This document shows positions 1-64,000 of a stretch of DNA of 64,000 bases, piece by piece (within the stretch, counting starts at the first letter, position 1; each line of letters opens with the position of its first letter). Both the position numbers and the translations under genes were made by a program. The notes below the pieces were generated by a model. It was not told the origin of the DNA. It saw only the letters and a list, made by a program, of their open reading frames with translations, and made no database searches. Origin of the DNA: Rosa chinensis (taxonomy: Eukaryota > Streptophyta > Magnoliopsida > Rosales > Rosaceae); NCBI RefSeq assembly GCF_002994745.2, contig NC_037092.1, forward strand, positions 85,356,824-85,420,823. The letters run 5' to 3'.

Positions 1-6
1 GATTCT

Positions 7-3000
7 ATGGTGAGAGGGGTAGACCCTGCGTATGCTGGAATGAGGATAGACTACTGGTATTCAATAGGGAGTGAAGATGATGCTCTGACCAAGCTTTCCA
101 CAGACTTTGATGCCATACAAATGTGTTGTTGTGTACCTCAAATCAGGTTGGTAATTATCTACTTAGATAATTTAGATCTTCATGGTGACTACCAATCTGA
201 TACAGATGATGTAGAGATGTTTGATAATGAACCAACTGCATGGGGGTATAGTCAAGTTGGTTCATCAGGGGTGTTGATTGAAGAACTTCATGATTCACCA
301 AGGAGGAAATGCTCTGTAAAGATCGAAGAGTTGCCAGATTCACCTAAAAAGAACCCTGAAGTTTTGAAAGGAGATCCAAAGTTAGGGAGAAGGGTTAAAG
401 TATGTGTAAACAAAAAAAAGGCAGTGGGAATTGTGATTAGAGAGGTGGAAGAAGAGGTTCCAACTCAAGCAAGCAAGGCTCCAGTGTGTGACAGCAAAGA
501 CAAAGGTAAATAGAAAGTTGATTTTGAGCAAGAACAAGAAGATTATAAAGCTGAGATTTTTGAAGACTTAGTAGACATAGATGTGATCAGTGAAGATGAT
601 GCTAGTGAAGATGCAGACTATAAACCATGTAGGGATGATGAAGACTATGCTAATTATGGTGTTGATGATGACTGGTTGGATTATGTGGAATGTGAAGTGA
701 ATGAAGAGATTGTTGAGAATCATGAGGAAGCTACTGCATCTGTAGGAACAAGTGCTGCAAAGAGGAAGGGAAAGAAGAAAAAGGAAGCTAGTGTTGGAAC
801 AAATGTTGATATAGATGAGAACATAGAGGTTGAAGATAATGAGCCAATGTATGGGGCTATGGATTCTGATGAAGAGGGGATTGGACATGAAGCAAACTCA
901 GATGATGAGGGAGATGATATGCAGAGGTTTCCAGAGTTCAACCCCAAGACAGACATGGGGAACCTTCAGTTTTGTAAGGGTATGAGGTTTGCATCTGCTA
1001 AGATACTGAGAGCTGCTGTAAGAGAAAAGGCAATACAAAAGGGTTGGGAGGCTATGTTTGTGAAGAGTGATAGAGTAAGAGTTAGGGTGATTTATAAAGC
1101 AGAAAACTGCCCTTTCGAGCTGTATGCCTCTAAGATGCAGCATGAAGACACTCTAATGATCAAGACATACAATGCTGAACACAACTGTGCAAGAGTGCTA
1201 GATAATAGCATGGTTAGGACCCCTTATCTGACTGAAAAGTTTATTGATCAGATAAAGCTCAACCCTGATTGGTCTACAGGTTATTTCTCTAAGACTGATC
1301 AATTTATTTCAATTCCATGACTACTAAGCTTTATTTACAACTAATGCCTTCTCCTGTTTTTGTGCCACAGATTCTCTAGCCCAAACTATGTCAGCAAAAG
1401 TGCAGGCAAGAGTCTCAATTCAGCAAGCATATAGAACCAAGAAGGCTGCATTGAGTATACTTGAGCGCTCACATGCAGAACAGTATTCCAGGGTCAAGGA
1501 CTACACAGCAGAGTTGAAGAAGGTTGATCCAAACACGACTGTGGACATTAAGTGCGACTTCAACAACCCTGGCCAGCAACCAGTTTTCAAGAGGATGTAT
1601 GTGTGTCTTGGTGCACTGAAGATGGGATTTAAAGCAGGTTGTAGGTCATTGATAGGACTAGATGGTTGTCATCTGAAGAGTCCTTATGGAGGCCAGCTTT
1701 TGTTAGCTGTTGGAGTGGATGCTAACAATAGTACTTGGGTAGTGGGTTATGCAATGGTGGAGCAGGAGTGTAAGGATAGTTGGATATGGTTCCTAGAGTT
1801 GGCTAATGACTTGGACATTAAGAGTGATGGAGCTGGGTGGACCTTTATATCTGATAAGCAAAAGGGCCTGCTACCAGCATTTGAGGTGGTTTTGCCAAGT
1901 GCAGAGCACAGGTTCTGTGTTAGGCATTTATGGACGAATTTCAACAAGAAGTTTCCAGGGAAAGCATTGAAGGACCAACTATGGGCTATTGCTAAGTCAA
2001 CCACATTGGCTTACTTTACCAAGGAAATGGTCCTAATGAACCAAATGGAGCCAGGGGCTTATAACTATCTAACAGGTTTGTAATGCTTTCTTTACTGTCA
2101 CTTCACTTCACTTTATATTCTTGTCATTAAATTTTTGGCTTACATTAACTACCAATGTTATGTGTTTTGTAGAGCCTGAAAGACCAGCAAAGCACTGGTC
2201 TAGGTCACATTTCAACACAGTGCTTAAATGTGACATTCTGCTCAACAACCTCAGTGAAAGCTTTAATGCCTTCATACTGCCTGCAAGAGTCAAACCTGTT
2301 ATCAGCATGTTTGAGGAAATAAGGATTAAGTTGATGAAGAGGATTCACATTAGGAGGGACAAGATGATGGAGGTTCAAGATCCAATCTGCCCCAAACTAA
2401 GAGAAATACTGGAGAAGAACAAAGTGAAAGCTGCCACAGACTGCATTCCATATGGTTCAGGTAGCCCAAAAATCGAAGTGGAAAGTATTGGAGGAGCTAG
2501 ATATATAGTTGATATTGAGAGGAGGAGTTGTGCTTGTAGGAGATGGGATTTGAGTGGGATCCCTTGCAAACATGCTGTATCTGCCATCCACTTCATGAGG
2601 GAAAAACCTGAGGATTATGTACACCCTTGCTACTGGACAAAGACATACTTGGCCACTTACTCAAACACCATCAGCCCTGTAAATGGAATGGATCTTTGGG
2701 AACGGTCTAATGATGCTGCAATTCTTCCTCCTCAGTATAACAGACAGCCTGGTAGGCCAAAAACCAAGAGAATTAAGGATGCTTCAGAGAAAGCTACTGA
2801 GGGAACAAAGCTCGGAAGGGTCCAGAAATCATTGAAGTGCAGCAGATGTGGGATTTTGGGGCACAATGTCAAGACCTGTCATAGGCACTTGCCACCTAAG
2901 GAGAAGATAAGCAAAAAGAGGAAGCTAGACAGTGGAAAGGACACCACTAATCAATTCAAGGTATTTAAAGTTCAGGATATGTTTGCATTATATGGTTCAA

Positions 3001-3434
3001 TTTGCATTATATTTATAATTTGACAACTGTACTTTTGAATGTAGGCTAAGGGTACCAAAAAGCCTCCTCTGACAAAGAATGAGCTTAGGGACAAAGTTAT
3101 ACAGAAAGCAGAAAAGATGAAGGTAATTTGTTGGGACTGTGTGTTGGAATTATTCTATATTTTGGTTATTGTGGTTTCTATAAATTGTAGTTGCTGCTGA
3201 AAATGCAAGGTTTCTAATTTGTGCTTTAATGTCTCATTGTAGAATAAGAGGGATGCACATAAGGCAGCAGCTTTTGCTGCTGCAAAAACAACCATTGCTA
3301 AAGCAACAACAAAGTCGAGCACTGCTTCAACCACTACACAAGCTGCTAGAGCAAACAGTAAAGCTTCTACCTCTGCAAAGTCTTCAACACCAACAAGATC
3401 ATCACAGAGGATTAGAGCTGGAAAGGAGGCATGA
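7..3434 (+). pseudogene. MULE (MuDR-like) transposase gene, five exons, one in-frame stop
   Basis: Exons inferred from frame and GT/AG sites are 7-1279, 1371-2075, 2173-2960, 3045-3122 and 3243-3434. They join in phase to about 1011 codons. In order the product shows: an N-terminal PB1-like region ending in a D-x-D...M pattern near residues 30-50; an acidic linker; a MuDR N-terminal DNA-binding region around nt 960-1200 (LQFCKGMRF); the MULE transposase core with D in GLDGCHLK (about nt 1660), D in ISDKQKGL (about 1850) and RFCVRHLW (about 1910); a SWIM zinc finger CxC...CxH (about 2530-2570); a CCHC knuckle CSRCGILGHNVKTC (about 2840-2880); and a basic Ala/Thr/Ser-rich tail. A single TAG at 511-513 breaks exon 1, while the same frame stays open on both sides. 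The family moves Mutator-like DNA transposons. The true 5' end may lie before the window. The family is clear; activity is doubtful because of the stop. Confidence 0.88.
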
Positions 3435-4318
3435 AAATAGACCTAGGAGGCTGAGATTAGCAAGCCAGGTTATTTTATATTGATTGATGAAATGTTGCAT
3501 TATTTTGTGCAACCTTGTGCTGTGTCACAAGGTTGCTGGGTCTAATCTTTTGTTATGATGATTAGAGCTAATCTGGACAAAGCAACTATTTCCAACTTTT
3601 TTGTTGTTGTTTTGATGCGAAACAGTGAAATGCATCTTATTGGCTGCTAATTCTTAAGACAATGTCAGTATTACTCCTATTATTAATGAAGAGCAGGTTG
3701 TGTTATTTTACTACTTTTTAAACTCTGTCTTTGGTTTTATTACAATAGTGCAGTGTTCATATGCCCAGTTTAACCCACAAAAGATGAAGTTTTCTTCCTT
3801 TTATTTGATTATGTAATAGAGGAAGCTTTTTGGAGAGACAAAAGTTCGGTTGTATTTGAATAGTAGGATGTTTTTTACTTTTGTTGGTAAAAAATATAAA
3901 TTGTCCATTTTAGCCCTTCTTGTGGGCCCGTTTCTGCATCCCCCCTCCTGCCACGTCATCAGTTGACGGAATTTTTGGATGGAATTAACAAAATCGGACA
4001 CGGTTGATTAATTTTGGAAGCACAGGGGTATAGCTGATGAAATTAAAAGAACAAAGACTAAAATGAAGATTGTCCCAAAGTTGAAGTGGGTAATCTAGAA
4101 TTAATCCTATAAAAAATATCAAGGAAGGGTAACAACGTAAACTACAGCAAACAATTGAGAAAATATAATACGGTATGATTAGATGAAAACCAAAATTTCC
4201 AGCAGTTACCATGATCTCCTAGAAGAACGACTGCCAGGGCGCCCGATTGGAAACTGAAGACGGACGTGGGAGATGATCGGAGAAGAGATGGCTTCATCAC
4301 TATTCACCCCACTCTCAA
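3435..4318. other. MULE 3' flank and short spacer, no gene
   Basis: No coding sequence is seen. The stretch at about 3870-4105 (TGACGGAATTTTTGG-type text, then a purine-rich run ending near 4105) resembles subterminal sequence often found at MULE ends. The element may therefore finish near 4100, but the matching terminus would lie left of the window and cannot be compared. 4110-4318 is unassigned spacer up to the proposed Helitron start. Confidence 0.35.
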
Positions 4319-6220
4319 TCTACGGTTCATATAAAAGGAGAAAAGGGAAAGAGGAGCAGAGCAAATTCAAACCCAGAAAGAGGAAAAAATTGGTATCAAA
4401 ATCAGTGATTGCAGATAAGGTCAGACCAGCCAATTGTTATTGGGTCATTTCCAGATTTCTTTTTCCATTGATTTGGGTATCCTATTTCTGTTAAGTTTGG
4501 TTTTCTATGTTACTCATTGGAATTAGATTACCTTTGTTAGGTATTGTGTGCAGAGTGGATTCTCAATCAAACCCAAAAGGCAGAGTAAAATAGGTGTAAC
4601 TCGGGGGACAGAGTGGCAGATTCAGTGGAGGTTATGCTTGATTATTGTTTCCAGATTTCAAATTTCATTTATTTGGGTTTTCGATTTCGACTGAGTTTCC
4701 ATGTGTTAATCATTGTCGTTGGGCAAATTTCAAACAGTGGGTGGTGACCGGGAGTTGCTCATGACCTCTTCGTGCAAATTATGCTTCCAAAAAATTAATC
4801 CATGAGGCAGGGGCTCTCGACACAGTTCCTGTAAGCTCTTTGTTACCGTTACGATTTCAATCCTCTTTGTTACCGCTTGACTTTTTTTCAATTTTTGCAG
4901 GTAAATGTATGGGAGAATTCTAGACATTGTGAAAGTTGGTTTCCTCTAATATTAGTTGCAGGTAGTGTTTCTGTCTCCTATGTTCTTTTTCCTTCAATTA
5001 ATCAATTGGTCTGCAATTTAGGGGGAAGCAGGTGCTTCAATCTCATTGTTTTTTTTTTTTGGTATCAGGTAGAGAAGGTATTATTTGATTGAGAATCTGC
5101 AGTAAATTGGTTTTGCTGAATAAGGAACTAACATACGTAAGTAGTAAACTTTTTTTCACTTGCCTTGAATCATGCTTTTAAGGCCTCTGTGTATGTTGTT
5201 ATTGTTACACTAGGAAGAATGAGAATTGGTTGTCTTTCTACCATCTCTCTTTGGGGTTATGGTACCTATACTTCCGTGCATTAAAATTCTTCTGTTGAAT
5301 ATAGTTAGTTTTGGTTTGTGTAGAAAGAGAACTCATAAGGGTAGCACTGAAAGCAGATCGATAAGGACCTGTTGATCCATATTCAAGGTACCTTGAATAT
5401 TAGAAATGGTAGCCAAAACAGGCGCTTCCATTTCTAATAGTAGAAATTATTATTTTTTAATTTTCCTTCTTTTGTTTCAAATAGCCAAGAGTGAGTGGAA
5501 TCATGTTCAGTTTGAATGAAAATTTGATTTGAGGAGTAATCAACCATTGGTAATATCTCTGTTTCACTTCTGTTAATATATACAATCTGTTCTTACTGTT
5601 TTCGGATATCATTATGAACCCCCAATGAAATTTGTGCATTTCAGACTCTCCCTTTTGTGTTGCATATTCCTGATCATTGGTTCCAGATCACTTTTTCTTT
5701 CGGTTTGCTCAGGTATGTTTGGCTCTCCTCCTTTCTTTCGGTGGTTTTTGCATATTACATGATTATCCATTGTCATTGCATTTTATTTTTTTTAATTTCT
5801 TTAATTTTTCCTCAGTACTCCATACTTCATCTCAATTGGCTTTGTTTGGGTGTGTGTAGTTGTTCTTCTTCTACTTAAAATGGATAGTGGGCCGAGAAGT
5901 GACCGTGGAGCTCAAGAACGACTTTGCAATTAGGGGTACTCTTCACTCTGTCAATCAGTGTGCCTCAATTCTCTTTGCTAATTTACTCTTTCTTACGTGC
6001 CAGTGAGATGTATGTATTCTCACTTTTAGTGCCTTGCTTAAGAACACAGGGGTCATATTTGTTATTTCAATCTGACCAAGAAGAGATTGGGATATAGTGT
6101 TTAACAGTTACATTTTCTAATCCCAATATCTATGCATGCTTGTTTTTTATATTTGGTTACCTCTTAGTGATTGTTCATTTCATGTGTATGATATACTAAG
6201 GTCATTGCATAATTTGATGC
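4319..6220. other. Helitron 5' region, non-coding
   Basis: This is T-rich sequence with a TATAAAAGG element at about 4330 just inside the proposed 5' end, and several splice-like CAG|GT and TTTGCAG sites. It looks like leader and intron sequence of the Helitron transcript or a captured gene remnant. No open frame shows recognisable protein similarity. A stretch at about 5577-5665 recurs after the Harbinger element (about 10388-10470). Confidence 0.4.
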
Positions 6221-6971
6221 TTAGGGCAACTCCAACCATGGGGTGCCAAACCAAAATTTTGCCAAATATAGGACTTGCTTCTCCAACCTTGTATTTTTAG
6301 TGGATCTGGTCTTATTAATATGAGACTTGGGCTCATTTGGAGTCTCAAATTTGAGACAAATCCAAGACCAGAACTCAGAACAGTGAAACGGGACCACATG
6401 TTCTGATGCCCCAGCCCAACAAGCGAAGTGACGCGCTGGAAGGCTTGGGTGGGCAGCACGTGCAAAAGGGAGAACTCCCCTGAAGGAAGATGCGCCCACT
6501 TGCGCTAGAGAGAGAAATATCACTGCAGGTGGTCTGCTCCAGTGGGCCCCGCAAGGTGAATGTTGTCTGCTGCCGACCGTTGCGTGTCCTAACGATCACT
6601 AAATGCACGGCTGAGATCGCTTTTGTTTTAAAATGGACGGTCTGATGTTGGCTTTTTTTTTTTTTTTTTTAACACTGAACGGATCTATTTTGATCTGATG
6701 GCTCATATTTGAGGGAAAAAAACTTATCAACGGCTCTTATTAAATGAAAGGTTATTATTTCATTTTTGTTCCAAAAAAATACCAGAAAATTATGGGAAAA
6801 AAATATATCCGTTGGAACAGTAAAATATAGGAAATTCTATAAATACCAACCCATTCTTTTCTATTTTCTCACACCAAATATCTTCCATCTCCTTCACAAT
6901 TTCTTATTCATTAACCCATCTTCTTGTTCTTAAATATATCTTCCTTTTTCTTTTTTTTTGTTTTGGAAAAA

Positions 6972-7990
6972 ATGGCTCCAAGAGGGGATTCTTGGAGGCA
7001 CAATGAAGAAGTTATTCTTTGCCAAGCTTGGATCACCGTTGGGGGTGATGGTTGAGTCGGAAAAGATCAAAAGTCGGAGTTATTGTGGAGTCGTGTGGCG
7101 GAGGAGTACATTGCTCACAAACCGGCTGGTTGCATGGATAGAACACATTCAAGTTGCCACGCTCGTTGGAAGAAAATAAGTCCGGCATGTATGAAGTGGC
7201 GCCAAGCTCTTAACAAGGTCGAACACTTTCAACGAAGAAGCGGCGAAAATATGGAGGACGAGGTAATTATATTGAAATATGTTTAATAATGATTATATTT
7301 TTATTTCTCATGTAGTTGTTAATTAAAAGTAAAATTGTTAGTTGCTTAGTTTATTGATCGATTTATACTAAGCCAAGGTCATTTTTTAATATTTTATTTA
7401 CTTAATATTATATGTAGCTCATGAATGTTAAATCAACGTACTACGACTCGGAAGGTTGTGATTTTTTGTTTGACCATTGTTGGCAATACTTGAAAAGTAC
7501 GGAAAAGTTTGAGAAAACGCCATCAATGGATAACACCTACTTTAGTGTTCCTAATCATGTCAACTTGGATGACGATGGAACACCCACTACTGAGGATGAG
7601 CTTCCGTCATCAAGAAAGGCACGTCCTCAAGGACAGAAAGCACAGAAGCTGGCTAAGAAAAAAAGCAATAAGCAGGATGCGGATAGCCTACGAGTTCAAA
7701 TGCAGAAATGTTATGAACAAACAGAACGTGAGTACCAACAAAGGCAAAGACAGTTTGAGGAAGGTCAACTAATTGAGCAACGCGCTGAGGATGCTCGCAC
7801 GATGCAGGTGGATCCATCAATTTTCACCCCAAGAAAGAGGAGTTATTGAGAGAGGAAGCAACAACAAATAATTGATAAGGAGGCAGAAACTTCAAGCATC
7901 CCGGAACAATCTCAAGATTCTACACCCCCTGAAGGAGACAACACAAGCTTGACCACTTATGATCCACTTGGCGAGACATCTTGGATGTAA
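6972..7990 (+). pseudogene. Harbinger ORF1 (Myb/trihelix-like DNA-binding protein), two stops
   Basis: Start ATG at 6972 begins MAPRGDSWRHNEEVILCQAW, typical of the SANT/Myb-like helper protein of plant Harbinger elements, which binds the transposon ends and helps the transposase. Exon 1 is 6972-7262. An intron runs from GT at 7263 to AG at 7417, and exon 2 is 7418-7990. TGA after residue 27 (7053-7055) and TGA at 7847-7849 interrupt an otherwise continuous frame that ends at TAA 7988-7990. The conserved Trp/Cys-rich block CMDRTHSSCHARWKKI lies at about 7130-7180, and a Gln/Glu-rich coiled segment at about 7690-7800. Divergently paired with the transposase at 8246-9562. Confidence 0.8.
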
Positions 7991-8245
7991 TTAATATTGT
8001 TAGTTGCTTTGAATGGTTTGTGTTTTAATTTATGATAATGACAATTATTTTGTTGAGTAGATCATCTTCGAAAAAAAACATTGAATTTTTATTTTCATAA
8101 TAAAGCACACCACACAAATTAAAAGCATACAATACAAAGTAAAAGCACACAATACAAAGTAAAAGCACACAACACAAATTAAAAGCACACAATAAAGTAG
8201 GCCATGACCACTTATTGAAAGCACAAAAAAAAAAAAAAAAACTCC

Positions 8246-9562
8246 TCACTGCTGGTTCTGATCAGCTTGTAACTTCATGGTCCATAGGTGATCGACTAGA
8301 TCGTCTTGGAGGTTTTTATTCATCACTAGACATCTAACCTCCCTATAACGACGCAAGAATTGATTTAGTTGTTGCAGATTGCGATGAACATCGGTGTCCA
8401 TTTCTGGTCTCTTATATATCTCTGCTTTCCTTGGTCTGGTTGGGATATCATCCGGATCAAATGGCTGTGCTGCATCTTCATCACGCTCATCTTCAACAAT
8501 CATATTGTGCAAGATAATGCACGTCATCATGATGTATTGAAGGTTCTCCCTACTCCACTCACGAGCTGGTCCTCTTATGATTGCCCAACGAGCTTGGAGA
8601 ATACCAAATGCTCTCTCCACATCTTTTCTGTATGCTTCCTGCATCCTTGTGAAATGTTGTGTCTGCGGCGACCTCGGGTTTCGGATTGCTTGTACAAATG
8701 ACCCCTACTTAGGGTATATGCCATCAACTAGGTAATAACATTGACGATAATGCCTATTACGTACCTGGTAGCTCACTTCAGGGGTTTCACCAACGCATTG
8801 GGCATTGAACAACGGTGAACATCCAAGGACGTTAATATCATTCAGGGAACCTGGAAGTCCGAAGAAGGCATGCCAAATCCAAGTATCGTAGGAGGCCACC
8901 GCCTCTAAGATGATTGTCGATTTCCCTCTGTAGCTAGTATATTGCCCTGCCCATCTGGTGGGACAATTTTTCCACTGCTAGTGCATACAATCAAGGCTAC
9001 CGACCATCCCCGGGAATCCCCGTTCTTCAGCTTTGTCAAGCAGCCTTCGCAAGTCTGCCGGTGTTGGTCGGCGGAGGTAAGTCTCATGGTACACATTCCA
9101 GATTGCTTTTGTGAAGTGCCCAAAAATCTCAATGGCAGTGGTCTTCACAATATCTAGGTAATCATCGCAGAAATCAGCTGTGATGCCATACACGAGCATT
9201 CTCATGGCGCATGTCAGCTTTTGTTCAGTGGATAAGCTTAGTCTCCCACAAGCATCTCTTGTTTGAACAAAATATAGGTCGTAGTTGGCCACGTCGCGCA
9301 TCATCCTGTCAAAGACCCAAGGTTGCATTCTATATCGCCTACGAAATATGTTTGGTTCATACCTGCACGGATCCGTGAAGTATTGAGCTTTGAGTCGAAG
9401 ATCCATCAACTCTCGATCCCTCGCCTTATAGGTACGACCTTCTGAAGAACCACCCCATTGTGAATCCTCATGTTTCAGAGTTTGGATTTGCAAGCGGCAG
9501 ACATCATCAAGGCTCGTCGACGACTTCTCGTGACGGCCTCTTCTTGATCTTTCTGCAACCAT
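8246..9562 (-). pseudogene. Harbinger DDE transposase (DDE_Tnp_4 type), two nonsense codons
   Basis: One uninterrupted frame of about 438 codons, apart from TAG at 8978-8980 and TAG at 8705-8707. I use the ATG at 9562 because frame positions upstream lack ATG. The N-terminal part has the FRRRYRMQPWVFDRMM helix region. The catalytic triad is visible as D in GSLDCMH (about 8990), D in LNDINVL (about 8850) and E in VERAFGILQARW (about 8615). Both stops fall where the family normally has Trp (after DCMH, and after GIYPK), so TGG-to-TAG is the likely change. The enzyme would excise and insert the element at TTA/TAA sites. Confidence 0.87.
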
Positions 9563-9851
9563 TTCGTCAAACGATTCATTGCAGAAATGGTTTGACAAAA
9601 TCAAAACGGAAAAGAAAGAAAGATTTGTGTGATTTGGGTATGAGAAGTGTTTGTGAATTTGTGAGAGATGAGGATGACAATGACCCCATATTTATGGACG
9701 GTTTGAGTTCATATCATTAGATAAGATATGACACGTGGCGGACAAAGAATCAACCGTAATTTGGACAACCAATTAGAGATTGACACGTGGCGCTGAAATC
9801 ACATCGAAATTCGGCTGTTTGGCATATTTGCCGACACAAAACATCAAAATT

Positions 9852-10085
9852 ATGTTCTAAATAGTTAGATTCTTTGTCGTATGTGCCGACACTTTTGTTG
9901 AATATGCCGACCAAAAAAAAAAAAAAATTTAAATTCATTAAATAATAAGAATAATTTTTAAATATTATGATCTAAATAGTTAGATTCTTACTCGTATGTG
10001 CCGACACTTTTGTCGTATATGCCAACAAAAAAAAATTATTTTTTTAAATTCATTAAATAATCAGAATAATTTTTAAATATTATGA
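9852..10085. repeat. AT-rich direct duplication inside the Harbinger element
   Basis: Two adjacent copies of a unit of about 115 bp read ...CTAAATAGTTAGATTCTT...GTGCCGACACTTTTGT...AAATTCATTAAATAAT...TTTTTAAATATTATGAT. They differ by a few substitutions and small indels. The duplication is subterminal on the transposase-promoter side. It may be transposase-binding or simply replication slippage. Confidence 0.7.
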
Positions 10086-10316
10086 TAAAATGTTAAATTA
10101 TTTTTTTTACCTTATTTAATTAAATTAACATATTTTTAATATAATATTCATCAAAATTATACTCATATTATATTTTAGTCAAAAATAGTGAAAATAGCAC
10201 CCCCATATAGCACCTCATGGTTGGAGATGAGAATTGAGTTCTATATGAATAGTGCAACAAGGGGGTGCTAAAATGAGAATAGCACCCCCAAATGGTGCCT
10301 ATGGTTGGAGTTGCCC

Positions 10317-11403
10317 TTAGAAGGGGTTGGTCTCTTTCATTACTAAATGTTATTGTAGTATTCTGCTTCTTTTTAATTTCTTTTGTTCCAGGCTGCTTAC
10401 TGTTTTCGAATATCATGATGGCCTCAATGAAATTTGTGCATTTCAGACTCTCACTTTTGTGTTGCATTTTATTTTGTTTTATATTTGTTTGATTTAGGTG
10501 CAGAGCCGGTGAGATTGTAGTATGTTTAGGTTCTTCGGCTTTTGTTCCTGACTATGAGTTACTTATGTTGGATTTAGTAAGATCGACCACCGCAGAGGGA
10601 AGCAGCAAAGGAGAATATATTGGTTACTGGTCAGCATATATATATATATATATTTCAAGAAGTAAAAGAAGATAGTAAGTATTGCTGGAAGCACCAAAGT
10701 TGCAGGTGATGTTTTGTTTTATTTGGCTTCTTTGTGAAGAGATCATGCATGATCTTCCATGTTTTTTTTTTCAGCTAAATTTGGTTTTGTGACTTTGATC
10801 ATAGTGCCACGTTTTCAATTGAATAGAAAAGTCTACATTTTTTAAATATTTTGTACTACTGTTCTTGGAACTGCAGAATTGGGTTATTGAATCAATTGTT
10901 GCACTAGAAGGTCAAGGCCTTTTTTGTTATTTTCTTTTGGTCGTTTACCTCTTTTTTTTTTTTTTTTTTGGCTGATTCTCTTTTGGCTTGGTTAATTATG
11001 GCTTTCATCTTTACAGATTATTATGGGACAGGTTCCTTCATCACGCTCTCACACACCTAATGACGACCATGTAGCTTGGCATTATACTTGCTTCCTTTGT
11101 TAGATAAAAGTCTAATAATTGATAGGAACCATTTTTCCAAATAAATTTTGTGACTTAATGTGGTTTACCATATAGGGACCTAACCCTATCAATGTACAAG
11201 AGGCAGAAAGGCAGAGTAGAAATAATCCCTCGGGAGAGACGAGATAATCAATGAGTTCTTCGCTCTCTGTTTCATCACACTCTTCCCGACCCAATGAAGA
11301 CCAGGTAGATTTCCATTCATTTCATTAGAGTAAAACAATTGATGGGAAAACTTTTAAAATTGAATTTGTTCTCTTTTTTATATTAATGCGGTGTACGATG
11401 TAG
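10317..11403. other. Helitron interior between Harbinger and the Rep exons
   Basis: Non-coding, T-rich sequence with an AT dinucleotide run at about 10640-10652. The stretch at 10388-10470 repeats 5580-5663. Short Ser/Arg-rich exon-like pieces near 11024-11070 and 11175-11305, each followed by CAG|GTAG or similar, resemble the later Rep N-terminal exons in amino-acid content. They may be degenerate duplicated exons. Confidence 0.4.
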
Positions 11404-12865
11404 GGACATGCTCAGCTTCATGCATTAGAGGGTGAAAGGCAGCGTAGAAATAATCGTCAAAGAGAGAGACGACGATTATTGAGTTCTTCACAACAAGAGG
11501 AAAGTTTAGCCCGAAGACGTGCCAATTATCAAAGACAGCAAATGGAGGCCAAAGTGTATCAAATCAAGTGGAAGCAATGGCCGGTACCTTACTGAGTGTA
11601 TGTTCTGAAACACAAACATCTTCAATGTATTGTATACGTGTTTTGCATAATTTTCTTTCTACTTTCATGAACAAAAATAATATTCTATACATGTAGGTTG
11701 GAAAAATTATCAGTTTTGATAGAAATATATTTTTTTTTTTCAGGAAGAATTTTTTTTTTGGTAATACTTTAAAGAAGAATTTTAGAACATTGAGAATTTG
11801 TCACCGAACTTCCCCAAAGAGGGAAGAATTGAAATCATAACTACTTAAAAAGAAAATTACATTAGCAAAAGGTGGACCCCAACTGAGTAAATGTGTATGC
11901 ATAAATGCCATATTAAAATGGAAAAGAAATGTGAGAAATTCACATCCATTAATTTCTCTCACTTTTTACGGACCAATGTTTTATCAATGTTCAAATATTT
12001 TAGTACATGAAAATCATAGGTGTTGAACAACAAAATCATGCTGATCACCAAAGTACACCACAGTTTGAAAGAGAGAATCAAAGAGCGAGATTGCGAACAA
12101 GTCAAAGCATTTGGCGGGCTTCAATGAGTTCAATACAACGTGATGAATATTTAGCACGACGACGAGCCAATTGTCATTGTCATCGCGGGCAAACATCAAA
12201 TCATGAGGATAATACTCAAGTTCCAAATAGAATACACTTAAGACATATGAGGCAATTAGCGCGGTCAAATGGATCCCAAGTGCCTGGTAATGGAGCTAAT
12301 CAAAATGATACGAACAATGGTGATCACATAGCGGTCAATGAAGGTAAGAAATGACAAACATCAATGAGTATTGTTTCAGTAATGAAACTGCAATTATTCA
12401 TGTTTGTTTTTTTTTTACATAATAGGAACATATGAAAATTCTAGAATGCGCTTGAGTCATATAAGGCAACTAGCACGGTCAAATAGGTCGCAAATGCCTA
12501 ATAGTGGAGTTAACCAAAATGCTACGAATAATGAAGATCACATAGTACTCAATCAAGGTAACAAATTTAGTATATTAAATATATTGTTGATAAATATATT
12601 GATTTAGTAACTAGCACAATTATTGACATCGATTTTTTTTTTTTAACAGGAACCTCTGAAAATGTCATTCCTCAAAATAGCATGACCTATAATAACAGTG
12701 TTGTCCAAGTACGTCTTAGAGCTAGAGGTTGCAGATCTCATAATTGTGCTCGGAATTTTCATGAGAACATTGGAATCACAAAATGTCATTTACTTGCACC
12801 AAAATTATGTCCACATTGTCATAATGGACTCCAAGACTCGCTAAATGCCGGTGAAAACAATGCAG
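11404..12865 (+). pseudogene. Degenerate N-terminal exons of the Helitron Rep protein
   Basis: Four exon-like segments (from 11404, from about 12005, about 12425-12557 and about 12652-12865) sit between AG and GT sites. They encode related Arg/Gln/Asn-rich repeats (RQRRNN..RERRR..SS..E.LARRRANY and RLSHIRQLARSNRSQ). This resembles the basic N-terminal region of plant Helitron proteins. The last segment carries a CH...CPHC cysteine cluster. The first ends at a TGA near 11595. The repeated motif suggests exon duplication within the gene. The large domain normally linking this region to the Rep core is missing before 12935. Confidence 0.5.
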
Positions 12866-12934
12866 GTATGAACTTTATTATTATTATTATATAACTATAA
12901 ACTTTTATGTTGACTTTAGTATGCTTAAAAACAG

Positions 12935-14413
12935 GTGTTTAATCCCACTTACAATATCAAAACAGGTAACATTGGTCGCAGAACTATTTTACCTTCCTCA
13001 TTGATCGGTAGTCCACGTGATATGCACCAGAGATACCAAGATGCAATGGCTTTGGTCCAAAAATACGGGAAGCCAGATATTTTCCTCACAATGACATGCA
13101 ACCCGAATTGGGAAGAAATAAAGGCAGAGTTATTACTGGGTCAAGTGGCACAAGATCGCCCTGATTTATGTACCCGGATTTTTCGTGCCAAATTTGAAGA
13201 GCTGAAGGAAGATGTTATCAAAAAAGGGGTCTTAGGTACTGCTGTTGCACATGTTTATGTCATCGAATTTCAAAAACGTGGTCTCCCATATGTTCGTATG
13301 CTTCTCATGTTAAATGACGATGATAAGTTGAATAACTCGGATGATTATGACAAAATTGTTCGAGCTGAAATACCAAGTTAAGATGAAGAACCAGAGTTGT
13401 ACAATGCCGTATTGAGGCACATGATATATGGTCTATGTGGAGCACATAAGCGTAATGCCCCATGTATGAAACGTGGGAGTTGTAAACGAGGTTATCCTAA
13501 GCCCTTTTCAGCCAACACATTTCAAGAGAATGACTCTTATCCCATTTACCGTAGGCGAGATGTTCACCCAAATGCAGAATCTGATTTCAATCAAAGTAGA
13601 CAAGTAGATAATAGTTGGGTTATGCCGTACAACCCTTGGCTACTCACAAAATATGATTGTCATATCAATGTAGAAGTCTGTTGCAGCATTAAGAGTGTTA
13701 AGTATTTGTACAAATATGTCTACAAAGGTCCAGATAGAGTAACATTTGAAGTTCGACCCGAAGCTAATGAAGATGAAATAAGGAATTTTGTTGACGCAAG
13801 ATGGGTTTGTGCACCAGAGGCTTTATGGAGAATATTCAAATTTGTAATGAATCGTATGTATCCTTCAGTGGAACGATTGCAAATTCATCTTCCAAATAGA
13901 CAGAGTGTTTTCTTTAATGCTAATGAAAGGGTAACAGATGTTCTCGCAAATGATAGAAACTCAATGACGATGCTCACAGAGTTTTTTACTAAGAACAAGT
14001 ATTATGAAGGTGCGCGCCAATACTTATATCGAGAGTTTCCTGAAAGATTCAGATGGATTGGCAAACATAAGACATGGGAGGAAAGACAGACTAACCAAAA
14101 AGTAATTGGAAGAATATATACGGTATCTCCTTCAGAAGGAGAAAAGTTCTACTTACGTGTTCTTTTGAACCATGTTAGAGGGCCTACATCATACGAGGAT
14201 TTGAGGACAGTAGATGGCATCTCGCAACCAACATTTAAGAAAGCGGCTGAACAAAGAGGTCTGTTAGAAGACGATGATAGTATCCGACAATGTTTACATG
14301 AGGCTTCAAGCATACATATGCCTTCATCTTTAAGGAGATTGTTTGTCACTATCTTGGTTTATTGCGAGCCTCATGGGGTACGAAGTTTATGGATGAATTT
14401 TACCAATTTATGA
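12935..14413 (+). pseudogene. Helitron Rep (HUH endonuclease) domain with mutated HUH motif
   Basis: This is the Helitron helicase-like region: ILPSSLIGSPRDMHQRYQDA, then DIFLTMTCNPNW, then the motif that should read GLPHxHxLL but reads GLPYVRMLL at about 13290. Both metal-binding histidines are replaced (CAT to TAT, CAT to CGT). The later catalytic-tyrosine motif KYLYKYVYKG is retained (about 13700). TAA at 13379-13381 interrupts the frame between AEIPS and DEEPELY. One base appears lost near 14393, where LW runs out of frame and DEFYQFM continues in another frame. The intact protein would nick and rejoin single strands during rolling-circle transposition. This copy cannot do so. Confidence 0.88.
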
Positions 14414-16029
14414 TACAAGATTATGCTTCTTCAAGCACTGCAGTCAGTGCACGTATCACAAACAGACTCTTACGAGACTTAAACGGATTGCTGGTGCAAC
14501 GTAGTAAATCTGTTTGTGATTATGATTTGCCTGAAATGGCTGAAGATTATGGTGAAGATTCGTCAATGCCTAGGCTAATACAGGATGAAGTTTCAATTAT
14601 CATTCCTCAAGAAGACTGCGATGCAATTCATCTCTTGAATGAGGATCAGTCATTTGCATACAACGCAATAATATCAGCTATTGAGTGCAATGACAATGCC
14701 ATATTTTTCGTTGATGGTCCAGGAGGGACTGGAAAAACATACTTATATCGTGCACTTTTAGCAACCTTGAGAAGCAATGATCATATTGTACTGGCAACAG
14801 CAACTTCTGGAATTGCAGCAACAATAATACCTGGTGGGAGAACGACACACTTCAGGTTTAAAATTCCACTCAATCTTGATGCATCTTCTACATGCTCTAT
14901 TAGTAAACAATCTAATTTAGCAGAGTTGATACGAAGATCATCAGCGATTATTTGTGATGAGGTACCAATGATGCATAGATTTGCATTTGAAGCTCTTGAT
15001 CGGACTTTTAAAGACATAATAGGTGGTGATTTTCCATTTGGGGGCAAAGTGATTATTTTTGGGGGAGATTTCCGACAAGTTCTGCCTGTTGTCCATAAGG
15101 GTACAAGGTCTCAGATGGTCCAAGCCAGTCTGGTTAACTCTTCATTTTGGAAAAATGTGAGGATTCTTCGTTTGCGGCAAAATATGAGATCTATCAATGA
15201 TCCAGAGTTCTCATAGTTTTTACTTAATGTTGGTAATGGAGGACAACCATCTGTGGTTGAAGACATGATATGATTACCGTCGTGTATGGCCATACCATGG
15301 GAGGGTGAAGAGTCAATCAACCGATTAGTTAATGAAGTTTTTCTTAATTTGGAATCTCATGTAAATGATGCAGCGTACATGGTTGAAAGGGCAATAATCA
15401 CTCCAAAGAATGATGATGTTGACGTGCTTAATGAGATGATTCTAAAGCAATTTCTAGGGCTTGAACGGATCCTGTACTCTTTCGACTCAGTTGAGGATGA
15501 CACCAGAAATATGTACAAACAAGAATTCTTAAATTCAATTTCACCTTCTGGTATGCCCCCACATCAGTTAACTATAAAAAAAAGTGCTCCCATTATACTT
15601 TTGAGAAATATTGACCCTACGATGGGATTGTGCAATGGTACACGATTGACTTGCTGTGGATCATATAACAACCTTATTGACGCAGAGATTTTAACTGGTC
15701 AATTTGCTGGAACTAGAGTATTGTTACCAAGAATATCTCTAAAGAGTGCCGAGAGTTCTGGACTCCCTTTTGAGATGACAAGAAAACAATTCCCTGTAAA
15801 GTTGAGTTTTGCACTTACTATAAATAAATCATAAGGGCAAACGATACCGAATGTTGGCATCTACCTTCCAGATCATGTATTCAGTCATGGGCAGTTATAT
15901 GTCGCTTTATCACGAGGAATTTCAGAGGCTACCACCAAAGTGTTAGTCAAGAAAGGCTCATTTGAAGGCGAGGAAGGGGTGTTCACAACAAATGTTGTTT
16001 ATAAAGAGATTTTGCTTCCAGCAAGTTAA
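14394..16029 (+). pseudogene. Helitron Pif1-family helicase domain, three stops
   Basis: Superfamily 1 helicase of the Pif1 type fused to Rep. Walker A GPGGTGKT lies at about 14718-14741, motif Ia ATATSGIAA at about 14795, Walker B-like IICDEVPMM at about 14950, GGDFRQVLPV at about 15065, and the C-terminal LYVALSRG motif at about 15900. TAG at 15214, TGA at 15271 and TAA at 15832 interrupt one continuous frame that ends at TAA 16027-16029. Family conservation suggests the last two were CGA and CAA. It would unwind DNA during Helitron movement. Same transcript as the Rep domain, joined by the frameshift near 14393. Confidence 0.88.
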
Positions 16030-19000
16030 CGTCATCCAATAATTGGAGCAAATGTGTTGCAGCAAAGGAATTATCTAACTACATGGTATGTACTTCACTT
16101 AGTAGACCCATTTCACTTTGTAGTAAAAAACCAAACACACTATCTTATGTTTTGTTATTTTTTTTCTATTTTTTAAAAATAATTTTCTGTTCTTCGTACT
16201 CTCAATTTGTAGTTTGGGCAACGACTGATGACAAATGGGTGGCTGAGATGGAGTTGATTGGAGCATGTGGACTTTACTTTATCGAACAAATATGTATATT
16301 GGCACTTTGTTGAAGTTTCTTTTTAAAAAGTATGTTTCGATTGTAAAGATTTGTATATATCGATGCATGTTTTATGTTTTGTGGTGACCCGAGATAGGGG
16401 TCCCACAGCGCCGCGACCCCGAGCCAATGAGAAACCGACACGTCACTAACGACATCCCGATGACTCATTAACCCGAAATCACAAGGCCTTTTTGGTTCAG
16501 GTTGTTGGTTTACAAAACACTTTCTTGGACAAATGTCTCAAAACGTTCTAGCAACCGAACAACATATTTTCAAAAGCGGAATTTGAAATGGGCTAGGAGT
16601 TTTGGGCTTACAATCGGAGTTCAATTTGGAAAATAACAAATCACGAAGTGAAAACAAGTATGAGAGACGCGCCCCAGGGTTACGGGTCTCTCGAAATTTT
16701 GTGAATGAGCGAATAGAAAACAAATAAATTAGTGGGGAAATAAATAACCAAATTACTTCAAAATCCGATAAGGGACCAAAACCTTCCTTTTGATAAAACT
16801 ACAGAGAAATGCGCCAAGCCGGGCCATGTGCCTCCCCTGTACGCTTCCCGACCACATGCTCGAAACCTGCACACTATAGTAGGGGTGAGCTTTCGTCCTC
16901 GCATGCCCAGTAAGGGCCGACCCAACCATGCTAGGTTTGAAAATAATAATACACTTGAAAATATTTACTACATAATATTGTGCACGTTTATCGAAAATAC
17001 TTTATAAAGAGGCAACCACAAACATTTATCGCTTTTATAAAACATATGCAGTATGTTTCACACAACTTGGAGCTCCGAGATACTTACCTGCCGGCTAAAC
17101 TCAAACACAACGGTGACCGACTCGGTTCGTCATCCTTCGAGAACCGGCCAACTACTCTGTAGTACTTCCGACTACAAGTAGCGAAAGTGTCCATTTCCTG
17201 GCCCTGAGTCTCCTATGACTGGTTCACTGTCTGTACTCACTCTTCCTCGACAAACATAGGAGCACGGCCCCCTCCGGAGGTTCACGGTTATCGACACCGT
17301 GGGATTCCTAGGAATCTACGCGTCTAGGTCCCATTCACTTTCAGGTCACAAGTATAAACATACAAGGGTACAGTATCTCAACATGCAAGTCTAGCCTCGG
17401 TTTTCGCAATTAGCAATCATCAGTTCTGAAAACACATGTATCACGAGGCATCGACTAATGAACAACCAAAAACGCACTTGCAGGCAACATACTATCTTAG
17501 TATAGCATTCCACATATATCGAAAACCTCTAACAAGGAAGGGACAGCTCACCCTACCTGGAATTGGAGTGCCCATCCACAATTAGGTTCGTTCTCGACTT
17601 TCGACACTTTGTCCACTTCCAAAGGCACACGCACGAGTCCTTTATAATAAAAGTAAACCAATAAGTAACCAATTCATAACTCATTTGCTCAATTTCTTTA
17701 TGAGTTACCAATTTATTCTGAATCGATATTTAATGGTAACCCTTCCCGAACAATTCACTTAACGTAGTGAGCTCATTCGGGATATGGTGATCATACTTGT
17801 TTCCATGTTAAAATTTCGGTCAACCGGTATGACTTCATTTTATTTAGCCTTTAAACCTTAAGCAATTAAATAATAATTTCCATTCCCGAATGATTTCGCC
17901 TTTCAAACTCCTTTCGGGATATGGTGATTATACTTAATTTCTTAATGTATTCCAAGTCAACCGGTTTGACCCTTTTTTACTTAACCATTAAATTCTAGCA
18001 AATAAATAGTAATTACCATTCCCGAATTATTACATTCTTACGATAACTTCGGGATATGGCAACACTAGAATACTCCGATTTTTAACCTTATTTCATGAAC
18101 GTTGATCCAATATCCTAATTTAGCTCAATCAAATAAAATCCACCATTTTCATAATCAATTTCTCAAACAATTGTGGTTACTTAATCCCTTTGACCTCATT
18201 CAACACATCGAGTTTTAATTCTCAATTACCACCAAATTAAGCCCATCAGCAAAAGGACATTTCCAAAACCAAATACATCATCTTAATTGAGAAAATAACT
18301 CTGTCCATACATTCAATCAATTTCATCTCAAGTAATCCACAAGGCCACAACCTCACCATGTACCAATAATTCACAGTAGAAGTACCAAGACCCTTACCCT
18401 TGTTCTTTTCCAATTTAGATAGCCAAATCGTGGAAGCTGCATTTCACCACCATTAATCCTTCAGATTCCCTAGTACGCAAAAATAGGATCAATAATCCAT
18501 TCTCAATCAATCCATATCCAAAACAAAGTCTTGAGTTTCTTACCAATTCCTTAATGCAAATGGAATTGACCCAACACTTCCCTTCTCCTAAAGCTTGCAG
18601 TTCTGCAGACCTCATTTCCTCCACAAAACAACATCCTTAATTAATTAACCTCAATGTCCCAACAACAATCAAATTAAAAATTCGAAAGCCTGTGTTCCTT
18701 ACCCATTTTAGTCTGCCGAGACCACATCTTTCACTACGTGCTGTATCTTGCAGTCGCCATCATCTCTTCATCATTCCTTTAAGAACACATTCGAACTCAA
18801 GACCAGTAGCCTTCCCTTCTAGTCTGTACTTCTCTGTCTCCTCCGTACCCAATGTTTAAATATCCCTAATCGAAGAACAAAGCATCAGAGACCCATTATT
18901 TCGAAATTGGAAACTCAATGGGACAAGGAAAGGGGCCTCGGGTTGGCTTACCAGAAAGATTGGATATATCGGCGGTGTACACGGCGGAGCTACGGCGGTG

Positions 19001-19317
19001 TGCGGCGGCTCTGGTTGGAGTCAAAGGTCTGGGTTAGGGGTTGTGGTGATTGACGAGGCGCTGATCCTATTTCTGGAGGTGATTTTGCTCGATTTGGACT
19101 GGAGGCCGGAAAACCGAGACGAGCAGAGCCGAGGGCTCCGATGATGTGTGTTTGGCGTCATTCAGCTTCGGTGGGTGGCAGGGCTTCTGGGTTTTACTCC
19201 TCGTCGCTTGTTGAGTGGAGATGTGGTGGCACTGTGGCGAGGTAATGATCGGAGATCAACGAAGGAGGAGTGGCAGTGAGGTCGCGACGGTGGTGGTCGT
19301 GTACGGTGGCTGTGGGC

Positions 19318-19813
19318 TGTTAACGCTTGGATCCGTTGGGATCTAATTAACGTAAAGAATGAGAGAGAGAGAGAGTGACACGAGATGTATAGTGGTTCAC
19401 CTCCCGCCTTAGGGGGAGACTACGTCCACTTGAAAGCTTATACTAGTGTGTCGAGCCTTGCGGCCCAAGTGCATTACAAAGTGTGTAATGGAGTGTGTTG
19501 AATGGTGTTTAAGTGGGAGGAGGCATTCCTTTTATAGGTGAAGGAATGCTCCTCCTTTACATTTTCTTAGATGTGGGACAAGAACCCACTATTCTAGTCT
19601 AGAAAGCCTATTTGTGAGGGCATGTTGGCAAGGCCAGGAAGGTGGCTTCCCGGCGACGGATTTGCCTCTTCCGGATACCGTGGCGTAGCTTGAACATAGG
19701 GCTACAAGATGCATGTCTCGGTTGGGCCTTGCCATGTCTCGTGGATGTCCCAAAGTGGGTGTTACTTATGCTTGGTGATGTAGAGAACTAACTTGCTAGT
19801 GTAGGTATAAACA
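19318..19813 (-). repeat. 3' LTR of the non-autonomous element
   Basis: Minus strand reads TGTTTATACC...AGCGTTAACA. A TATA box CCTATAAAAGG lies at about 19528-19538. Preceded on the minus strand by the GGGGACTTCGGGGACT polypurine-like tract (19814-19830). Confidence 0.93.
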
Positions 19814-22263
19814 AGTCCCCGAAGTCCCCGAGTAAGAGTAGCTTCTTGGTTGGGGAGTTCAAATCATGAAGTCATCAAGCATAAGTAATATCCGAGAGGC
19901 GCACGGCCCCTACAAGTCCCCGAGCTCCGCAAGCAAGAAGGGACTCGCTTAACCTACACAATGAGACAAAAACGCGCATATGTAGAATGCTTGTTGTATT
20001 GGTTACCGCTCGTATTAATGGAATGCGAAAAGAATTCATTTTGTTGCAAGCAACAAACGGTAGAAGAACTCAATATTCCATTAATGTGTATGAACATGTA
20101 AAATATTGGTAGTTGTATATGTGGATCTTATGGCCATATAACACGCACAATAGATAGTGGCAAGTGTAATGGGTGTCCAAAGTAATTTGTGGGAATAGTC
20201 CCGGTGACATAGAATGAAGCGTTTGTGAACTTGGGGCTTAAGTAAAACATGTTGGACATGATCGAGCAAGTTGGGTTGTTTGAGCAAGTTGGGTGTAATT
20301 GAGTGTGTAGGCGTTGTGCGAGCATGCGAGGCGTGGCCCAAGCGCAAGTCGTGGCCATACTCGATACCCAAGCAAGTCGTAACCCGAACAAGTCGTTTAT
20401 CCGAGCATGTTTTAGTAAGTCGTAAGTGTCACAAGCTTCTAGATGCATGTCACAAGTAATTGAATTTAAGCATGTATGTGTGTAGCATGTACTTGTAGTA
20501 AAGTTGCTAATAACATTTTGTAGACATGCTTAAGGGTCATGGAGACATGTATAGTCATGGCATCGGCGGTAGCTCAAATTGTAAGAACGGAAGAGATAAG
20601 ACTTATCTTATGCCGACTTGGAGGCTAGCGGAGTTGGCCGAAGATGGCGGTCCATTGCTTTGGTGGATAAAGTGCTCCGATAATGTATGTCAACTCGTAG
20701 TTGAGGTTGAATGCTCGATAGAAATAATTGAATTTCCTTGAAACAAAATATATGATTAATATGTGGATTTGTAAAATCAACATCAACATAGGTACTTTGA
20801 TAAAGTTTGAAACAAAGTGTATATGCAAAATTGTAGGTGGCAGCAAACATATTGAATATTGGCAATGCTGCTTTGAATTTTCAGATTGGCAGGAGGCATA
20901 TAGAAGGCGCTATAAGTAACGATGGTTGAGGCATGGTAATATATTGTACTTCTCCTTATGCATGGCAATTGGCATATATAAATTGTGGCATAGAGTAGAG
21001 CTTGACATGTCTGTCCTAATGGTGAGGATCATGCATGAATTGTATCGTAGGACTTGCACTTGGTTAAAGTGCTCATGTGAACTGGAACACATAACTAAAT
21101 GAAAGGAAAATCCACGACGTGTCCATATGTGAGGTGTAGAGACTTAGCTTTTCAAGTTGCTCTCTGGCCACCGTACAAGCCTACAGTTCGTTGGCATAAT
21201 TGAAACGCTGCCCAGAAATGGTGCTCTGCCCAGTATGGCTGGCTAATAACCATCAGCGGAAGAAGTTCGCCGGCGGTAGTCTTGGTGGGTGGAGGTTTTG
21301 CCTCTGGTGCTCAAGAGTCCGGCGGAAACTCGTACTGGCTAGCGGAGGCCTTGGATGGCGGAGGGGTGAAGAGTTGATGGTCGGCGGAGGTTGCAGTGGA
21401 CGGAGAGCGCAGCAGTGAGCTAGCGGAGTCGTGCCGGCATCCAGCGCTGGCGGAGGACCTGGTGCTCAGCGGTGTGTCTGGCGGAGCTGAGTGGAGAAAA
21501 CCAGTGGAGGATGCCAGCGGGGGTCCCCTGGCGGACGACTCTCCGGAGGAGGGCCTGGAGCTGCAACCTGGCGGAGGAGTAGGCCAGCGGAGCATGAAGC
21601 TAGTTGAAGCTGGTGGAGTCGGTGGAGCGGAGTTCGATTTGGTCGGCGGAGCTTGTCCGCTAAGCTTTGGTCAGCGGTGGTCTTTCCATGGCCGGCGGAG
21701 CAGGCTAGCGGAGATAGTATCCGCTGAAGCACACAGTGCGGTATTGATGTCCGGCGGAGCATGGTGCGCGGGGAGCTAGCCAAGCATCAGTGCAGCGGAG
21801 CATCCCCGGCGGAGCTGCGACGAAGAGTTGCTGCAGTCCGCTGGGCTGAGCGGTGGAGCACCAGTTCGGCCGAGGAGTGCAGCTGAGGTAGCTGCAGAGG
21901 AGCTCTGCAGCGAGCGTGCAGCGAAGCGGCGCGGCCGAGCGAGCTTGCAGCGGAGACACCTGGCGGAGCTGGTTCCCAGCGGAGGACCGGAGCTGCGGAG
22001 CTTGGACCGGAGCTCGGGGCTGGTTAGCGGAAGTTCCCGGGCTGGAGCCGTTGGCCCTGCTGTGATCGAAGCTCGAAGAAGAGAGAGGACGCTGATGAGC
22101 AAAGAATCCCATGGGTGGCCAGAGAAGATGGCTGGGTGTCCAGAGAATTTTTGCCGCCCATTTTTTTTTTTTTTTTTTTTTGTAGTTGGCGTTGACCAAG
22201 TGAATAGTTCGGCGCTGACTTTTTTTTTTTTTTTTGGGCGTTGACCAAAAGTTGATCAAGCCT

Positions 22264-22382
22264 TATGGGCGTTGACCAGCTCCGCCGGCCGTTGACCGTC
22301 CATGTTGGGCGTTGACCAGCTCCGCCGGGCGTTGACCGTCCATGTTGGGCGTTGACTGGCCCCGCCGGGCGTTGACCAGCCC
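22264..22382. repeat. Short tandem repeat of about 40 bp
   Basis: About three tandem variants of GGGCGTTGACCAGCTCCGCC plus a GTTGACCGTCCATGTT half. Further GGCGTTGACC copies at 22188 and 22237 are separated by T-runs. The array lies just downstream of the PBS in element orientation. Confidence 0.8.
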
Positions 22383-22461
22383 CAATTTGATGTTGAATGA
22401 GCGTCGACTTGACATTTTCGGGTCGAAGTTCGTGGTAGGTGATAAAGCCTTTGTGTGTCGG

Positions 22462-22481
22462 CTTCCCACAGACGGCGCCAA
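22462..22481 (-). other. Primer-binding site of the non-autonomous element
   Basis: On the minus strand, TTGGCGCCGTCTGTGGGAAG follows the LTR directly. The same 20 bases follow the 5' LTR of Tat-B at 44787. Confidence 0.85.
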
Positions 22482-22981
22482 TGTTAACGCTTGGATCCGT
22501 TGGGATCTAATTAACGTAAAGAATGAGAGAGAGAGAGAGAGAGTGACACGAGATGTATAGTGGTTCACCTCCCGCCTTAGCGGGAGACTACGTCCACTTG
22601 AAAGCTTATACTAGTGTGTCGAGCCTTGCGGCCCAAGTGCATTACAAAGTGTGTAATGGAGTGTGTTGAATGGTGTTTAAGTGGGAGGAGGCATTCCTTT
22701 TATAGGTGAAGGAATGCTCCTCCTTTACATTTTCTTAGATGTGGGACAAGAACCCACTATTCTAGTCTAGAAAGCCTATTTGTGAGGGCATGTTGGCAAG
22801 GCCGGGAAGGTGGCTTCCCGGCGACGGATTTGCCTCTTTCGGATACCGTGGCGTAGCTTGAACATAGGGCTACAAGATGCATGTCTCGGTTGGGCCTTGC
22901 CATGTCTCGTGAATGTCCCAAAGTGGGTGTTACTTATGCTTGGTGATGTAGAGAACTAGCTTGCTAGTGTAGGTATAAACA
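22482..22981 (-). repeat. 5' LTR of the non-autonomous element
   Basis: Same termini as the left copy. It differs by a longer GA run (near 22525) and about five substitutions (for example GGG/GCG near 22579). Confidence 0.93.
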
Positions 22982-23666
22982 TGGGCGATGCATGTCGACG
23001 GTAAGGCTTAGGCTTGGGTCGGATTTGGGTGCTGGATCGATTGGTGGTGGTGGTTTTGCGAGATGGTGGCCGGAGATGGTATTTTCCGGTGATGGCAGAG
23101 GGAGAACGAGAGAGAGAGAGGTCGGGGAGAGAGAAAGAGAATGCGGCCGAGAGGGAGAGGAAGGAGAAAAATGAGCTAGGGTTTCCACAATTTCCTATTT
23201 ATACTTGCGTATGCAAAATGTCCATTTTGCCCTTGCGATGAATTACTGAATTCTCCTTGCTGATTCCTTTCGGGTTTTGGGCTCGTAACCTTTCTTTTAC
23301 TCGTTTTTCATCGGAAACCTCCTAATTTATTTCGCGACTTCGCCGTAGGCCCGAATGAAAGAACATTGGTCCAAAGTTTTAAATTTCGGCCTAATAGGTG
23401 GTCTTGACACCAAAACAATTTCTGAAATAAATTTCGTCACTTAAATCGCCTTGTGAAAATCTTATTGGCGAAAAATTACCTTCTAAAAATTAGACAAAAT
23501 TTTCGGGGGCTCACATGTTTGTTACTAATGGATTGCTAAAGACATATACAATATTTTAAAAAATCTGTACATGAAAAATAGGAGTTAGGTAATATGCAAC
23601 ATAGAAATTATATTGCACTCATGGGTAACATTTCAAACATGCGTAGCAAGAGAGGAAGGACAATAC

Positions 23667-23719
23667 GCACGCGCGAGCGCGGCCCTTCCCCATGCGCATC
23701 GCGCGTGCAAAAAGGCTAG
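23667..23719 (+). terminator. Helitron 3' terminal hairpin and CTAG
   Basis: Stem GCACGCGCGA (23667-23676) pairs perfectly with TCGCGCGTGC (23699-23708). An inner GCGC pair extends the stem beyond a bulge. AAAAAGG and CTAG (23716-23719) follow, and T at 23720 is host sequence. This is the transposition terminator of Helitrons, not a transcription terminator. Confidence 0.93.
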
Positions 23720-23778
23720 TAACAGTAACACCAACTTTAGTATATAACGGTAACACTACTTTTAGTATGTAGTAAATA

Positions 23779-23899
23779 AACGAAGTGGTGTTGGCTCAGT
23801 AGTTAGAGCACCTACTATCTATGTATGAAGTCATGGGTTTGAGTCACCATGTGGGCAAGAGTGAAACTCTTTGATCCTCTTTTTTTTAAAAAAAAAAAA
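23779..23899 (+). mobile_element. tRNA-derived SINE with target-site duplication
   Basis: An A-box-like TTGGCTCAGTAGTTAGAGCA (about 23791-23810) and a B-box-like GGGTTTGAGTCACC (about 23835-23848) form an internal pol III promoter. A T-run and an A12-13 tail end the element. The 12-bp ATGTAGTAAATA at 23767-23778 and 23900-23911 is a perfect target duplication. Length is 121 bp. Confidence 0.85.
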
Positions 23900-24027
23900 A
23901 TGTAGTAAATATAATATACTATAGTTGGTAGGCGTATCCAGTATTCCATAACAGAAGTTTTCAACTCAATTGAGTTGTTTTTTGGCCATTTTGGCTCTAA
24001 GATTTGCTTTGCATTGTTCTTTAGTAA

Positions 24028-25026
24028 TTACCTGATTCTGTCGGCAATTCCTCCGACTGAAAATCTTTCAATTGGTTTCTCAGCTATGTTTTCTCTCACA
24101 GCTGTTCTCCAAGGTTCAAGAAGTTTCCTATGTAACAGGTTTACTAGATCAGTGTTTTCTAGTTCACCTATTGTACAGTAGTATTCTTGGAATTCATTTA
24201 GATATTCTTCAAAATATCTCATGTCACAAATTTTGAGAGCATAGATATTTGATTTGGCCGTTTCTTTAGCCTTTTTACTCAAATTTGAGAGATCTCCACA
24301 GAATTGATCATACAAGGGTACTGCAAAATCATATGGCGATTTTGAATTTTTTATTTCTTCTAGCCAGTCTCTCCCTCTGGCAGTCTCTTTGAAAGACAAA
24401 TAGTATTTTTTGGCTACTCTAGTGAGAGTAGTTTCATAGTACACCTGAAGATCTGGTGCTTCACACTTTCCAAGGGTAAGAGTAGAGGCCATCATGAGGC
24501 TATCTACACATTGGTCAATAGCTTTTCTTTTATCTAGAGCCTTGTCTAGATTTAGCCATATTTCATAATTTGTGATTGGTACCCTAGGAATGTTGTCCTC
24601 TGGGACAAATCTTTGACAATTTCTTTCTTCTTTTTCGCCTATAGGGGCTTTTTGTATAGGGAGTTTCAATTTTCCCTTTTCTCTGATGATAAAGGTTTTG
24701 GAATTGGAGCTTTCTCCGTCTTCCATTTCTATATCTTGATAAGGAAGGATTTTTCTTACCTTTTCTGTTTTGAACTTTTTCATTTCTTCGATTAGTTGTT
24801 CTAATCGTTCAGTATTTGCGCAAGATTCTGCTTCATCATAGAGTTCATAGAGCTTTTTTGCTCTAAGCATATTTACTAGTCTATTCAGATCAGCTTCTAA
24901 TTCTTCTTCAGTAATAGGATCTGTTGGTTCTTCAATAGTGAATTTGGTACCACTAACACTAGCTTCTCTAGTGTTGTAGCATCTTCTGAGATGATTTTTG
25001 TTTATCCTGACATTTTCAGGACATAT
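24028..25026 (-). pseudogene. Endogenous pararetrovirus (Caulimoviridae) coat-protein region
   Basis: The minus-strand frame is open from about 25026 to 24028; the first ATG in this frame is at 24870. The C-terminal half has the pattern of the caulimovirid coat-protein core: a stretch ending IYALKICDMRYFEEY, followed by a tyrosine-rich segment and a hydrophobic Leu-rich helix (nt about 24240-24100). The N-terminal part is Glu/Lys-rich, as in capsid precursors. The zinc knuckle and reverse transcriptase expected downstream are absent, so this is a fragment. It continues upstream, after a frameshift near 25027, into a movement-protein-like segment. Confidence 0.72.
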
Positions 25027-25029
25027 ATC

Positions 25030-25424
25030 ACTTTTTTGTGATCGTCAAATTTTAGACTGATATCTCCAGTCAATCTGCTTTCATATATTGCCACTTTGGC
25101 ACTTTCTGGTGGCTTCTTTGGACCAGATAATTTTCATTCTATAGGAAAAGTTACTTTATTCCAAGTAACCTTGTGAATTTGTTGTGAGTGGTTTTTCTGA
25201 CTGGTGAGGAATCCAGCAATAAGACCTGGGATGTTAGATATCCTTGTCTTAGATTCTATGGTGGTACTTATCAATTTATAGTATATCTTATATACTATTG
25301 CAAGTTCTTGCATATTTTCTTTTATTCTATATAGAAGTATGAGAACTTCCAATGTCAAAAAGTCCTGAATCTTCAATAATGATGATGTGGCACATTGAAG
25401 ATTTCCAAATATATGTGATGGGCC
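25030..25424 (-). pseudogene. Pararetrovirus movement-protein-like fragment
   Basis: The minus-strand frame from about 25424 has a short run (VTWNKVTFP, about 25160) resembling the C-terminal part of 30K-superfamily movement proteins. A stop at 25134-25136 and a shift near 25027 break the frame. Its position directly upstream of the coat-protein region matches the polyprotein order of caulimovirids. Assignment rests mainly on context. Confidence 0.5.
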
Positions 25425-26034
25425 TTCTAGACATGAACTTGTAAAAGATGTTGCAGATTCCCGTCCAAGCTGAGCTGCCTTCACTTAAATTGCCGTAACT
25501 CCTTCTAGAAAAGTGAGAATTGCAAACCGTAAAATTCCTCAGAAACTAGACATATGGGGCTTTCCGTGCATATAGGGACAGCTCCTAATTCCATCCGAGA
25601 AGTTCCTAGTAATTCAGCGAAGTTAGGTTCTAGACCTGAACTTGTAAAAGCTATTGCAGATTCCCATCCAAGCTAAACTGCCTTCACTTAAATTACCATA
25701 ACTCCTTCTAGAAAAGTCGGAATCGCAAACCGTAAAATTCTTCAAAAACTAGACACATGGGGCTTTCCGTGAATATAGGGTACAGCTCCTAATTCCATTT
25801 GAGCAGTTCCCAGTAATTTAGCGAAGTTAGGTTCTAGACATAAACTTGTAAAAGATGTTGCAGATTCCCGTCCAAACTGAACTGCCTTCACTTAAATTGC
25901 CATAACTCCTTCTAGAAAAGTCAGAATAGCAAACCGTAAAATTCCTCAGAAACATCTACATGGGGCTTTCCGTGCATGTAGGGTATATCTCCTAATTCCA
26001 TCCAAACAGTTCCCAGTAATTCAGCAAAGTTAGG
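25425..26034. repeat. Three tandem copies of a 204-bp repeat
   Basis: Units start TTCTAGAC at 25425, 25628 and 25832 (periods 203 and 204) and are about 90-95% alike by eye. Each contains AACTCCTTCTAGAAAAGT and GGGGCTTTCCGTG. The first unit begins where recognisable pararetrovirus sequence ends. No protein similarity is seen. Confidence 0.88.
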
Positions 26035-26245
26035 TGTTCTGCACAACAGTTTTTGTGTTAGTTACTTCAGCTTAGCTTATTTTCTTCTTTCTTTGAAACA
26101 CACCTACAAAGATACTAAACTAACGTAAATGAACCATAATTAAGGAGAACTAAACATATATACCAAGAGAAAGAGGCATAGAAATATAAGAAAATATGAG
26201 CACATCAACATACATATATAGATATATATAATAGTTTACGGGCTT

Positions 26246-27240
26246 TTACGGGAAGGGCCTAGCGGGCTTTTGGCGGGCCGGGCTGGGTTTTTGCTGGGTT
26301 TTTGGCTGGCCTCCATCGGCCCACTTGATCCGCGGGCTTTTTGATGAGGCATGATTAACTATATAATCTGTCACTATTTCATTAGTATTAATTATATGAA
26401 TGAGATCATTTGGAATAAGATCAATTAGAGGAAAATCACACACCCAATTGAACATCAAGAAATTAATTGTCCTGCCGTTTCCAGCAATCCAATGCATACC
26501 TTTGAGGATAAGTTGTCTTGCATCCAGTATGCCTTTCTAAGCTAGAGAGTTCGACAGTTTTTTCTTGACCTGAAAGAAAGAGACATTTCTAAGCTATTTT
26601 TTCCTGACAATTTGAGACCACCAATTATGTTCATCTGTTAAGATTTTCCGAGCCAATTTGGCAATTGCTGCATTGTTGAAAAAAGCACTTGGCCTGATAC
26701 CAAGTCCCCCAATATTCTTTGGAGTGCACACTTTGTTCCAAGCAACTGGGGGATTTTTTGTATTTGAACCCCAAAAGAAATCCATGGCTTTGTTATTCAA
26801 ACTGTTAGTGAGTTTTTTGGGACATTTAAAACAAGACATAACATGATTTGGCATATCAGCAAGGTTGGATTTTTAATAAGGGTTAATCTTCCAGCCCTTG
26901 AGAGGGTGCCTTTCTTCCAACCTGCTAACTTATTTGAAATTTTCACCAACAGATCCTTTGCATTAATAGGATATTTCCAGAAAATAACATTATGTATGCG
27001 CAAATATTTGCCAATAGTAACCTTCTACAGTATATTAAGGATATTAACAATATCCAGTTTCATAATGTTGGGAACCTTGGGTGAAAAATAGAGAGAGGAC
27101 TTATGGAAATTGATTTTTTGTCCAGAAGCTAAAGAAAAATTGTTAAGGACATTAAGCATACATCTAGCAGCTTTCTTAATTACATACGCTATGGAATACA
27201 ATTTTTTTGCTTCTTTGTTGCTAGCTGAATCTTGATACAC
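26246..27240 (-). pseudogene. LINE (L1-type) reverse-transcriptase C-terminal fragment
   Basis: Minus-strand pieces in several frames give, in order, SGQKINFHKSSLYFSP (about 27110), KISNKLAGWKKGTLSRAGR (about 26920), FFWGSNTKNPPVAWNKVC (about 26770), GGLGIRPSAFFNNAA (about 26690) and GNGRTINFLMFNWV (about 26470). This is the usual order downstream of the catalytic domain in plant LINE ORF2 proteins. The catalytic FADD motif and ORF1 are absent, and at least three frame changes occur. A truncated, dead copy. Confidence 0.85.
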
Positions 27241-28532
27241 CTAAAATAAGCGCATAAATAAATCTCTACAACCACAAATGTTAGTCAATCTTAGTATAGG
27301 AAAGAATGGGTCTCCCACATGGGATTATGCTTAATATGCAAATCTAGACTCAAAAACATACAAAACACTAAAACTGAACTCTTTTTTTTTTTTTTTGAAT
27401 AGGAATTGATTTGATTAGTTTGGTGAGTCGGAGGTCCAAGCTAGGAGAGCCATCAGAGTCATTTCATTTCAGATAAAAAAAAGACGATCGAGATAAAACC
27501 AAAAAAGAAGAAGAAGAAGAAGAAGAATAAGAAGAAGGTTGGAAACTAGGAAAACCCTACTTTAGCAAATTGGCTATCATTTGAATACGAACAAAAACCC
27601 AACAGTGCATGGCAAACCCTTATCATGGTATCAAGTCATGAAAGCAGGTCAGGATCTAACAGAACTTACATAAGGAATTCCGGAACAAACTGGATAACCT
27701 ATCTAAGCCACAACTAAACTCATTAAAGTCTAAAGAGACCCTCGCTAAACAGCAAGCCTAAACTAAGCAAGAATAATTTCGCTCTCTAAAGAAATATATT
27801 CATCTAGTCTAACCTGGCAATCACGCAATTGTGGTACAAATGTCAACTAAAAACGTCTTAGAAAAGCTAATAGAAATTACACTACTTCAAAAGGCTTGAG
27901 TCCAGAATGTCTAAAAGCCTAGAGAACTTAAAGAAGTGCTTGTCCTTTCCCCTAGGGTTGGAACTAGCACAATCTTTAGCCTCCATAGTAGCCAACAACC
28001 TCGGTATCAAGTTGGTCTTTCGGCTCTTGGTCGTAGTCTTCTCGCATGATTCAGTATCACTTTTGGCATTCTTACCCGTCCCTACAGTACCATAAGGCAA
28101 CTTATTCAAATTTCTCATAGTACAACCACTCTTCCTCTTTGGTTGTTCAAAGTTTCTCTCCAACAATCTCATAATCATTGCAGCTAGGTTCATTATGGTA
28201 GAGCCCAAATGTGATAATGGATCCCAGGCATGAATTACACCCTTTGACCTCTTACAAAAATTGGGCTGCCCAAATGCTCTAGGCAGTAGGCACCCAACCA
28301 TTTAACAACCCGAAATCAGCATCAACACCCAGTCTAGCACCGCCACTCATCTCTACCGCCATCCTCAGCCAGGTTCCTCTTGCAACGCCGTTGGTCTTCC
28401 ACACTACCTTCTTCCTCAACTAGGTTTCCATCCAAACAGTATCTTCATAGCCACCAGGACTTGACACTCTTAACCCAAGCACGACAATCCTTCCATCAAA
28501 ACCAGAAATAGACATATCGATTCCATCAACAC
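27241..28532. other. Unassigned sequence between LINE fragment and Tat-A
   Basis: Contains a T-run (27382-27395) and a GAA microsatellite (about 27508-27538). A minus-strand open frame at 27882-28301 (139 codons, Lys/Thr/Ser-rich) has no recognisable domain. It may be part of a LINE ORF1 or chance. No RNA gene is seen. Confidence 0.4.
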
Positions 28533-29703
28533 TGTTTGGACCCAAAATGAGCATTTTGGCATGACAAGGCACGTCTTGGAGAAATTGAGCCAATGTCAGT
28601 GGTTCAAGCTATATATTGTCGACAAGTTTGAAATATATATTTAGAGGCTAAATAAAGCCTACTATGGAAGCATGGAAGCATGGAAGCATGAAAAGTCAAC
28701 TTTAGCACATTTTCCTACTTCGGCTAGGGGAAACCGAGCTAAACAAGGAAGGAGGGGCTGCAGACTAACCAAACGAAATCCAAATGAGCTAAAACTTTCT
28801 AGATTAAATCTAAAAAGCCCAAGGATCATTTCTTATGAAGAGTACCAGAGTTATTTTTGAGTGGAAGACCTTCAAACAATCAGTCCAATTTTCTGCAGAA
28901 GCAAAACTGGAAAACTGGACCTGTAAGAGGTCCAGCAGCGTTTCCGGCCCAACCACTATACCAAAAGCTCTGAAATTTTACCAGGATGATCTACATCATA
29001 GTGGAACATTTTTTATGAAGAAGTCACGGTCAAAATCTGAATTCCTGATGGAGATATAATTGAAGGAATAAAGGAGCCAAAAGTGCATCCTTATCTCCAA
29101 AATTCGTCATTCCTTATCTCCAATTATGCTTCCTTATCTCATTATCTCCGAAATTCATCATTCTTTATCTCCAATTATGCTTCCTTATCTCTAAAACTCA
29201 TCATTCCTTATCTCTACTATCATTTGTTTAAGAATAAACACTTTGGCATGGTAGCCTATAAATAGAGGTTACAATGAAACACTTTAACACACAATTCACA
29301 ACAACAATCTCTAAGATTATCCAAGCCTCTCTAGAGCAACCCTCTCCTTCTCTTACTGGTAGTCATACTCCAGTCCTAGTCTCCTCAAGAGCCAACTGTT
29401 AGTGCTACCAAACCTTCCAGCCAAGCTAAAGTCACGCTTTAGCAAGTTTTCCTCACTTCCTAGTAGTTCTCGCTCTGCTCGATCTACAACATCGAGTATC
29501 GATTGTGATTTTGAAGAAGCTCAGCAAAAGTCCTCGCCATGAGGCACAAAGAATCCCACGACGAGGTTGGTGCTCTCCTCGTCCACAATCGCTTGAAAGA
29601 AGTCAGGTCAAGGGACACCCCCGACGACCGCATCCGAAAGGTGTTGGCACGCCCGAGCAGAAAAGAGACTGTTGACCAGCTCAAGGAAAACTGGAGCCAA
29701 ACA
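28533..29703 (+). repeat. 5' LTR of Tat-A
   Basis: Starts TGTTTGGACCC and ends GCCAAACA, immediately before TTTTGGCACGCCGAGTGGGA. TATAAATAG at 29255-29263 is a good TATA box. Contains an imperfect 8-10 bp repeat GGAAGCAT near 28665. The first 330 bp recur inverted at about 58476-58200. Confidence 0.75.
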
Positions 29704-29724
29704 TTTTGGCACGCCGAGTGGGAC
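29704..29724 (+). other. Primer-binding site region of Tat-A
   Basis: TTTTGGCACGCCGAGTGGGA follows the LTR end directly. It resembles PBS sequences of Tat/Ogre-type elements. A partial copy (TTGGCACGCCCGAGCAG) lies at about 29644-29660 inside the LTR. Confidence 0.65.
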
Positions 29725-30373
29725 ATAATGTGAGCTGTAAATCACACCACTATTAAGAAGTTAAGGTTGGTAAGGGGTTGTGAATCATAACGGAATAGGT
29801 GAAGTCTCTTTTGTTAATATTGACCTAAACTCCTTATTGGTGCCTAGTTCAGGTCCTTTAAGGTTAAGGACGGTTTTTATTCACACTTGTTGAACTGTCT
29901 TCACACTTATGATCTTTCTCATCTTAGTAAGTATAGCCTATGTGAAATGGTATCTAGAAAGTGGACAATGTTCATAACAGGTTATTGAATCCAAAAGTAC
30001 ATGCAAATGGGCCTAAACCATTATGTGGGAGTAGTTCATGCCAAAATGGATTCTGCCTCTTTTGTTCGCCCTCCCCTACCTGGCCATTTCAGTAAGGTTG
30101 CCCAAAGGATTTGAAAGAAAGTTTGTGTCTAGGCGATTATACTTGGGCCGCAAGTCTAAACCTTGATTCACAGTGTCTTATTGAATTCAGCTACTTTCAA
30201 TTCAGACTTCCAGAAGCCATTGGGAAGTCAAGCACAAACCCTTATCAAAAGGTTTACATTAACTGCCTGAAACATAAGACCTCCAGTTACAGACCGCACT
30301 CGCGTCAGACTATCGTGGTCTTTCCGAAGAACAAGTAATCCAAAGATTTTCTCCCCACCCTCCATCAACAGAG
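29725..30373 (+). other. Untranslated leader of Tat-A
   Basis: No coding. Contains GAATCATAACGGAATAGGTG (29782-29801), which recurs inverted near 57960, showing that a related leader fragment sits inside the Athila 5' region. Confidence 0.6.
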
Positions 30374-32994
30374 ATGTCAACTGAACGAGGAGGAAATCGA
30401 CATCCTACTACTGAAGGCGAGAAAGTTCCCACCGCCCAGCCTAATCAGGCTGGCGATACGTCTAGCATCACCCAGGTAGCCGCGAGCGCAGTTACAACTA
30501 TTGACTTTGTGCCTATTTTCGTTCCAGAAAATGTGACCATAGAAGAGTGGCTTAATATCCTTCAACAGAATTCTGCCGCATACCATAAGAAGATGGAAAA
30601 AGCCCTTGGGGAGGACAGTCGACGTCTTGATGAGTTCACGATCTCGGTCAAGAGGCTTGAGCTAGGGTCACAGCAAACATAAGGGCAATTGGATGGCATG
30701 AACCAAAAAATACAGAAGAACCATGAAGAGCTGTTGGTGGCAAGCAAACACATCGCTTCAGAAGTTGCGACGATTCGCAAAGAAGGATCCAACGTCGCGA
30801 CCCAGGTGGCCATGCAGAAGGCTGACCTCGATCAGGCCAGAGAGGTTCTACATAAAACACTGGGAGATCCTAGCGCCATTCTGGGCTCTCTAGGTCAGTC
30901 CCCCATATCTGGCAAGTACATACTGCCAAATGCTCGAGAAAAAGCAAGCGGCGGCAGTACGACCACATCCGCTACTGCCGCGTCAGTCAGAGGTAAAGAG
31001 ACTACTCCGGCAATGGGTGGGAAGAACAACGCCGAGTCATCAGTCAAGCAAGGGACCAAGACTTTGAAAATCAATGAAGGGGCCCTTTCATATCATAGCC
31101 TGTTTCCCCAATATGACAGCGACAGAGTTGAATACGTGCACCACGATCAAACTCCAGCAAGCCATTATGGTATCGACTAGGTTGAAAGTCCAGCGCCGCA
31201 GCCACAAAGGGTCAGCCAACAGTGGGTTTTACGTCACAGACGTCAACCCGACACAAAATGACCCATAGAGGCGGCATATCTTTCGTTAATCAGGCTTCAT
31301 AGGTGCCACCGCTGATCTGGCCAGTTGATAATACAGTGGTTCACCCACCTCCTCCTGATCTAAGATATGTAAGGAGAGAGGAGGTAGAAGCAATGATCAG
31401 GGCAGCGAACCAGAGGCCAAACCTGGAGGAGGCCTACCAGGGGCCCTTCCCACCACATATTACACAGACACCTTATCCTAGGGGATATAAGAACATTACG
31501 TTCTCTATTTTCTCGGGAGAGGAAGTCGAAAATGCCACGGCCCATTTGGTTAGGTTTCGAGTACAGTGTGGCCAGTACCAGAACGACGACAATCTGAAGT
31601 GTAACATCTTCGCTACTTCTTTATCGGGGTCTTCCTTCACTTGGTTCACTAAGCTGCAACCGGGATCAGTTGCAAGTTGGCCCGCGATGGAGAAGCTGTT
31701 TAAGGAAACCTTCGGGACTATCGAGCCGGAAGTAGATCTGGCTTCACTCACTCAGATGGCTTAGCAGCCAACTGAATCCGCTGTCATGTACCTTCAGCGC
31801 TTTCAGATCCAGCAAGGAAAGTTGAATTTGATTCTGCCGGAGAAAGAACTGGTGAAGTTGGCAATCAAAGTCTTAGAGCCCCGCCAACGGAAAAAACAGC
31901 ATGGAAGCATGTTCAATTCCATGGGGGAACTGATCACAGAAGTAGTAAGTTTAGAGCACTTGCTCAGGGACATGGACGCTATGAAAAACTCTTCGGAGGG
32001 AACATACATCTCAGGGAAACGCCGAATAGTGGCTGCGCTCAGCCATCAATCCAATCCCTTTGATCCTTATTACAAGAGTAAGGAATCTAGTACAATAGAG
32101 GCTAACGAGTCTGAAAAAGACGAGATAGCTGCGCTGGAACTCACAGGAAAAAAGGCTTCAACGCTAAAGCAACTGAAGCTGTGCAAAGAGCCGGTGAAGC
32201 TCAAGTCGGTGGTTTTCACCAAACCAGAGTTCGCAAGTTATACTTATGACGCGAACAAAGCGCATGAAATCTTGGATGAAATGATCGCCGCGAAGATGGT
32301 GAAAACCGACTTCGACCCATTTCCCAAACCAGAACAGCTAAGGGGGAAGAAATACTACAAATTCCATAATATGTGGAATCATAATACAGCCAATTGTGTT
32401 AGGCTGAAGGATCAGATCCAAATCTGGTTAAACAACGGTAGTTTGTAAGTAGAGGCGCCAACAACAGCAGCAGCATTGGTGGACCTAAATCCCTTCCCAG
32501 ATACCGGCATCAACATGGTGGAAGTGGCATGGGGTGAAAAAGATCAGCAGAATCAAATTCTAGACCACGCGGCTAAGGATTTGATAAGGGCTGGAGACAA
32601 AGCTGTGAAGCGGGAATCCAAGACTCGTTTACCTATCGTCCTATGCTCGCGGTGCAAGGAAGAATGTGACACTCAAGCCCTGCATGAGGAAACATCCCAG
32701 ACTGTCTGCTTTGGATCTCTGCAGCTAATACCGTTAGTATCATCCTCTAGAAACTTCCAACCATGCAGCCCAAGAGTACACAGTGGTTCAGAAACTCCTT
32801 CTCCAAGGGACTCAAACTTATTCAAAAAGTTGAAGACGGCGAGGGAAGAAGGGCAAGCAGATAAGCGGCAAGGGGTTTTTACCATACCTTACATTCCGCC
32901 TGTGTCGACATTCTCCATCAAAAAAAGGAGATGGTATACACAGAAGAAGGGCAAGGCGGTGGAGATGAGCTCTTCAAGGAAGAGAAAACTCTAG
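30374..32994 (+). pseudogene. Tat-A gag
   Basis: ATG at 30374 (MSTERGGNRHPTTEGEK). An N-terminal coiled segment is followed by the Gag core at about 31470-31760 (F-S-G-E...FTWFTKLQPGSVASWPAM) and a second gag-like block to about 32450 with a degenerate Cys/His segment. Stops lie at 30680 (TAA), 31178 (TAG), 31762 (TAG), 32446 (TAA) and 32992 (TAG), with a frame change between 31180 and 31303. Several stops fit CAA/CAG to TAA/TAG. Gag would form the virus-like particle. Confidence 0.78.
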
Positions 32995-34386
32995 CGGAGG
33001 TTTGGAGAAGCAAAGAGAACCTTGGAAGCACTAGATCAAGGATTGATCAAACCATCGTAAATACTGAAACCTTCAGAAGAGTATCAGAGACGGTTGGAGG
33101 CACTGGCCTCCAAGAGATTCGTTTCCCCTCAAGTTCAGAAACCGCAGCCCAAAGTAACGCGCCAAGAGCAAAAGCCATGTGCCCCTAAGAGCAGTGCTTA
33201 GGAGAAGTTTCTATTTCCCGCGAGGCAAGAACCGCCGCCAGCTCGTAAAGTCAATGTTTGGCGGAGAATATCTCGCGAAGGAAGAAATAGTGAGCGTTCC
33301 ATCTTTGACAGGCTAGGGGGCAAAGACAATCGGTCAGCGATTATGTCGAAAGTTCAAAGCTTGGTGGTCACTCTCCCAGAGGAAGTGCCAGCGGCGAAAC
33401 AAATTTTAGAGTCACTGAACCAGGTTCCTATAGTACAGGAGCACGAACAAGCCAAGGCGGTGATCCCAGTAGAGGAATCATTGGTTGCTTTCATGGTTAA
33501 ACAGTTCAATGCCGATATCCCAGCAGATGAACCCAAGCTCAATCTTGATGATGACATGGACGAAACAGAAATGGTGGATACCTCTTGCAATATGGTTTAT
33601 GTGCTCCCTGCTAAGTATGCCTTACCAATCACTACGCAGGAATGCGTAGAAGCTAACGTCATTGGAGAACAGCAGTTGCAGATCACTTCAGCCTCAACAA
33701 CGCTAGTGAAAGAAGCAGTGTTCCTTGAGACTGAAGATGCTAACAGCAAGGGTTTCTTCATGAGCTTCACAAGACCCACACTTGCTATGGTGCAACACAT
33801 GTGACCTTTGTATATCACAGCGGAAGTTAATGGGACTAAGGTAAAAAAGATAATGGTTGATACGGGCACGGCTATAAATGTCATTACTACAAGGACCATG
33901 CAGCTTTTGGGAATCAAGAAGGAGAAGATCCAGTCTACCTCTCTCACATTGAAGAACTTCACGGGCACAGTAACTAAGACGTTAGGTTTACTGTTCCTAA
34001 AAATCAAGGTGGGTCCCGCTAAAAGCGTTTATGCTTTCTTCATTACGGATTGTTACGCGGCCTAGAGTGTCATCCTGGGAAGAGATTGGATTCATCGGAG
34101 CTATTATGTTCCGTCAACACTCCACCAAGAGCTTATTATGTGGAATAGGGTGACAAATAAGGCTGAGATAATTAAAGCAGACCCTCGCCCTTTTTCTGTT
34201 TCCGCGAATTACGTAGATGCCAAGTATTATTTGGAGCCAATTACTCCATTGCAAGTCAGTAGCATCGACAATAAGGACCGTTCCACAGGGGTGACGGCTT
34301 CCGAGTTGGCACAGTGGGGGCTCACGCTCGCAAAAGAAGACCTAGCGAGGCCTGGCCATGCTGTGCCCCACGCAATGGGTAATTAA
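32995..34386 (+). pseudogene. Tat-A gag C-terminus and aspartic protease
   Basis: The frame continues from gag with stops at 33058, about 33199 and 33802. The protease follows: active-site VDTGTAINVI at about 33855-33885, then a C-terminal flap and LGRDWIH at about 34075. TAG at 34063 precedes the LGRD motif, where the family has Trp. The frame shifts near 34380 into the RT frame. The protease would mature Gag and Pol. Confidence 0.78.
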
Positions 34387-36200
34387 TGGATTACGACCTT
34401 CCAGAGGAAGGGATAGAGGCCTTCCATTCCTTGTACGAGAGGCTATCCTCATACTTGGTGAAAAAGAGGCCTACGATCAAGTCGCGACCTTAGAAATTGT
34501 TAATGAAGAGTTCACGGACCAAGAAGAGGAGGAAGTAGAGATTAAGCTTGCTCCAGCGGCATTGGATAACACACCTCCGAAGGTTAGGGACCCTACTGAA
34601 AAGGTCAATCTGGGAACAACTGATGAGCCTATAGAAGTGGCTATCAGCACTTACTTAGAGCCTAGCGAGAAACAGAGGCTCGTCGAATTATTGCTGGAAT
34701 TCAAGGACTGTTTCGCGGAAAAATACGAGGACATGCCAGGCCTATCACCAGACTTGGTATGCCACCAACTACCAACGCTGCCTGATAAGAGGCCTTTAAA
34801 GCAAGAACCGCGAAGAATGAAATCGAAGACCCAAGTTATGGTCAAAGAGGAAGTCGAAAAGATGCACAAGTCGGGCATTATCATGGTAGCCAAGTACAAT
34901 CAGTGGCTGTCCAATATAGTGCCTGTTCGCAAGAAGAATGGCAAGATGAGGATCTGCGTGGATTACAGAGACCTTAATTTGGCTACACCTACAGACGTCT
35001 ACCCCATGCTTGTTGCGGACATGTTGGTAGACGTAGTTGCAGGGCAAGAACTGTTATCTTTCATGGATGACATAGCGGGATATCACCAGATTCCGATAGC
35101 TGAAGAAGATAGATACAAGACCGCATTCCGCTGCCCTTGGTTCACGGGAGTTTTTGAATATGTGGTCAAGCCTTTTGGACTGAAGAATGCCGGAGCAACA
35201 TATCAGAGAGCCATGAACCTGATCTTCCATGACATACTTGGGAAGATCTTAGAGGTTTACATTGATGATGTCATCGTGAAGTCTAAGAAGAGTGGAGATC
35301 ACTTCGTGGATCTCAAAAAAGTTTTCGAGCGCATGCGGCTACACAAGCTCAAGATGAATCCGGCCAAGTGCGTTTTTGGAGTTCAAGTAGGCGATTTCCT
35401 GTGATTCATTGTCCATCAAAGGGGCATTGAGGTCCTTGAGGATAAGGCAAACGAGGTCATCAAAGCATCTCCCCAGCGAACGAAGAAAGAATTACAGCGA
35501 CTACTGGGTAAGATCAACTTTTTGCAATGATTCATTTCTAACTCTGCCGGCAAAATCCAGCCATTTTCCCCACTGCTGAAGTTGCAAGGACAAAACGAGT
35601 TTGTGTGGGAACCTAAACATCAAGCGGCTTTCGACAAAATCAAGGCCTATCTGGCGAGCCCGCCAGTACTTGTTCCTCCCAGAGCTGGATTTCCATTAAA
35701 GTTGTATGTTTCAGCGGCTGAGGCTTCCATTGGCAGCCTCCTCGCTCAGAATGATGAAGAGGGTGTCGAACATGCCATTTTTTACCTCAGTAGGACACTC
35801 ACAGATTGCGAAACAAGGTGCACTCCAATGGAAAAGCTGTGTCTTTCATTATACTTTGCAGCATGCAAGTTGCGGCATTACATGTTGTCCTTTACTACTT
35901 GCATCATTGCTCAAACCGATCTAGTCAAGTATATGCTATCACGACCTATCCTGAGAGGCCGTATTGGCAAGTGGGTGCTCGCCTTATCAGAATTCTCACT
36001 ACAGTATGTCCCACAGAAAGTAGAAAAGGGGCAAGCGATCGTGGACTTTCTGGCACATCACCCTATGCTGGATGTCCCCGTGGTTAGAGATTTAGAGGTC
36101 GCTGCCACAACTTTAGATTGCCTAGATTTGGCGTGCTTACCAGAGTACGCTGCGCTGTATCAAGCCACAGTCTCACTCCAGCCCTGGGTGTTATATTTTG
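34358..36200 (+). pseudogene. Tat-A reverse transcriptase and RNase H
   Basis: RT motifs are in order: WLSNIVPVRKKNGKMRICVD (about 34903-34962), FMDDIAGYHQI (about 35060), KPFGLKNAGATYQ (about 35170) and YIDDVIVKS (about 35260). The RNase H region follows from about 35580 (FVWEPKHQAAF...). TGA at 35402 (GDFL*FIV) and TGA at 35528 (NFLQ*FIS) interrupt the frame. At the second the family has Arg, so CGA-to-TGA is likely. The catalytic Asp residues in YIDD are retained. Confidence 0.85.
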
Positions 36201-37776
36201 ACGGGTCAAGAACAGATACTTTGCGATTCTCTCTTGGTTATCAATCAGTTGTGCAATGAGTTTAGATGCAATAGCTTCACGTTGGTCCCTTATTGGAACA
36301 GGACATTAGAACTGTTGGACCAATTTGATAACGTACATCTTGAGCACATTCCTCGCGAGAGTAATTTTGCTGCGAACTAGTTGGCCCAGCTGGCAACAGG
36401 GGTAACATTGAGATATGGCGTACGGGAGAGAATCCTTAAAGTCGAGCATCGCACGCTTCCTTCATGGATGGCGAGAAGAGATCCTCCAGACGAAACCTCA
36501 GTCTCGACCCTGGAATCCATTGACGTGGATTGGCGCATCCATTTGATCAATTATTTCAAGCATCCTGATCAGACCACAGATAGAAGGATTCGCTATCTTG
36601 CCCTCAACTACTTTCTCAGAGGTGATGAACTTCGCAGAAGAGGAGAAGATAGCGTGGATTTCAGATGCATTTACTACCGCGAAGTGAAACAACTCATGCG
36701 CGAAGTTCATTCTGGCATTTGTGGAGCTTACCAAGCAGGTCTAAAGATGCGATGGTTGCTCAGACGACATGGATATTTTTGGCCCAGTATCTTGAAGGAT
36801 TGTATTGCGTCCGCTAAAGGTTGTTTGGATTGCCAAGCTCATGGGCCGTTCCAGCATGTTCCTAATATTCCAATGCACCCATTATACAGCCTTGGCCCGC
36901 AAGAGGATGGGCACTGGATTTAATTGGGATGATTCACCCACATTCATCACTTCAACACAAGTTCATCATCATCGCGACTGATTTCTTTACAAAGTGGGTT
37001 GAAGCAGAACCTTTGAAGGAAGCATCTAGTGGCACGTTGCGACAATTCCTATTCAGAAACATCATCTGCAGATTTGGAATCCCATAAGTTTTTGTTTCGG
37101 ACCGGGGGGCAGCTTTCATGGGTGGTGATGTTGATAAACTGGCAAGAGAATGGGGACCAATCCATATTATGCTCAGTCTAATGGTCAAGTGGAGGCCAGC
37201 AACAAGATCATTATCAATTTGCTGAAGAAAATGTTGGAAGCTAATCCACGACAGTGGCATGAGACACTTTATGAAACTCTTTGGGCCTACCGCACCTCTA
37301 AGCCGAATCCCACCGCGACAACACCTTATGCTTTGATGCTTGGCCATGATGCAGTCCTGCCGATGGAAGTCAACGTCCAATCATTACGAGTTCAAGAGCA
37401 ACATCATCTCATTAGAGAAGACTACGTTCAGGCTATGTGGCAGGAACATGAAGACCTTAGCGAAAAGCGCTTGGAGGCTTTAGATAATTTGGTCATGGAA
37501 AAGCAATGAGTCGCTCGCGCCTATGACAAGCGGACGCGGGGATGGAGTTACAGAGAAGGAGAGTTGGTTTGGAAAGCAGTTCTCCTGCTTGGTGAAAAAT
37601 TAGATGGTCGCGGCAAATGGACTCCAAGATGGGAAGGCCCGTACATCATCTATAAAATCTTAGAGAAAGGAGCTTTTCATCTCAAGGACCTGGATGGAGA
37701 TGTCCATCATAACCCTATCAATGGGAGATACTTGAAGAAATACTTTCCCAATGTCTGGGACTCGGAGGAGTCGTAG
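36185..37776 (+). pseudogene. Tat-A second RNase H (internally deleted) and integrase
   Basis: The second RNase H begins WVLYFDGSRTD (about 36187) and jumps directly to CDSLLVINQLCNEF (about 36223). About 60-70 residues are missing. TAG at 36378 follows FAAN. Integrase: an H2C2 zinc region at about 36705-36835, with the second His replaced by Tyr (CGAYQAG). The catalytic Asp in WALDLIGMI lies after a frameshift near 36900. SDRGAAF follows a TAA at 37085. NGQVEASNK (about 37180) lies after a small deletion and frameshift at about 37155. TGA at 37507 falls before the chromodomain-free C-terminal region, which ends at TAG 37774-37776. Confidence 0.83.
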
Positions 37777-38450
37777 ACAGTTTATTCGCATAAGACATGG
37801 GGGATAATTCTAGTGTTCCTACACTCGCAAAGCCCATTCATGAAGGCCTGTTTTTGAGGCCCATAATCATTTCTTTGCTATGCCTAGCAACATTAGGAGG
37901 GCAGCACTATACAATACTAAGCCCATTTAGCTTAAAAAACAAAAAACAAAAAACAAAAAAAGTTTTCGTTAACTTTGTTTTAGGTTTTATATTCATATTT
38001 CGGTTTTTGTTTATCTTTGTTCTTTATTTCGTTGGTTGTTTGTTTATTATTAGAGTCAAAATGAATTTTGGGTAAATATCTTCTTCATCGTAGGCACATC
38101 CAATGGGATTTGATGTCTAAGTCTAGTTTGGATACGAGAAGTGCTGATAAAGGGTCTCGTCCCCTGTCAATCAAGTGAGCTGAGCTCCGCCAAAATCGTT
38201 CCTCTCTTCACCTGTTCATGTTCCAAAGGAGTTACCGAAAGGAGAAGAGAAATATCCCTAAGTCCAAAATGTTTTTTCTTGTATGTTGCGTCACTTTATG
38301 TGTTGTTCTTGTTTTTGTTTTATTTTGAGTCTTAGGATGTCCTTTCAACTGTCTATAAAGAGTTGCATATTTATTTCAAAAAAAAAGAGTCATAAATACA
38401 ACTCTTAGGGGGCAATTCTAAGTGTTCCTACACTAGCGAAGCTACTAAGC
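37777..38450 (+). other. Tat-A 3' non-coding region up to the Athila/WUS junction
   Basis: Two related 35-bp segments, GGGGATAATTCTAGTGTTCC (about 37800) and GGGGGCAATTCTAAGTGTTCC (about 38410), lie 610 bp apart. Between them is T-rich sequence and a piece (38110-38205) homologous in inverted orientation to 57790-57880. No LTR start is recognised. Confidence 0.5.
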
Positions 38451-39497
38451 CGAGTCAGCGGCTCCGGAAACTTTTTCTAGCTTTGCCCTCACAGGAAAAG
38501 CTGAGCTCAAGGGAAGTGTGAGAGCCACCATCGTGACCGCCACCTCCATCAGAAGTAGTCTTCATGTTGCCAAAGATGTCCTCACCATGCACGGGAAACA
38601 GTGAAAGGGTTTCAATCTCCTGGTGATCTTCTCCTCTTTGTTCCATGAAAGTTTGTTCTACATTCATGTCAAAGAAAGTAGAACTAGTTCCCCCTCCAGC
38701 TGAGATTGAACAATCCCTAGGACCCTTCTCCATGTTCATGGATCCATAACCGCTATAGTTCCCTATCTGCCCGTTAAAAGCACTCATCACACCAGCGGAA
38801 GAAGTAGAAGCAGGTGCAGAAGATCCAAAGTTAATATACTGATCCTCATGTTTCCAATTGGTAACATTGTCATCACCAACAAGCCCTGATCTTTGCATGG
38901 GCACATGAACATCCGAAGTGGACCTCTTCTTCTGCTTCTCCTGAGCCCTTTGGTTCACGAACCAATAATAGACGTTCTTGAACTCGATCTTACCGTACTA
39001 TTTCAGCTGGAGACAGATCCTCTGAATCTGCTCTATAGTTGGGGACCTAAATCCCTTATTGTAGAAAAGCTCCTTGAGGATCCTTATATGATCTGTAGTG
39101 GGAATCCACAGAGTACTGCTCTACCTGCGAAGCATGTTATCACTACTCCTGGCTACTTTGTTACTTCCTCCATCCTTGGTTGGATGCCGGCTTTGTGGTT
39201 CCATTGGTGATGGATTGAGAGAATGCGAGAATTGAAGAGTGATGATGATGAGTAATTAAGAAAGATTGATGTTAGAAATATTCGAGTTGATGAATGATTT
39301 TGGGATTGGAAATTCGGGTTTATAATGTGGAGGAAGATATAGGCATGCAAATATCCACCCTTGGATGGACGGTCAAAAAGAAGAGTCAAAGTAAGTGTCA
39401 GTACCACGTGATTAAAGTTGCTCTAAATCTAGGAAAAGAATGGATTATTGGCGCGTGGGGAAAACTGAACGGTTTTCGAGGAGGTAACTATTTGACA
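38451..39497 (-). repeat. Athila 3' LTR (partial) carrying a WUS-like insert
   Basis: The minus strand begins TGTCAAATAGTTACCTCCTCG (39497) after the Athila 3' non-coding region and its AAGTGTGGGGGAATTAGGG purine tract. U3-like sequence continues to about 39310 with CACGTG (39405-39410), CCATCCAAGGGTGG and a TATAAACCC (about 39316-39324). The WUS-like coding sequence follows. The LTR end (R/U5) is missing here: the copy stops at the Tat-A junction. Confidence 0.6.
38455..39204 (-). pseudogene. WUS: WUSCHEL-like homeobox gene, intronless copy inside an LTR
   Basis: One continuous frame of 249 codons (ATG 39204, TGA 38455-38457) with only two internal stops: TAG at codon 28 (39121-39123) and TAG at codon 69 (38998-39000). 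Domains: a homeodomain at about residues 30-93, with helix 1 [16 protein letters not shown] and helix 3 KNVYYWFVNQRA; a WUS box TLSLFPVH at residues 199-206; and an EAR-like LELSF at 232-236. This trio is specific to WUSCHEL among WOX transcription factors, which maintain stem cells in the shoot meristem. No intron is present, whereas WUS genes normally have introns around the homeobox, so it looks like a retrocopy. The homeodomain has diverged (FVNQRA where WUS has FQNHKA), while the C-terminal half stays close. The terminal 14 residues after LELSF are unlike WUS and may be fusion sequence. Confidence 0.85.
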
Positions 39498-39942
39498 AAT
39501 TTGTATTTCCCTAATTCCCCCACACTTAAATTAGACATTGTCCTCAATGTATGGCAATATAACTCACAATGCACAAGAAAAGCATAGAGAAGGAAAATCC
39601 AAAAGGCAAATAGAAAGAATAAGAAAGATTATAGAAAAGCTCCCCCTTGAAGACCTCCCAATGCTCACGACCTATGGAGAAGACCAAAGTTAGACACCAA
39701 CTTCAAGGCACAAGGCCTTGACTTCCAAAACGTAAGCTCTGTGTAATATGGACTCCAAAAGAAGTGATGATGGGGGAAAAAGGAGGAGAAGGAAGGAAAT
39801 TTCCTTGCCTTTCTTAATGTTTGCACCTGCATATTCACAAAACACATTAAAGCGAACTAATAAAATAAAAAAATGAAAAAGTTGGGTTGCCTCCCAATGA
39901 GCGCTTGTTTTAACGTCTTTTCAGCCTGACGTGTACCGCCAA
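39498..39942 (-). other. Athila 3' non-coding region with polypurine tract
   Basis: Just after the pol stop, the minus strand has the conserved Athila/Tat-type GACGTTAAAACAAGCGC...GGGAGGCAACCC block (39890-39925). It ends with AATTTAAGTGTGGGGGAATT (39512-39531), the probable polypurine tract before the 3' LTR. Confidence 0.7.
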
Positions 39943-42900
39943 TTAAGCTTCAGAAGGTGGTGCATCTTGGAGGGGTACTTCCTCCACCTTTTTGCCCACC
40001 AATGCTTCACAATAGGGTTTGAGCCGATGTCCATTCACTTTGAACTCATTCTTTGTTACTTCACTCTTTATTTGAACTGCACCATGGGGAAAAACATGAG
40101 TAACAACAAAAGGTCCAACCCATCTAGATCGTAACTTACCTGGGAAGAGTTTGAGGCGAGAGTGGAACAACAAAACTTTCTGACCAACCACAAAGGATTT
40201 CCCACGAATTATCTTATCGTGGAAAGCCTTCGTCTTTTCTTTGTAAATGTGTGCACTCTCATAAGCATCATTCCGTATCTCCTCCAACTCATTAATTTGC
40301 AACTTTCTATGCAAACCAGCTTCATCTAGGTCCATGTTGAAGGCTTTAACCGCCCACCACGCCCTATGCTCTAATTCCACGGGTAGATGGCATGCTTTCC
40401 CATACACCAACCTAAAGGGTGACATCCCTATAGGCGTCTTATATGCTGTCCTACATGCCCATAATGCATCATCAATTCGTTGGCTCCAATCCTTCCTAGA
40501 TGGTCCAACAGTTTTCTCCAAAATCTGCTTGATTTGTCTGTTGGACACTTCAGCTTGCCCACTTGTCTGAGGGTGATAAGGTGTGGAAACCTTGTGAGTA
40601 ACATTATACTTCTTGAGCAAAGCTTCAATTGACTTATTGCAGAAGTGAGATCCTCCATCACTTATGATCGCTCTCGGCATTCCAAACCTAGCAAAGATGT
40701 TAGACCTAAGAAATTCTGCAACAACTCGAGAATCATTAGTCCGGGTGGCTTTTGCTTCCACCCATTTTGAGACATAATCCACAGCAAGCAAGATATAAAG
40801 GAAACCATTAGAACATGGGAAGGGCCCCATAAAATCAATGCCCCAAACATCAAAAATTTCAACAATGAGTATTCCAGTTAAAGGCATTTGATTCCTAGGT
40901 CCTAGATTTCCGGTTCTTTGGCATCTATCACAATTCATACAAAAAGCATAAGCATCCTTAAACAAAGAAGGCCAATAAAAACCAGATTCTAACACTTTAG
41001 CAGCAGTCTTTTTCGAACCAAAATGTCCTCCACAATGTTCAGAATGGCAAAACGCTAATATGTCATTAAACTCAGATTCATTCACACAACGTCTTATTAA
41101 CCCATCAGAACAATGTTTCCACAAGTAAGGATCATCCCACACATATTGCTTAGCACTACTTTTGAGTTTTTCTTGATGAGCACAAGTTAAAGTGTTTGGG
41201 ATTTGCCTAGTTACTAGATAATTCACAATATAAGCATACCAAGGCATACTTACCTCAATTCCGAAGAGTTGTTCATCCGGAAATTTCTCCTCTAAGGGTA
41301 GGACATCCTCCTCATGCACAAGCCTACTCAGGTGGTCAGCAACCACGTTTTCACTCCCTTTCTTGTCCTTGATTTCGATATCAAACTCTTGAAGCAAGAG
41401 AATCCATCTAATCAACCTAGGTTTCGCCTCTTTCTTTGACAACAAATACTTCAAAGCAGCATGGTCAGTGTAAACAATAATTTTAGTTTGAAGTAAGTAT
41501 GAACGAAACTTATCTAGGGCAAAGACCACGGCAAGGAGTTCTTTCTCAGTTGTTGAGTAGTTGAGTTGGGCGTCGTTCAATGTCCTTGAGGCATAGTATA
41601 TGGCATGAGGCTTCTTTTCCTTCCTTTGTCCAAGAACAACTCCAAATGCGTAGTCTGATGCATCACACATGATTTCAAAAGGAAGAATCCAATCTGGGGG
41701 CATCATGATGGGTGCAGATGTCAAGGCTGCTTTCAATGTGTCAAAGGCTTTTTGACACTCCTTTGTCCACTTGAACACCACATCCTTTTACAAAAGTGTG
41801 CACAAGGGCCTTGAGATCTTTGAGAAATCCTTGATAAAACGCTTGTAGAACCCTGCATGTCCTAGAAAAGAACGAACCTCTCTCACAGAAGTAGGAGAGG
41901 GTAAGCAGCGCACAAGATCCACTTTTGCTTTATCAACCTCTATTCCCCTAGCAGACACAATGTGACCTAACACTATACCTTGTGTCACCATGAAGTGACA
42001 CTTTTCCCAATTCAAAACAAGGTTGGTCTCAATGCATCGTTTCAAAATCAAATCCAAGTTATGCAAGCAATCATCAAAGCTCATTCCAAAAACACTAAAA
42101 TCATCCATGAAAACTTCAGTGATTTTTTCAATATAATCAGAGAAAATAGCAAGCATGCAACGTTGGAAAGTACCAGGGGCATTACAAAGACCAAAGGGCA
42201 TTCTACGATATGCAAATGTGCCAAAAGGACAAGTAAAAGTTGTTTTCTCTTGATCTTCATGAGCAATTGCAATTTGATTATAACTAGAATATCCATCAAG
42301 AAAACAATAGAATGAATGACCAGCTAACCTCTCAAGCATTTGGTCGATGAATGGCAAAGGGAAGTGATCTTTCCTTGTGGTGGTGTTGAGCTTCCTATAA
42401 TCAATGCAGACTCTGTGGCCAGTTACGGTTCTTTGGGGCACAAGCTCATTTTGTTCATTTTTCACAACCGTTACTCCACTCTTCTTAGGCACCACTTGGA
42501 CCGGTGACACCCATTTGGAGTCTGAGATAGGATATATGATGCCATAGTCGAGAAGTTTGATGACCTCCTTCTTCACCACTTCCTTCATTGGGGGATTAAT
42601 ACGACGTTGAGCCTCTCTACTTGGCTTAGCTCCCTCCTTAAGAAGTATCCTATGAACACAAGCAGCTGGACTAATTCCCTTGATGTCAGCCAATGTCCAA
42701 CCAATAGCAGTCTTATGCTCTTTCAAAACATCCACAAGTCTCTTCTCTTGCTCCTTTGACAACGTAGAGGACACAATCACAGGCAAGGTCTCGTCATCTC
42801 CCAAATAAACGTATTTCAGGTGATCTGGAAGTGACTTAAGCTCAAGTACATGGGCTTGAATCACAGAAGGCAAGGGTTTATTAGTAGATAACTGAATGGA

Positions 42901-44270
42901 CTCAAAGTTAGAATACCTTAAGTGTGGCATAGCTTCAAGAGAGGCCACAGTTTCCAAGACATTGTCCCCAAATGATGTTTCAAGATCCTTTGGTGCAACT
43001 TTCTTTAGTTCACCACCTTTTCCATCCCAATTCCTGCTCCATCCTACTCCTTGTTCAACAGTGATTTGCAACACATCTTCATTCAATGCATCAAGGAATT
43101 TCTGCGCAAGTGAATCTAACACATCAATAGAAAAACATGAATAAGAAGCATCCAAAGGGTACCTCATGGCTTCAAAGATGTTGAAGCCTATAACATCACC
43201 ATCAAATTCCATTGTTAATGATCCGGCGTAGACATCAATCTTGGTTCTAGCAGTTCTCATAAATGGACGTCCAAGCAATAATGGAGTGCAATTTAAAGAA
43301 GGTTCATCCATGTCAAGCACATAAAAGTCAGCAGGGAATATAAGATGATTTACTTGAACAAGAACATCCTCTACTAAACCTTTAGGGTATGCTTTAGACC
43401 TATCCGCTAATTGAATGATAACATTATCAGTTTTTAGCTTTCCTAGATCTAAAGATGCATAAACAGAATAAGGCATGACATTTATTGATGCACCTAAATT
43501 TAGCATAGCATTCTCAAACCTGTTGTTACCAATTACGCATGGAATGGTAAAGCTTCCGGGGTCCTTGCACTTTGGAGGGAGCTTTCTTTGGATCACAGCT
43601 GAGACATTCTCACTTACCTTCACTACCCCTTTTTCACGCAGCCTCTTTCTTGTAGTACATAGCTCTTTCAAGAACTTAGCATACTTTGGAACTTGCTTGA
43701 TGGCCTCAAGAAGAGGTATATTCACTTGGACCTTCTTGAATGTCTCCAAGATAGCTTTCTCACTTTTATCCTTTTTAGAGTGAGCAAATCTATTTGGGAA
43801 AGGCATAGGAGTAGAGTAGTTAGCAACAATTGAATTTGACAAGTTAGAATCATTACCTTTTTGTTTCAGTTGTTGCTCAGAGTTAGGTGATGCCTTCAAC
43901 TCCTTCTTGGACGTTGCAGGGTCCTTTTCTTCTTCTTCAACATCCATATGGACATCCTTTTGGGCTTTTGGGGCATCCCTGAGGGTCTTGCCACTTCTGG
44001 TGGTGATAGCTTTGGCAGTTTCGAATCCTCCCTTTGGATTTGGAACTGTTTGACTTGGGAGCTTTCCTTGCTCATGGAATTTGTTCATGGCACCTATCAT
44101 TTGACCCATCTGCTTCTTTAACTCCTCAACATCCTTGCTCATGGTGTTCATCTGGATCGAAGTATTTTGTTGAGTCTGCAATAAGGATTGAGTAGAAGTA
44201 GTCAAAGTTTTAATAATCTCATCATAATTAGCAGCATTATTAGAACTTTGAGAATTATTAAAAGGAGTAG
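39943..44270 (-). pseudogene. Athila pol (protease, RT, RNase H, integrase) with one stop
   Basis: The minus-strand frame continues directly from gag once Tat-B is removed. Motifs in order: ITTRSGKTL (about 44005, Athila hallmark); protease LNLGASINVMP (about 43480) with Asn where the catalytic Asp belongs; LLGRPFMRT (about 43265); RT WVSPVQVVPKKSG (about 42500), MPFGLCNAPGTFQ (about 42185) and FMDDFSVFG (about 42100); RNase [20 protein letters not shown] (about 41575); integrase H2C2 (about 41050-40910), GIDFMGPFP (about 40840), SDGGSHF (about 40655) and [12 protein letters not shown] (about 40555). The only premature stop is TAA at 41788-41790, between RPLCTLL and KDVVFKWT, where Gln is usual. 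The reading frame ends at 39943. Very well preserved compared with Tat-A. Confidence 0.92.
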
Positions 44271-44786
44271 TGTACATACATGTACATTTGCAAACATAAT
44301 TAGCTATAATGGGCTACGCTCATTGTACCGCCAAAGGTACTAATTCCAACTAAAGGAATGACATGCAGACACACCGCCAGGCAGGCTACAGCCTCAGCGT
44401 CGGACCACCTCCAGATCACCGCCGACACGCTGCCACGCGCCACGCCAAGATGGCATCAGAAGCTTCTGAAACTGGGAACTGAAGCATATCAGTCCCACAT
44501 CGAAAACAAAGAGAAGATCAACCTCTTCCTCACCTATAAAAGGTTCTCTCCTCTCTCCTCATTAAAGACGCATTCAATACTTATCTACTGTTACTTTGTC
44601 AACACAAATACATTGACTAACTTAGGCATCGGAGAGCAGAAGACCGCCCGGCGCGGTCTCCCTCTGACGCCCATTGTATTTCACTTGACAGGTAACGGGA
44701 GCTTCGAGAACAACACAAGTACCGATCCGCCCACCGGATCAGCTTTATCTAGGGTCCAGCTACCGCTGGACTCTTAAACGTTAACA
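44271..44786 (+). repeat. 5' LTR of Tat-B
   Basis: TGTACATACATGTAC...AAACGTTAACA, with TATA box CCTATAAAAGG at 44533-44543. Confidence 0.95.
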
Positions 44787-44806
44787 TTGGCGCCGTCTGT
44801 GGGAAG
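44787..44806 (+). other. Primer-binding site of Tat-B
   Basis: TTGGCGCCGTCTGTGGGAAG immediately follows the 5' LTR. It is identical to the PBS of the coding-free element at 22462-22481. Confidence 0.88.
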
Positions 44807-44839
44807 GAGACAACAAAAGACCATCCCATCACAATCACC

Positions 44840-46030
44840 ATGACTAGCGGCAGTGGGGGAAACGACGGAGAGCAGGCAGACAACCCCGCCGCCCCCCAAA
44901 CATCCGACCCAGCGGTAGGCGTTAACCGCGCACTATTCACAACCCCTGCCAACCCCGGCGGTGAGGTAAATCCAGGCGGTAGCCGCCCGCCGGGCCAAGA
45001 TCTCGTCACTATGTACGAGCTGGCACTGACGGATCTTCACAAGGCAAACAGAGAACGTGAGGAGGAGCGCAGGGAAAAGGCTGAAGCCCAAAGGCAGGTG
45101 GCTATACTAATGACACATTTTGAGGAACTAAAGAAGACGCTGGCGGCCACCGCCCGCCCAGCACAGAGCGAGCAGTCACGTAGCACCAGGCGTAGTCGAC
45201 CCAACACCGGCACATTGGTACCAGGGCCGGTCGTACAGATGCAGGTACCGCTGAACCCACCTGAGTTGTTGGGAATGGGACCACCGCCCATACCTCAGCT
45301 AATGTTAGAGCAAGTGGCGGAATCACTCCCGCACACCAACCACTCAGAAACCAGGGCGAGGACAGAAGGTAATCCGCCTGTGCCGAGGTGCAGGCCAGCC
45401 CAGCGGATCATTCAGACCGATTCCGCCGACGATGCAACCGCCCAGCTATTGGAAAGGATGCACCAACTGGAGCAGAGATTGATCCGGGCGGAGTCGGGCG
45501 TCCCAGCGCCAACTCGGAATCCGCTCTTCACTTCCAGACCTGGGCCCTTCTCCGCTGGAATTCTGCAGGCTGTCAGACCAGCATATGCAAAAACCCCAAA
45601 GATGTCGCATTACGGCGGAATGTCCGATCCCTTCGTCCATATGGATACCTTCAAGAAGGTCACCAACAACAAGGGGTTCGACGACGCCACCTTATACCAC
45701 TTGTTCAGCGAAACATTGGATGGCGAGGCAATGAACTGGTTCTTTGAGTGTCCGCCGGGTTCTGTCGGCTCATTCCATGCTTTATCACACGCTTTCCTCT
45801 CCCGATTCATCCTATTGTCCGCCGGGCACCACAATACAAGTCAGCTGTTCAGCGTTAAGCAGGGGGAGGACGAATCACTGAAGGCCTTCGTCACAAGGTG
45901 GCGAGCGGCAGCGTCTCAGTGCCGTGACCTAGACAAGACAATGGCATCAGCGGCTTCAGGAAGGGACTTCTCAAGGGACCGTTCCTCTATCACCTCAACT
46001 ACAGTCATCCCAATGCGACGTATGACCACG
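44840..46030 (+). pseudogene. Tat-B gag, frameshifted
   Basis: ATG at 44840 (MTSGSGGNDGEQADN). A Glu/Arg-rich coiled coil lies at about residues 55-95, a Pro-rich linker follows, and the Gag core is at about 45590-45930 (FVHMDTFKKVTNN, AMNWFFECPPGSVGSF). A one-base loss near 45955 moves the frame. The downstream sequence matching Gag (KGPFLYHLNYSHPN) is read in the frame that continues at 46033. Confidence 0.87.
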
Positions 46031-46032
46031 TC

Positions 46033-49000
46033 ATGAGTGAGGCGGTCATTCACGCCCAGGCGGAATTCATCATATATGGAGAAACCCCACCGCCACCAGC
46101 AACTCCAGCAAAATTCACACGACCATCCCCCAGTCACCAGGAAACCGCTAACAAGACCCCGTCAGCACCGCCAACTGACAAGAAAAGGGAGTGGCAGCAG
46201 GGCCACCACCAGAACAAGCGGCAGAAGGACCAGCATTACAACAGGGGAAACCGCCCAACCCATGGAGATAACCGCAACAAGCAGGCGGAGTCCTCGCAGC
46301 GGTATGCAGTTTTCACGGTCTTAACGGCCTCGTATGAAGATATCTGTAATCAGTGCAAGGATCAGATTCCACCGCCACCCCCTCCAAAGTACCCAAAAAA
46401 GGGTAAACCCAGGAACACCAGCAAGTGGTGCAAATACCACGAGGACAGCGGCCATAATACCAATGGCTACAATGCTCTCAAAACGGCCGTTGAGACCTTG
46501 TACCGTGACGGCAAGATGGAACAGCTCAGGGTGCGCCAACCACCACCAGTAATTGCCAACGTCGAGACCTTGGGCCGCATCAACACCATCGATGGCGGTG
46601 CTCCAATCACCAACATGTCTCACAGGGCAAGAAAGCGCTATGAACGCGCTAATCATCCGAAGGAAGTCTGCAACATCCGCTACGAAAGATCCGCCAAACT
46701 CCCAAGATCAGGTTGGGAACCTATTACCTTCTCAGAGGAGGAGGAACGCGGAGTGCATTTACCCCATGATGACCCATTCTTGGTCGATGCCATTCTTGGC
46801 AAATTCTCGGTGGGGAGAATCTTAGTGGATAGCGGATCCGCTGTCAACGTTATCTTCAGCGGTTGCTACGACCATCTCAAGCGAAACAAAAAACTACTCC
46901 AGGATCACGAGCCACTGCTCAGCTTTTCCGGTGACGTCACACAACCGCTAGGGTCGGATTACATGCGCCTGGTTATTGGCACTAGTCCGTGCATGGCGGA
47001 GGTGCATACGGAGTTCATTATTGTCGACTGCTTCAGTTCATACAACGCCATCATTGGTCGACCAGCGCTTAACAAGCTCAAGTGCATCATTGCCGGGTAC
47101 ATGCTTCTCATGAAGTTCCCCACACCTAACGGCACAGGCTGTGTGAGGGGAAGCTAGCAGCTGGCACGAGAATGTTATTCAACGACTATAGCGCTGTCAA
47201 CGCGCCGCCATGAAATTCTGACGGTGGGTAATGAGGCATCGCCACCAAACATCTTTGAGGATCCTAGAGATGAGGAGGAGAAATATATAAAGAAGGAGCC
47301 GGTCAACCCGGGCACGTCGTTAAAAGTTGTCTGCATCTCAGACGAACACCCTGAGCGGACAGTCCGCATAGGCGCCCAGCTAGATCCAGAGGTGGAGGCA
47401 GAACTCACTCAATTCCTACGTGACAACGCCGCTGTCTTTGCATGGTCCTACGCGGACATGCCAGGTATCTCCCCTGAAATTATCACTCATAAGCTGACCA
47501 TCAAACCCTCCTTTTACCCTATCAAGCAGAAGCGGAGGGCCTTTGATGAGGAAAAATACCGGGCAATCGGAGAGGAGGTCGCCAAACTTCGGGACATTGG
47601 GTTCATCTGCCAAGTCATATATCCCCAGTGGATCTCAAATTTGGTAATGGTAAAAAAGTCCAGCGGCAAGTGGCGGATGTGCGTCGACTTCAAAAATCTC
47701 AACAAGGCATGCCCAAAGGATAGTTTCCCGCTACCTCGTATCGATCAGTTAGTCGATTCAACTGCCGGACACGAGCTCCTCAACATGATGGACGCTTTCT
47801 CCGGATACAATCAGATCAGGATGCACCCCAGCGACCAGGAATGCACCACCTTCACCACCGACAAAGGCCTCTACTGCTACAATGTCATGCCTTTCGGTCT
47901 GAAGAACGCCGGTGCAACTTACCAGCGGTTGATGAACGCCATGTTCGCTGAGCATCTGGGCAAAATCATCGAGGTCTACGTGGACGACATGCTAGTTAAG
48001 AGCATAAAGGCCAGTGGACATGTGGCAAACCTCAGGATCATAGTAACCATCCTCCTGGCCTATAATATGTGCCTCAACCCAGAAAAATGTTTCTTTGCAG
48101 TCACCGCTAGCAAATTTCTCGGTTACATCGTCAGCGAGCGAGGTATCGAGGCTAACCTGGATAAGGTACAGGCCATCCTTAACCTGGCGAACCCCGAGTA
48201 TAAGGTGGACGTCCAGTGCCTCCAGGGCAAGTTAACCGCCCTTTCTCGATTCATCTCTCGACTCACTGATAAGTGTGCCCCATTCTTCAAACTCCTCAAA
48301 ACAACTCACAAGAAGGTCATTGACTGGAACCCAGAGTGTCAGGCGGCGTTCTAGGGCCTAAAGGAATACCTGGCGGCAGTCCCTCTCCTTTCTGTCCCTG
48401 TGCAAGGAGAAACACTATTCATTTATCTAGCGGTCTCGGCAATGGCGATAAGTTGCGCCATTGTCCGGCGGGAAGGCCAGGATGAGCTCCCAGTGTTCTA
48501 CGCCGGCAGAGGCATGAACGGAGCAGAAACAAGATATTCACCGTTGGAGCAACTGGCCCTCGCACTTATCGTTGCCGCCAGACGCCTCCGGCAATACTTC
48601 CAGGCTCACACGATCCATGTGTTAACCAATCAACCGCTGAGGCAAGTGATGCAGAACCCTGAACACTCGGGGCGCCTCAGTAAGTGGGCCATTGAGCTCA
48701 GCGAATTCGACATAGAGTACAAGCCAAGAACCGCCATGAAGGGCCAGGCAGTGACGGACTTCATCGCTGAACTTACTGAGCGTCAGCCGGAACCCGGCAC
48801 TCAAACAGAGCTCGGAACAGAAATAGTAAACGGTGAAGAGGCAACTCCCCTACAGTCAGATTGGAACCTGCATGTGGACGGCTCCGCCTGCGCCAAGGCC
48901 AGCGGCGCCGGAGTCATCTTAACAGGACCCGGGGGACTGAACGCGGAGTACGCGTTGAAATTCAACTTCAAAGCTTCAAACAATATGGCGGAGTACGAGG

Positions 49001-50562
49001 CGCTTATCGCCGGTCTACTCCTCGCCATTGACTCAGGAGCTGACAGCGTCAACATATTCAGCGACTCGCAACTAGTCGTTAACCAGGTCAATGACAGCTT
49101 CCAAGCCAAGGACCAGCAGTTAGCGGCATATTTGGGGTACGTCAAAACGTTGCTAAAAAAGTTCAAATTTCACACCATCACACAAATCCCCAGGGAAAAG
49201 AACGCCAAGGCTGATTCACTGGCGAGACTGGCAACCGCCCAACCACATCAGAGTCCAACGGACACAAGGGTGGAGTACCTTGACAAGCCAAGTATCACAA
49301 AGACCCTGGCGGAGATTTTCAACATTCAAGTCAATCCCAGCTGGATGGACGAGATCATTGCATATAAGCGCAGCGGCACATTGCCAGAAGATAAGGTCCA
49401 CGCAAGACAGCTCAAGCGCAGAGCAACCCGCTACAACATCCAGGATGGCAAGCTTTACCGCCAGGGATTCACCCATCCCAACCTCCGCTGTCTAACCCTA
49501 GAGGAGGGAAAGGTCATCCTAGCAGAAATCCATGGTGAAGAATGTGGAAACCACTCGGGCGCCAGATCCTTGGCCAACCGCACAACGCGACAAGGCTACT
49601 TCTGGCCCACGCTTGGTGATGACGCTCGGCGGATTTCGAGGTCTTGCCACAAATGCCAACAGTTTGCAGATCTCCCACAGGCACCGGCGGAACCACTGTC
49701 AGTCATCATCGGCCCATGGATTCATTCCACGTGGGGCCTTGATTTGATGGGAAAGTTCCAAACCGCCAAGGGCCAGTTCAAGTACATCATTGTCGCCATC
49801 GATTACAACAGTAAGTGGGTAGAAGCGGAGCCACTGACGGCAATAACTACCGCAAAGGTAATTCGCTTCCTTTGGAAGAATATCTACTGCCGCTATGGTG
49901 TCCCACATACAATCATTACAGACAACGGCACACAGTTTAACAATAAGGAACTCATCTCATTTGCCGCCAACCTGGGCACCAAGTTAAGTTTTGCATCTGT
50001 CGCCCATCCCCTAACCAACGGCCAGGTCAAAGCACCAAACAAGATAATCAAGAAGCTGCTAAAAAAGAAGCTCGACGACGCCAAGGGTTTGTGGGCGGAA
50101 AAACTTCCAGAAGTCCTATGGGCCATCGTGACAACTCCAACTACCGCCACCGGCGAAACTCCTTTTTGTATGATGTTCGGCACAGAGGCTGTCCTTCTTG
50201 TTGAGGTAACTCAGCCTACCGCTAGGGTCGACGGCTACTGCCCAGAGACCAACAGCGACGGCATCAACTTGGACAGGGACCTCCTAGAAGAGAAAAGACA
50301 CAACGCCCATTTACACAATTTACAAAACAAACAACGGGTATCGCGTTTCTATAACGCCAGAGTCAAGGCCCGGAACCTCCAACTGGGGGACTCGGTCATG
50401 AAGGAAGTCATTCCGCCACCAACAAAACTCCGCCCAACTTGGGAAGGCCGGTACAAAATTGTGGAAGTCGTTAGCCCAGGCACCTTCTACTTAATGGACA
50501 AAGACGGCGTCACATCGACCCACCCTTGGAATACTGAACACCTTCGGTATTACTACAAATAG
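46033..50562 (+). pseudogene. Tat-B gag C-terminus and pol (protease, RT, two RNase H, integrase)
   Basis: Single frame with TAG at 47155-47157 and TAG at 48352-48354 (the second where Gln is usual). Features in order: a zinc-knuckle-like CKYHEDSGHNTNGY (about 46430), its final Cys replaced by Gly; protease LVDSGSAVNVI (about 46822); RT WISNLVMVKKSSGKWRMCVD (about 47632-47691), MPFGLKNAGATYQ (about 47890) and YVDDMLVKS (about 47980); RNase H (about 48400-48780); second RNase H WNLHVDGSA...NNMAEYEAL...FSDSQLVV (48860-49230); integrase H2C2 (49530-49670), GLDLMGKF (about 49738), TDNGTQF (about 49920) and NGQVKAPNK (about 50020), where Lys replaces the catalytic Glu. It would copy and integrate the element, but this copy cannot. 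Confidence 0.92.
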
Positions 50563-50976
50563 TCAGACCGCTACCCAGGAGCATCTTGACTTAGCTAAAT
50601 TTTTGTTCAATATTTAGCTAAGGGAAGCTACCCAACGGGTACTACCCCACTTTTGTACACTGATCAGTCAGCTATCAATGAAACGAGGAATTATTCAAAC
50701 CATTGTTACCAAGTCTAGCACTGAGGGCAACTGGCAACGCCAGCAATCGTCGGCGGACCTCGTCCGCTACGTGGTGCACTTGGACCAATCTTAATTCCTT
50801 TAATGTTTCATTGATCGACAGAAGAAAAATATAACTCAAAACACTAGCACTGCAAACACATCATGGCAAACCAATTCCGAAATTTATTTCACTTCCCAAC
50901 ATTCTTTACAAACTGTTGTGCCTCAGCGGCTACAAAACAAAAAGAGTAGGAAAATCTCTAGCTATCTCAGCTGGCT
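50563..50976. other. Tat-B spacer between pol and the antisense ORF
   Basis: No coding seen. A TTAGCTAA-type near palindrome lies at 50595-50625 (TTAGCTAAATT...ATATTTAGCTAAG). The two genes converge here. Confidence 0.5.
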
Positions 50977-52474
50977 TTAGGGGTTGCCTTCGACATCTTC
51001 CGCTTCAGCGGTCGGCGGCACGATCGATCGACTCGCTTGGTCGGACCCTCGCGCTGTCGGACTGGGGGTCTCTATGGTACCATCCGCCTGGGTGTGCGCC
51101 TCCAGGAATCCAGCACGTGACACCTCCGACGGGGTGGGGTGGGGAGTCTGCTGGGACCCTTCCGTCGGATGTGCGCCACTTTCTCCGCTGCCCGAGCGGG
51201 CACCTCCAGCTGGGGTAGGCACGAATTCTGTCTCCGGCGGGATACTCTCAGCCGGCGGCGTGTCAGGCTGTGACGCTTTGGCGAAGTCAATGGCGCCCTT
51301 CCGCTTCAGCATGTCTATGTTTGCTCGGGCCCCGGCCTTCGCCGACTCGGTCATCGCCTTCTTAAACTCCGCCGACTGCTTGAACGCCTCAACAGCGGCG
51401 GCCGCAGCGGTACTCCCTTCAGCCATCAGGCGGGTAACCTCACCCCCCAGCCACTTCACTTCAGTCATTCTGTCGGCGGACTCCCGCTGCACAATAATGA
51501 GTTTTTTTATCCTTGGCGGCTATCCTCTCCTGCAGCAGGGCGATCTCCTGCTCCAACTTGGAGACACGTTCATTCCTCTCCAAGTCCCGCTCGATGGCCA
51601 CGTTGAGCTTACCGCGGACGTCCGCATAGTCACAATCCGCCTTGGCCAGCCGCCGCTCTGCTCCCGCCAGCTTCTCTTTCGCCTCTGCCCAACTCCCTCT
51701 GAAGACCTTGGATTTCATCCCTGAGCTCCCCCTCAATCAGGGGCCGCTTCGACGCCGCCACGAACATGTCGTGCAGTCCCGCCGATATTTGACCAAACGC
51801 CGAGCTGAAAGGCCATTGGTCAATTGCCGTGGGGCGCGAGATACCCGCTAGGCCGCCGAACCCTAACCGTTCGCATAGATGGAAGAGGAACTCCCGCTCA
51901 CCATCTGTCATGAACGCAGCATACTGGGCAAACGAGTCCAGCTCACTAACGGCGGGCGCCTCTCCCTCCACCGCAACTGTTTTCGAAGGAGCTTGTCAAG
52001 CCTTCTTCTGTCGGCGGGCCCCGATCACCTCCACCTCCTCTCCCTCTTCCTCGTCAGGAGAATCAACCTGCCGGCGTTTTCTCTCCAGCGCCCTTTGGTT
52101 TCCGGCGGCGGTCCTCGTCACCCTCACTGGCGGCTCCTCCCTTGTCACAATGACACTCTCCGCCTGTTGCACCACCTTCCCCTTTTGAGGACCACGCCTG
52201 TGAGCAGGCATCCGCTCCTTCTGTTGCCCAGCGGCAACGCTTCCCCTCTCCCCGCCTGCACTACCGGCAGACCATCCTCACCAAGATGGGAGTGGTGCGG
52301 CATAGGCAGCACCACGGGAACCTCGGACTGACTCAGCGCCAGTGTCTCAGGGTTCACCAGCGTCTGCTGGGCTGCCAGCCCCTCGGCGTACATGGCCTCC
52401 AGAAAGTTGTCTATCTCAGCGCGGTCCATGGCCTTTTCAAAAGCGTCGCGACTCGATTTATTACCCGGTGGGGT

Positions 52475-52518
<44 letters not shown>

Positions 52519-53621
52519 GGTATGGCGGAGATTTTTCACCAATGGAACGCGTTAACCGCTGGTCGACCAGCAACTCCCAACCGGTCAGAAGTCGAAAATC
52601 CAGCAAGTTGCGGTTCCGCCAGCAACCTCTGATCCTCGCTACGCGACACTCTTCTTTGCGCGTTAGCGTGTACCGCAGTCCCGCTGCACAAAAACGGTAA
52701 TCGTTAGTGAGAATACAAGTGCAAATACGTGAACCCGCCAACTACGTTCAGCGGAAACTGGTTACCAACCTCGAATGGGTTGGAACTCCAACTTAATCCT
52801 AAATGTCGGCCCTTCCTCGTTCGACCTGGCATGATACTCCCAACCCTCTGTGGCGACGCAGAAGGTCCCCCGCCAGTAGGACATTGAGTCCCTTAGATTC
52901 TCAAGTTCACTTGCCCTTTGCAACCTCGGCGCTTCACGTACACCAGCTCGTAGAAGTGAAGCACTTCCGCCACAGTAGGCCCCTCGCACCCGGACAACCG
53001 CCAAAGTGAGTTCATGGCCAACATCAACCGCCACATGTTGGGGCAAATCTGACCAATGGCAAGGCCAAATTCGCACACCAGGATTTGGAGATTTGGCACC
53101 AGCGGGAGTGTCACTCCTTGGCGGAATATCGCCTCATGAACGGCAGCAAATCCCGCTGGGAGAATCGAGGCCTTCTCATCCACTGTCGGCGGGCGCAGCT
53201 TCACCGAGCCCGTCAACCGGAACGTCTGCTTCATTCGGTTAACAGCGGCGGCGTCCATCCGCCCTCCTGCCTCGTCGACGGCGGTGCCATCCGAGAGGAA
53301 CCACGCCGACTCAGCATTCTGCCCCGCTACTTCTTCTTCTCCAGCGGAGCCGCTAGCAGCACTGTTGCTCGCCAAACGCTCATCGCGCCTAGCTTTGGCA
53401 GCAGCGGCCTCACCCGCCATAGAGCTCTCTGGATGCGAACCACGACCCATAGCTACTTCCCAGGGGATGGTCTGTAGCGGCTCAACTTCTAGCGGTTCTG
53501 GCAGTGAGGTTCCTGCATGGGCAGATGGACGCAACGAATCAATAAAAATCCTATCTGCCGTGCTGAACGACACGTCAGACTCGGAATCCTCACTGCTCGA
53601 AATCTCTATGACGTTAGCCAT
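50977..53621 (-). pseudogene. Tat-B antisense ORF (gypsy-type Transposase_28-like)
   Basis: The minus-strand gene starts at ATG 53621 (MANVIEISSSEDSESD). The segment LPLVPNLQILVCEFGLAIGQ to PNMWRLMLAM (about 53105-53015) matches the pattern of the 'putative gypsy-type transposon' family found as an antisense ORF in Tat elements. A frame change occurs near 52900. An intron probably ends at the T-run plus AG at 52478-52517. Later exons encode acidic, Ala-rich and coiled-coil segments (EREFLFHLCERLG about 51890; SKLEQEIALLQERIAAK about 51560) and end at TAG 50977. A stop at 51996 and frame changes near 52190, 51680 and 51490 break it. Function of these ORFs is unknown. Confidence 0.75.
52479..52517 (-). 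other. Homopolymer T39 at a probable splice acceptor (minus strand)
   Basis: On the minus strand a run of about 38-39 T is followed by AG and the open frame AAACCCCACCGGG. This is an oversized polypyrimidine tract in the antisense ORF intron. Read on the plus strand it looks like a poly-A tail, but no retroposed sequence precedes it. Confidence 0.55.
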
Positions 53622-54400
53622 CCCAAACCCTAAAACCCACATCAGTTAGCACAAACATAGATCTAGCCTATTCTTACATCAGTTATAGCCAAGGGCATCA
53701 AGAACAAAACCCAGAAAATGCCAAAATACGAACAAACGCACTCAACCCAGATTCGGCCATCTAAATCCCTAAGCACTAACGCTTTGCCAACCATAATTCA
53801 ACCCCCCCCCCCCCCCCCCCCAAAAAAATCTCATTTTACACCTCAGAACACGCCCAACAAAACCAGCAATCATCCCAGAAAGACAAAAACAACAAGACCC
53901 AGAAAATAGCAGACCCACTGAAAAAAAAAAAAAAAAAAAGGTGGAAATCCAGATACCAACCTCGGTGATGAAGTCTACGACACAGTGGTGCACAGTAATC
54001 TTAGGGGGCTGTGATCGTCGTCTCTCCGGGAACGGTATACCCAAGCTTCGGCAAACTCTTTCTTCGGTCTCGGATAAACAGGGCTTGAAGACGATGACTA
54101 GGTTTTCAAATTTTCACAAAGTGATGAAATCTCCCAAGGTTCCCCCCCCCCCTTTATGTCAGCATCAACGCATCCTAAGCCGTCCGCTCCATAACGACAT
54201 CACATACCAGCCGTACACGTGTCGTAAGTCTCCACTCACTCTCCGGAGTACCCGAGGCGTCACCTCGGTTACGAAACCCACATTTACTATCATTAAAGGC
54301 AAGAAGACTGACAGGCTTAGGAGACAAGCCTACGCACGCTAACCCTCTATGGGTTCGACGCGTGTTAAACACCACGGGGATGACTTCACAATACCGTCCG
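53622..54400. other. Tat-B non-coding region with homopolymers
   Basis: C20 at about 53802-53821, A19-20 at about 53920-53939 and C10 near 54140. This is the promoter side of the antisense ORF. No gene seen. Confidence 0.6.
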
Positions 54401-55172
54401 AAGTCTCCGCTTAGCGAAACCCCGCCAGCGGAACTTCTCACTGGTTATCTTCCAAGTGATGAAGTCTCCGCTGAGCGAAACCCCGCTAGCGGAACCTCTC
54501 ACTGGTTATCTTCCAAGTGATGAAGTCTCCGCTGAGCGAAACCCCGCCAGCGGAACTTCTCACTTGTTTATCTTCCAAGTGATGGAAGTCTCCGCTGAGC
54601 GAAACCCTGCCAGCGGAACTTCTCACTTGTTATCTTCCCAGTGATGAAGTCTCCGGTGAGCGAAACCCCGCCAGCGGAACTTCTCACTGGTTATCTTCCG
54701 AGTGATGAAGTCTCCGCTGAGCGAAACCCCGCCAGCGGAACTTCTCACTTGTTATCTTCCAAGTGATAAAGTCTCCGCTGAGCGAAACCCCGCCAGCGGA
54801 ACCTCTCACTGGTTATCTTCCAAGTGATGGAAGTCTCCGCTGAGCGAAACCCCGCCAGCGGAACTTCTCACTTGTTTATCTTCCAAGTGATGAAGTCTCC
54901 GCTGAGCGAAACCCTGCCAGCGAAACTTCTCACTGGTTATCTTCCGAGTGATGAAGTCTCCGCTGAGCGAAACCCCGCCAGCGGAACTTCTCACTTGTTA
55001 TCTTCCCAGTGATGAAGTCTTCGCTGAGCGAAACCCCGCCAGCGGAACTTCTCTGGTTATCTTCCAAGTGATGAAGTCTCCGCTGAGCGAAACCCCGCCA
55101 GCGGAACTTCTCACTTGTTATCTTCCAGGTGACGAAGTCTCCGCTGAGCGAAACTCTGCCGGCAGAACTTCT
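54401..55172. repeat. 61-bp tandem array, 13 units
   Basis: Units begin AAGTCTCCGCTGAGCGAAAC at 54401, 54462, 54523, 54586, 54647, 54708, 54769, 54831, 54893, 54954, 55015, 55074 and 55135. Period is 59-63 bp with a few substitutions per unit. Each unit contains CGCTGAGCG and CGCCAGCGG short palindromic parts. Last unit incomplete. The array sits between the antisense ORF and the 3' LTR. Confidence 0.95.
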
Positions 55173-55772
55173 CCCTATACCGTCCTGCAAGCTGGGTATC
55201 TTCCGTTATACACCTCTGGCGGAACCCACTTTCATCTTGCAAACTGCGTGCTTTGTTTAAACGCAATATCGTTCAAACAAAATACCGCCAGGCACGTCTG
55301 CCGGACACTGCTTCCTGCTACATTTAGCGGGGGGATATCCGCCAAAACGCGTATCCCGAGGCCACGCCTCTCTGACAACGACCGCCACGCGGCGTTACCG
55401 TCAGACCGTCCCTACGGGACACGGGGACTAGTCAACAGTTTACGACGGCCCTGATCAGGCACGTTGACCCCCGTCATCTGGGTGCTAAACATTGGGCTCG
55501 CTACCCAACACCCTCTGCTCCGTGCAGCTCCCCCTCAACAAACAACTTGCCGACCATCCGGAGGTCTATCTTCGCCGGGGAGTGGGGGACTCCCTGGGGG
55601 GCCCAGCAGGGGCCCACCCGAAAGGGTATAAAGCATTTGCTCAGTAAAACCATCGGTTGACAACGCACTGACGCTAATTATGCTCTTGCAAGTCTAGCGG
55701 AAGAAAACGCTTCAAACCACCGAACAACTCCCCAACCAAGATTGCCCTCCTTGATTGGGGACTTGGGGGACT
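55173..55772 (+). other. Tat-B 3' untranslated region and polypurine tract
   Basis: Non-coding and GC-rich. It ends AACTCCCCAACCAAG...GATTGGGGACTTGGGGGACT directly before TGTACATAC. The same AACTCCCCAACCAAG and GGGGACT words end the coding-free element (minus strand, about 19814-19865). Confidence 0.8.
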
Positions 55773-56281
55773 TGTACATACATGTACATTTGCAAACATA
55801 ATTAGCTATAATGAGCTACGCTCATTGTACCGCCAAAGATACTAATTCCAACTAAAGGAATGACATGCACGCCAGGCAAGCTACAGCCTCAGCGTCGGAC
55901 CACCTCCAGATCACCGCCGACGCGCCGCCACGCGCCACACCAAGATGGCATCAGAAGCTTTTGAAACTGGGAACTGAAGCATATCAGTCCCACATCGAAA
56001 ACAAAGAGAAGATCAACCTCTTCTTCACCTATAAAAGGTTCTCTCCTCTCTCCTCATTAATGACGCATTCAATACTTATCTACTGTTACTTTGTCAACAC
56101 AAATACATTGACTAACTTAGGCATCGGAGAGCAGAAGACCGCCCGGCGCGGTCTCCCTCTGACGCCCATTGTATTTCACTTGACAGGTAACGGGAGCTTC
56201 GAGAACAACACAAGTACCGATCCGCCCACCGGATCAGCGTTAGCTAGGGTCCAGCTACCGCTGGACTCTTAAATGTTAACA
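55773..56281 (+). repeat. 3' LTR of Tat-B
   Basis: Same termini as the 5' copy. Shorter by 7 bp near 55868 and about 2.4% diverged. Confidence 0.95.
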
Positions 56282-57523
56282 AGTAGAGTTAGGAAAAGCC
56301 TGAGGCTTCTGATAAAAGCCTGGTGGTCCACGGTTGAAGTTCTGAGCTTGAGGAGGTCCTTGCACATTGTCATTATTCCTCCACCTAAAGTTAGGATGAT
56401 CCCTAAGTCCAGCATTATAGGTATTGGAGAATGGATCGTATTTTTGTCCTCCTTGGCCTCCTTGAAAACCTATGGCATTGGCTTGCTCCCATTCTTCACC
56501 TCCCATGAGTTGTGGGCATTGATCAGTCGCATGTCCTTGCATGGAGCATACTCCACATGCCATGGCCATTCCTTGTCCCTTTGTTGTCAAGACCTGAGAC
56601 ACAAGTGAAGTAAGCTTATTAATTTTATCTTCAAGATGACTATTAGTACTTACCTCGTTGACTTTTGTACGTGTAGAGCTTAAGCCATCATATTGCTGAG
56701 CTGTGAGGGCTCTATTCTCAAGCAATTCCTTAGCAGCCGCAGGTGACTTGTCGATGAATGATCCACCACTTGCTGCATCAAGCATTTGTCTCTCAAGAGG
56801 CGTGAGACCTTCATAAAAGTATTGGAGCAAGTTCTCGTCCTTCATCCCATGTTGAGGACATTGCACCAAAAGTGCCTTATACCTTTCATAATATGCATGG
56901 AATGATTCATCATGTTCTTGCTGAATACCTGTGATCTTCTTCCTAAGCACTGTCACACGAGAGGCAGGGAAATACTTATCCAAGAATGCCCTAATCAATG
57001 CCTCCCAACTGTTGATGGGTCCAGAAGGCAGCTCATATAACCAATCTTTTGCTCGATCCATAAGTGAGAAAGGGAATGCCTTGAGCTTCAAAATCTGCAA
57101 ATCTGCTTCCTTGGGGCACATGCTCACGCAAACAAACTGAAACTCGGTCAAATGTTTGATAGGATATTCACTAGAGAGACCATGGAACATTGGAAGCCTA
57201 TGGAGAAGACTTGATTTCAATTCAAACTCTGCTTCCTTTCCCTCTGCAGCTGCAGGATAGGTGATGCATGTTGGGATGGTGTTTCCTGCATTGGTGGATG
57301 AGAGTTGCCTTATACTTGCCATTGGTTCTTGCTCTTCTTCCTCAAAACGTTGAGGTGAATTTGGTGGTGGAATTTCTATTTCAACATCTTCAAGTTCCTT
57401 GGTGATGTCTTGGGTTTGCACTTGTGACGTTTGCCCGTGTTCGTTCTTCCTTAATTTCAAGCTCTTCTCTAGCTCGTTATCAAGAGGTATCAAGGCTCCT
57501 TGAGGATTGTTTCGTGTATGCAT
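56282..57523 (-). pseudogene. Athila gag, split by Tat-B
   Basis: The minus-strand frame from ATG 57523 (MHTRNNPQGALIPLDNELE) shows the Athila Gag core (FHGLSSEYPIKHLTEFQFVC, then AFPFSLMDRAKDWLYELPSG) at about 57180-57020 and the zinc knuckle CGVCSMQGHATDQC at about 56560. It is open up to the Tat-B insertion, where AACTCTACT is followed by the LTR. The interrupted frame resumes at 44270 (CTACT duplicated) without loss. Gag and pol were thus one reading frame until Tat-B landed. The true N-terminus may be upstream, as Athila Gag usually begins earlier. Confidence 0.88.
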
Positions 57524-58479
57524 ACAAAGTTCCTTCTATGGGAAGAGCTAAGATGAAGTTAGTAAGAAGTAATGGAATGAAACACAAGTGTAACAAGACG
57601 ATGAATTTCAAGAAAAGCACTAGCTTAAGTTGGATTACACGTTGGTTTAGATGAAGAGAAAAAAAAAATTGAGATTAAGTTTGAATCAAGGTTTGGACAT
57701 GCGGCCCAAGATGTTTCAAATGTTAATAATTGTCGCCCTCAACCCAAAGCATTCGATAACTCTTATTAGGACACGGCCAGGTAGTAGAGGAACGATTTTG
57801 GCGGAGCTCAGCTCACTTGTTTAGCAGGGGACGAGACCCTTTGCTAGCACTTCTCGTATCCAATCAGCCTAGACACCGTATCTTACTAAGATGAATCTAG
57901 CTGAACAATGGGGGTTAAGACAAGAATTAACAAAAGAACCCTTCACCTATTCCGTTATGATTCACACATAAAATCGAACTAGAACTCAAAGTTAATATTT
58001 TACACGTTTTTATAAAAAAATAAATAAAAAATAAAAAATAAAAAAAAATGTTGGTTTTAGAGTCTTTTTGTTTGTTTGAGTCTTAGGATGCTCTTAACGT
58101 CTAGGATGAACATGTCTCTGAATTCATGGTTGAAGGTTTTCACAATTGAAATAGGACTTAATTGAATTCTGTGGTTAATCGATATTGTGATACTTGTATG
58201 AAGATATTGCTTCTGCAGAAAATTGGACTGGTTGTTTGAAGGCCTTCCACTCAAAACTAGCTCTGGCACTCTTCATAAGAAATGATCCTTGGGCTTTCTA
58301 GATTGAATATGGAAAGTTTCAACTCATTTGGAGTTCGGATGGTTAGTCTGCCACCCCTCATTTCTTGTCTAGCTCGCTTTCTCATTGGCTCAATTTCTCC
58401 AAGACACGCTTTGTCAGGCCAAAATGCTTATTTTGGGTCCAAACAGCTCATTTCATCATCATCTACTCCAATGTACCTA
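57524..58479 (-). other. Athila leader containing a Tat-A-family LTR/leader fragment
   Basis: On the minus strand, TGTTTGGACCCAAAAT at about 58476 starts a segment homologous to the first 330 bp of the Tat-A LTR (28533-28890). It jumps near 58205 to sequence like the Tat-A leader (GAATCATAACGGAATAGGTG, about 57960). 57780-57900 matches 38100-38205. An A/T run lies at about 58010-58048. No gene seen. Confidence 0.6.
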
Positions 58480-59954
58480 AAAAAATAGAAATTGAGTTAA
58501 AAATCGATTCGTTAAGGAATTAACTAAGCAAAATGTGAGGAATTAACTATTAAAATATCACATTAAAATGCTCATATCACTATTCTATTCACGAGATTTT
58601 TTTTACGACCGTTGCTTTTCTACGAGTGATTAGTGCCTTAAATCTCGGAAAAGAAGGAATTATTGGCGCTAAGAGTTTTGAGTTGGGAGTCAGCAAGTGG
58701 ATCCAAAAGATACATATTTTCTCAAAACCCTCGCTGCAAGGCTCTTTTTGACGTGGAGCATATTTTAAAAGTTTATATTATTTTCAATATACAACTATGG
58801 GGGCCTATATTTGAGGCCTTGCGAGACACAATTATTGGCTTCTCACGATATTTGGATATCAGGATAAGAAAATATTATTATATTCATAAAGTGGCTTTGC
58901 GGCCAAAAGCAGTACATTCATTACAAAACCAAAAGTGGCTAGAATACAAAACAGGAATGTTCTGATATCCGATCTTAATCTTTTCTCAAGTGGAAGCGGC
59001 AGAGGAAAACAACATAGGCTTGGCTAACGCCATTATCTATGAGAAGGGGAGACTCCAGTGAAAGAAAATGGAGCCTCCAAGCCCCCTCAATTGGAAGTAG
59101 CTATGGAATCCAACGTCGGGTTGAGCCGCGCCATTATCTCCGGGAGGGGCAGAGAGTGAAGGAATCAAATATCAGCTTGAGTCTCTGCACCCCCTCTAGC
59201 CATGGTAACTACCATTAGTTGGACGTGAAGTATAGGAACAGCCATTCTGTAGCTTGAACCCATTCCTTCAAAGAGTCCATCCCTTCTCATCGCTCCAAGA
59301 TTCTATCAAGAAGAGAAAGGGGGAGAAGGAGGTGAGAACCAAAGCCCCTTCCATCTGGAGGGCACAACACGGGCCGGGACCAGAAAGAAGGAAACAGAGG
59401 AGGAAAGACGAACCTCAGAGTGGCCGTCCTCCCTTTCTCCGTTTCACTCTGCGTGTGGGATTCAAACAAAGATGATCTCGCATGATCATGGATCCCACAC
59501 TCGGAGCCCCCTCGCGTTTCTAAACCAATCTGAAGCCTGGCATTGTTGTTGTAAGATTCCAGAAAGGCGAAACAAGGGGTTGCCTAAGATTACGCCATAA
59601 GACCTAACCCAGGCTTAAGATTACGCCATAAAGCCTAAAATTTAGAGGCTAAAGGTCATTTCATGAGGGGAAGATTTGTGAAAAAGGAGAAAAAGAAGCA
59701 AGGACTGAAAGGCCATTTCTTGAATATTTCAAAAAAGTTGTTGTGGGTATTCCCTTCCCAAAATACAACTATTTATAGGGACTTCAGGCAAATCCCCACC
59801 CTTGGATGAAGCTCAATTTCAAAACTGATGTCAGTAAATCGAGATTAGTGATTCCAAATCTCGGGAAAAAAGGGACTAGCAGCATGTGAGGAGCGGTTTT
59901 TGAGGAGTTAGCTATTATTAGAGGATTAATAGCATGTGAGGAGACCGAACGGCT
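58480..59954 (-). repeat. Athila 5' LTR, R/U5 portion and duplicated U3 modules
   Basis: The minus strand from 59954 reads ACCGTTCGG-like U3 sequence, CATCCAAGGGTGG (about 59806) and CCCTATAAATAGTTG (about 59765-59779, TATA box), then a transcribed-looking R/U5 region with two related segments containing AGATAATGGCG (about 59138 and 59037). Near 58670-58580 another U3-like module occurs. Boundaries with the leader are not certain. Confidence 0.55.
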
Positions 59955-60475
59955 ATAGTTCCCCCTCCAGCTGAGATTGAACAATCCCTAGGACCATTCT
60001 CCATGTTCATGGATCCATAACCGCCATAGTTCCCCATCTGCCCGTTAAAAGCAATCATCACACCAGCAGAAGAAGCAGAAGCAGGTGCAGAAGATCCAAA
60101 GTTAATATACTGATCCTCATGTTTCCAATTGGTAACATTGTCATCACCAACAAGCCCTGATCATTGCATGGGCACATGAACATCCGAAGTGGACCTCTTC
60201 TTCTACTTCTCCCGAGCCCTTTGGTTCACGAACCAATAATAGACGTTCTTGAACTCGATCTTGCCTTACCATTTCAGCTGGAGACAAATCCTCTAAATCT
60301 GCTCTATAGTTGGGGACCTAAATCCCTTGTTGTAGAAAAGCTCCTTGAGGATCCTTATATGATCTGTAGTGGGAATCCACCTAGTACTACTCTTCCTGCG
60401 AAGCATGTTAGCACTACTCCCGGCTACTTTGTTACTTCCTCCATCCTTGGTTGGATGCCGGCTTTGTGGTTCCAT
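59955..60475 (-). pseudogene. WUS: Second WUSCHEL-like copy, C-terminally truncated, in Athila 5' LTR
   Basis: ATG at 60473-60475. The homeodomain N-terminal half ([19 protein letters not shown]) is intact in this copy. Stops occur at codon 61 (60293-60295), at a TAA about codon 70, in the basic region after the homeodomain, and once more shortly after. The sequence matches 38690-39490 closely, including about 260 bp upstream of ATG. It ends abruptly at 59955, before the WUS box, where U3-like LTR sequence takes over. The two copies carry stops at different codons, so both decayed independently from a longer open frame. Confidence 0.8.
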
Positions 60476-60870
60476 TGGTGATGGATTGAGAGAATGCGAG
60501 AATTGAAGAGTGATGATGATGAGTGATTAAGAAAGATTGCTGTTAGAAATATTCGAGTTGATGAATGATTTTGGGATTCGAAATTTGGGTTTATAATGTG
60601 GAGAAAGATATAGGCATGCAAATATCCACCCTTGGATGGACGGTCAAACTAAGTGTCAGTACCACGTGATTAAAGTTGCCATAAATCTAGGAAAAGAATG
60701 GATTATTAGCGCGTGGGGAAAACCGAACGGTTCTCGATGAGGTAACTATTCTATTCACGAGATTTTTTTTACGACCGTTGCTTTTCAACTAGTGATTAGT
60801 GCCTTAAATCTCGGAAAAGAAGGGATTAATAGCATGTGAGGAGTCCGAACGATTTTCGAGGAGGCCTACA
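60476..60870 (-). repeat. Athila 5' LTR, U3 portion upstream of the WUS copy
   Basis: The minus strand starts TGTAGGCCTCCTCGAAAATCG at 60870, comparable to the 3' LTR start region (TCCTCGAAAACCGTTC). It contains two U3 modules (about 60850-60780 and 60735-60660), CACGTG (about 60663) and CCATCCAAGGGTGG (about 60630-60643), then the WUS leader. The outer edge coincides with the abrupt end of the PMD gene. Confidence 0.6.
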
Positions 60871-63800
60871 GAGATTGGCCCGCAAAGCTCAATTTCAAAC
60901 AAAGTTCCACCACGTGGCGTTTCACCGCAATGGCACCAGCTTCGGCCTGAGTGGCCCGTTCTCTGATAAGGGCCAGGTTGCTGCCTATTTCTTCAGAAAA
61001 AGCCAAAGGTTCATCGAGTTGAGCTTCTTCTACAACAATCACATTCTCAACAAAGGCTAAATGGGCTTGGAGGTCCTCGATCTGAAGTTTGAAGTCGGAC
61101 CTTTGGATTTGTAGTTCCCGCAGGCGGGTGGCTCGTTCATTTAAAATATCGCGGGAGATGTCTATTTCTCGAGAGACACTATTCAAAGCCTTTTGAGCAT
61201 CGTGAGCCTGGGTGTTCGCGGCCCATTGACGTCGGCGGGCCATATCAAGTTCATTCAGCAGAGAGTCGATAGCACTAAATTGCCACGGAGTCAAAACCTT
61301 CTCCTGGCGAAGATACCTTAGAGCTTCCAAGACTCGCGGGAGGATGTTAGTCTCCAATACCCAAGGACCTAGATGTTCGTGAAGCACCATCTTAGCCTCA
61401 TCCATAGCAGAAAGAGGAGTTGCCTCCAACACCCTCATCAATCTCTCGAATCTGGTAGGAGGATGAGGCGGCAGAGGCACCACAAGATCACGAGCCACCA
61501 ATGCAAAAGGGTGGACAACTTCCTTAGTTTCTTCATCTTCAACAGGTTGGTCTGTCTTTTCAGCCGTAGGAGAATCTGGAAACTCAACTCGAGTTCACCA
61601 TGGGTAAATAAAGCAGATTCAAGCACAGGGCCCTCGGCTTCGATGGTTGTCTCATTTATTCGAGAGACTTGGGGGGCACCACCACCGTCAGTTCCATCTC
61701 TGGGGTGACTGTCCCGCCGATAGGACCCTCAGCGTTTGCAGCCACCTCCTCGGTACAAACAGAATCTTGGTCAGATTCAGAAATGTCAGAGAGCGGGGTT
61801 GGATCAGAAAGGGAAATGGAAAGCATTGGCCAACAGTGGCTTACCTCTCGAGCTGTCGGGTCAATATCTGGTACATGGTCTCCAAGAGGAAGAGGCCTCA
61901 CCTCATTCACCTCTTGGACCTCTAGTGCCGCGAGAATCTCTGTCGTCATCAGTTCCTCATAAGCGGCAGAAGCCTCAGAGTGGCTTTCCACATTTTCATG
62001 CTCCGAGGAGTCATCGTCGGAGATTGTTATTAGAATGGTAGGACCTTGCAGATGCTCTGTAGATGTGGGAGACGGAAGAGGCGCCACCGGGTTAGTTGAT
62101 GCTTGAACTAGCGAGAGAGTTGGCTCTTCTGCAGTGGCTGAGGATCCAGCCTCGCTCAGACGAGAGGGATCAGTGGTCCTCTGACGGACCTGTCAAAATA
62201 TACATAACGAAGATCCTGCCCAGATTCTAAAATTTAAATAGAATAAGACGGGGTCGGAGTTTACCAATCGCATTCCCAAAGGTTTGTCATCTTCAAAACT
62301 CTCTTCGACGAATTGAGATCGATCGCGTTTGCAAGCAAAGACAGCAGTGGCCTGTACGAGAAAAGAATCATAATTCAAAAAGGGGGAAAGTACCAAATAT
62401 GCAAGTTTGGGATCGTTCTTAACCAAATTACCTCAACGGGATCTTCATCATGAGAAGACTCTCCCTCAGGAGTCTCCTCTGCTATTGCCTTTTGTTTCCC
62501 TGCCTGAACAGAGGCTATCTTACTCCGGGTATTTTGCTGCAAAACACACTCAGGAATAAGAGCGGGAAAATCAAGACAAGGAAAAGGAATGGTGAAGAAA
62601 GAAAAAACTTACTGTTGCCCTAGGCTCGTGGATTTGTATCCTTGGACGCGATGAGCGAGAAGGTAGAATAAGTTGTGGGGGTTGTGCTGCAGGGTTGGAG
62701 AAGCGCTTAAGAATCTTGTGGTCCTCCGGACCAGGACTACTTATGCCACGAAAGATTAGGACGAAGAGTTCGTCATGTGGCGGGTCCCAATAGTTCACTG
62801 ACACTTCTTTCCACCAATCAGTATAGTCATCATCGACATCGTTGAGGGGGTATAGCACTCTAACCCAAGGGGGAATCACTATCAAAGTAAACTGACTCTG
62901 AAAGGGGGCAGACCCAGGCAGGGCTAATCTCCGCCAAGACGTGTAGTAATTGTAATTGGTAGAATCAACCAGAGGCCAGGGTACCAACTGGGCCAACCTA
63001 AATTGGTGAGCAAAGTGGTTAGGGGCGTAGAGCTCGTAACTTACGCGATCGGTGGCAAGACGAATATCCAAGCAAGAGATGGCGCGATGAAAGGCCAGGA
63101 GGGCTCTTTCAGTTTGATCCCGTCCACTGGGCAAAAAGCCATCATCAAGGGGAGGAGGGAATCGCCTAGAAAGGACTATTTTTGGGTCCGACATCTCTCC
63201 CAGCAAGTACAAGTAAATAAAACACTCGGAGTAGGGTGGAGCTCGATACCTTACGTTGCAGCAAAGCCAGTTCCCCAAAAGGGAATCAACTAGAGGTTCC
63301 TTTGGAATATCACCGCGACGGAAGAGAGGGAAATAAATCTGCAGCCAAAAGGTAAGGATCCAGAAGGGGCCACTAATGTCTGTATCAAATGGGCGCATTA
63401 CAGCTCTATAAAGGGAGCGATATAACGCACCCAATACAGGTTGCCCAAGGCCAACGCAAATACCATTGTAGAGAGCAGTGGCCAGAGAATTCCAGGGCCC
63501 AGTAGGTTTGTTGGAAGAAGTACAAAAGATAAATTTGCAAAACCAGAATTCCAGGAATGCGATACCTCCTGTATGGTCACGCTGGGTGCAGTAATAGTCA
63601 CGCCAGAATGGGTAAGATCTGCTATGATGCCCTCGACCAGCCATATCCGTTCTCAAAGAAAATTGAATGCTATCAAACTGACCATGCACATAGGGGTCAA
63701 AGTTAATGGGCAACCCCGTAATGGTAAGAACATCCAGCAGAGTTATGCTCATCTGCCCAAACCGGAAATAGAATGTATTGCTGGAGGTGTTCCAGAAGCA

Positions 63801-63962
63801 AAGAGCGGCGGCTAGCGGTGCAGGGCTAGTATTATGGGGAAGACAGAAGCATAGATCGATGGTTTGGGTGATACTCACCGCATCCCATCGGGCCAAATCT
63901 CTCGCTCGGACCTCCTGATACCAAACATTTTCCTCAGGAGCGACGGTAGGCCAGAAGCCCAC
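60866..63962 (-). pseudogene. Plant mobile domain (PMD) gene, probably Tat-A antisense ORF
   Basis: Minus-strand gene. The first exon in the window runs from at least 63962 to 62614. The PMD lies at about 63890-62950 (ARDLARWDAVSITQTIDLCF, FRFGQMSITLLDVLTITGLP). Introns are inferred at 62613-62537 (GTAAGT...CAG), 62431-62352 and 62264-62190. Later exons are acidic (SDDDSSEHE, about 62025) and coiled coil (about 61330-60900). Frame changes near 61670 and 61585 break the last exon. The end (AATCTC, then TG|TAGG) is made by the Athila LTR edge, so the true C-terminus is lost. PMD proteins occur in host genes (MAIN family) and as extra ORFs in retrotransposons. Orientation opposite to Tat-A fits the latter. 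Confidence 0.72.
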
Positions 63963-64000
63963 TTTCCTCCTTGGTCCCCAACTGCTAAAATCACCAGGCA

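Follow-up and report, generated by a model that had tools for sequence, protein, structure and literature searches.

Introduction

The Retand, Grande and RIRE2 retrotransposons of plants carry an extra antisense gene, aORF-3R, between pol and the 3′ LTR, and for Grande an antisense promoter of its own has been reported (PMC7264820, PMC11963269). For aORF-3R these papers name TRP28, SMC and a few further domains; the terms WUS, homeobox and homeodomain are absent from the main text of both papers, and WOX from that of one of them. Ogre elements belong to the Tat clade, which is defined by an archaeal-type RNase H (aRH), and a plant mobile domain (PMD) is found in 57% of them as an extra ORF (PMC6317226). 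Orchid Ty3/gypsy elements with an AlkB-type demethylase are described as having acquired a host-like gene and kept it through rounds of replication (PMC9289625).

The retrotransposon of Rosa chinensis described here shares with the aORF-3R elements the extra antisense gene between pol and the 3′ LTR, but its cargo is WUSCHEL (WUS) instead of TRP28 or SMC (PMC7264820, PMC11963269). Like Ogre it is a Tat-clade element with an archaeal-type RNase H and a PMD gene; unlike in Ogre, the PMD gene is antisense, lies downstream of pol and is paired with a captured developmental regulator (PMC6317226). The rose element, too, acquired a host-like gene and kept it, but compared with the orchid case (PMC9289625) the gene is another one, its source is visible, its introns are missing, the limits of the capture can be read, and WUS is antisense and rides on two carriers. 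In the open-licence literature we found no report, for rose or any other plant, of a retrotransposon that captured WUS or a homeobox gene. Antisense accessory genes of plant Ty3/gypsy elements are a kind already known; here the cargo is a traceable developmental regulator.

Rose genomes have been reported to hold 381 (R. chinensis), 170 (R. multiflora) and 105 (R. rugosa) WOX genes (PMC11405225). According to the same source, 364 of the 381 R. chinensis genes are rose-specific, 226 of the 381 lie on chromosome 2, and 359 of the 364 show almost no expression during rooting. Genome duplication was suggested there, with zero collinear genes within rose, and more data on the expansion were called for.

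We propose, with a probability of roughly 0.88, that a Tat-clade retrotransposon captured spliced WUS and multiplied it, that this lineage now also rides on an Athila-type carrier, and that the locus analysed here is one such element. The parts of this account that were observed directly are the anatomy of the elements, their target duplications, the missing introns, the one rose clade, the many copies and the constraint in the second branch.

Results

Two decayed WUS-like copies in one stretch of rose DNA

The window, by which we mean the whole analysed stretch of 64,000 nucleotides (C5:85356824-85420823 of R. chinensis), contains two minus-strand WUS-like copies, copy B (38455-39204) and copy A (59956-60475), and in this the first-pass annotation was right. 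Neither copy has introns. Copy B is full length, interrupted by two TAG codons, and has a homeodomain, a WUS box (ETLSLFP) and an EAR-like SLELS. When read through the two TAG codons, it matches the solved Arabidopsis WUS homeodomain (PDB 6ry3) at E 8.5e-25 and the Pfam Homeodomain at 8.3e-7. A rose WOX-family protein matched copy B at 87% across its full length, and the closest proteins among the matches listed (the best 120 of 164, from 390 candidates) were WUS-like proteins of R. chinensis and R. rugosa. On direct reading, the long ORFs of other carried copies also have the WUS box TLxLFP and a C-terminal EAR-like SLEL, the end of L010 being frameshifted.

Copy A with its promoter occupies 59956-60750 on the minus strand. 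Its coding part is truncated, with an abrupt end at 59956, and has four in-frame stops. Both copies and their upstream sequence are covered by an 808-bp repeat (38685-39492 against 59956-60750; 94.3%). The leader and promoter of copy B (39205-39492, minus strand) comprise a 5′ UTR and a TATA box common to the host gene, with host homology from position 4132 of the host-gene locus L026, and then the antisense promoter cassette of the carrier (CCATCCAAGGGTGG). This cassette recurs at 59785-59916 and at 60615-60750. The CCATCCAAGGGTGG block and TATA box had been read as LTR U3 sequence, which does not agree with a TATA box common to the host gene and a cassette that also stands before region X.

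Both window copies are decayed members of a multiplied retrotransposon-borne WUS family. The simplest account of the two copies is that the carrier underwent an internal duplication or recombination; each of the neighbouring loci L009 and L020 has a single WUS and lacks region X.

WUS and a PMD gene lie antisense in a Tat-clade element

The 5′ LTR of the carrier lies at 28533-29703 on the plus strand (1171 bp, TGTTTGG..CCAAACA). It is preceded by AACAC and followed by a PBS-like TTTGGCACGCCGAGTGGGAC, for which no match to a named tRNA was found. Its 3′ partner, preceded by a PPT-like GGTCTGGGGGGCAA, lies just beyond the window at 65107-66253 (window plus right flank, L030) and is followed by AACAC, so that this word stands on both outer sides of a pair of LTRs that are 95.4% identical. 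A decayed gag-pol on the plus strand (30375-37509, limits approximate) encodes a reverse transcriptase (RT; RVT_1, 1.1e-24), an RNase H (RT_RNaseH, 2.9e-17), a second RNase H (RVT_3, 1.7e-7) and an integrase zinc finger (Integrase_H2C2, 2.4e-6). We take the RVT_3 domain, at 36126-36377, to be the aRH of the Tat clade. On the basis of this second RNase H the carrier is a Tat-clade Ty3/gypsy element; it is older than the Athila-like block described below. Its RT is 41% identical to that of the nested element and 34% to that of Athila.

WUS and the PMD gene are situated between pol and the 3′ LTR, both antisense to gag-pol. The PMD gene runs on the minus strand from 60866 to 64000 and continues beyond the window (PF10536, 6.1e-22, in 62571-63962); it is 92% identical in the complete carrier copies L016 and L018. 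Region X (58663-59955, minus strand), which bears a TATA box and has no long ORF, is the usual carrier part between PMD and WUS. It was present in 17 of the 20 loci L009-L028 and absent from L009, L020 and the host-gene locus L026. Region X was also considered as a second captured gene and rejected, its longest ORF in the six copies examined being 118 aa and antisense to WUS. The window carrier measures 37.7 kb, a length due to the insertion, next to copy B, of an Athila-like element that is in turn split by a nested one.

Other copies show the same arrangement. L002, 67 kb away, has pol, antisense WUS, the promoter and antisense PMD-gene sequence, without Athila. L016 (with L040) is a complete insertion with LTRs 99.28% identical and the duplication GTTGG; pol is lost and a 248-aa WUS ORF is intact. 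L018 (with L041) is likewise complete (LTRs 95.65%, duplication GAATG), with most of gag-pol and the WUS start codon lost. In both, the order is LTR, leader, antisense WUS, region X, antisense PMD, LTR. An LTR pair and a 5-bp target duplication were thus found in all three complete copies checked (window, L016 and L018), and the three duplications differ. Many copies have an ORF in antisense orientation between pol and the 3′ LTR, which is intact in part of them only; both window copies and many others of the same branch are broken.

One rose clade, two branches and two carriers

Of the 57 rows chosen for a protein tree, the 48 from rose grouped in one clade (98/92, with a very short branch) to the exclusion of RcWUS, the host gene, and eight outgroups. 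This is as a single origin would give. The first branch, to which the window type belongs, has 17 rows (100/99). Its recognition helix reads WFVNQRAREK where that of RcWUS reads WFQNHKARER. The second branch has 24 rows (100/96), with the recognition helix WFQNLKARER, and is the type named clade V in PMC11405225. At least 165 genome matches were found for this type, with 150 of 678 candidates scored and matches ranked by likeness to the intact protein, which favours intact copies. Among the 135 listed second-branch rows whose match covers roughly 190 aa or more, an internal stop was absent from 126 and present in nine; carriers were examined for few of these rows.

The second branch rides an Athila-type carrier, with WUS antisense in the internal region, as read fully at one locus (L039). 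The two units of L039 lie 7029 bp from each other and share a repeated 2.77 kb at 99.8% identity, with a PPT, an LTR start, an exact PBS word beside the long LTR, and antisense WUS in the internal region. We take this PBS word to be of the tRNA-Asp type. The L039 LTR matches the start of the Athila-like block of the window at 75% over 398 bp; gag-pol was not found in L039. The same PBS word occurs in L036, and both L035 and L036 have related LTR or PBS pieces, rearranged and partly inverted. At L037, pieces of the first carrier surround a 193-aa ORF that is similar to P0021 of the window branch. L038, of the second branch, had no match to the carrier library, and outside WUS only 242 bp of it match L039.

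Constraint on the carried ORFs

Intact second-branch ORFs are under constraint. For four of these, dN/dS was 0.32-0.53 in all six pairs, with upper bounds of 0.48-0.99, and the C-terminal part gave 0.17-0.27 in three of six comparisons (long ORFs only, simple counting method; pairs are not independent). In the first branch constraint is less clear. Nine long ORFs, of which L011 and L006 are nearly identical (L004, an exact duplicate, was dropped), gave values from 0.33 to 1.39, with a median of about 0.5. The upper bound was below 1 in 16 of the 36 pairs, six of which involve the frameshifted L010; 19 pairs span 1 and one had no nonsynonymous change. The homeodomain, WUS box and EAR-like end are retained, and the linker is deleted or changed.

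It is possible, if somewhat unlikely, that the WUS segment is a passenger which was captured once, brings no benefit, and is intact since many copies are young. Many first-branch copies, both window copies included, are broken, 19 of the 36 first-branch pairs are compatible with neutrality, and L016, with LTRs 99.28% identical, is a recent insertion whose intactness needs no selection; the almost absent expression reported for rooting tissue (PMC11405225) would fit as well. Such a passenger is not expected to give dN/dS below 1 in diverged second-branch ORFs, down to 0.17-0.27 in the three C-terminal comparisons, nor to preserve the homeodomain, WUS box and EAR-like end despite loss or change of the linker. 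In our account the WUS-like protein would be made and would be useful to the element; a WUS-type repressor acting in meristem nuclei is its likeliest role. A more far-reaching proposal, which we regard as doubtful, is that the host stem-cell regulator has become an accessory repressor of the element under selection and aids its transcription or transmission in the meristem and germline precursors, and that genomic RNA carrying antisense WUS pairs with host WUS mRNA and feeds tuning small RNAs; of 1006 host 21-mers, 681 recur exactly in one or more of the 21 stretches that were compared. Words that we assume to be WUS sites were counted in three LTRs and the promoter. None was enriched in two of the three LTRs; the L016 LTR has three TTAATSS (0.47 expected), and one CACGTG stands in the WUS promoter (with both strands counted, 2 against 0.03 expected).

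The source gene and the limits of the capture

The host gene RcWUS was found at L026 (C2:11.71 Mb), with three exons, two introns and 299 aa. Its exon 1 is 89% identical to Fragaria WUS and 93% to Argentina WUS. Neither RcWUS intron was seen in the aligned carried copies. In the least changed copies (L023, L024 and L028) host homology starts at 4055-4060, about 100 bp upstream of a putative TATA box; most other copies start at 4125-4132. In L021-L024 and L028 the homology stops at 5573, 20 nt short of the stop codon, and no host 3′ UTR was present in the copies compared. The absent introns and these limits (4055-4060 to 5573) show that the captured RNA was spliced, started farther upstream than normal and had its junction within the coding sequence. 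Capture would have occurred through template switching onto a spliced read-through transcript, probably in a single event. As to orientation, template switching alone does not yield an antisense insert.

A LINE-type retrocopy of WUS mRNA that landed by chance in the carrier is an unlikely route; it could easily give the antisense orientation through insertion, but the homology begins upstream of the TATA box, halts within the coding sequence without host 3′ UTR in the compared copies, and does not extend from transcription start to poly(A) as in a LINE-type processed retrogene.

Spread of the carried WUS copies

Searches of the 515-Mb genome scored 40 of 607 and 132 of 830 candidates for WUS and 40 of 3627 for the LTR, and each count is therefore a lower bound. 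An LTR place was found within 27 kb of 12 of the 40 WUS places (one of which is the host gene; 41 LTR places were used), whereas random placement gave a mean of 0.24 and a maximum of 4 in 1000. The first-pass annotation had proposed that an LTR retrotransposon captured and multiplied a WUS coding sequence, and had named many copies with Athila LTR flanks in a genome search as what would confirm the family. The many copies genome-wide bear out the capture and multiplication; the carrier of the first branch is the Tat-clade element and not Athila LTRs.

L009, the window and L020/L029 have the flank beyond the 3′ LTR in common and are local segmental duplicates, not independent insertions. These duplicates, and the whole-genome duplication suggested in PMC11405225, would suit ordinary family growth through whole-genome, segmental or tandem duplication with transposons merely nearby. 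We consider this highly improbable in view of the intronless copies, their fixed place in LTR-bounded units, the distinct target duplications of all three complete insertions checked, and the zero collinear genes within rose reported in PMC11405225. A tandem genomic WUS locus with introns, named earlier as one finding that would refute the first reading, is excluded by the LTR-bounded units and the absence of any host intron in the copies.

The Athila-like block is a later insertion

An Athila-like minus-strand gag-pol does lie between copies A and B, as had been noted. The block to which it belongs (39493-58579, minus strand) has TG..CA ends and is flanked by the target duplication AATAG (39488-39492 and 58580-58584). 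Its gag-pol is split by a nested plus-strand Ty3/gypsy element (44271-56281; LTRs 96.3%, target duplication AGTAG), in which TRP28 was below the cut-off (E 0.22). Read on the minus strand, the block begins after CTCGTGAATAGAATAG with TGATATGAGC at 58579 and ends with ..TTTGTCA at 39493, and AATAGTTACCTC follows. The uninterrupted upstream sequence of copy A, ..GTGAATAGAATAGTTACCTC.., represents the empty site. Of 19 fetched loci, 15 matched this word of 34 bases without gaps and with 1-7 mismatches. The best match was just upstream of WUS in 11 of the 15; in four (L012, L018, L019 and L025) it was at the sister cassette that precedes region X; the remaining four loci had 8-10 mismatches. Since the site reads through beside copy A and in these relatives, the Athila block was inserted after the WUS unit was already in place. 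No terminal-repeat match was found between the two ends of the block, the second Athila LTR being missing.

The first-pass annotation had assigned the two copies to the 3′ and 5′ LTRs of Athila, with reverse transcription of the LTRs doubling WUS. AATAG stands on both sides of the block, the site is uninterrupted upstream of copy A, and WUS between LTR ends was not found at both Athila ends. WUS is part of the internal region of the Tat-clade element, antisense to gag-pol and outside the Athila LTRs, so LTR reverse transcription cannot account for the two copies. The position of both copies around the Athila coding block, with upstream sequence common at 94%, speaks for the Athila-LTR origin, to which we give next to no probability: the empty site beside copy A and in relatives rules it out, the block is bounded by TG..CA and AATAG, what comes after copy A is region X and 58580-58662, not an Athila leader, and complete carriers hold WUS internally.

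Discussion

The history that we propose would begin in an ancestor of the sampled roses, in which a Tat-clade Ty3/gypsy element would have taken up the host WUSCHEL transcript in spliced form. The acquired WUS lies antisense between pol and the 3′ LTR, beside the antisense PMD gene, and has two promoter parts in front of it, the element's antisense cassette and the TATA box of the host gene. Retrotransposition then multiplied the WUS unit, in part as copies that lack pol, and this WUS lineage now rides an Athila-type carrier as well. In the window, an Athila-like element, which a nested one in turn divides, later landed next to copy B.

This history offers an answer to the published puzzle of the 381 rose WOX genes. 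The clade V protein motifs given in PMC11405225 match the second-branch proteins; that study treats the copies as genes, and the string 'transpos' is absent from its main text. The common clade V motifs and the carriers that we read, in place of a census, suggest that retrotransposition probably accounts for most of the published expansion. If a census agrees, most such 'genes' would be transposon genes, which would affect annotation, expression studies and work on rose WUS. The locus is furthermore a traceable capture of a known regulator, in which the source gene, the limits of the capture, the carriers and the copies are all identified. The role of antisense accessory genes in plant retrotransposons thereby becomes testable through a protein with well-studied DNA targets and a well-studied phenotype.

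Structure of the carrier and neighboring elements

Region X, the segment of the Tat-clade carrier between the plant-mobile-domain (PMD) gene and the WUS-like gene (58663–59955, minus strand), contains a TATA sequence and lacks a long ORF. Its position between PMD and WUS was kept in 17 of 20 loci. The Athila block inserted beside WUS copy B (39493–58579, minus strand) shows TG..CA termini and is flanked by a target duplication, but a second LTR was absent from the block. The carrier LTR has sequence in common with parts of the block's first 370 bp. The Ty3/gypsy element nested within the block (44271–56281, plus strand) includes tandem repeats with a unit of about 62 bp (54400–55176).

Elsewhere in the window, a 500-bp direct repeat (19318–19813 and 22482–22981, 98.2% identity) probably corresponds to the LTR pair of a small element of recent origin. 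An ORF at 24028–25044 weakly resembled a caulimovirus coat domain; at 2e-5, the match fell slightly short of the curated cut-off.

Second-branch WUS copies

Repeated DLNFG motifs, similar to multiplied EAR repression motifs, were found in proteins of the second WUS branch (genomic loci L035, L036, L038 and L039; search proteins P0040–P0107). At L036, two WUS copies (239–3298 and 4897–8001) form a 3.1-kb inverted repeat with 98.3% identity, a sequence arrangement that could possibly give rise to hairpin RNA.

Among the matches listed in the genome search, C2 held 91 of the 135 second-branch rows, followed by C7 (16/135), C3 (13/135) and C1 (9/135); C5 held one, small contigs five, and C4 and C6 none. 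All listed rows on the four leading chromosomes lay inside single stretches: 33.8–87.3 Mb on C2, 2.8–14.9 Mb on C7, 0.5–16.5 Mb on C3 and 56–68 Mb on C1. In contrast to this confinement, all seven chromosomes were represented among 40 window-type WUS search places. The uneven second-branch placement perhaps reflects blocks of parental haplotypes or preferential targeting.
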